Assembly: GCA_900314565.1 (NCBI GenBank)
Contig: OMVU01000046.1
Span: forward strand, 1 to 33,570
DNA length: 33,570 nt
Direction: 5' to 3'
DNA from: an uncultured Eubacteriales bacterium
GTDB taxonomy: Bacteria; Bacillota; Clostridia; Lachnospirales; Lachnospiraceae
This document shows positions 1-33,570 of this stretch, one piece after another. Both the position numbers and the translations under genes were made by a program. How positions within the stretch are numbered: the stretch's first letter is position 1; every line of letters begins with the position of its first letter. Under the pieces are notes generated by a model, which made no database searches, was not told where the DNA came from, and worked only from the letters and a program-made list of their open reading frames with translations.

Positions 1-121
1 GAGGGATAAATGGCCGGATGACCTTGACACTGCTCCATCCAGGTGCTACCTGAAATTACCTGGGATACCACTAATCCCATAAGAAAAGTGATTGACCCAT
101 TATTATGGACGGTGATCAGAT

Positions 122-556
122 TTGAGATATTTGGTACATCATACCCAGGCTTCCGAAATCCCCGGCCGGCAGGAGTATCTTTACGACATTTTTCACATGT
201 ATTTTCTTCCGCGTACCGAGGTGGGTTCTTATATACCCCTAATCCCCGTTGGGAAGTTCGACCTAGATGTTGTATTTATAACAGGGCATGCGAATTATGT
301 GATGCAGTATTTGAACCTTTATATTGGCGATATTCCAGAAACAATAATTGTGGCAACGACATGCTTATCGCGGCAGCTGATGAAGTTCAAACGGAAAAAG
401 CAGATATATGTTCCTATGTCAAAAGATGATTATTGTTATATCTACGATGGACGACCTTTTGGATTTTCTTTTGATATATCTGATCCGGAACTCGATTTTT
501 ACAATTCTTCCGGCGATTTTATCACAAGACTACAGTCATCATACCGTTTGTTATAA
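122..556 (+). pseudogene. Unknown soluble protein, 3' part of a broken gene
   Basis: I do not recognise this protein. About 144 codons are open from a TTG at 122, but an in-frame TGA lies only two codons upstream and no ribosome site precedes the TTG. Frame +1 just upstream (from 43) reads like protein (ITWDTTNP, then IDPLLWTV), so a frameshift near 113-122 probably broke a longer gene. Visible points are a His in FITGHAN and a Cys in IVATTC about 20 residues later, a spacing loosely like caspase/CHAT-type His-Cys pairs but far too weak to assign. The C-terminus is rich in aromatic residues and Asp (DDYCYIYDGRPFGF). No membrane segments are seen. The stop (554-556) overlaps the ribosome site of the next gene, so the two were translated as a pair. 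Base composition is AT-richer than the chromosome to the right, suggesting transfer. Confidence 0.5.
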
Positions 557-561
557 GGAGG
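555..561 (+). promoter_or_regulatory. Ribosome binding site for the TTG-started membrane gene
   Basis: AAGGAGG overlaps the stop codon of the preceding gene and lies 7 nt before a TTG. It decides the unusual TTG start of the next gene. Confidence 0.8.
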
Positions 562-568
562 TTTCAAA

Positions 569-1267
569 TTGAAACTTGACATTTTAGATGCATATAACAT
601 TAGGGCAAGACTTAGCCCAAGCGTAATACTGCTTGGGCCTGTTGCCTTAACCATTTTTTTCTGTTTTGAAGGGCTTTATTCAACCGTAACCTCTGCCGTT
701 ACATTATGCATCCTACTCGCTCTAACTAATTACGTTCCAATCTTACAGCGACGTTTGGCACCACCCAACAAAGTTCCAGAGAACTACGCTGCAAAGTACC
801 TACAACATGACGACACAACAATAGATCGCATCTCAAAAGATAGGTATTATAAAAAGCTCGCAAAATTAGAAAAATCCTTTTCAGGCTTTAGCACACCCAC
901 GTCTTCGCCAGAATTTCGCAATCTCTGTGAAAGCGCCGTGATATACCTTAGGAACAATACCCGCGATAATCATCTTGTACTTGAAGAGAATATCAACTGC
1001 GGCTTCTGTAAAAACATGCTTATAGATAAACCCATTGGAATTATTATCAATATTTGCCTTGCTCTGTTCACATGTATCTACTCTATCTCGACTTATGAAG
1101 CCTTGGAGTACATACCTGGTCGAAACATTCTCTCCTTTGGCATTAACATCTTTTTTATCTTATTCTGGATATTCGGCATTACAAAAAAGATGCTAGAGGA
1201 AGCCTCAAAAAGATATGCCTATACCTTGATAGCTGCTATCGATTCGATCCCAATAAAAAAGGATTAA
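569..1267 (+). CDS. Unknown four-TM membrane protein (possible effector)
   Basis: A 232-residue protein of unknown function. Hydrophobic stretches suggest two membrane helices near the N-terminus (about residues 16-55), a cytoplasmic middle of about 100 residues rich in Lys and Arg, and two more helices near the C-terminus (about 155-203). The N-terminal phrase DAYNIRARLSPS just before the first helix looks like a conserved amphipathic lead-in. Start is TTG, chosen because a near-perfect AAGGAGG sits 7 nt upstream. It follows the broken gene at 122-556 with 12 nt between them, so the two form a pair. A small soluble protein coupled to a 2+2 TM protein inside a mobile, AT-rich segment is the layout of several anti-phage systems in which the membrane protein is the killing effector. 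That is inference from context; I cannot place it in a named family. Confidence 0.65.
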   Translation: MKLDILDAYNIRARLSPSVILLGPVALTIFFCFEGLYSTVTSAVTLCILLALTNYVPILQRRLAPPNKVPENYAAKYLQHDDTTIDRISKDRYYKKLAKLEKSFSGFSTPTSSPEFRNLCESAVIYLRNNTRDNHLVLEENINCGFCKNMLIDKPIGIIINICLALFTCIYSISTYEALEYIPGRNILSFGINIFFILFWIFGITKKMLEEASKRYAYTLIAAIDSIPIKKD

Positions 1268-1364
1268 GATCTTTTTGAAAACAAACTGGCAAGCAGGGCA
1301 TTTGTCGGACAAACGTCCTTCTCATGCCAATTCCCTTCCGCCTCTGGCTCCAGGAAATTGCTTG

Positions 1365-1380
1365 TTGGGGAACTCCCCAA
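1365..1380. other. Short inverted repeat in mobile-element spacer (possible oriT part)
   Basis: TTGGGG and CCCCAA flank a 4-nt loop. The surrounding 1268-1460 spacer has no gene I can support. Because a relaxase fossil and other conjugation-associated genes lie next to it, this could be a remnant of the transfer origin. This rests on position only. Confidence 0.25.
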
Positions 1381-1462
1381 TCCCCTTGAGATTGCCAACT
1401 CCGTTGTCAGGCTGCGCTGCCGTTCCGGCAGCTTTACAGGCATCGTGCTCACACGGAAAAGA

Positions 1463-1510
1463 GAAAAAGCCGCTGCAGGACATCAGTAAAAACCGACATC
1501 CTGCAACGGC
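1463..1510 (-). terminator. Rho-independent terminator after the ArdA-like gene
   Basis: Read on the minus strand, GCCG and GCAGGA pair with TCCTGC and CGGC (1469-1510, with a two-base internal mismatch) around a T-rich loop, followed by TTTTTCTC. It lies 6 nt after the stop of the ArdA-like gene (1517). Confidence 0.8.
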
Positions 1511-1516
1511 ATTGAT

Positions 1517-2530
1517 TTACCCGATTTCTGCACCCGCAACTTTCGCACTCTTACCGATCGGCAGCCTTGCCTGCATTGCTTCCTTCTTCTTTTCCGCCAG
1601 CTCCTTCAATATGGAGAATGGCTTTATTTCCGTGATCCCCTGACCTTCAAATCTCTCCGGATGCAGGATCTTTTCAACTCTGTCAGAGACCGCCAGGTCA
1701 TCAAAGACCACACCTTCCAGCCATTCCTTCGCTTCAGCCCAGCCTTCCATCTGCATCACCGCTCCTCCCTCTGAGAAGAACCGCAGATTGTCATCCGTAC
1801 TTTCCATCTTATCGAAGGAGTATCCGGCAGCCTCCATCGCCTTCAGAATGGTCTCCTTCTCCTGCTCCGAAAAAATGATGGGATCCTCATCGTTTACGAA
1901 AAGAAGATATTCCTCCGGGATACCTTCCCGTGTACCGTCGAATTCATAATCCCAGCTGGAATTGTCATCACGGACATATCCGGCGTCGCTGTATGTCCCT
2001 CCCTCTTCCAGGCGGACATCCCGGCCAAAGGCTTCATAGTCGATATATCTGGCCAGGGCTCCCATGCTCCTCGTGTCATAGATGCCGGCTTCCTCGACAT
2101 AATAGTAGCCAAGATCCGAATCATCATGGACATCCGGAATGATCTCGAATCGATCAAGATTATAGGTGAGATTGATCAGACCGGTGATCCCGCTCTCCGG
2201 CAGCCCGACGCCGGATTCCAACACTGCCTTGTACTTATCCAGATCATATCTGTCCAGTTCTTCCAGCCGGGCACCGAGATAATTGATTGCTTCCAGGCTG
2301 CTGTATTCCCCAAGTTCCTCTGTGATCCCGTAAAGATCCGAGTCATAGTCTGTGATGAAAATCTCTTCGTAGGGATTGCCGAAATCATCTGCATGGCCGA
2401 TGCCGATCCGGTCATAAACCTGTCGGATCTCCTCCGGCGTTGTCGGGAAGGAACCCCACTCTCCCACCAGTTCTCCTTCGTTATATTTTCCGAGATTCGT
2501 GACGAATGCTTTCAGTTCAAAATCGTTCAT
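1517..2530 (-). CDS. ardA: ArdA-like antirestriction protein with C-terminal extension
   Basis: ArdA proteins are acidic DNA mimics that inhibit type I restriction enzymes and protect incoming conjugative DNA. The first ~205 residues fit the family: VTNLGKYNEGELVGEW near the N-terminus, EIFITDYD around residue 60, and the later GALARYIDYEAFGRD. Acidic residues are dense throughout. At 337 residues it is about twice the classic ArdA length of ~165. The extension (about 215-300) is an uncharacterised domain, followed by a lysine-rich tail containing SILKELAEKKKEAM, which closely resembles the tail of the DUF5688-like gene upstream. The ATG has AAAGGA upstream. It is the last gene before the terminator at 1463-1510. 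Sure about the ArdA part; the extension's role is unknown. Confidence 0.85.
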   Translation of the reverse strand: MNDFELKAFVTNLGKYNEGELVGEWGSFPTTPEEIRQVYDRIGIGHADDFGNPYEEIFITDYDSDLYGITEELGEYSSLEAINYLGARLEELDRYDLDKYKAVLESGVGLPESGITGLINLTYNLDRFEIIPDVHDDSDLGYYYVEEAGIYDTRSMGALARYIDYEAFGRDVRLEEGGTYSDAGYVRDDNSSWDYEFDGTREGIPEEYLLFVNDEDPIIFSEQEKETILKAMEAAGYSFDKMESTDDNLRFFSEGGAVMQMEGWAEAKEWLEGVVFDDLAVSDRVEKILHPERFEGQGITEIKPFSILKELAEKKKEAMQARLPIGKSAKVAGAEIG

Positions 2531-2550
2531 TCTGTTGTCCTTTCATCTTC

Positions 2551-2989
2551 TTATTTCTGTTTTTCCTCGCTTCTGTGGCGGGCTTCTTCAAGCTCTGTCC
2601 GGTGTTCCTCGCCATAGAACATTTCCACATTCTTCTGAGCCCGCAGCATCTCCTGCATCAGCTGTCTCGCCTCCCGGTATTCACGGTAATCCGCTTTCTT
2701 CCGGTTAAGCACCTGTGCATACTCTGCCCGGAGTTCCTTTATCGTCGGCACCTTCCCGTCGGCAGCATCAAAGGCGTCCTTCGCAGCCTTGTGCAGTGTG
2801 ATTTCCGCGCGATGCTCCTCATAGAAAACCTTGCTGTATCCTGACTTACGGTATGCTGCATAAACCTCTTTTGTCTTCGCGTAATTCTGGATATGCTTCT
2901 GCATAGCCAGATTCTCCGAAAGCCGGGCCTCCGCTGCTTTGATCGCATCATTAAGCTCATGAAAATGCGAGACTACAGCATTCGTCTTC
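2551..2989 (-). pseudogene. C-terminal fossil of a conjugative relaxase
   Basis: About 146 codons remain. Text such as YRKSGYSKVFYEEHRAEI, LHKAAKDAFD and PTIKELRAEYAQVL followed by a Lys/Arg/Glu coiled-coil tail matches what I know as the C-terminal region of relaxase/mobilisation proteins on Clostridia integrative elements. The N-terminal nuclease half, with its catalytic Tyr and His triad, is absent. The reading frame stays open further to the right (to 3420), but there it is only the antisense-free alternative frame of the DUF5688-like gene. Real relaxase-like sequence begins around 2989, where the DUF5688-like frame loses sense. A deletion therefore joined the two genes. It ends 20 nt before the ardA start and was probably once cotranscribed with it. 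Confidence 0.7.
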
Positions 2990-4060
2990 GGGAACGGCTC
3001 TTCCCGGCGCTTTGGCTTTCGGTGCATGCTCCATGGCCTCCTTTTTCTTCTCCCCAAGCTGTGACAGGATGGAGGGTCTCTTTTCGGCAGTGTCTCTTGC
3101 TTCGGCCTTCTTTGCCATCTCCTGCGCCAGCTTCCTGCCGGCGGTCTTTTCGGCAAGCTCAAACACCCTGTCGTTCTTGTCGTAATGGTAAACATTGTCC
3201 GAAAGCCGGTCAGCAGGAGCCACCTCATTCGCATTGATGGTCTGCACCATGGCCTCAAGCTCGTGATAATCCGTCTTGCCGTCATCCGGAAGCAGCAGCA
3301 CCTCATGGATCGAAGACGGAAGTACGAAGAAATCTCCTCCCATCTTTTCTGCCGCCATGTCCATGAATCCCGGATACTGGATGACCGCAGCGCCCATATA
3401 GGCTTCCTTCGTGGTGGCAACCATCAGCTCCGGTTCTCCGGGCATGGGCGGATCCGGTTCCATTCCCATCATGGAAGCCATAACCTCCCGCATGGACCGC
3501 AGCGACGCCGGGTGAAGGATGGCGGCATTCTCTACAGCATCCTGATGAAACTGTTCCTGTGAGATCCCGTACTGCTCCATCATCTGATTGGTGACGATGG
3601 AAGTCATTCTCCCGCCATTCTTCTCACCAAGATCCAGGCGGTAGATCAACGCCAGGTCCTCAAGCTTCTCATGCGGGACATCAGCGAGCTTTTCTTCATT
3701 CCCTTTCTGCGGGATCAGTTCCGTCATCAGCTTCTGCTTCATCGCCTGATAATCCGACATGACTCCCAGATCAAACTGCGGCATGCGGTCCACCTGCTGC
3801 ATGATGGCCTGCTCCGTCTCATGAAGGATATCCGAAAACGATCTCCCGGCTTCATGAGCCTCATAGGCCAGCTGCATGTTCATGTTCCCTTCCACCGGAG
3901 AATCCCCGTTCTTGAAGGAGATCCCCCGGTAGGATTCTCCCTGGAGCTTCTCCACGTCCCGGATCCCGATCTTTACGCCGGAATACTTATCCGGAAGCTC
4001 CGTGGCGAAATCGAACTCCAGATCCTTCTTCATCTGCTCCAGAAAAGCATCATACGTCAT
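2957..4060 (-). CDS. DUF5688-like protein of mobile elements, 3' end altered
   Basis: A 367-residue protein resembling the DUF5688 family common on integrative elements of Lachnospiraceae and relatives; its function is unknown. Typical features are the opening MTYDAFLEQMKKDL, a middle with AILHPASLRSM, and the segment GGDFFVLPSSIHEVLLLPDD. No membrane helices or signal peptide are seen. Near the C-terminus a linker RPSILSQLGEKKKEAM matches the tail of the ArdA-like protein. The last ~10 residues (DECCSLAFS) are read out of frame through relaxase sequence, so the natural end was lost in a deletion at about 2990. An AGGAGGT ribosome site lies 9 nt before the ATG. Confidence 0.75.
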   Translation of the reverse strand: MTYDAFLEQMKKDLEFDFATELPDKYSGVKIGIRDVEKLQGESYRGISFKNGDSPVEGNMNMQLAYEAHEAGRSFSDILHETEQAIMQQVDRMPQFDLGVMSDYQAMKQKLMTELIPQKGNEEKLADVPHEKLEDLALIYRLDLGEKNGGRMTSIVTNQMMEQYGISQEQFHQDAVENAAILHPASLRSMREVMASMMGMEPDPPMPGEPELMVATTKEAYMGAAVIQYPGFMDMAAEKMGGDFFVLPSSIHEVLLLPDDGKTDYHELEAMVQTINANEVAPADRLSDNVYHYDKNDRVFELAEKTAGRKLAQEMAKKAEARDTAEKRPSILSQLGEKKKEAMEHAPKAKAPGRAVPEDECCSLAFS

Positions 4061-4101
4061 TCTCGTCTTTACCTCCTGTTTCTAAGTCTGTTTTTGGGCA
4101 A

Positions 4102-4152
4102 CAAAAAAAGGGCGTCCACCCACTGTCTTTTACAACAGCGAATGAACGCCCT
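4102..4152 (-). terminator. Strong rho-independent terminator at the element/chromosome border
   Basis: On the minus strand AGGGCGT pairs with ACGCCCT, an inner CGCTGT pairs with ACAGTG, and seven T follow. It would stop lysS transcripts ~200 nt after the lysS stop and insulate the DUF5688-like gene. Confidence 0.8.
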
Positions 4153-4255
4153 CATGTATTATTCTTTTGTTTTACAGCTCCTACACCCTTGTTTTCGCGG
4201 TTTCCGGGCTGTCAAGCCTGTGGGAAAAACCGCTTTGCAGCACTTTTAGCACCGG

Positions 4256-4284
4256 TTGGTGTAAGTTTGGTGTAAGTGTGTAAG
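4256..4284 (+). repeat. Short direct repeats at the border (possible att-site arms)
   Basis: TTGGTGTAAG occurs at 4256-4265 and again at 4267-4276, followed by TGTGTAAG. Such closely spaced direct repeats are typical of arm-binding sites next to attachment sites of tyrosine recombinases. The position, between the last mobile gene and the first chromosomal gene, fits. No integrase gene is visible in the window, so this remains inference. Confidence 0.35.
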
Positions 4285-4354
4285 ATTCCGGCTATTTCCA
4301 ACAATGAAGTACGTCATGTTTTTTCACTGCCGGAGGCCCTTGCAAAACCGTTTT

Positions 4355-6358
4355 TTAGTACAGCTTCGCGCCGGCCGGAATCGCCGGATCCACCATCAGC
4401 AGATGAAGCCTTTCCTCATCGCCTTCCTTGTGAACGGCACTGATCAGCATGATCAGCATGCCGCAGGAATCGATGCCCATCATCTTTCTGGGCGGCAGAT
4501 TCGTGATGGCGATGCAGGTCTTTCCGATCAGCTGCTCAGGCTCGTAGAACTCGTGAATACCGCTTAAGATCACGCGTTTTTCGTCTGTTCCGTCATCCAG
4601 GATGAATTTCAGGAGCTTCTTTGATTTCGGGACTGCTTCGCACTCCAGGACCTTCACTGCACGGAAGTCGGACTTGGTAAATGTCTCAAAATCGACCGCA
4701 TCTGTAAACAACGGTTCGATATTCAGATGCTCATAATCCGGTACCTTCACATCAAAGAGAGGCATCTTCGGGTCATTCGCATTCACTGCCGGTGCACCCT
4801 CGGGAGCTTCTTCGGCAGCACTCTCTTTGGTCTCGGAGCGCGCACCTTCCTCCTCACTGCCCGTCTTTAACGTCTTCATTGTCGGGAAGAGCAAGACGTC
4901 TCTGATCGTCTCCGCCCCCGTGAACAGCATGACCATACGGTCGATGCCGTATCCGATACCGCCTGTCGGCGGCATGCCGATCTCAAGCGCGTTGAGGAAA
5001 TCCTCGTCCGTGTGGTTGGCTTCCTCATCGCCGGCCGCAAAAGCCTCTTCCTGCGCCGCAAAGCGCTCACGCTGGTCGATCGGGTCGTTCAGCTCGGAGT
5101 ATGCGTTGCACATTTCCCATCCGTTCATGAACATCTCAAAACGGAGGACCTTGCCCGGATTCTCCGGATCCTTCTTGGTCAGCGGGCTGATCTCGATCGG
5201 ATGTCCGGTCAGGAATGTCGGCTGGATCAGATGCTCTTCAACATATTCATCGAAGAAGAGGTTCAGGATATCACCGATCTTGTGGTGCGGCTCATAGTGG
5301 ATCTCACGCGCATCGCAGAGCGCACGGGCTTCCTCGAGCGTCTTCACCTCATCAAAGTCGACGCCGGAATACTGCCTGACAGCCTCTGTCATGGTGATGC
5401 GGGCGAACGGCTTTCCAAGGTCAATGACATGGCCCTTATAGTTGAGCGTCGTCGTCCCGAGGACTTCCTGCGCGACGGTCCGGTACATATCCTCCGTCAG
5501 ACGCATCATCCCCTCATAATCTGTATAAGCCTGGTAGAGCTCCATGAGGGTGAACTCCGGATTGTGCTTCATATCCAGACCTTCATTTCTGAAGACACGG
5601 CCGATCTCGTAGACTCTCTCGAGACCGCCGACAATCAGTCTCTTCAGGTAAAGCTCAAGGGATATGCGGAGCTTCTTGTCTTCATTCAGCGCATTGAAAT
5701 GCGTGGTGAACGGGCGTGCCGCTGCGCCGCCGGCATTTTCGACCAGCATCGGTGTCTCGACTTCCATGAATCCGCGCTCATCGAGGTAGCGGCGGATCGC
5801 GGAAATGATCTTCGAGCGCTTGATGAACACATCCTTCGAACCCGGATTCATGATCAGGTCGACATAGCGCTGACGATAGCGCAGATCTGTGTTCGTGAGT
5901 CCGTGGAACTTCTCCGGAAGGATCTGAAGACTCTTGGAAAGAAGGGTGATCTTCTTTGCATGAATGGATCTCTCGCCTTTCTGCGTCGTGAAAACGAATC
6001 CCTCCACACCGATGATATCGCCCACGTCGAGCTTCTTAAATGCAGGATAATCCTCGCCGAGGTCATCGCGGGATACATAGATCTGAATATTGCCATCACG
6101 GTCCTGCACATTTGCAAAGGAAGCCTTGCCCATGACGCGCTTCTGCATCAGACGTCCTGCGATGGACACTTCCTTACCTTCGAAGGCTTCATAGTTGTCA
6201 AGTATCTCTTTTGTATGCTGTTCCTGATCGTACGTCACGATCTCAAAGGGATTCTTTCCCTCCGCAACAAGATTCGCGAGCTTCTCGCGGCGTACCTTCC
6301 TCAGCTGATTGAGATCCTGAGGTGCTGCGCTGTTTCCCTGATTCCGGTTTTCGGCCAT
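4355..6358 (-). CDS. lysS: Lysine--tRNA ligase with extra C-terminal tRNA-binding domain
   Basis: Class II lysyl-tRNA synthetase, charging tRNA-Lys in the cytoplasm. An N-terminal OB-fold anticodon-binding domain spans about residues 55-155. The catalytic core follows, with motif 2 (FRNEGLDMKHNPEF, near 255) and motif 3 (GGIGYGIDRMVMLF, near 465). Bacterial LysS is normally about 490-500 residues; this one has 667. After an Ala/Glu-rich linker (about 500-530), residues ~555-667 form a second OB-fold of the EMAPII/Arc1p type (FTKSDFRAVKVL, then GKTCIAITNLPPRKMMGIDSCGM), the kind found at the end of MetG. It probably raises tRNA affinity. The gene lies 145 nt after greA and shares its promoter at 7089-7117. 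Confidence 0.97.
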   Translation of the reverse strand: MAENRNQGNSAAPQDLNQLRKVRREKLANLVAEGKNPFEIVTYDQEQHTKEILDNYEAFEGKEVSIAGRLMQKRVMGKASFANVQDRDGNIQIYVSRDDLGEDYPAFKKLDVGDIIGVEGFVFTTQKGERSIHAKKITLLSKSLQILPEKFHGLTNTDLRYRQRYVDLIMNPGSKDVFIKRSKIISAIRRYLDERGFMEVETPMLVENAGGAAARPFTTHFNALNEDKKLRISLELYLKRLIVGGLERVYEIGRVFRNEGLDMKHNPEFTLMELYQAYTDYEGMMRLTEDMYRTVAQEVLGTTTLNYKGHVIDLGKPFARITMTEAVRQYSGVDFDEVKTLEEARALCDAREIHYEPHHKIGDILNLFFDEYVEEHLIQPTFLTGHPIEISPLTKKDPENPGKVLRFEMFMNGWEMCNAYSELNDPIDQRERFAAQEEAFAAGDEEANHTDEDFLNALEIGMPPTGGIGYGIDRMVMLFTGAETIRDVLLFPTMKTLKTGSEEEGARSETKESAAEEAPEGAPAVNANDPKMPLFDVKVPDYEHLNIEPLFTDAVDFETFTKSDFRAVKVLECEAVPKSKKLLKFILDDGTDEKRVILSGIHEFYEPEQLIGKTCIAITNLPPRKMMGIDSCGMLIMLISAVHKEGDEERLHLLMVDPAIPAGAKLY

Positions 6359-6388
6359 GTGCGGTTTTCCCCCTTTATTACTATAATA

Positions 6389-6504
6389 TAGGCTTTAGTC
6401 TGACATATTGGGTCGTGAGGCTCCTTGCAGTGTCCCCTCCAAGTATAAGTTTTAGTCTGATAATCAGGCGGGGAGGCACCTTGCGGCACCCCCTCGTTCT
6501 GTCT
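6389..6504. repeat. Two imperfect ~57-nt tandem copies between greA and lysS
   Basis: TTTAGTCTGA begins both copies, followed after ~20 nt by a shared G-rich then CCTTGC and CCCCTC segment. Copies lie at about 6391-6448 and 6449-6504. The repeat fills most of the gap inside the greA-lysS transcript. Confidence 0.6.
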
Positions 6505-7010
6505 CAGTTATTTTTCGTTCTGGTGATCTCCAGGATCTTATAGTGGCTGATTTCTCCGTTCGCAAGCTCGACGGCGACAACATCCCCGACTCTTTTGCCG
6601 AGCAGCGCGCTGCCGACCGGAGACTCATTGGAGATCATTCCGTTAAGGCTGTTCGCCTCTGTGCTGCCCACGATCGCGAACTCAAGCTCCTCCTCAAATT
6701 CCACATCGTAGAGACGGACGGTGCATCCGACATTGATATCTGTCGTGCTCATCTCATCCTCAGCAACGACCTCGGCATTCTTGAGGATCTTCTCGATCTG
6801 CTCGATGCGGGCTTCGATGTCTCTCTGCTCATCCTTCGCAGCATCGTACTCGGCATTTTCGGAAAGGTCACCCTGCTCACGGGCTTCTTTGATCTTCTCG
6901 GAAATAGCCTTGCGCTTGTTGACCTTCAGGTCATTCAGCTCATCCTCAAGTTTCTTGAGACCGGCATAGGTCATAATGTTCTTTTTTGCGGGAGCTCCCA
7001 TATCTGCCAT
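6504..7010 (-). CDS. greA: Transcription elongation factor GreA
   Basis: GreA enters the RNA polymerase secondary channel and stimulates cleavage of backtracked RNA. The protein has the N-terminal coiled coil (about residues 15-85) with the tip acidic pair inside GDLSENAEYDAAK, then the C-terminal FKBP-like domain ending in GEISHYKILEI. At 168 residues it is slightly longer than the usual ~158. I chose the ATG at 7010 rather than an upstream in-frame start at 7058, because GGAGG lies just before it and the family homology begins there. It heads the greA-lysS transcript. Confidence 0.96.
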   Translation of the reverse strand: MADMGAPAKKNIMTYAGLKKLEDELNDLKVNKRKAISEKIKEAREQGDLSENAEYDAAKDEQRDIEARIEQIEKILKNAEVVAEDEMSTTDINVGCTVRLYDVEFEEELEFAIVGSTEANSLNGMISNESPVGSALLGKRVGDVVAVELANGEISHYKILEITRTKNN

Positions 7011-7045
7011 CGTACTGCCTCCATTTACCTTAAAAATCACAAATG

Positions 7046-7075
7046 AGCGTGCTGACACATCCTGTTCAGCACGCT
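7046..7075 (-). promoter_or_regulatory. Leader hairpin in the greA 5' UTR
   Basis: AGCGTGCTGA and TCAGCACGCT form a perfect 10-bp stem with a 10-nt loop, beginning about 7 nt after the predicted transcription start. In the transcript it is followed by a U-rich stretch (UUUGUGAUUUUU) before the ribosome site. It could be an attenuator/terminator or a 5' stabiliser. Confidence 0.7.
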
Positions 7076-7088
7076 GTCGTAATTCGTA

Positions 7089-7117
7089 ATTATATACACT
7101 TGAAAGTGCCTTGTCAA
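7089..7117 (-). promoter_or_regulatory. Consensus sigma-A promoter of greA-lysS
   Basis: TTGACA (7112-7117) and TATAAT (7089-7094) are separated by exactly 17 nt. Both hexamers are perfect consensus. Confidence 0.92.
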
Positions 7118-7168
7118 GAAAGAACGGTGAGCCTGCGCACTTGCCGAATGAACGGCGGGACTGTTCGT

Positions 7169-8152
7169 TTACTCCTCTGCCCAGGCATCCAGCACTTCTG
7201 TCAGTTCAGGAAGCGAAAGGACCGAATTGATCCTGCTCCGAAGTTTCGCCGAATTTCGATAGCCCGCCGTATACCACGCAATATGCTTCCGCATCTGAAG
7301 GATTCCGAGGTGATCTCCCTTCTCCGCCAGCTGCATGGCTGCGTGCCGGAGCATGAGGGCTTTTGCCTCACTGATCGGAGGCTTCGGAAGAAGCTCTCCT
7401 GTCTCTTTGTAGGAAATGCAGTCCCGGAAGATCCACGGATTCCCCCGCGCTCCCCGGGCGATCATTACAAGATCACAGCCGGTCTCATTCATCATCCGCT
7501 CCGCCTTCAGCGGGGAATCGACATCCCCGTTCCCGATGACCGGAACACGCACAGCCTCCTTCACACGGCGGATCACATCCCAGTCCGCCTGCCCGGAATA
7601 GTACTGCTCTCTCGTTCTTCCATGGACCGCGATCATATCTGCCCCCGCGTCCTCGAGGGCTTTCGCGACTTCGACGGCATTTTTCTCTTCCTCATTGAAT
7701 CCTGCCCGGATCTTCACCGTGACCGGCCGGTCCGAGACCTTTTTCAGTTCCCGGATGATCGACGCCGCCTTCGGAATATCCCGCATAAGTGCCGATCCCT
7801 CATGATTGTTCACGATTTTCGGCATCGGACATCCCATATTCACATCCAACAGGTCGAACGGCTCTTCCCGGAGACGCTCAAATGCATACACAAAGCTCTC
7901 CGGATCCGGTCCGAAAAGCTGCATCGAGACCGGGTGCTCCTCACCGCTTATGTCGATGAATTCCAATGTCTTTTTATTTCCGTGACAGACCGCATTGGCG
8001 CTGACCATCTCCATGGACACGAGTGACGCGCCCATTTCCCGGCAGAGAATGCGGAAGGGCTGATCCGTCACGCCCGCCATCGGCCCGAGTACAAAGGGAT
8101 TCGTGAAGGTCACATTTCCGATCCGGAACGGTTCCCAGTCAATGAACTTCAT
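7169..8152 (-). CDS. dusB: tRNA-dihydrouridine synthase DusB
   Basis: FMN-dependent enzyme reducing specific uridines to dihydrouridine in the tRNA D-loop. The TIM-barrel opens with FVLGPMAGVTDQPFR. The catalytic cysteine lies in DVNMGCPMPKIVNN (near residue 101), and the later VHGRTREQYYSGQADW and GNGDVDSP segments are the FMN and phosphate-binding loops. The length of 327 is normal. The start overlaps the end of the upstream gene by 14 nt, so the two are translationally coupled. It is read toward greA, but greA has its own consensus promoter in the 158-nt gap. Confidence 0.95.
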   Translation of the reverse strand: MKFIDWEPFRIGNVTFTNPFVLGPMAGVTDQPFRILCREMGASLVSMEMVSANAVCHGNKKTLEFIDISGEEHPVSMQLFGPDPESFVYAFERLREEPFDLLDVNMGCPMPKIVNNHEGSALMRDIPKAASIIRELKKVSDRPVTVKIRAGFNEEEKNAVEVAKALEDAGADMIAVHGRTREQYYSGQADWDVIRRVKEAVRVPVIGNGDVDSPLKAERMMNETGCDLVMIARGARGNPWIFRDCISYKETGELLPKPPISEAKALMLRHAAMQLAEKGDHLGILQMRKHIAWYTAGYRNSAKLRSRINSVLSLPELTEVLDAWAEE

Positions 8153-8522
8153 CTGTATCTGTCTCCATCACAGCCTGCAGGTCGATCCCTTCCGACGCCT
8201 TCTCCATCGGCTCCCCGAGCACGACCAGGCGGTAGAAGAGCGTCAGTTTCTCCATCAGCTGTTCCTTTTCTCTCTGCAGTTCTTTGATCTTGAGCTCTGA
8301 TCCGATCTCATCGAACCGCTGATCTCCCTCCATAGAGCGGACGGTAAAATGCGGTCTCCGGTCCTCCTTGAAATCGATCGTCAGCACCCCGCCGACGTCC
8401 TCCGTGTACTCTACGCAGAGGATCTGGAGCTCATCCTTTACCGCACCCGGCAGCTTGTCAAACGCCGGATTAAAATAATATTTCTGCTCGTACCAGCTGG
8501 CACCGCAAAGCGTTACTTCCAT
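8139..8522 (-). CDS. DUF6145-like small conserved protein
   Basis: A 127-residue protein that I place in the DUF6145-type family of Lachnospiraceae. Function is unknown. The opening LCGASWYEQKYYFNPAFDKLP and the following ELQILCVEYTEDVGGVLTI are the recognisable parts. The C-terminal half is helical and charged (KELQREKEQLMEKL), possibly a short coiled coil. No signal peptide or membrane helix is seen. It overlaps dusB by 14 nt and is cotranscribed with it, which hints at but does not prove a link to RNA modification. GGAAGG lies before the ATG. Confidence 0.8.
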   Translation of the reverse strand: MEVTLCGASWYEQKYYFNPAFDKLPGAVKDELQILCVEYTEDVGGVLTIDFKEDRRPHFTVRSMEGDQRFDEIGSELKIKELQREKEQLMEKLTLFYRLVVLGEPMEKASEGIDLQAVMETDTDEVH

Positions 8523-8530
8523 ATATCTGT

Positions 8531-8720
8531 CTTTCCTTCCACCAAACCACAGGTAAGATTATCTGCCATCAAGATGATTCAGACAGTCTCTTATTCTTCT
8601 GCCGCACACTGAACATGACTCTCTGCCATCCAAAAGATCCGGCAGCTTCTTATTCCTTCCGCTGCACATAAAAGTACAACTCTCTGCCATCCCGAAGATT
8701 GGAGAGATTCCATCTCGAGA
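8531..8720. repeat. Degenerate ~60-nt tandem repeat after birA
   Basis: CTGCCATC recurs at 8561, 8621 and 8682, each followed by an AGAT-containing and then a CTTATTC-type segment, with a partial copy before. About 2.7 copies fill the gap between the birA stop (8736) and the DUF6145-like start (8522). Confidence 0.7.
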
Positions 8721-8735
8721 ATTCTGCTTCACAGA

Positions 8736-9551
8736 TCAAACATATCCGTAGAGTCCTCTCACCGAGACCTCACCGGATGAGATCCGTTCCTCCGTGCCGT
8801 CTTCCCGCACGACGATCAGCGCGCCGGTCGCGTCGATTCCCTTCGAGACCGCGGTATAAGGTCCTTTCGGATCCTCGATCCGCACACGCTCTCCGCGGTT
8901 TACGAGCAGCGCATCGTACTCCTCTCTGAGCCCGAAGAGGTCCTCCGTCTTCTCATATAAAATGAAGTTCTCACGGAAATGCCGCAGCACTGACACAAGC
9001 AGATCTGCCCGGTCGATTTCCTGCATGTCTGCCTCGAGCCGAAGCGAAGTCGCTGTCGCTGAAATCCCCTCCGTGAACTCTGTCTGATTGACATTGATCC
9101 CGATCCCGATCACAACATAATCGATCTTCTCCGGATCCGCTTTCATCTCTGTCAGGATTCCGCAGACTTTTCTGTGATTGATTACTACATCATTCGGCCA
9201 CTTGATCCCGACAGGAAGCCCTGTTGTCTCCCGGATGGCCTGCGCCGTCGACAGTCCCATGACCAGAGTGAGCGAAGCCGCATGGCGAGGCGCTGCATCG
9301 GGGCGGAGAAGCAGAGAGAAGTAGATATTCTCGCACTTCGGGCTGACCCAGGTCCTGCCGAGCCGGCCCTTTCCGGCGGTCTGCTCCTCGGCAATTCCGA
9401 CTGTGCAGGCGGGCTCCCCGGCCGCCCCGGCCTCTTTCATCCACTCGTTGGAGGACCCGGTAGACTCCCGATACAGTATTTTTTTATAAAAGTCATCCGC
9501 ACTCTCCTTCACGAGAAGCGAAGCGGCGCGGTCTGCCCAGCTGTCTTTCAT
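8736..9551 (-). CDS. birA: Biotin--[acetyl-CoA-carboxylase] ligase, no DNA-binding domain
   Basis: Makes biotinyl-AMP and attaches biotin to carboxyl carrier lysines. The catalytic domain shows EEQTAGKGRLGRTW (biotin/ATP binding loop, near residue 55), IKWPNDVVINHRKVCGIL and VVIGIGINVN. The C-terminal SH3-like part ends with GTEERISSGEVSVR. There is no N-terminal helix-turn-helix, so this is a monofunctional ligase that cannot repress biotin genes. The ribosome site before the ATG at 9551 is weak, so the exact start is uncertain. Its stop is followed by the 60-nt repeat array. Confidence 0.93.
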   Translation of the reverse strand: MKDSWADRAASLLVKESADDFYKKILYRESTGSSNEWMKEAGAAGEPACTVGIAEEQTAGKGRLGRTWVSPKCENIYFSLLLRPDAAPRHAASLTLVMGLSTAQAIRETTGLPVGIKWPNDVVINHRKVCGILTEMKADPEKIDYVVIGIGINVNQTEFTEGISATATSLRLEADMQEIDRADLLVSVLRHFRENFILYEKTEDLFGLREEYDALLVNRGERVRIEDPKGPYTAVSKGIDATGALIVVREDGTEERISSGEVSVRGLYGYV

Positions 9552-9568
9552 TTTTCAGTATCCATTCT

Positions 9569-9693
9569 TTAAGAACGCCGCGGAGCCGGCATCAATACGC
9601 AACACGCATTGTGGGCCGGCTCCGACGTTCGTACTCATTTATTATTCAAGAACGCAAAGTGTTCTTGAAATCAGGAACACCTCGGAGTTCTTG
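9569..9693. repeat. Hairpin cluster related to the composite repeat
   Basis: Three inverted repeats follow one another: CGGAGCCGGC paired with GCCGGCTCCG (about 9575-9620), TTCAAGAAC paired with GTTCTTGAA (9645-9669), and a 22-nt hairpin with loop CTCG (9672-9693, CAGGAACAC against GAGTTCTTG, one mismatch). The last is followed by CCACGCCG, like the CCGCGCCG after the full copies elsewhere. Confidence 0.65.
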
Positions 9694-9707
9694 CCACGCC
9701 GTAAAGT

Positions 9708-9974
9708 TCACTTGTTATGCATCGGCAAAAAGAGAAAGATCAGGCATATCACAGAAGCCGCAATAAAGAGCGCACCCGTCCATTTTTTCGCAAACAGCCG
9801 GTGCATCGCCACGAGCGTGTTGAGGAACACTCCGAGGATCAGCGTCATATTGATGAGGATCACTCTGTAATTCCAGAACATGACCAGAAGAATACTGTTC
9901 GTAATGATCGCGATCGTCAGCATCACCACGATCCAGAAATACAGGATTTCTTCAAGAGGCCGTCTCTTCCTCAT
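9708..9974 (-). CDS. Small membrane protein, unknown
   Basis: An 88-residue protein with three predicted membrane helices (about residues 9-31, 36-56 and 66-83), a basic N-terminus (MRKRRPLEE, inside-positive) and a short C-terminal tail. I recognise no family. A clear GGAGG precedes the ATG by 9 nt, which supports a real gene despite the small size. It lies between argF and birA, with hairpin repeats on both sides, so it may be transcribed alone. Confidence 0.7.
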   Translation of the reverse strand: MRKRRPLEEILYFWIVVMLTIAIITNSILLVMFWNYRVILINMTLILGVFLNTLVAMHRLFAKKWTGALFIAASVICLIFLFLPMHNK

Positions 9975-10000
9975 TTACATATCCCTCCGGTCTTTCTGAT

Positions 10001-10022
10001 CAGGAACGCTCCGACGTTCCTG
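10001..10022. repeat. 22-nt H1 hairpin of the dispersed repeat
   Basis: CAGGAACG and CGTTCCTG form an 8-bp stem in a 22-nt unit. Compared with the CAAGAACG...CGTTCTTG copies, one stem pair has changed on both sides (A-T to G-C), a compensatory change. Confidence 0.65.
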
Positions 10023-10040
10023 CCTTATTTGCCGCCCTCC

Positions 10041-10236
10041 GGTCATGGCTGCTTTTCCTATACGCGGAACCTGCTCCGCTCCGGCCACGACTGCTTTTCA
10101 TATGCACGGAACCTGCTCCGCTCCGGCTATGGCTGCTTTCCATATGCGCGGAACCTGCTCCGCTCCGGCCACGACTGCTTTCCCTATGCGCGGAACGCAC
10201 TCTGTCCGGCGATCGCTGCTTTCCCTATATACGGAA
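10041..10236. repeat. 42-nt tandem repeat abutting the argF stop
   Basis: Units begin CGGAACCTGCTCCG at 10065, 10107 and 10149, with a diverged fourth at 10191 and a half unit before. The spacing is exactly 42. The array ends next to the argF stop codon at 10238. The unit length is a multiple of three, so open frames cross it on both strands, but no start with a ribosome site supports coding. Confidence 0.88.
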
Positions 10237-10237
10237 C

Positions 10238-11182
10238 TCACTCCATATTTCCGAGCGTTGCGACCATGACCGCCTTGATCGTGTGCATCCGGTTCTCCGC
10301 CTCGTCGAACACGACAGACTGCGCGGATTCAAAGACTTCCTCGGTCACTTCATTTCCCTTGACCGCAGGCAGGCAGTGCATGAAGATCGTGCTCTCCTTG
10401 CCCGTCTTCGCCATGAGGGCTGCGTTGACCTGATACGGGGTGAGCAGTTTGATCCGCTCGGCTGCCTTGGCTTCTTCGCCCATGGATGCCCAGACATCCG
10501 TGTAAATGACGTCTGCGCCCTGCACCGCGTCCACATCCTCCGTGATCGTGATCGTCGATCCCGCCTCTTCTGCATATCCGCGCGCAAGTTCGACAAGGCT
10601 CTCCTCCGGCCACAGCTCCTTCGGGGCGATGATCGTGAGGTTCACGCCCATCTTTCCGCATCCGACGAGGAAGGAGTTCGCCATGTTGTTGCGGCCGTCC
10701 CCGAGGAAGACAAAATTCTTTCCGGCGATCGTTCCGAACTTCTCACGCATGGTCAGAAAGTCCGCAAGGATCTGGGTCGGATGGAAGTCATCCGTGAGAC
10801 CGTTCCAGACCGGAACGCCTGAGTATTTCGCGAGCTTTTCGACATTTTCATGAAGAAATCCGCGGAACTCGATCCCGTCGAACATACGGCCGAGAACACG
10901 CGCGGTGTCCTCCACGCTCTCCTTCTTGCCGAGCTGAATGTCTTCGACGCCGAGATACTCCGCGCGGCCGCCCTCATCCTGCGCGCCGACCGTAAATGCG
11001 CATCTTGTACGTGTAGACGGCTTTTCAAAGATAAGCGCGATATTCTTATTTTCAAGAGAATGTCCGTAGATTCCCTTTTTCTTCTTAGCCTTGAGATCTG
11101 CCGCAAGATCGAGAAGATATCCGATCTCCTCCGGCGTAAAATCCTTCAGCGTGAGAAAGCAGCGGCCGTGTAAGTTCACCAT
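10238..11182 (-). CDS. argF: Ornithine carbamoyltransferase
   Basis: Condenses ornithine and carbamoyl phosphate to citrulline in arginine synthesis (or runs in reverse in arginine catabolism; sequence alone does not decide). The carbamoyl-phosphate loop is [11 protein letters not shown] (near residue 54). [11 protein letters not shown] and the ornithine site MHCLPAVKG (near residue 270) are intact. The length of 314 is normal. GAGGAGG precedes the ATG. A weak promoter candidate lies at 11228-11256 (TTGCAA, 17 nt, TATCTT). No other arg gene is adjacent. Confidence 0.96.
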
Positions 11183-11284
11183 GATTTTTCCTCCTCACAA
11201 AACAAAGTTTTGCGTATTGACTTTGCAAAGATAATATACTTGAAAGCTTATTGCAATTTTCAGGAGGTGTCAACCTGAATATCC

Positions 11285-11380
11285 GAAAGCTCCCGTAAAT
11301 TTGGCAATACGGGCTTCTTATAATATTGGCAATGTACCCCTCTCAATATCGAAAGCTCACCACATTAAGCGATGAGCTTC
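11285..11380 (-). promoter_or_regulatory. Two related hairpins between the methyltransferase and argF
   Basis: On the minus strand two hairpins (11351-11380 and 11285-11317) each begin GAAGC and end GAGCTTTCG, then ATATT. The inner stems differ (TCA with TGA; CCGTA with TACGG) but each pairs internally. They may be a leader element of argF or a tandem terminator; neither has a clean T-tract. Confidence 0.45.
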
Positions 11381-11405
11381 CGTCTGCATATCTCAACTCT
11401 GAAAA

Positions 11406-12176
11406 TTACTCTCCCCGCTGCCGTCTTGCCTCATACATGAGGATCCCCGCAGCCATCGCCGCGTTGAGGGACTCGACCTTTCCGGACATTGGTATCTTCA
11501 TCAGAACATCCAGGCTGTCCGAGAGGGCGTCAGTGAGGCCGCGGCTTTCATTTCCGATAAAAAATGCCGTTCCGCCGCGGAAGTCGAGCTCCGTGTAGGC
11601 ATGCGTTCCGCGGAGATGGGCCGCAAAGGTCCTGACCTCTCTCTCCGCGAACCGTGCAAGAAGCGCGTCCATGTCGTCCACATAAAAATGCGGCACCCGA
11701 TAGATCGCCCCCATCGTAGACCGGATCGTCTTCGGATTATAAAGGTCGACCGCCCCCTGTGTCAGGAAGACCGCATGAACTCCGGCGGCCTCCGCCGTGC
11801 GGAGGATCGTTCCGGCATTTCCCGGATCCTGGATGTTCTCGAGGACCAGAAAAAGAGGAGACTCCCGCATGAGGATTTCATCCAGGTCGAACTCCGGCTT
11901 TCTCTGTACAGTGAGGATTCCCTGAGGATTTTTCGTATCCGATATTCCCGCAAAGCGCTCCTCCCTGATGTCCAGGATCCGCTCCGCGGCCGGCGGGATC
12001 ATCCCGATGAGCTCCGGGTTCTCCCGGGTGAACTTCGCTGTCGCGCAGACCGCGACGATCCTCTCCGGCGGTGCCTCACGGAAGAGGTTAATTCCTTCCG
12101 TGACAAAAAGGCCCTGCACATCGCGGGCCTTCTTGTTCTTTTCAAGATTTTTGATTTCTTTGAATGAAATACTCAC
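11406..12176 (-). CDS. TrmH/SpoU-family RNA 2'-O-methyltransferase
   Basis: SAM-dependent ribose methylation of rRNA or tRNA by a SPOUT enzyme with a deep trefoil knot. The three family motifs are present: ENIQDPGNAGTILRTA (motif 1), FFIGNESRGLT (motif 2) and IPMSGKVESLNAAMAAGI (motif 3). An N-terminal substrate-binding domain of about 100 residues precedes them, as in RlmB-type 23S rRNA enzymes, but the exact target cannot be read. Start is GTG at 12176, 7 nt after the pfkA stop. The nearest purine-rich site, GAGGAG, lies 13 nt upstream inside pfkA, so coupling to pfkA translation is likely. Confidence 0.92.
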   Translation of the reverse strand: MSISFKEIKNLEKNKKARDVQGLFVTEGINLFREAPPERIVAVCATAKFTRENPELIGMIPPAAERILDIREERFAGISDTKNPQGILTVQRKPEFDLDEILMRESPLFLVLENIQDPGNAGTILRTAEAAGVHAVFLTQGAVDLYNPKTIRSTMGAIYRVPHFYVDDMDALLARFAEREVRTFAAHLRGTHAYTELDFRGGTAFFIGNESRGLTDALSDSLDVLMKIPMSGKVESLNAAMAAGILMYEARRQRGE

Positions 12177-12183
12177 CTTAAGA

Positions 12184-13203
12184 TCAAAGCTCCTCGTCCT
12201 TGAGAGCTGCCTCAGACTTATAGTAATTGTGGGACAGGGATCCGCAGATCTCGATCTGATAATTATCGATATCTTTCTTCATCGCCAGTGCTTCGTTGAT
12301 ATCGAAATCGCAGAACTCACCTTTACAATAGCTTACGACTCTCTTTGTCTTGCCTGCCGCAAGAAGATCGACCGCCAGGCAGCCCATCGTGGACGCATAG
12401 ACACGGTCTTTACAGGTCGGGCTTCCGCCTCGCTGCATGTAGCCGAGAATCGTAGCACGCGTCTCCATACCGGTCGCAGCTTCGATACGTCTTGCCATTG
12501 ATCCGGAATGTCCGACACCTTCAGCATTTATGATGATGTGATGTGTCTTGCCGCGTCTTCTGTTGTCAATGATGTTGTCGATCAGCTTCTGCTCATCGTA
12601 ATCATAGCGCTCCGGAAGAAGAACATCTTCCGCGCCGTTCGCGATGCCGCACCACAGAGCGATGTAGCCGGCATTACGGCCCATGACCTCGATAATGGAG
12701 CATCTCTCATGGGAAGAGGATGTATCGCGGACTTTATCAATTGCTTCCATGGCTGTGTTGACAGCCGTATCGAATCCGATCGTGTACTCTGTGCAGGCAA
12801 TATCCAAATCGATCGTACCCGGGACGCCGACAACGTTGATTCCCTCGTTCGCAAGTTTCTCTGCGCCGCGATAAGAACCGTCACCTCCGATTACGACAAG
12901 TCCTTCGATACCGTACTTGTGGCAGACTTCGACTGCTCTCGCAATACCTTCCGGTGTGCGCATCTCTTTGCAGCGAGCCGTTCCGAGGACAGTACCGCCC
13001 TTCTCGATCGTGTCGGAGACATCGCTGGCCTTCATTTCCTTGATGTCTTCCTCCATAAGGCCTGTATAGCCTCTCTTAATACCATAGACGTTCATGCCTC
13101 TTGCAAGGCCATGACGCACAACTGCGCGAATCGCCGCGTTCATTCCCGGCGCGTCGCCACCGCTTGTGAGAACACCGATTGTTTTAATCTTTTTTTCAGC
13201 CAT
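12184..13203 (-). CDS. pfkA: ATP-dependent 6-phosphofructokinase
   Basis: Phosphorylates fructose 6-phosphate to fructose 1,6-bisphosphate, the committed step of glycolysis. GVLTSGGDAPGMNA opens the protein. The GGDGSYRGA loop has Gly where PPi-dependent enzymes have Asp, so ATP is the expected donor. The catalytic loop reads GTIDLDI: both Asp residues are kept, but Leu replaces the usual Asn of TIDND. MGRNAGYIAL and MQRGGSPTC are also normal. I chose the ATG at 13203, giving 339 residues, because GAGGGGGA lies just upstream and the family starts here, not at 13257. It has its own promoter and is followed directly by the methyltransferase gene. Confidence 0.97.
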   Translation of the reverse strand: MAEKKIKTIGVLTSGGDAPGMNAAIRAVVRHGLARGMNVYGIKRGYTGLMEEDIKEMKASDVSDTIEKGGTVLGTARCKEMRTPEGIARAVEVCHKYGIEGLVVIGGDGSYRGAEKLANEGINVVGVPGTIDLDIACTEYTIGFDTAVNTAMEAIDKVRDTSSSHERCSIIEVMGRNAGYIALWCGIANGAEDVLLPERYDYDEQKLIDNIIDNRRRGKTHHIIINAEGVGHSGSMARRIEAATGMETRATILGYMQRGGSPTCKDRVYASTMGCLAVDLLAAGKTKRVVSYCKGEFCDFDINEALAMKKDIDNYQIEICGSLSHNYYKSEAALKDEEL

Positions 13204-13289
13204 TGTATTGTCCCCCTCGGGAGTGTTTTTGCACTTTTGACTATGAATCCCGCACATTATTCAATATTTCTGTGCATGTTTACTCTATT

Positions 13290-13318
13290 ATTCTAAAGCA
13301 ATAGAAGTTACTTTTCAA
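13290..13318 (-). promoter_or_regulatory. Sigma-A promoter of pfkA
   Basis: TTGAAA (13313-13318), 17-nt spacer, TAGAAT (13290-13295), in the gap between dnaE and pfkA. Confidence 0.8.
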
Positions 13319-13323
13319 GTGCT

Positions 13324-16300
13324 TTATGAGATTCGAGCTTTCCTCATAGCCCTGATTTTTACGTTTTCTGCACCGCAGATTTTCCTCATGAGCTCCGAGA
13401 GTTCCTCTGTGATCCGGATCCTCCTGCCGCGCGTCTCCTCCCGGTAGCTTTTGGTGTCTCTCAGGAACACAAAGACCGCATCATTTCCGTTCTCAGCGGA
13501 AAGAAGCAGTTCGTTCATCTCCTGCGCTTTTTCCGCCCATTCCTTCCTGGAGGAAAATGCAAGCCACATCTCCCGCGCGACCTCTGAAAATGCCGTCACT
13601 TTTTCGCAGATCAGCTTGCTCGGCCTGTCGTCCTCAGCGGAGACTCTTCCCTCAATGAGGACCTTGTTATCTTCGACGAGCAGTTCCCTGTACTGCTCGA
13701 ACGGCTTCGGGAAGACCAGCACCTCGACCGATCCCACCAGATCCTCCACCGTGACAAAGGCCATGACCTTATTTGTCCGGGTATACTTGATCGTCTTTCC
13801 GGTGATCATTCCGCCGATGACCTGCCTGGAATCATTTTCAATCGTCGGCTCACTTCCGTCTTCCCCCAAGGTGAATTCCAGCGAGACGGCGGACGTGCAG
13901 CTGTTCAGGATATCCTGATATTCCTCAAGCGGATGGCCGCTCAGATAGACGCCGAGCACATCCTTTTCAAAGGCCAGGAGCTGCTCCCTGTCGAATTCGG
14001 GGACATTGGGAAGTGAGATTTCATAGGCTTTCTTCACCTCCGGAGCCATAAAGTCGAAAATCGACATCTGTCCGGCCATGTTCTCTTTGCTGTCTGCCGC
14101 GACAGAGTCGAGGATCTTCGGGTAAATGAGCATCAGCTGGTTCCTGCTGCCCGGCAGACAGTCCATGGCCCCCGCCTTGATGAGGTTCTCGATTGCCCGC
14201 CGGTTCAGATCTTTCCCGTACGTCCGCTCAATAAAGTCCTTGATGCTCTCGAAGGGTCCTCTCTGTTCACGCTCTGCGACGATCATATCGATCACGCCCC
14301 GGCCGATGCTCTTGATTGCATACATCCCGTATCGGATCTTCCCGTCCTCCGTCGTAAAAGGACCGTTCCCCGAATTGATGGAGGGAGGCAGGATCCGGAT
14401 CTTCATTTCCCGGCAGTGCATGATATACTCCGAGCACTTATCCGGATTATCGATCACGCTTGTCATGAGCGCGGCCATGAACTCGACCGGATGGTAATAC
14501 TTCAGGTAGGCAGTCTGGAAGCAGACCACCGCATAGGCTGCCGCGTGGGATTTATTGAACGCGTAGTTCGCAAAATCCGTCATCTCATCGAATATATGCT
14601 TCGCGACAGCTTCCGGGATTCCGTTCGCAACACAGCCGGGAACATTTTCCTCCGGATTCCCGTAAATGAAATTCCGGCGCTCCTTCTCCATGACAGAAGC
14701 CTTTTTCTTGGACATCGCCCTTCGCACAAGGTCTGACCGGCCGTAGCTGTAGCCTCCGAGGTCGCGGACGATCTGCATGACCTGCTCCTGATAAACGATG
14801 CAGCCGTAGGTCGGCTCAAGGATCGGACGCATCTCTTCGCACTCGTAGACCACGGTCTCCGGGTGATCCTTACCCTTAATATATTTCGGAATAAAGTCCA
14901 TCGGACCCGGACGATAGAGCGCGATCCCCGCGATAATGTCCTCAAGCGTGTGCGGCTTCAGCTGCTTCATGAAGGATTTCATTCCCGCGGACTCGAGCTG
15001 GAAGACACCCTCGCACTTTCCGCGGCCGATCATTTCCATGACACCGGGATCGTTGTAGTCGACGAGCGAAAGATCCAGTTCTTCATTTTTCCCTTCCGCT
15101 GCATACCGGCGGTTCACGAGCTCCACGGCATCCTGGATGACCGTCAGGGTCCGAAGCCCCAGGAAGTCCATCTTGAGAAGCCCCAGCTCCTCAAGCGTCG
15201 TCATCGTGTACTGCGTGGTGATCGAGCCGTCCTGGGCTCTGGCAAGAGGAACATATTCCCTGACCGGAAGCTGGGAAATGACGACCCCCGCCGCGTGCAT
15301 GGAGGTATTGCGCGGGAGGCCCTCGAGACGTTTCGCCATGTCGATAAGATAATGGACCTTCTCATCCTCCTCGTACCGGGTCTTCAGGTCCGGATTCATC
15401 GAAATCGCCCGATCCAGCGTGATGTTCAGCTCCTTGGGGATCATCTTGGCGATCTCATCCGCCTCCGAGTAGGGCAGGTCGAGGACGCGGGCTACGTCAC
15501 GGATGACACCGCGGGCAGCCATCGTACCGAACGTAATGATCTGAACGACCCGGTCCCTCCCGTACTTCCCAACGACATAGTCGATGACCTCCTGTCTGCG
15601 CTCGAAGCCGAAATCCATATCGATATCAGGCATGGTCACGCGCTCCGGATTCAGGAAGCGCTCAAAGATCAGATTGTATTTGAGCGGGTCGAGGTCCGTG
15701 ATGCCGAGCGAGTAGGATACAACGGAGCCGGCCGCACTGCCGCGGCCCGGTCCGACCGCGATTCCATGGTCCCGGGCAAATTTGACGTAATCCCATACAA
15801 TAAGGAAGTAATCGACGAAGCCCATCCCGCGGATCGTGTTCAGTTCGTCCGTGAGGCGCTTCTCCACCTCCTCCGTCACGGGGTGATACCGTTCCTCTAT
15901 TCCTTTCCGGCACAGTTCACACAGATAAGAATACGAATCGTACCCCTGCGGCACATCGTATTTCGGGAGCTTGCGCTCACCGAACGTGATCGTCACGTTG
16001 CACCGCTCGGCTATTTTTTCCGTGTTGTCGACCGCTTCCGGCACAAAGCGAAAGAGTTCCCGCATCTCATCGGGGGATTTCACATAGTACTGGCCGCCCT
16101 CGTAGCGCAGGCGGTCCTCGTCCATGACTTTCTTTCCTGTCTGAATGCAGAGCAGGATGTCATGAGAATCCACATCCTCCCGGTAAGTATAGTGACAGTC
16201 ATTGGTGCAGACCAGAGGAAAGCCTTCCTCGTCGTGCATCCGGATCAGCTGGCGGTTGACGTGCCTCTGCTCCGGGATCCCGTGATCCTGCAGCTCGAGG

Positions 16301-16815
16301 AAAAAGTTGTCCTCCCCGAAAATCTCGCGGTACTCAAAGGCAGCTTTTTTTGCCCCCTGATAGTCCCCGCGCATGATTGCCTTCGGGATCTCGCCCGCAA
16401 GGCAGGCAGACAGGCAGATAATGCCCTCGTGATACGTCCGCAGCAGCTCTTTGTCGACGCGGGGCTTGTAATAAAACCCGTCGACAAAACCGCCGGAGAC
16501 GATTTTCATGAGGTTCTCATACCCTTTATTGTTCTCGGCCAGAAGGATCAGATGATAGTATCGGTCCTCTCCTGCGGCACTTTCTCTGTCAAAACGGCTT
16601 TTCGGGGCAACGTAGACCTCACAGCCGAGGATCGGTTTGATTCCCTGCTTCATTGCCTCCCGATAGAAATCGATGCACCCGTACATGACGCCGTGGTCCG
16701 TGACCGCGCATGCTGTCATCCCGAGCTTTTTGACCTGGGATACATATTCCGATATTTTGTTGGAGCCGTCCAGCAGCGAATATTCCGTGTGGACGTGAAG
16801 GTGGGTGAACGGCAT
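13324..16815 (-). CDS. dnaE: DNA polymerase III subunit alpha (DnaE)
   Basis: Replicative family C DNA polymerase. The N-terminal PHP domain starts with FTHLHVHTEYSLLDG. Catalytic Asp residues lie in PDIDMDF (near residue 397) and KMDFLGL (near 552), and VGPGRGSAAGSVVSY (near 355) is the nucleotide-binding loop. A helix-hairpin-helix/beta-binding region follows, and the OB-fold spans about 995-1060 (IGGMITGKTIKYTRTNKVMAFVTVED). The length of 1163 is normal for DnaE; the organism should also carry PolC elsewhere, as low-GC Gram-positives do. AAGGAGG precedes the ATG. It is followed by pfkA, a classic Clostridia order. Confidence 0.97.
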   Translation of the reverse strand: MPFTHLHVHTEYSLLDGSNKISEYVSQVKKLGMTACAVTDHGVMYGCIDFYREAMKQGIKPILGCEVYVAPKSRFDRESAAGEDRYYHLILLAENNKGYENLMKIVSGGFVDGFYYKPRVDKELLRTYHEGIICLSACLAGEIPKAIMRGDYQGAKKAAFEYREIFGEDNFFLELQDHGIPEQRHVNRQLIRMHDEEGFPLVCTNDCHYTYREDVDSHDILLCIQTGKKVMDEDRLRYEGGQYYVKSPDEMRELFRFVPEAVDNTEKIAERCNVTITFGERKLPKYDVPQGYDSYSYLCELCRKGIEERYHPVTEEVEKRLTDELNTIRGMGFVDYFLIVWDYVKFARDHGIAVGPGRGSAAGSVVSYSLGITDLDPLKYNLIFERFLNPERVTMPDIDMDFGFERRQEVIDYVVGKYGRDRVVQIITFGTMAARGVIRDVARVLDLPYSEADEIAKMIPKELNITLDRAISMNPDLKTRYEEDEKVHYLIDMAKRLEGLPRNTSMHAAGVVISQLPVREYVPLARAQDGSITTQYTMTTLEELGLLKMDFLGLRTLTVIQDAVELVNRRYAAEGKNEELDLSLVDYNDPGVMEMIGRGKCEGVFQLESAGMKSFMKQLKPHTLEDIIAGIALYRPGPMDFIPKYIKGKDHPETVVYECEEMRPILEPTYGCIVYQEQVMQIVRDLGGYSYGRSDLVRRAMSKKKASVMEKERRNFIYGNPEENVPGCVANGIPEAVAKHIFDEMTDFANYAFNKSHAAAYAVVCFQTAYLKYYHPVEFMAALMTSVIDNPDKCSEYIMHCREMKIRILPPSINSGNGPFTTEDGKIRYGMYAIKSIGRGVIDMIVAEREQRGPFESIKDFIERTYGKDLNRRAIENLIKAGAMDCLPGSRNQLMLIYPKILDSVAADSKENMAGQMSIFDFMAPEVKKAYEISLPNVPEFDREQLLAFEKDVLGVYLSGHPLEEYQDILNSCTSAVSLEFTLGEDGSEPTIENDSRQVIGGMITGKTIKYTRTNKVMAFVTVEDLVGSVEVLVFPKPFEQYRELLVEDNKVLIEGRVSAEDDRPSKLICEKVTAFSEVAREMWLAFSSRKEWAEKAQEMNELLLSAENGNDAVFVFLRDTKSYREETRGRRIRITEELSELMRKICGAENVKIRAMRKARIS

Positions 16816-16876
16816 AGCGCCTCCTCCTTACGGAAATAATATGAGTCAGGCTCTTGCGAAACTCTGTGCGAAATAG

Positions 16877-16977
16877 AAAAAAGAGCTGCCGCTTCAAGGA
16901 ATTGATCACTATATACAGCAGATGCACTGATAACGATCTGTCATATATAGCAAGTTCACTCCTCAATACGGCAGCTC
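16877..16977 (-). terminator. Long-loop terminator or structured leader before dnaE
   Basis: On the minus strand GAGCTGCCG (16969-16977) pairs with CGGCAGCTC (16883-16891), followed by six T. The ~77-nt loop holds an inner stem, CTATATA with TATATAG plus CAG with CTG. It can end the upstream membrane-protein transcript; because a structured, regulator-sized domain sits inside the terminator stem and dnaE starts ~60 nt later, an attenuator is possible. Confidence 0.6.
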
Positions 16978-17020
16978 ACTCACCTGCTTTACAAAATGGT
17001 CTCATGCAGTCCCGTTCTGC

Positions 17021-17671
17021 TTATCCATTCGATTCCGTCGATTTTGCCGCCGGTTTTGTCGTCACGAACTGGAAATAGATTCCCAGCACGGCAATCACAG
17101 CCCCGATGATCAGCATGAAGATTCTTGCGCCGTCCACCGTATTGACCTGAGCAATCTCCGGAAGGAGACTGTTAATGATCAGATTGGCGATACTGAGACC
17201 GCCGGAAACTGCCGTGACAATGATAACGACCGGTCTCACGAAGAATATTGCCAGAATTGCGAGCACAAGAGCGAACAGGATCGAACCGATCCACATAAAG
17301 ACCGGCTGAATGGTCGTGAATTCGCTGACGATCGACAAGATGATCGGGAAAAGCGAGAGAAGTATCATGACGAAAAGTCCGGCCTTATAGAGCCAGAATC
17401 CGAGGGCAGCCAATGCGACCGCGCACACGCAGATAATGACAATAACAGCCGTCGTGTTCGACAGATCGAACACTGCGCAGATCACGATACCCAGAGCAAA
17501 TCCGATAAGAAATCCCAGAAGGGAAATGTAGACACGGAGCAGTTTATATCCGAAAAAAACATACAGCAACGCTATGACCAGCGCCGTGATGATGACGATC
17601 AGATTATTTTGCTCTATGATTGGAAACTGATTATAAAAATATTCTTGAAGTTGGTGCATCAAGTTTTCCAT
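17021..17671 (-). CDS. TM198/DUF4203-like membrane protein
   Basis: A 216-residue integral membrane protein with about seven hydrophobic helices between residues 23 and 200. The block YKLLRVYISLLGFLIGFALG after the first helix is typical of the TM7S3/TM198-like (DUF4203) family, whose bacterial function is unknown. The short N-terminal soluble part is MENLMHQLQEYFYNQ. AGGGGGAG lies before the ATG. A promoter candidate (17748-17777) overlaps the end of cvfB upstream. Confidence 0.8.
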   Translation of the reverse strand: MENLMHQLQEYFYNQFPIIEQNNLIVIITALVIALLYVFFGYKLLRVYISLLGFLIGFALGIVICAVFDLSNTTAVIVIICVCAVALAALGFWLYKAGLFVMILLSLFPIILSIVSEFTTIQPVFMWIGSILFALVLAILAIFFVRPVVIIVTAVSGGLSIANLIINSLLPEIAQVNTVDGARIFMLIIGAVIAVLGIYFQFVTTKPAAKSTESNG

Positions 17672-17747
17672 AGACGTCTTCTCCCCCTTAACATGTATCT
17701 GTTATCAGTTCCGGGCCGTCGCAGTCCGGAATTTATTTGTCCCTACT

Positions 17748-17777
17748 ATTATAATACTACTATGCGTCCTTCCTCAA
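17748..17777 (-). promoter_or_regulatory. Probable promoter of the TM198-like gene
   Basis: TTGAGG (17772-17777), 18 nt, TATAAT (17748-17753), overlapping the last codons of cvfB. Confidence 0.55.
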
Positions 17778-18591
17778 TAACGATCTTTTTCTCTTTATAT
17801 AATCTTCCGACCGCCCGCTTGAATGCCGCCTTGGAGAGACCGAACACCTCGCGGATCTTCTCCGGCTCGGCCTTATCGTCGAAGGGAAGGAGATCGTCAT
17901 ATTCCTCGTGGATCTTGAGAAGCACCGCCTCCGCGTCCTCTGCCATCTGCAGATAGGCTTTCTTCCCTGCAGCCAGATCCAGCTTTCCGTCTTCTTTGAT
18001 ATTGGTGACCCTGAATTCCCCCGTATCGCCCGGTTTCAGATCTGCCGGTGCTTCCCTCTTCGGAATCATCCCGGAGTACATTCCGTCGACAGCGATGAAC
18101 ACGCCGAAATTCGGCGCGACCTGATAGACCGTCCCGGAGACCTGGTCTCCGATCCTGTACGGCGGATCCTGTCGAAGATATGGATACAGCTTCATCGTCG
18201 CAGCAAGACGGCCGCTCTTATCGACATAGAGGGCAGCCAGCACCTGGTCGCCTGCGCGGACTCGCACCGTCTGCTCGTGGAAGGGCAGGAACAGGTCCTT
18301 CTCGAGTCCCCAGTCCAGGAAAGCGCCGATCTTCGTCACTTCCTTGACGCGAAGGCTCGCCACGCCGTGCAGGAGCACGAGCGGCCGGGTCGTCGTCGCG
18401 ATGAGCCGGTCGCTGGAGTCCCGGTAAATGAAGACCGCGATCTCATCTCCCTCTCTGCATCCTTCCGGGACCTGCTTAGCGGGCAGGAGGACTCTCTCCT
18501 TCGGACCGGCATCGGGAGTTTCCCCGACGTAGACACCGAAGTCTTCCTTTTTGACGACGATCAGTTTTTGCATTTTTCCAAGTTCTATCAT
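17749..18591 (-). CDS. cvfB: CvfB-family S1 RNA-binding protein
   Basis: RNA-binding protein with S1-type OB-folds and a C-terminal winged helix, related to the CvfB/YitL virulence regulators of Firmicutes. Visible S1 repeats include VKEVTKIGAFLDWGLEKDLFLPFHEQ (near residues 85-112) and VSGTVYQVAPNFGVFIAV (near 155). The C-terminal FGLSKAAFKRAVGRLYKEKKIVIEEGRI is the winged helix. I use the ATG at 18591 (280 residues), which has CGGAGG 7 nt upstream, rather than the ATG at 18612. It stands alone between a hairpin-rich spacer and the TM198-like gene. Confidence 0.93.
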   Translation of the reverse strand: MIELGKMQKLIVVKKEDFGVYVGETPDAGPKERVLLPAKQVPEGCREGDEIAVFIYRDSSDRLIATTTRPLVLLHGVASLRVKEVTKIGAFLDWGLEKDLFLPFHEQTVRVRAGDQVLAALYVDKSGRLAATMKLYPYLRQDPPYRIGDQVSGTVYQVAPNFGVFIAVDGMYSGMIPKREAPADLKPGDTGEFRVTNIKEDGKLDLAAGKKAYLQMAEDAEAVLLKIHEEYDDLLPFDDKAEPEKIREVFGLSKAAFKRAVGRLYKEKKIVIEEGRIVVL

Positions 18592-18664
18592 GATGAAACC
18601 TCCGGAATTCATCTGGTTTTACGCCGCTGTGCATTGAACGGTCATACATGTTTCTTTATTTATT

Positions 18665-18888
18665 CAAGAACGCCTCAGCGTTCTTGCCGCGCCGCGCAGG
18701 GTGTGAAGCACTTTCTTCTTTGCAGGACTGCGATCCACCGTGCCTAAGCATGCGTAACAATGCTCCAGTGGAGCATTGTGGAGCTGAGGCGTTTATCTCA
18801 GTGGAGGATTGAAACCCGCCATTTTAGACAAACAGGATATTGTTTTACCACCGTTTGCAGAAGCGGGGTTTTCCCACACTGAGATAAA
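18665..18888. repeat. Composite multi-hairpin repeat, copy 1
   Basis: Successive modules on the plus strand: H1 hairpin (18665-18686, CAAGAACGC with GCGTTCTTG, loop CTCA); H2 GC-rich part (about 18687-18725); a linker with CTGCGATCCACCG; a perfect 10-bp palindrome with one central base (18758-18778, arm CAATGCTCCA); and H3, a 97-nt foldback (18792-18888) with terminal TTTATCTCAGTG and CACTGAGATAAA. No gene lies in the 367-nt gap 18592-18958. Confidence 0.8.
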
Positions 18889-18958
18889 GACCTGCCTCTG
18901 TCTGCTGCTTGTACGAGGCTTTTTACCGGTCCGGCAGATGCGCAGTGAACTTCTCCGG

Positions 18959-19669
18959 CTACAGAATGAACTGCATCACGGCGCATGGCCTGCCCATAAG
19001 CTCAAGCCACACTGTGTAGCCATCCTCATTCCGGCATACCTTTGGCTCGAGCAGGTCGCCGAGCACTGCCTGTTTCAGATATTGGACCCTGAGCTCCGTG
19101 ACCCGGATCCCTGCCGGGAGATAAGCCAGCGCCATCTGAATATATTGTTCGTTGTTCACATGCCCGTTCGCATCGAGATTCGTCGCGCGGACCTTGAAGG
19201 GCTGCTTCGACTGTACATTCTCAGTCGGCGTCTTTATATGGCGCTGAAGCTTGGGAACGTCCAGCGGAATCTCCGGATCCACCCCATAAGACGTGATCTC
19301 GATCTCCGGAATGCGGATCGGCCGGCCGGCCTCGGTATCAAAATAGATCCATCTCGAGTCCGCCAGCGCAATCATCTCACCGTCCTCATCGAACATGGCA
19401 ATGTTTCGATCCGCCTCAAATCCGCGGAATCGATAGGGCTGGGTCCGGACACGCACGACCTCACCGAGCTTCGGGTAGCGTTTTATGCGGATCTGCCAGA
19501 CTGTGACCATCCATCCGTAATGCTCATCCCGCCAGGTGTCGGGTCCCCGATCCACCGAGCATGCATGCCCTACAGCACAGTCCTGAAAATAATTCACCAG
19601 AGCGTGCAGAGAGAGGTGTGAGTCCGGAGAGCACTCCGAGTAACGAATATTGGAAGAAAATTCATACAT
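18959..19669 (-). CDS. Acyl-ACP thioesterase (FatA-like)
   Basis: Hydrolyses acyl-ACP to release free fatty acids. The protein forms a double hot-dog fold: first unit from MYEFSSNIRYSECSPDSHLSLHALVNYFQDCA, second around KVRATNLDANGHVNNEQYIQMA, where the NGHVNN segment carries the catalytic Asn and His region. The intervening YRFRGFEADRNIAMFDEDGEMIALADSRWIYFD is typical. The length is 236 residues from the ATG at 19669; an upstream in-frame start at 19786 lies inside the oxidoreductase gene and is rejected. It begins 10 nt after that gene's stop, so they form an operon. Confidence 0.9.
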   Translation of the reverse strand: MYEFSSNIRYSECSPDSHLSLHALVNYFQDCAVGHACSVDRGPDTWRDEHYGWMVTVWQIRIKRYPKLGEVVRVRTQPYRFRGFEADRNIAMFDEDGEMIALADSRWIYFDTEAGRPIRIPEIEITSYGVDPEIPLDVPKLQRHIKTPTENVQSKQPFKVRATNLDANGHVNNEQYIQMALAYLPAGIRVTELRVQYLKQAVLGDLLEPKVCRNEDGYTVWLELMGRPCAVMQFIL

Positions 19670-19679
19670 AAAAAGCCTC

Positions 19680-20831
19680 TTACATTTCAGTCGGAAGGCA
19701 CTTTGCGGCGAGATATCCCGCATACTCCTCCCCGTCGACCGGCAGCGTGATCCGTTCACCCTTCCATGCAGACAGATATGCCGCATTTGTCAGGGCGAGG
19801 GAACCGATCCCGCTCCGTCCGGTCGAGATGAGCTCCTCCTCCCCGCGCACTGCCCCCGCGAAGTTCGTAAGAAGAGCGATATACTCTGCCATAGGAGCTT
19901 CCTGCCCGAACGGTTCGACAGACCGTACGATCCGAAGATCCCGCGCATCTGTCACCTGTGCATTCCTGCGGTAGAGATCGGAATCCTCGCTGTAGACCGC
20001 AAGCTTAATCTCATCGCCTGTCAGCACGAGTCTCCCCTTTGAGCCGGAGATCGTGAGCCGGTCGGCACCATCCGCCTCGCCGGTAGAGGCGATAAAGGTC
20101 CCGGTCATGCCGTCCGCATAGCGCATTACGATCGTTGCCTCGTCATCGACGTCAAAATGATTGTATTTTCCAAAAGGAATCTCTGCAAACACGCTCTCCG
20201 GCATCCCGAAGAGATACTGCCACAGATCAAGAATATGCTGACCCTGGTTAATAAGAAGCCCGCCGCCTTCGCCTGCCCAGCTGCTCCGCCAGGTACCTGA
20301 CGCGTGATAAAACTCCGTCCGGAAATAGCGGGTCGATTCCATGAGGACCCTTCTGATCCTGCCGAGCAGTCCGCTCTCAAGGATCGCCTTGATCCTGACA
20401 TGCTTCGGGATGAATCGCTGCTGGAACATGAGGGAGAAGAGAACTCCGTTCTCCTCTGCCTTTACGCACATCTCTTCCGCCTCCGCGGCGGTGACAGCGG
20501 CCGGTTTGTCGGAGAGGACATGCTTTCCCAGCGCGAAAGCGCGCTTTGCCAGCTCCGGATGTGTCTTGTGAGGCGTCACGATGAGGACCGCATCATAGAG
20601 ATCCGGCTCCGCAAAGAGCGAGTCCGCCGAGTCAAAGATCCGCGGAGACTTGCTCCCTTCCGGCAGTGTTCTGAGGGTATCGGCAGCCCATTCCCTTGCA
20701 TTTTCACTGCGGCAGACCATGGCTGTCAGCTCCATGCCGGGGATCCTGCCAAAAAGGATCAGATCCGCGTACTTGCGGCCCATGCCGCCGGTCCCGATCA
20801 AACCCATTCGAACAGTTTTTTTCGCTTCCAT
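19680..20831 (-). CDS. Gfo/Idh/MocA-family oxidoreductase
   Basis: NAD(P)-dependent sugar or inositol dehydrogenase-like enzyme; the substrate cannot be read from sequence. The Rossmann motif is GLIGTGGMGRKYADL at the N-terminus, HVLSDKPAAVT carries the family's (E/D)KP lysine (near residue 98), and the C-terminal domain holds GGGLLINQGQHILDLWQYLFG with the conserved catalytic His. The length is 383 residues. I chose the ATG at 20831, with GGAGGTG upstream, over the one at 20849. It is followed by the thioesterase gene 10 nt on. Confidence 0.9.
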   Translation of the reverse strand: MEAKKTVRMGLIGTGGMGRKYADLILFGRIPGMELTAMVCRSENAREWAADTLRTLPEGSKSPRIFDSADSLFAEPDLYDAVLIVTPHKTHPELAKRAFALGKHVLSDKPAAVTAAEAEEMCVKAEENGVLFSLMFQQRFIPKHVRIKAILESGLLGRIRRVLMESTRYFRTEFYHASGTWRSSWAGEGGGLLINQGQHILDLWQYLFGMPESVFAEIPFGKYNHFDVDDEATIVMRYADGMTGTFIASTGEADGADRLTISGSKGRLVLTGDEIKLAVYSEDSDLYRRNAQVTDARDLRIVRSVEPFGQEAPMAEYIALLTNFAGAVRGEEELISTGRSGIGSLALTNAAYLSAWKGERITLPVDGEEYAGYLAAKCLPTEM

Positions 20832-20973
20832 GCTGCACCTCCGTGACATGATCCATCTGCCCGCAGAAGCAGGCTGTCTTTTATCGGCTGTCCTGTCAGA
20901 AATACCCCAGTATCTGCTGCCACTTCTCCTGCTGTCTTCACATATAAACCGCTGCCCGACGCTTCCGGCAAGG

Positions 20974-21178
20974 CAGTTAACTGCACATTATGCATTTTAC
21001 CAATCACTTGACTGCATATTACGCATATCACCCAGCAATCAGCTGCATATCATGCATATTGCCAATCAGCTGCATATCATGCATATTGCCAATCAGCTGC
21101 ATATCATGCATATTGCCCAGCAATCAGCTACATATCATGCATATTGCCAATCAGCCAACTGCATATTATGTATATTAT
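20974..21178. repeat. 27-nt tandem repeat upstream of the oxidoreductase
   Basis: CAGCTGCATATCATGCATAT begins units at 21040, 21067 and 21094; a further copy follows at about 21125 and degenerate copies lie at both ends. The unit contains the palindrome ATGCAT. The 20850-20973 stretch before it holds nothing I can call. Confidence 0.85.
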
Positions 21179-21180
21179 AA

Positions 21181-21218
21181 AGAAAAAATCTCAGAAAACT
21201 TTCGTCTTCTGAGATTTT
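21181..21218 (-). terminator. Terminator of tRNA-Gln
   Basis: On the minus strand AATCTCAGAA pairs with TTCTGAGATT, followed by a T run, immediately after the tRNA 3' end. Confidence 0.9.
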
Positions 21219-21221
21219 CAG

Positions 21222-21293
21222 CTGGGCTACAAGGATTCGAACCTTGAAATGACGGAGTCAGAGTCCGTTGCCTTACCATTTGGCGATAGCCCA
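21222..21293 (-). tRNA. tRNA-Gln (anticodon CTG)
   Basis: A 72-nt cloverleaf. Acceptor TGGGCTA pairs with TAGCCCA. The D-arm contains AATGGTAAGGC. The anticodon stem ACGGA/TCCGT encloses loop CTCTGAC with anticodon CTG. The T-arm CAAGG-TTCGAAT-CCTTG is perfect. The discriminator is G, and CCA is not encoded. It has its own promoter and terminator. Confidence 0.96.
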
Positions 21294-21311
21294 ATATCTG
21301 CAACAAAGCTA

Positions 21312-21340
21312 ATTATATAACACTCCTCATTCTTTGGCAA
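21312..21340 (-). promoter_or_regulatory. Promoter of tRNA-Gln
   Basis: TTGCCA (21335-21340), 17 nt, TATAAT (21312-21317), 18 nt before the mature tRNA 5' end. Confidence 0.85.
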
Positions 21341-21363
21341 GCCTTTTTTGCGGCAAGTCAGAT

Positions 21364-21510
21364 GCTTTTGTAAGCTTTTGCAAGCTTTTGTAAGCTTTTG
21401 TAAGCCATTTTTTTGGCCGATCGGATGTTTTAGCCCGCTGATCTTTTAGAGCTTTATGAACTTTACAGCTTTATGAGCTTTATGGGCTTTACAGCTTTAG
21501 AGCTTTAGGT
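21364..21510. repeat. Short 10-nt and ~9-nt tandem repeats
   Basis: GCTTTTGTAA repeats four times with one change (21364-21403). A looser set of GCTTTA-type units follows (about 21450-21510). Nothing else is seen up to 21573. Confidence 0.7.
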
Positions 21511-21573
21511 CTCATTATGAGCGTTTATATAATTGCCATTCTCGGATCAGCCGTCTGAAGCAGTGTTTCAAAT

Positions 21574-21756
21574 CAAGAACGCCTCGGCGTTCTTGCCGCG
21601 CCGCGCGAGGTGCGAAGCACCTTCCTAATTGCGCGGCTGCGATCCGCCGGAGGCTTTAATCTCTGACGAGGGTTTGTATCCCACGTCAGAGAAAAGTTTC
21701 ACTTTGCGCATTCATCTCACGATTGAAATCACGAGAATTCTGCGTCAGAGATTAAA
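21574..21756. repeat. Composite multi-hairpin repeat, copy 2
   Basis: H1 hairpin at 21574-21595 (same stem as copy 1, loop CTCG). H2 at 21596-21635 has AGGTGC-GAA-GCACCT inside GCGCG ends. The linker CTGCGATCCGCCGGAG follows. H3 foldback at 21655-21756 has terminal TTTAATCTCTGACG and CGTCAGAGATTAAA (14 bp, perfect). This is the most compact and complete copy. Confidence 0.82.
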
Positions 21757-21763
21757 AAGATCA

Positions 21764-22360
21764 TTAGGTACAGGAAGCATATATCTATCTGATATTCCCC
21801 AAGGATTTCTGCTTTTTTATGGCAATTTAGGTACAGGGGACAACTTTCTATCTGATGTTCCCCAAGGATTTCTGCCTCTCTGCGCCGTTTAGGTACAGGC
21901 AGCAGGTTTCCGTCAACTGTACTCCACATATCAGGCAGGGATATGGAGAACAAATACCAGAAAATTCACCTACGTACCTAATCTGCCGAATGACGACGCA
22001 TTCTTATGGGGAACAATTCTTAGAAATTCCACCTACGTACCTAATCTGCCAAGGACGACGCATTCTTATGGAGAACAATTCTTTGAAATTCCACCTACGT
22101 ACCTAATCTGCCAAAAACGACGCATTCCTACGGGGAACAATTCTTAGAAATTCCACCTACGTACCTAATCTGCCAAGGACGACGCATTCTTATGGGGAAC
22201 AATTCTTAGAAATTCCACCTACGTACCTAATCTGCCAAAGACGACGCATTCCTACGGGGAACAATTCTTAGAAATTCCACCCACGCACCTAATCTGCCAA
22301 AGACGACGCATTCTTACGGGGAACAAATATCAGGAAATCCATCAACATGCCTGATCAGCC
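21764..22360. repeat. 62-nt repeat array that reverses orientation
   Basis: Left part: units beginning TTAGGTAC at 21764, 21827 and 21889. Right part: units containing TACGTACCTAATCTGCC at 21971, 22034, 22096, 22158 and 22220, with diverged copies at 22282 and about 22344. The left unit is recognisably the reverse complement of the right one (TTAGGTAC against GTACCTAA, TTCCCC against GGGGAA at the same offset). The turn lies at about 21905-21965. No gene is seen in this interval. Confidence 0.88.
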
Positions 22361-22423
22361 GAATAAGAGGGCTCATATTTACACGAAACAAACCATCAGG
22401 AACACCTCTCTGGTCTTCCCGAT

Positions 22424-22447
22424 CCGGGTCCCGCAAGCGGGACCCGG
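22424..22447. repeat. Perfect 11-bp GC-rich hairpin
   Basis: CCGGGTCCCGC and GCGGGACCCGG are separated by only AA. It lies between the 62-nt and 54-nt arrays. No T-tract follows on either strand, so a simple terminator is unlikely. Confidence 0.8.
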
Positions 22448-22484
22448 ACCGATGATCCTCCCGGAGGCACGCTCCCCCGGAGGA

Positions 22485-22700
22485 TATCAGGAATAGCTGA
22501 TATTTCTGTTCGGACAACGGAGGCACACCCCCGAAAGAATTCAGGAATGGTCGATATTGCTGTTCGGACAACGGAGGCACACCCCCGAAAGAATTCAGGA
22601 ATGGTCGATATTGCTGTTCGGACAACGGAGACACACCCCCGAAAGAATTCAGGAATGGTCGATATTGCTGTTCGGACAACGGAGACACACCCCCGAAAGA
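22485..22700. repeat. 54-nt tandem repeat just after sacA
   Basis: Units starting ATTCAGGAATGGTCGATATT lie at 22539, 22593 and 22647, with a diverged first unit at 22485. The array ends about 6 nt from the sacA stop codon. The length is a multiple of three, so long open frames cross it, but no ribosome site supports them. Confidence 0.88.
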
Positions 22701-22705
22701 TATTC

Positions 22706-24166
22706 TTATACGATAAATTCGTCACTCACCGCCGGCCTGATCTTCCAGATCTGCACGCCGCTCGCGCCCTCCGCGCGGAAGAAGTGCTCCTCCTCCGTCG
22801 GGAAGACTCTGGATGAGAAGACCGCGTCGCCCTCGTTGACGAAGATCTCCACGGAACTCCGGTCGATAAAGATCCGCATGGTCGAAAGCGGGAACTCCGT
22901 CGGATGCTCGCGCATCTCCCCCTGGTCAATATTGAACCGCTTTGTAAGTCCGGAGCGGTCCACCGTGACCATCTTCCACGCAGCGTCATAGTAGATCATG
23001 ATTCCGCCGGTCCCGTCTGCCTTCGTGAAGAGAGACAGCGTCATATTTCCTCCGTCGCTCTTTACGATCATCTCGCACGCCTCGGGAAGGATCCCGTCCG
23101 CCGGGTCTACCTCGTCGCCGCGAAGAGCTTCAAGCCCCGGAAGCGGGACCTGGATCAGACGGCGGTCACGGATCCTCAGCTCCCGCGGAAGGGTGAGGCA
23201 TCCGGACCATTCATCCTCATCCGTCGGATAGGAAGAATCCGGAAGACCCATCCACGCGACCAGGATCTTGCTGGCAGGATCAGGACTGTTGTTGGCGCAC
23301 TCCGCCGCATAGGAGTCGAAGCCGAAATCCAGGACATGGAATTTGCCGTCGGGGGTAAAGGTCAGTGTGGACCAGTCCATCGTCCCGAGAATATATCCGT
23401 TGTGGTTCGTCACATCCCCGCGGTGGATAAGCTTCATGTGCTGCGGGCAGAAAATGAGAACATCCTTGTCCCCGATCCGCTCAATTGCAGGGCATTCCCA
23501 CATGCCGCCGAAGTCCTCGAAGCCGGGGACATTCAGCTTTCCGGCAAATTCCCATCCCTCCGAAAGAGATTTGGACCGGTAGATCAGCATGCAGCCTTTT
23601 TTATCCTTCGTCTGTCCGCCGTTGCAGATATAATAATATCCGGTCTCCTCATCAAAAAGGATCTTCGGATCTCTCTGATGCTCCGTGTAATCCGGATGCG
23701 GTCCGAAGAGAGGCTCGGCCTTCTTCTCGCCCGTATTATCATCGAAAAGCGTATACATGCAGGTGTATGGTATCCTCGTCCAGTCCGGATCTCTGTGATT
23801 ACCGGTATAGAAAAGCTGCAGCTTGTCTCCTTCCGGCCAGGCAGATCCGGAATACGCACCCTTATTGTCGAGATCGCAGTCCGGTTTGATCGTCACGCCG
23901 ACATTTTCCCATGTAATGAGATCGCGGCTTACGGTCTGATACCAGTATTTGAGTCCGTGGACAGCTCCCCACGGGCACCATTGATAGAATAAATGCCATT
24001 TCCCGTCGTGCCAAACAAATCCGTTCGGATCATTCAGAAGGCCTGTGACGGGCTGGATGTGATACGTCTGCCTGTAAGGCGTCTTCTTGATCCGTTCATA
24101 CAGGTCTCTGATCTCCTCAGGACTTTTGAGGACACGGTAGCGTTCTTCCCTGCTCCAGTTCTTCAT
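22706..24166 (-). CDS. sacA: GH32 sucrose-6-phosphate hydrolase / beta-fructosidase
   Basis: Cleaves sucrose 6-phosphate (or sucrose/fructans) by the retaining mechanism of GH32. The nucleophile lies in GLLNDPNGFVWHDGKWHLFYQW (near residue 48), the transition-state Asp in HQRDPKI, and the acid/base Glu in GGMWECPAIE. The C-terminal beta-sandwich ends with MRIFIDRSSVEIFVNEGDAVFSSRVFP. There is no signal peptide, so the enzyme is cytoplasmic, which favours the phosphorylated substrate. It is 486 residues long from the ATG at 24166, chosen for GGAGGGA upstream. No PTS or transporter gene is adjacent. Confidence 0.92.
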   Translation of the reverse strand: MKNWSREERYRVLKSPEEIRDLYERIKKTPYRQTYHIQPVTGLLNDPNGFVWHDGKWHLFYQWCPWGAVHGLKYWYQTVSRDLITWENVGVTIKPDCDLDNKGAYSGSAWPEGDKLQLFYTGNHRDPDWTRIPYTCMYTLFDDNTGEKKAEPLFGPHPDYTEHQRDPKILFDEETGYYYICNGGQTKDKKGCMLIYRSKSLSEGWEFAGKLNVPGFEDFGGMWECPAIERIGDKDVLIFCPQHMKLIHRGDVTNHNGYILGTMDWSTLTFTPDGKFHVLDFGFDSYAAECANNSPDPASKILVAWMGLPDSSYPTDEDEWSGCLTLPRELRIRDRRLIQVPLPGLEALRGDEVDPADGILPEACEMIVKSDGGNMTLSLFTKADGTGGIMIYYDAAWKMVTVDRSGLTKRFNIDQGEMREHPTEFPLSTMRIFIDRSSVEIFVNEGDAVFSSRVFPTEEEHFFRAEGASGVQIWKIRPAVSDEFIV

Positions 24167-24187
24167 AGCATTCCCTCCGCAAAAATT

Positions 24188-24400
24188 CAATTCTCGCTCG
24201 CGAGAATTGGCGCGGGATTCGGGTCAGCGTAAGCTGACATAATACCCAACCGAATCCCTGCGCATCCTCGCGGAGCGTTTATCTCAGTGGGGGATTGTAA
24301 CCCACTATCTCAGTGGGGGATTGTAACCCACCACTGAGACTGGCAGGATATTGTTTTACCCGCCGCTTGTAGAAGCGGGGGTCTTCCCCACTGAGATAAA
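24188..24400. repeat. Composite multi-hairpin repeat, copy 3
   Basis: H1 at 24188-24209 keeps the 9-4-9 plan and CTCG loop, but its stem is different: CAATTCTCG with CGAGAATTG. H2 is GCGCGGGATTCGGGT against ACCC..CCGAATCCC..GCGC. H3 foldback at 24278-24400 has terminal TTTATCTCAGTG and CACTGAGATAAA, with an exact 26-nt internal duplication (24280-24305 and 24306-24331). Without the duplication it is 97 nt, exactly as in copy 1. Confidence 0.8.
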
Positions 24401-24425
24401 AACACATCCCCGACCAACTTATCTT

Positions 24426-24525
24426 TTTTCGGCAAATAGCCTTTCGCCTCTTTTCAGCAAACAGCCTTTCGCCTCTTTTCAGCAAACAGCCTTTCGCCTT
24501 TTTTCGGCAAACGGCCTTTCCTCCG
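24426..24525. repeat. 25-nt tandem repeat, four copies
   Basis: Units start TTTTC(A/G)GCAAA at 24426, 24451, 24476 and 24501. Confidence 0.88.
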
Positions 24526-24617
24526 CGCCGGATCTAAACGCAGTCCGGCGCTGCTTTTCATTTCCCGGCAAAGACTTCTGACAGTGCACTCCTTTCCAGC
24601 GTTTTTTTCTAAGGCGC

Positions 24618-24652
24618 CTGCGAAATTCATTGAAAAAAACTCCGTTTCGCAG
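24618..24652. other. Inverted repeat upstream of the GH1 gene
   Basis: CTGCGAAA (24618-24625) and TTTCGCAG (24645-24652) flank an A-rich loop. The remaining 24653-24867 is AT-rich, with TATAAT hexamers at 24785 and 24808 but no convincing -35. Confidence 0.4.
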
Positions 24653-24825
24653 CTGCCCGGTCTTTTTTCACGAACTTTACTTCTGATCTTTATTATAACA
24701 CGAACAGCCCCTGCAATCGACCTTGTGAGAAGAAATGACCTGTCAAATCCTCAATTCTTTTATGCAATCTGATGTATTTTCCCATATAATTACCCCGCCC
24801 TTTTTTGTATAATCACAATATATAA

Positions 24826-26289
<1,464 letters not shown>

Positions 26290-26293
26290 GAAC

Positions 26294-26446
26294 TGATCCC
26301 GACCAGGGGATGAGCCCGACCGGGGGATGATCCCGACCAGGGGATGATCCCGATCGGGGGATGAACCGGACCAGCGGATGAACCCAACCGGGGAATGAAC
26401 CGGACCAGCGGATGAACCCGACCGGAGGATGAACCGGACCAGCGGA
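26294..26446. repeat. 17-nt tandem repeat just after the GH1 stop
   Basis: Nine units of 17 nt, consensus near TGATCCCGACCAGGGGA, begin 5 nt after the stop. Most start with TGA, and since 17 is not a multiple of 3 this puts stops in all three plus-strand frames. Confidence 0.88.
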
Positions 26447-26488
26447 TGGCCCGGATTGAAATCTGAGCCGAACACACGCATAAAAAAT

Positions 26489-26533
26489 CAGGACGGACTG
26501 AATCAGCATTGACTGCAGTTTAAGTCCGTCCTG
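26489..26533. terminator. Bidirectional terminator
   Basis: CAGGACGGACT pairs with AGTCCGTCCTG (11 bp), with A's before and TTTATTT after. It serves the GH1 gene and, from the other side, possibly the CmpB-like gene. Confidence 0.88.
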
Positions 26534-26610
26534 TTTATTTGCCTTTCCTGTTCTCAGAGACTGCTCCGCAGCATGACTGTTCCGCGGCGCCTTTTTTTCT
26601 TTAACCTTCT

Positions 26611-26757
26611 GCTTTCCTGAACTTCGACGTCTGCTTCCCTGAACTTTGACGACTGTTTTCCTGAACTTAGACGTCTGCTTCCCTGAACTTTGACGACTGT
26701 TTTCCTGAACTTAGACGTCTGCTTTCCTGAACTTCGACGTCTGCTTCCCTGAGATGG
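26611..26757. repeat. 22-nt tandem repeat downstream of the CmpB-like gene
   Basis: Units such as GCTTTCCTGAACTTCGACGT start at 26611, 26633, 26655, 26677, 26699, 26721 and 26743 (partial). Alternating variants give a 44-nt higher-order period in the middle. Confidence 0.88.
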
Positions 26758-26813
26758 AATCACCGGGAAGCTTTGCCCAAAGATCCTGAAGCCTTCCCTT
26801 ATATATTGTCGGT

Positions 26814-27776
26814 TCAGGCCTTCCCGCCTCTGTCTTTCTTTTTTATCTGCAGATCCCGCTGAACAGCAAGGAGCGCATCACTGTATTTTCTGTGCGCCAT
26901 AGCGGGGAATGCTTCCAGAAGACGACGGGATCCGAAAAATCTTCCGGACATAATATTCTCCTTCAGAGCGCCGGCCCTCTCCTGAAGTTCTCTCGTCCGC
27001 TGTCTCGTCTGATCTGCTTTGTCCTGCATTTTCTTCTTCTGTTTGTTTACAGCATCTCTCGCCTCATATTTTGCCAGCGTCGCCTGGACCCTCTGTTCTT
27101 CGATCGTCGTCTGTGCGCGCATGGTCCCCGTTGCGAGCTTTTCACTCAGCTCGTCGCTGACAACGCTCATGCGTCTCCTGACTTCATCCAGCTCCTCCAG
27201 CTTTTTATTGAGGCCTGCTACAATGAGGACCGTCACGACGAAGTCTGCCAGTAAGGTCACATACGATACTCCGAGGATGATCCAGCCTATCAAATCAGGA
27301 ATATTCAGCACCAGATTTGCCATGGCAGGCTGGACCACACGGACGACCAGAAGGCAGGCCAGGCCCCAGATGAGACTGAAACGAAGGCATATGTATCCGC
27401 GAAAATTGAACGGCTCGTTACTGTAATCCCACCACCTCATGTGAAAAGCCACGTCAAGCAGCCAGCCGGCAAGAAGTTCCACTGCCGTCGCAAGAGCGAC
27501 GCCGCACACGAACACGATCAGGATCCCGATGATATCATCTCCGCCGGTCAGCTTCTCTGCGGGGTAATGAAAAATATCCGGGAGCACACCGTCCACCACA
27601 GCAAAGACGGATATCGCCCCAAATCCGTAGACAGGGCATACCGGTCCGCACAAAAAACCTCTGTTGATGACTTTACCGACTGTGATCGCATGGAAAATGA
27701 CCTCAATGCACCAGCCGGCAAATGAATAAATTAAGAAGTACCAGAAGATCTGGTAAATCGTCATTCCGGCAATCAT
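26814..27776 (-). CDS. CmpB-family membrane protein (putative ABC permease)
   Basis: A 320-residue membrane protein matching the family annotated as putative ABC transporter permease (CmpB type); the name is historical and transport is unproven. Signature phrases are FLIYSFAGWCIEVIF, VINRGFLCGPVCPVYGFGA and HMRWWDYSNEPFNFRGYICLRFSLIWG. There are about five to six helices in residues 5-190, then a long charged, probably coiled-coil cytoplasmic tail (190-300). AGGAGG precedes the ATG. No ATPase partner is nearby. Confidence 0.88.
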   Translation of the reverse strand: MIAGMTIYQIFWYFLIYSFAGWCIEVIFHAITVGKVINRGFLCGPVCPVYGFGAISVFAVVDGVLPDIFHYPAEKLTGGDDIIGILIVFVCGVALATAVELLAGWLLDVAFHMRWWDYSNEPFNFRGYICLRFSLIWGLACLLVVRVVQPAMANLVLNIPDLIGWIILGVSYVTLLADFVVTVLIVAGLNKKLEELDEVRRRMSVVSDELSEKLATGTMRAQTTIEEQRVQATLAKYEARDAVNKQKKKMQDKADQTRQRTRELQERAGALKENIMSGRFFGSRRLLEAFPAMAHRKYSDALLAVQRDLQIKKKDRGGKA

Positions 27777-27929
27777 ACTCTACTTTCCTCCTGTATAAAG
27801 AACGCCTTGGCGTTATTCTTGACCGGTCCTGACTTCTTCCTTAAAGAACAGTCACAGTCACGATCATTATATTCTCTGAAATTTTCTGATTCCAGAACAG
27901 TCCCGCTGAAACTCTTCAGCATGAAGACG

Positions 27930-28682
27930 TCATTCTCCTGCCGTCCGAATCGCATCCGCTGCACGTTTCGAGCCCTGCTTCGCCGCATAACGGCACCATT
28001 TAAGCCCTTTCTCCGTGTTCGCCGGCACGTCGAGCGTTCCTTCCAGATAGGCGATGCCCAGATCCGCCGCTGCCTCGACGTCTCCGCGCGCAGCCCGGTC
28101 AATGAGGTTCATTCGCTGCTCCTTCAGAAGGAGCTTCTGTGCCGTCTCCCGCACCATTTCGAGCTCTTCCGTGAAGATGCAGTGCGGAATGGAATTTGAC
28201 GTCACGAGCTCCACACACTCGTCAAAGTCGAACCATCTGACTTCCGAGACCTCGGACTCCTGAAGAATATAGGCATCCTCATCAGCGTCGCAGAACGCGA
28301 GAAAGACCCTTGAGACCTGATTGTCATGAAAGATCTCATTATGAAATGTTTTCTTAAATTCAAAGGATCTCTGTCCGCAGACAACAAGATCTTTCGGCTG
28401 CGCCTGCACTCCGAGCTCTTCATAAAGTTCTCTGAGAGCCGATTCCTCAAAATCCTTTCCCGCCGGAATATGTCCCGCGCTCGAGATGTCATAGCAGCCC
28501 GGGTGGGAGTCCTTGCTTTCACTGCGTTTCTGCAGCAGGATCTGCAGCCGGTCATCCTTTGTGCGGACGAGCCAGACATGGCTTGTGCGGTGACGGATCC
28601 CTTTCCGGTGGGCAAGGCTCCTGGTTACGGTGTAGCCGGTCGGCTGACCGGATTCATTGACAATATCAAATATTTCTTCCAA
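27930..28682 (-). CDS. Nudix hydrolase fused to a Sel1-like repeat
   Basis: Nudix domain in residues ~1-170 (IDI-like subgroup: VTRSLAHRKGIRHRTSHVWLV, then ISSAGHIPAGKDFEESALRELYEELGV). The last two-thirds of the Nudix box is perfect (RELYEELGV with three metal-binding Glu), but the first Glu of G-x5-E is Lys. The C-terminal ~55 residues form a Sel1/TPR-type repeat (AARGDVEAAADLGIAYLEGTLDVPANTEKGLKWCRYAAKQG). The best start is a TTG at 28682, with GAGGAG about 5-6 nt upstream, giving 250 residues; the longer frame to 28817 begins in repeat-rich spacer. Substrate unknown. Confidence 0.82.
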   Translation of the reverse strand: MEEIFDIVNESGQPTGYTVTRSLAHRKGIRHRTSHVWLVRTKDDRLQILLQKRSESKDSHPGCYDISSAGHIPAGKDFEESALRELYEELGVQAQPKDLVVCGQRSFEFKKTFHNEIFHDNQVSRVFLAFCDADEDAYILQESEVSEVRWFDFDECVELVTSNSIPHCIFTEELEMVRETAQKLLLKEQRMNLIDRAARGDVEAAADLGIAYLEGTLDVPANTEKGLKWCRYAAKQGSKRAADAIRTAGE

Positions 28683-28837
28683 AATGATCTCCTCTTTTCC
28701 AATTAGAATCAGGCACTTGCGCAGGATATTTCTGTTATTTACAGCACAGAGCCTGTCCTTCATGCAGGACATTTCCAAGTATAGTCCTGTTGGGAAAAAA
28801 GCGCAAACTGAATACATACAATGTTCTCCACTATATT

Positions 28838-28914
28838 CAAGAACGCCTCAGCGTTCTTGCCGCGCCGCGCGAGGTGCGAAGCACCTTCTTCTTTGCGCGA
28901 TGAAGAATAAAAAA
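28838..28914. repeat. Composite multi-hairpin repeat, copy 4 (H1-H2 half)
   Basis: H1 at 28838-28859 (stem and loop as copy 1) and H2 at 28860-28899 (AGGTGC-GAA-GCACCT within GCGCG ends, almost identical to copy 2). Then comes ATGAAGAATAAAAAA instead of the linker and H3. The 20 nt GCGCGATGAAGAATAAAAAA (28895-28914) recur exactly at 30772-30791. Confidence 0.8.
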
Positions 28915-28917
28915 AAT

Positions 28918-28946
28918 TTGACAAACCCGCTTTTTTGGGATATAGT
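28918..28946 (+). promoter_or_regulatory. Sigma-A promoter of the amylase gene
   Basis: TTGACA (28918-28923), 17 nt, TATAGT (28941-28946). It starts 4 nt after the end of the repeat half-copy and implies a leader of about 250 nt before the chosen start codon; 28947-29203 shows no clear riboswitch. Confidence 0.85.
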
Positions 28947-29203
28947 ACGCGACGTAAGCTGAAAATACGTCTTTCGGGTACATCCGGAGATTCATTTTCT
29001 TCTATATTAATAGTGATCATCGGGTTCGCGAAGCGGTCCTGATGGTTGACTTCTCAGGCATCACATGAGATAAACATAAGTGAGAGAGTATAATAATGAC
29101 AGGTATTGATATACATACATTGCGGCAGCGGCTGCTGTCGCGGATCGGCTTCGCGCCGGGAACCAAAGGCGCGGGCCCGGGAGAGAAGAAAGAAGGGGCT
29201 AAT

Positions 29204-30673
29204 ATGTCTGAAAATAAAACAATGATGCAGTATTTTGAATGGTATCTTCCCAATGACGGTCTCTGGTGGAAGCGCTGCGCCGCCAAGGCGGAAAACTTAA
29301 AAGAACTGGGCGTAACGGACGTCTGGCTTCCGCCGGCATACAAGGCAACGAAACAGGATGACGTCGGCTACAGCGTCTACGACATGTATGATCTGGGCGA
29401 GTTCGACCAGAAGGACACGGTCCGCACAAAGTACGGGACCAAGGAAGAATATAAGGAAGCAATACAGGCTTTTCACAACGCGGGGATCAACGTCTTCGCC
29501 GATATCGTTCTGAATCACAGGATGGGCGGTGACGAGCTCGAGGAAGTCACAGCTGTCACCGACAACCCGGAAGACAGGAACGAACAGATCGGCGACGAGG
29601 AGAAGATCCTTACCTGGTCGAAGTTCACATTCCCCGGACGCGCCGGCAAATACAGCAAGTTCACCTGGGATCACACGGATTTCACGGGCACGGACTGGGA
29701 CGAGCGCACACAGTCGAAGGATGTCATTTACCGCTTCACGGGCAAGGAATGGCGTCCCGACACGGATCCGGAAAAGGGAAATTTCGACTACCTGATGGGT
29801 ATGAATGTCGATATGGAAAACCCGGAAGTCATCCGTGAAACAAAGAAATGGATGAACTGGTACCTGAAGGAGGCCGGATTTGACGGCTTCCGTCTGGATG
29901 CGGTGAAGCATATCAGCTTTTCATTTTACAGGCAGCTGCTTGAAGATATCCGTGAAAAGCAGGGACGGGAAATTCCTGCCGTCGGCGAGTACTGGAGCGG
30001 CGACATCGGAAGACTTCTGTACTACCTCGAACAGGTCAATGACGAGATGAGGCTCTTTGACGTAGCGCTTCACTATCATTTCTTCGACGCGTCGCACGCG
30101 GGCGGAAATTACGATATGCGAAATCTGCTCACGGACACGCTGATGACGAGGAAGCCGGAAAGTGCCGTGACCTTCGTCGACAATCATGATACGCAGTTCG
30201 GTCAGAGTCTTCAGTCTTTCGTGGACGACTGGTTCAAGCCGCTCGCGTACGCAGCGATCCTGCTTCGTGAGGAGGGTATTCCGTGTGTCTTCTACACGGA
30301 TTATTACGGAAATCCGGTACAGAACCGGCCTCCGGTCCCGAATCTCGGCAAGATGATGAAGATCAGAAAGCTCTATGCCTACGGCGAGCAGGTAGATTAC
30401 TTCGACGACGAGCATGTGGTCGGCTGGGTACGCCGCGGGGACGAGCACTGGTTCTCCGGAATGGCAGTCGTCATGAGTGACAATGCGGCAGGAACCAAAA
30501 AGATGGAGATGGGAAAGAACTATGCCGGCGTCACCTTCTACGACGTGACGGGCGAGTGCCCGGATCCGATCGTCATCGACGAGGACGGGTTCGGCGAATT
30601 TGGTACGGAGGCCGGAAAAGTTTCCGTGTGGGTGTGCCGCGGGGCGTTTGAGAACCTGATCGTAAATGAATAA
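29204..30673 (+). CDS. amyA: Cytoplasmic alpha-amylase (GH13)
   Basis: Hydrolyses internal alpha-1,4 bonds of starch or glycogen-type glucans. MMQYFEWYLPNDGLWW is the signature opening of GH13 subfamily 5. Calcium and substrate regions FADIVLNHRMGGDE, the nucleophile in GFRLDAVKHI (near residue 234), the acid/base Glu in AVGEYWSGD (near 266) and the third Asp in TFVDNHDTQ (near 330) are all intact. There is no signal peptide from the ATG at 29204 (489 residues; AGAAGGGG upstream), so it is intracellular. An in-frame ATG at 29096 would add 36 low-complexity residues and is less likely. It is bracketed by two halves of the composite repeat. Confidence 0.94.
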   Translation: MSENKTMMQYFEWYLPNDGLWWKRCAAKAENLKELGVTDVWLPPAYKATKQDDVGYSVYDMYDLGEFDQKDTVRTKYGTKEEYKEAIQAFHNAGINVFADIVLNHRMGGDELEEVTAVTDNPEDRNEQIGDEEKILTWSKFTFPGRAGKYSKFTWDHTDFTGTDWDERTQSKDVIYRFTGKEWRPDTDPEKGNFDYLMGMNVDMENPEVIRETKKWMNWYLKEAGFDGFRLDAVKHISFSFYRQLLEDIREKQGREIPAVGEYWSGDIGRLLYYLEQVNDEMRLFDVALHYHFFDASHAGGNYDMRNLLTDTLMTRKPESAVTFVDNHDTQFGQSLQSFVDDWFKPLAYAAILLREEGIPCVFYTDYYGNPVQNRPPVPNLGKMMKIRKLYAYGEQVDYFDDEHVVGWVRRGDEHWFSGMAVVMSDNAAGTKKMEMGKNYAGVTFYDVTGECPDPIVIDEDGFGEFGTEAGKVSVWVCRGAFENLIVNE

Positions 30674-30679
30674 ATTCCG

Positions 30680-30791
30680 CCGGAGGACTTAAACTCTGAG
30701 CGGGTCTGTATCCCATACAAAAGAGAAGTTTCGCTTTGTGAGCGTATCTCATGTCCAAAGACACGGGTATTGCGCGATGAAGAATAAAAAA
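30680..30791. repeat. Composite multi-hairpin repeat, copy 5 (linker-H3 half)
   Basis: CCGCCGGAGG is followed by a decayed H3 that resembles copy 2 (CTCTGA, TGTATCCCA, GAAGTTTCGCTTTG, ATCTCA, CACG). It ends with GCGCGATGAAGAATAAAAAA at 30772-30791. H1 and H2 are absent. Confidence 0.65.
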
Positions 30792-30792
30792 G

Positions 30793-30836
30793 AAGGAGTC
30801 TTCCTTTCCGGCAGCACACCGGAAGGAAGACTCCTT
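30793..30836. terminator. Convergent bidirectional terminator
   Basis: AAGGAGTCTTCCTT(T)CCGG pairs with CCGGAAGGAAGACTCCTT, 18 bp with one bulged T, A-rich before and TTTTCA after. It separates amyA from the uxuB-like gene. Confidence 0.93.
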
Positions 30837-30866
30837 TTCATTTACTTCAGCAGATTATCACATGTC

Positions 30867-32477
30867 TCAGCCTGCATACTTGTGAAGCGTCTCTCTTACA
30901 GAGCCCTCACCGGCAAGCATTTCTTTGAACATTCCCTCGATCTTTTCGGCAAGACCAAGCTCGACAAGATCCGATCCGAAGACCGCCTTGTTAGCGAGGA
31001 TTCCCTTGAGCTGGCCCTTGTAGCTCTCCGGATCGTTCCAGACGACGTCCGCGAGCGCTGCCTGCAGATCGGCGAGCAGCGGATCATCACTGCACTCAAA
31101 CTTCTGTCCCTTGTCATCCACACCGAGCAGATAGCGGAACCAGCCTGCGATCGCGAGCGGGATGCAGGTCAGATCCTCGACCTTCAGCGTATCGCTGGCT
31201 GCATAGGACTTGATCGTCTCTCCGAAGCGGATACCCACCTTCTGGCTCGTATCCGTCGCGATCCTCTGCGGCATATCGGGGATGAACGGATTCGGCAGAC
31301 GGACCTTCACGACCTCGTCGATGAAATCGGCGGGACGAAGGATGCCGGGATCCGTCACGACCGGAAGGCCTTCCACATAGCCGATCTTCGTGATCAGGCC
31401 TACGATGTCAGCGTCTTTCATTTCCTTAGCAATATGATCATATCCGAGGACCACGCCGAATACGGACATCGCCGTGTGCAGCGGGTTCAGGCATGTCGTG
31501 ACCTTCATGCGCTCGGTCATATTGACAACGTCTCTGGTCGTCATATAGACGCCCGCCTCCTCAAGTGCCGGGCGGCCGTTCGGGAAACGGTCCTCAATGA
31601 CCAGATACTGGGAGACTTCCGCATTGACGAAAGGAGATACAAATGTCCCGCGGGATGTCTTGATGGGACCCATATCTTCCACGCCGCTCTCTGCGAGCAT
31701 CGCCTCGACCTTCTTGTCCGGGCGCGGTGTGATCTTGTCGATCATGCTCCACGGGAAGGAGACGGTCTCCTCGTCCTTCACGTACCCGACGAATTCTTCG
31801 GTGACAAATCCCTTCTTCTGCCACTCCTCAGCGATCGTCACGATGCTGGCCTTCAGCTTCTCGCCGTTGTGGCTGCAGTTGTCCATGCTGACGACTGCGA
31901 GCGGGAGCTTCCCTGCGTTGAAGCGCTCAAGGAGCATGGCGCAGACAACGCTCATGGCATGTCTTGCATGCGCCGGGCCTTCCTCGATATCAGCGGCGAC
32001 AACTTTCATAAAGTTCCCGGAGAGATCATAGATCGCATAGCCCTTCTCCGTGATCGTAAAGCTGACCATCTGGAGGGACGGATTCCTGAATATTTCCTTC
32101 ATCCTGTCGAAGGAAGCGTCCGCGGAACTCACTGCGACGGACTCAGCGACAGCTCCCATTATATCCTTATCCATGGATCCGTCCGCGTGGAGCGTGACCA
32201 CCATGCAGAGGTTGTCATACGGATGATAGCAGAGATTGATAATATCGTAATCGAACGTGTCGACAGCGATGATTCCTCTGTCCGCCTTTCCCTCGTTCAG
32301 GAGCTTCTGCTGGAGCTCGGCAACGAAACCGCGGAAAATGTTGCCTGCGCCGAAATGCACCCAGATCGGGTTCTCCTTTGTCGCAGCAGCCATCTTTTCC
32401 ACGTCATATGCGGGAAGCGTGACGCCGGCCTTCTCCCAACCAGCCTTGTCGCTGAGGCTTGCAAGATTCATTTTCAT
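30867..32477 (-). CDS. uxuB: Fructuronate reductase / mannitol dehydrogenase family
   Basis: NAD-dependent polyol dehydrogenase of the long-chain mannitol dehydrogenase family. At 536 residues with the pattern seen here, D-fructuronate reductase (D-mannonate forming, glucuronate catabolism) is the best call; mannitol or altronate enzymes are alternatives. The N-terminal Rossmann region is IWVHFGAGNIFRGFVAELQQ. VVSMDNCSHNGEKL and FPWSMIDKITPRPD carry the conserved Asn and the catalytic Lys, and LNPLHTAMSVFGVVLG the catalytic His. AAGGAAAG lies before the ATG. It follows the TRAP binding-protein gene by 75 nt, consistent with a hexuronate locus. Confidence 0.85.
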   Translation of the reverse strand: MKMNLASLSDKAGWEKAGVTLPAYDVEKMAAATKENPIWVHFGAGNIFRGFVAELQQKLLNEGKADRGIIAVDTFDYDIINLCYHPYDNLCMVVTLHADGSMDKDIMGAVAESVAVSSADASFDRMKEIFRNPSLQMVSFTITEKGYAIYDLSGNFMKVVAADIEEGPAHARHAMSVVCAMLLERFNAGKLPLAVVSMDNCSHNGEKLKASIVTIAEEWQKKGFVTEEFVGYVKDEETVSFPWSMIDKITPRPDKKVEAMLAESGVEDMGPIKTSRGTFVSPFVNAEVSQYLVIEDRFPNGRPALEEAGVYMTTRDVVNMTERMKVTTCLNPLHTAMSVFGVVLGYDHIAKEMKDADIVGLITKIGYVEGLPVVTDPGILRPADFIDEVVKVRLPNPFIPDMPQRIATDTSQKVGIRFGETIKSYAASDTLKVEDLTCIPLAIAGWFRYLLGVDDKGQKFECSDDPLLADLQAALADVVWNDPESYKGQLKGILANKAVFGSDLVELGLAEKIEGMFKEMLAGEGSVRETLHKYAG

Positions 32478-32552
32478 AGTTTACTTCCTTTCTTTGCCCG
32501 CAGGCATTTAACGGATCCCGGACAGCTTATTTTGCCGCGTATGCATGTTTTC

Positions 32553-33479
32553 TTATTCTGTCGCGCGGATCCTCTCAATAAGATCCATATACTCGCCGCA
32601 GTACTGCTCATAAAGCGGTGCCACGATTTCCCGGAGCTTCTCAATATCCCCGTCAGAAAATTCAATCACCTCCGTGCCGGAGGATATGACCAGCGTTCTG
32701 GATTCCTCCTCCCGCTCCTGCCAGATCGTTCTCTCGTAGTCCGTGGCACTCCTGGCACATTCCCTGATAATGGCAGCATCCTCCTCGGAGATCTTTTCCA
32801 TCGTCACCCCGCTCATAAGGACGAGTTCGGGGATCCTGGTATGACCGTCCAGCACATAATAAGGTGCCACCTCATAGTGTCCCATCGATTCATAGGAATT
32901 CCAGTTATTCTCCGCGCCGGCTACCCGCTCAGTTTCCAGAGCCTCGTAAACATCGTCGAATACGGTGATGACCGGTTCCCCTCCGATCAGCCGGATGAAA
33001 TCCTGCATGAGTGCGGAATCCTGGACCCGGATCCTCTTCCCTGCAAGATCTCCGACGCTCCGGATCGGTTCGCTGAAATAAAAATTGCGCACACCCGCGT
33101 CATACCAGTTGAGCGGAACGATCCCTGTCCCCTCGAAGGACTTCATGAGCTCATCACCGATCTCCCCCAGAAGGACATTCCACATCTGCTCCTTGGAGTC
33201 GTAAAGGTAGGGCATCATGAGGACATTCGCCTCAGGATTATATTCCGTGAGCGTAGCCACGGACGCCCTCATAAAATCACATCCCCCATAGGTGAGCTGG
33301 TCGATCAGGTCCTCCTCCGATCCAAGCTCCGCGTCCGCATAGATCCGTATCTGGATCCGTCCTTCTGTCCGCTCATGCACCATGCGGGCAAAGAGGTACG
33401 CGCCCTGCGTCGTGGGATAGTCGTAGGACTGATTCTCCGCATAGATAAAGACAAATTCCGGGACCGTATCGGCTGTCAA
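32553..33479 (-). pseudogene. dctP: TRAP transporter solute-binding protein, signal peptide lost
   Basis: DctP-type extracytoplasmic binding protein for organic acids, here probably hexuronates given the uxuB neighbour. Mature domain features are present: FARMVHERTEGRIQIRIYADAELGSE, YLYDSKEQMWNVL, GKRIRVQDSALMQDFIRLIGGEPV (with the carboxylate-binding Arg region) and ENNWNSYESMGHYEVAPYYVLDGHTR. The only start is a TTG at 33479, a few residues before the conserved domain, and an in-frame TAG lies 7 codons further up (33498-33500). So there is no signal peptide and no convincing ribosome site, and the protein could not be exported. No DctQ or DctM genes separate it from uxuB. Possibly truncated by rearrangement; a frameshift is the alternative. 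Confidence 0.75.
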
Positions 33480-33515
33480 CCATTTTTGAAAATGTCCCTA
33501 AAAATATGTAACATT

Positions 33516-33537
33516 AGCACCGGATCTTTCCGGTGCT
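33516..33537. terminator. Hairpin upstream of the truncated dctP
   Basis: AGCACCGGA and TCCGGTGCT form a perfect 9-bp stem with a 4-nt loop. On the minus strand a T-containing stretch (ATATTTTT) follows at some distance; it probably ended the transcript of a gene beyond the window. Confidence 0.65.
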
Positions 33538-33570
33538 TTACTTTTCAGGGATTGCCTCGTGGATGATAAA

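Follow-up and report, generated by a model that had tools for sequence, protein, structure and literature searches.

Multi-hairpin repeats of an uncultured Lachnospiraceae genome are probably non-autonomous IS200/IS605-like transposons

As described in the cited accounts of IS608, ISDra2 and IS200, insertion sequences of the IS200/IS605 group insert without target duplication and keep the target motif at the left flank; a guide pairs with this motif, a further guide and a cleavage motif lie at the right end, and the hairpins are subterminal (PMC5934647, PMC6006769, PMC7290912). IS608 is reported to have been retargeted in the laboratory by a change of its guide (PMC5934647). The palindrome-associated transposable elements (PATEs) of Haloquadratum are described as transposase-free, with near-terminal palindromes related to IS605-type ends (PMC3119063), and REP/REPIN sequences as small multi-copy hairpin repeats with Y1 enzymes (TnpA-REP) and a canonical foot GTAG/GTGG (PMC6006769). 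Within the open-licence literature searched we found no description of the multi-hairpin family treated here.

Three full copies of such an element are present in the window, i.e. the whole stretch of 33,570 nt that was analysed, at 18664-18888, 21573-21756 and 24188-24400. They share the order H1-H2-linker-H3 that an earlier note on this DNA had proposed, and the partial copies it had placed at 9645-9693, 10001, 28838 and 30680 proved to be H1-like hairpins, a deletion derivative and an H3-only hybrid. Equally borne out is its description of the H1 stems CAAGAACGC, CAGGAACGC and CAATTCTCG, which differ yet each pair, with a loop that is mostly CTCR. The features are as follows.

9647-9667, + strand: solitary H1-like hairpin, identified by eye
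9671-9701, + strand: H1-like hairpin and start of H2
10001-10022, + strand: solitary H1-like hairpin CAGGAACGC...CGTTCCTG
18664-18740, + strand: H1 (18665-18686) and H2 of copy 1
18741-18790, + strand: optional extra hairpin H2b of copy 1, 50 nt, between H2 and H3
18791-18796, + strand: internal guide GTTTAT of copy 1 (ATAAAC on the bottom strand)
18791-18888, + strand: H3 type c foldback of copy 1, ending in the target motif ATAAA (18884-18888)
21573-21649, + strand: H1 and H2 of copy 2
21655-21756, + strand: H3 type a of copy 2, with guide TTTAAT (21655-21660) and target motif TTAAA (21752-21756, flank)
24188-24276, + strand: H1 and H2 of copy 3, second sequence family (H12v)
24277-24400, + strand: H3 type c of copy 3, with guide GTTTAT (24277-24282) and target motif ATAAA (24396-24400)
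28837-28912, + strand: deletion derivative in which H1 and the 5' portion of H2 run directly into the final ~20 nt of a type b H3 at TTGCGCG
30682-30789, + strand: H3-only partial copy, a hybrid that begins as type a and finishes as type b

The start of H3 is duplicated in copy 3 (24275-24305 and 24301 onward). Short duplications of the first H3 arm recur, in the window at 24275-24305 and at loci L024, L009, L014 and L031, and possibly reflect slippage at the foldback. A junction like that at 28837-28912, with H2 fused to the end of a type b H3 at TGCGCG, was seen at L247 (346-428); similar derivatives are thereby present in two genomes, and both are likely the result of microhomology deletion. 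Many tandem arrays, with periods of 42, 62, 54, 25, 17 and 22 nt, occur within the 33 kb of the window (10030-10243, 21927-22422, 22474-22743, 24423-24520, 26272-26458 and 26579-26776), and the ORF at 4355-6358 reads by eye as a lysyl-tRNA synthetase that has a tRNA-binding domain at its C-terminus.

H3 occurs in several types, distinguished by their arms: CTCTGACG/CGTCAGAG in type a, CTTCATCG/CGATGAAG in type b, CTCAGTG/CACTGAG in type c, with a subtype c' that has the guide GTATAT, and CTTTCAGCAG/CTGCTGAAAG in the short type d of genome G028. The arms form an inverted repeat of ~13-15 bp, and in types a, b and c there are two possible partners for the first arm, the inner second and the outer third arm. 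There are four guide classes (TTTAAT, TTTTATT, GTTTAT and GTATAT), and the motif that closes H3 (TTAAA, ATAAA, AATAAA or ATATAT) is part of the target and complementary to the internal guide of 5-6 nt. Where an IS200/IS605 left end would have its subterminal hairpin, directly 3' of the guide, there is only H2b or, in copies that lack H2b, the weak hairpin GCCtccGGC.

The hairpins are not a product of chance: two window copies folded as bottom-strand DNA gave z = -5.70 and -5.95 compared with shuffles, and bottom-strand folds of four copies ranged from z = -5.70 to -9.90. The earlier note would have given up its reading if the stem differences did not covary in a larger alignment; among 45 diverse copies, chosen at <93% identity out of 91 distinct near-full-length copies, H1 and H2 display compensatory changes. 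Paired cells made up 89.6%, compared with 77.0% in shuffles and 25-54% when the columns were slid by 1-3, cells changed on both sides numbered 89 versus 21.6, pairs with both-sided changes 15 of 20 versus 11.1 (reached by 11 of 500 shuffles), and the covariation score was 0.358 versus 0.141 when shuffled and at most 0.149 when slid, the shuffle control overstating the significance because the copies are related. A pair count on 39 of the 45 copies had an arbitrary limit that excluded one badly decayed copy; the count reported here includes all 45, seven of which are second-family H1H2 rows that align poorly in H2. In H2, bottom-strand G.T mispairs outnumbered top-strand ones (33 vs 15 in the 39-row alignment A1; 26 vs 11 without the four H12v rows), while H1 mispairs favoured neither strand (14 vs 13).

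Further copies in the genome, on which the earlier reading also hung, are present, for example as 48 loci in 400 kb. The genome of origin comprises 4,219,319 bases in 191 contigs; 40 H1H2 matches were scored out of 213 first-look candidates, with up to 100% identity for H1H2 of copy 2, and an H3 type c query gave 43 matches. The 400-kb sample consisted of three long contigs, in which blastn (E 1e-3) returned 74 hits that grouped into 48 clusters, with numerous fragments among them; since these contigs were already known to hold copies, extrapolation to ~500 loci genome-wide is rough. Within the genus, H1-H2 was found in 15 of 42 genomes. The midpoint of the locus fell outside ORFs of at least 150 aa in 47 of 54 loci, and all four arrangements of flanking genes occurred, 9-18 times each (52 of the 54 loci scored). 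IS200/IS605-type elements would be biased in orientation towards the lagging-strand template; relative to the coding strand, 35 loci were in the opposite and 19 in the same orientation, unevenly across contigs, with ratios of 18:3 on two and 17:16 on two.

Empty sites, which the earlier note had proposed to look for, were found in close relatives by two flank searches and one search in the reverse direction. Twelve were readable, 11 of them on both sides: one examined singly, four from 20 alignments and seven from 10 alignments, L275 among the last being readable on its right side only; the remaining alignments were unreadable or not clean. Genomes G034 and G041 are such relatives (CvfB-like protein 97% and 93% identical). 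At the 11 sites readable on both sides, no duplicated target of more than 1-2 nt was present. The A/T-rich sequence with which H3 closes existed, exactly or nearly, before insertion, with an exact 5-nt core in 5 of 12 sites and at least one core mismatch in 7 of 12. Thus the G034 site of the copy at 21573 reads ...GCTTCAATTGAAAAGATCATTAGG, with TTGAA where copy 2 has TTAAA; pre-insertion sites of c' copies (guide GTATAT) read TTTTTT^ATATATCATT in G041 and CCTAAAA^ATATATTCTG in G034; AATAAAA is the pre-insertion sequence of a type b copy with the guide TTTTATT; and at two sites, relatives that lack the element have the ATATAT target complete. At window sites 18664 (in G034) and 24188 (in G041) the element is absent, but the sites are not clean. 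The element is also in place in relatives, e.g. at L023 and L274:879, as judged by spacing. Several new copies at the end of older H3s were seen in G034 (CAGAG|TTCAAG and GATGAAGA|TTCAAG) and, as a nested insertion in the genome of origin, at L024 (CACTGAG|TTCAAG), a pattern that reuse of the retained target motif would predict; at the junction, one base departs from what a perfect insertion would leave. Another dispersed repeat (CTCTTGCGAAACTCTGTGCGAAATGGAATTG...) has many copies in G034 and G041 and lies in the flanks of L263:16716, L032 and L033.

Pre-insertion 6-mers, read by eye with small indel choices at sites selected as readable, scored 56.5 with their own guide class, compared with a mean of 34.5 for the other classes and a background of 18.3. 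From one subfamily to another, the pre-existing target varies along with the guide class (label permutation p = 1e-4, 12 sites); the own class was strictly best at 10 of the 12 sites, with a tie at L011 and a better fit to class a at L018 (type b). For inserted copies, 76 of 80 guide/flank records were used, four type d rows being left out and a few reverse-reading artefacts kept. Pairing of the guide with its own flank was 0.87, 0.84, 0.82, 0.84 and 0.86 at positions 1-5 and dropped to 0.50 at position 6 and 0.22-0.29 at positions 7-10. With flanks of other classes the values at positions 1-5 were 0.85, 0.46, 0.22, 0.69 and 0.86, those at positions 1, 4 and 5 being high because the classes share these letters. 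Flanks taken from other copies within a class paired with the guide about as well as the own flank (0.76-0.83), and the association is therefore one between classes and not between single copies. Insertion sites and guides together support the DNA side of the earlier proposal that a structure-recognised DNA or an RNA, rather than decay, underlies the conserved stems.

Sequence comparison thus shows, for this family, many copies, covarying stems, empty sites, insertion without duplication, a pre-existing motif and an association of guide with target class. We consider it probable that these are non-autonomous IS200/IS605-like (Y1/HUH) transposons, mobilised in trans as single-stranded DNA. The earlier note had likened H3 to non-autonomous IS200/IS605 derivatives; this likeness extends to the whole element, because duplication is absent, a target motif lies at one end and complementary guides lie within. 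An element of ~130-230 nt without a gene would be acted on in trans by a transposase, most likely an IS200-type TnpA, which would transfer the bottom strand through a single-stranded intermediate. H3 would form the left end, with the target motif (TTTAA, TTTAT, TTTATT or ATATAT) just outside the cut, followed by the foldback and then by the guide of 5-6 nt complementary to the motif. H1 would form the right end, where the guide CAAG would pair with the cleavage motif CTTGA around a small hairpin, as we infer for H1 of copy 1 on the bottom strand. Pairing of guide and target would itself pick the landing site, and no target duplication would be made.

Which enzyme might mobilise the family was approached through the Y1 HUH transposases that the earlier note had suggested seeking. 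Nine matches were found in the genome of origin; of IS200-type TnpA, only broken pieces of 98 and 61 residues were seen there, and the other Y1 genes are 30-38% identical. No copy of the element with its own transposase was found; L186, considered as an autonomous H1-H2-tnpA-H3 unit, was rejected, because its IS200 had inserted independently, at a TTTTAT within the guide region, and the same IS right end adjoins other DNA in L187. IS200 copies of the genus carry the guide ATAAA directly 5' of the left hairpin. Their four readable left targets are TTTTAT (G034), TTTAT (G000), TATTAT (G035) and TTTTCT (G000:C176, decayed), of which the first two match this guide while TATTAT and TTTTCT are not TTTAT. 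Their right ends read CAAG-hairpin-CTTGAC in G035 only, CCTGAC in most, and otherwise TATGAT or similar. Element types b and c share the left specificity of these IS200s, and H1 has the right pair of the G035 copy. Some IS200s of the genus have a small hairpin between cleavage site and guide, e.g. TGTCgcaGACA (by eye), so that H3 resembles this segment on a larger scale. The G034 TnpA matches NF033573 transpos_IS200 (160.7 bits) and the ISHp608 transposase. The element occurs in 8 of 10 genomes with a close IS200 TnpA and in 7 of 32 without (Fisher p 0.0016, kinship ignored), closeness being defined as at least 53% identity, a cut picked after viewing the list, and the matches in G007 and G009 containing a stop codon. 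A close IS200 TnpA is absent from the element-rich genomes G011 (76% complete) and G028. The link between IS200 TnpA and the element is circumstantial.

Y1 elements of the L044 and L193 types, with the targets TTGAA or a start (T)TCAAG, were considered as driver and not accepted; their likeness to H3, in types a and b, goes no further than a hairpin motif of the kind CTCGTG..CATGAG. No single Y1 type common to all eight genomes was seen in the list of Y1 matches, in which the proteins are unclustered. Of the five loci of a multi-copy Y1 element (L193, L200, L203, L206 and L209), four have a left end that begins with TTCAAGAAGAATAGGC and one has a left end that begins with GTCAAGAAG; the start of this element resembles the first letters of H1. 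Among the eight genomes, G009 and G028 have longer, weakly scoring Y1 proteins (L197 1114-1914, L196, L202), of which that of L197 looks RAYT-like.

Such proteins, together with the many intergenic copies, the hairpins and the solitary H1 copies, would fit a REP/REPIN-type element whose spread is due to a domesticated TnpA-REP (RAYT) and not to an IS200 TnpA. We regard this as quite unlikely, since the nine Y1 matches of the genome of origin include none of the weak full-length kind, the foot GTAG/GTGG was not seen by eye 5' of H1 or H2 in the 45 copies, and a target motif with a matching guide fits IS200 ends. It is very improbable that the element is a structured non-coding RNA or a transcript-end element, spread by whatever means, whose covariation reflects selection on a top-strand RNA: all four flanking-gene arrangements occur (9-18 each), Rfam at gathering score gives only a tRNA in the window, top-strand A.C mispairs outnumber G.T in H2, and the association of target motif and guide is left unexplained. 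The strong covariation, the stable folds and the 47 of 54 midpoints outside ORFs of at least 150 aa agree with an RNA, for which no positive evidence was found apart from folding itself.

A terminal-inverted-repeat MITE moved by a DDE transposase could take the H3 arms, an inverted repeat of ~13-15 bp, as its termini, but the two arms sit together at the same end of the unit, one arm's end is the pre-existing target, and target duplication is absent at 11 sites, making this explanation extremely improbable. A different objection concerns the guide alone: insertion might be loosely AT-directed, and the perfect guide-target match might arise afterwards by quasi-palindrome correction (hairpin template switching). 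The 5-nt core is indeed perfect in 11 of 12 inserted copies versus 5 of 12 pre-insertion sites (7 gained, 1 lost, p = 0.07), and part of the gained matches may be ordinary divergence between species. As the pre-insertion motifs already prefer their own class (p 1e-4) and exceed background (56.5 vs 18.3), and as the ATATAT target is complete at two sites of relatives lacking the element, we consider this unlikely. Group II introns, integron attC sites and IS91/Helitron-type insertion were also considered and not favoured.

For the IS200/IS605-like transposons favoured here, evolution seems to have retargeted one gene-less family more than once, with relatives preserving the pre-insertion sites. 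Sequence comparison can thereby test whether DNA-DNA pairing chooses the target, and small natural ends with guides of 5-6 nt become available for study. A single-strand transposon family would also explain many intergenic hairpins in a group of uncultured gut Lachnospiraceae. Tentatively, and with more doubt than conviction, we suggest a natural modular, self-retargeting single-strand transposon: guide and matching foldback part would be swapped as a unit between subfamilies, one transposase serving several target specificities. Thanks to the duplicated arm, the first arm could alternate between pairing with the donor cleavage side, arm 3, and pairing with arm 2, which would release the guide for a new target; where targets carry mismatches, template switching in the hairpin would afterwards convert them to fit the guide.

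BOX elements of the pneumococcus are, like the element, modular composite intergenic repeats, and unlike it they have, to our knowledge, no guide-target logic. With REP/REPIN sequences, as far as their cited account goes, it shares the form of a small hairpin repeat in many copies, and differs in that no GTAG/GTGG foot was seen. Like the PATEs described so far, it is transposase-free with near-terminal palindromes related to IS605-type ends; in contrast, some PATEs are core-deleted IS605 elements while no parent was found for the element, and its guide-target classes have no counterpart in the PATE description cited (PMC3119063). It shares with IS200/IS605 ends, in the features given by the accounts cited above, insertion without duplication, a retained left motif, a guide complementary to that motif, a putative guide/cleavage pair at the right end, and hairpins. 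It differs from them in having no transposase gene, an extra nested hairpin (H2) inside, and a contiguous Watson-Crick guide of 5-6 nt; what is new is the foldback of 40-100 nt between left cleavage site and guide, and the occurrence of several natural guide/target classes within one family.
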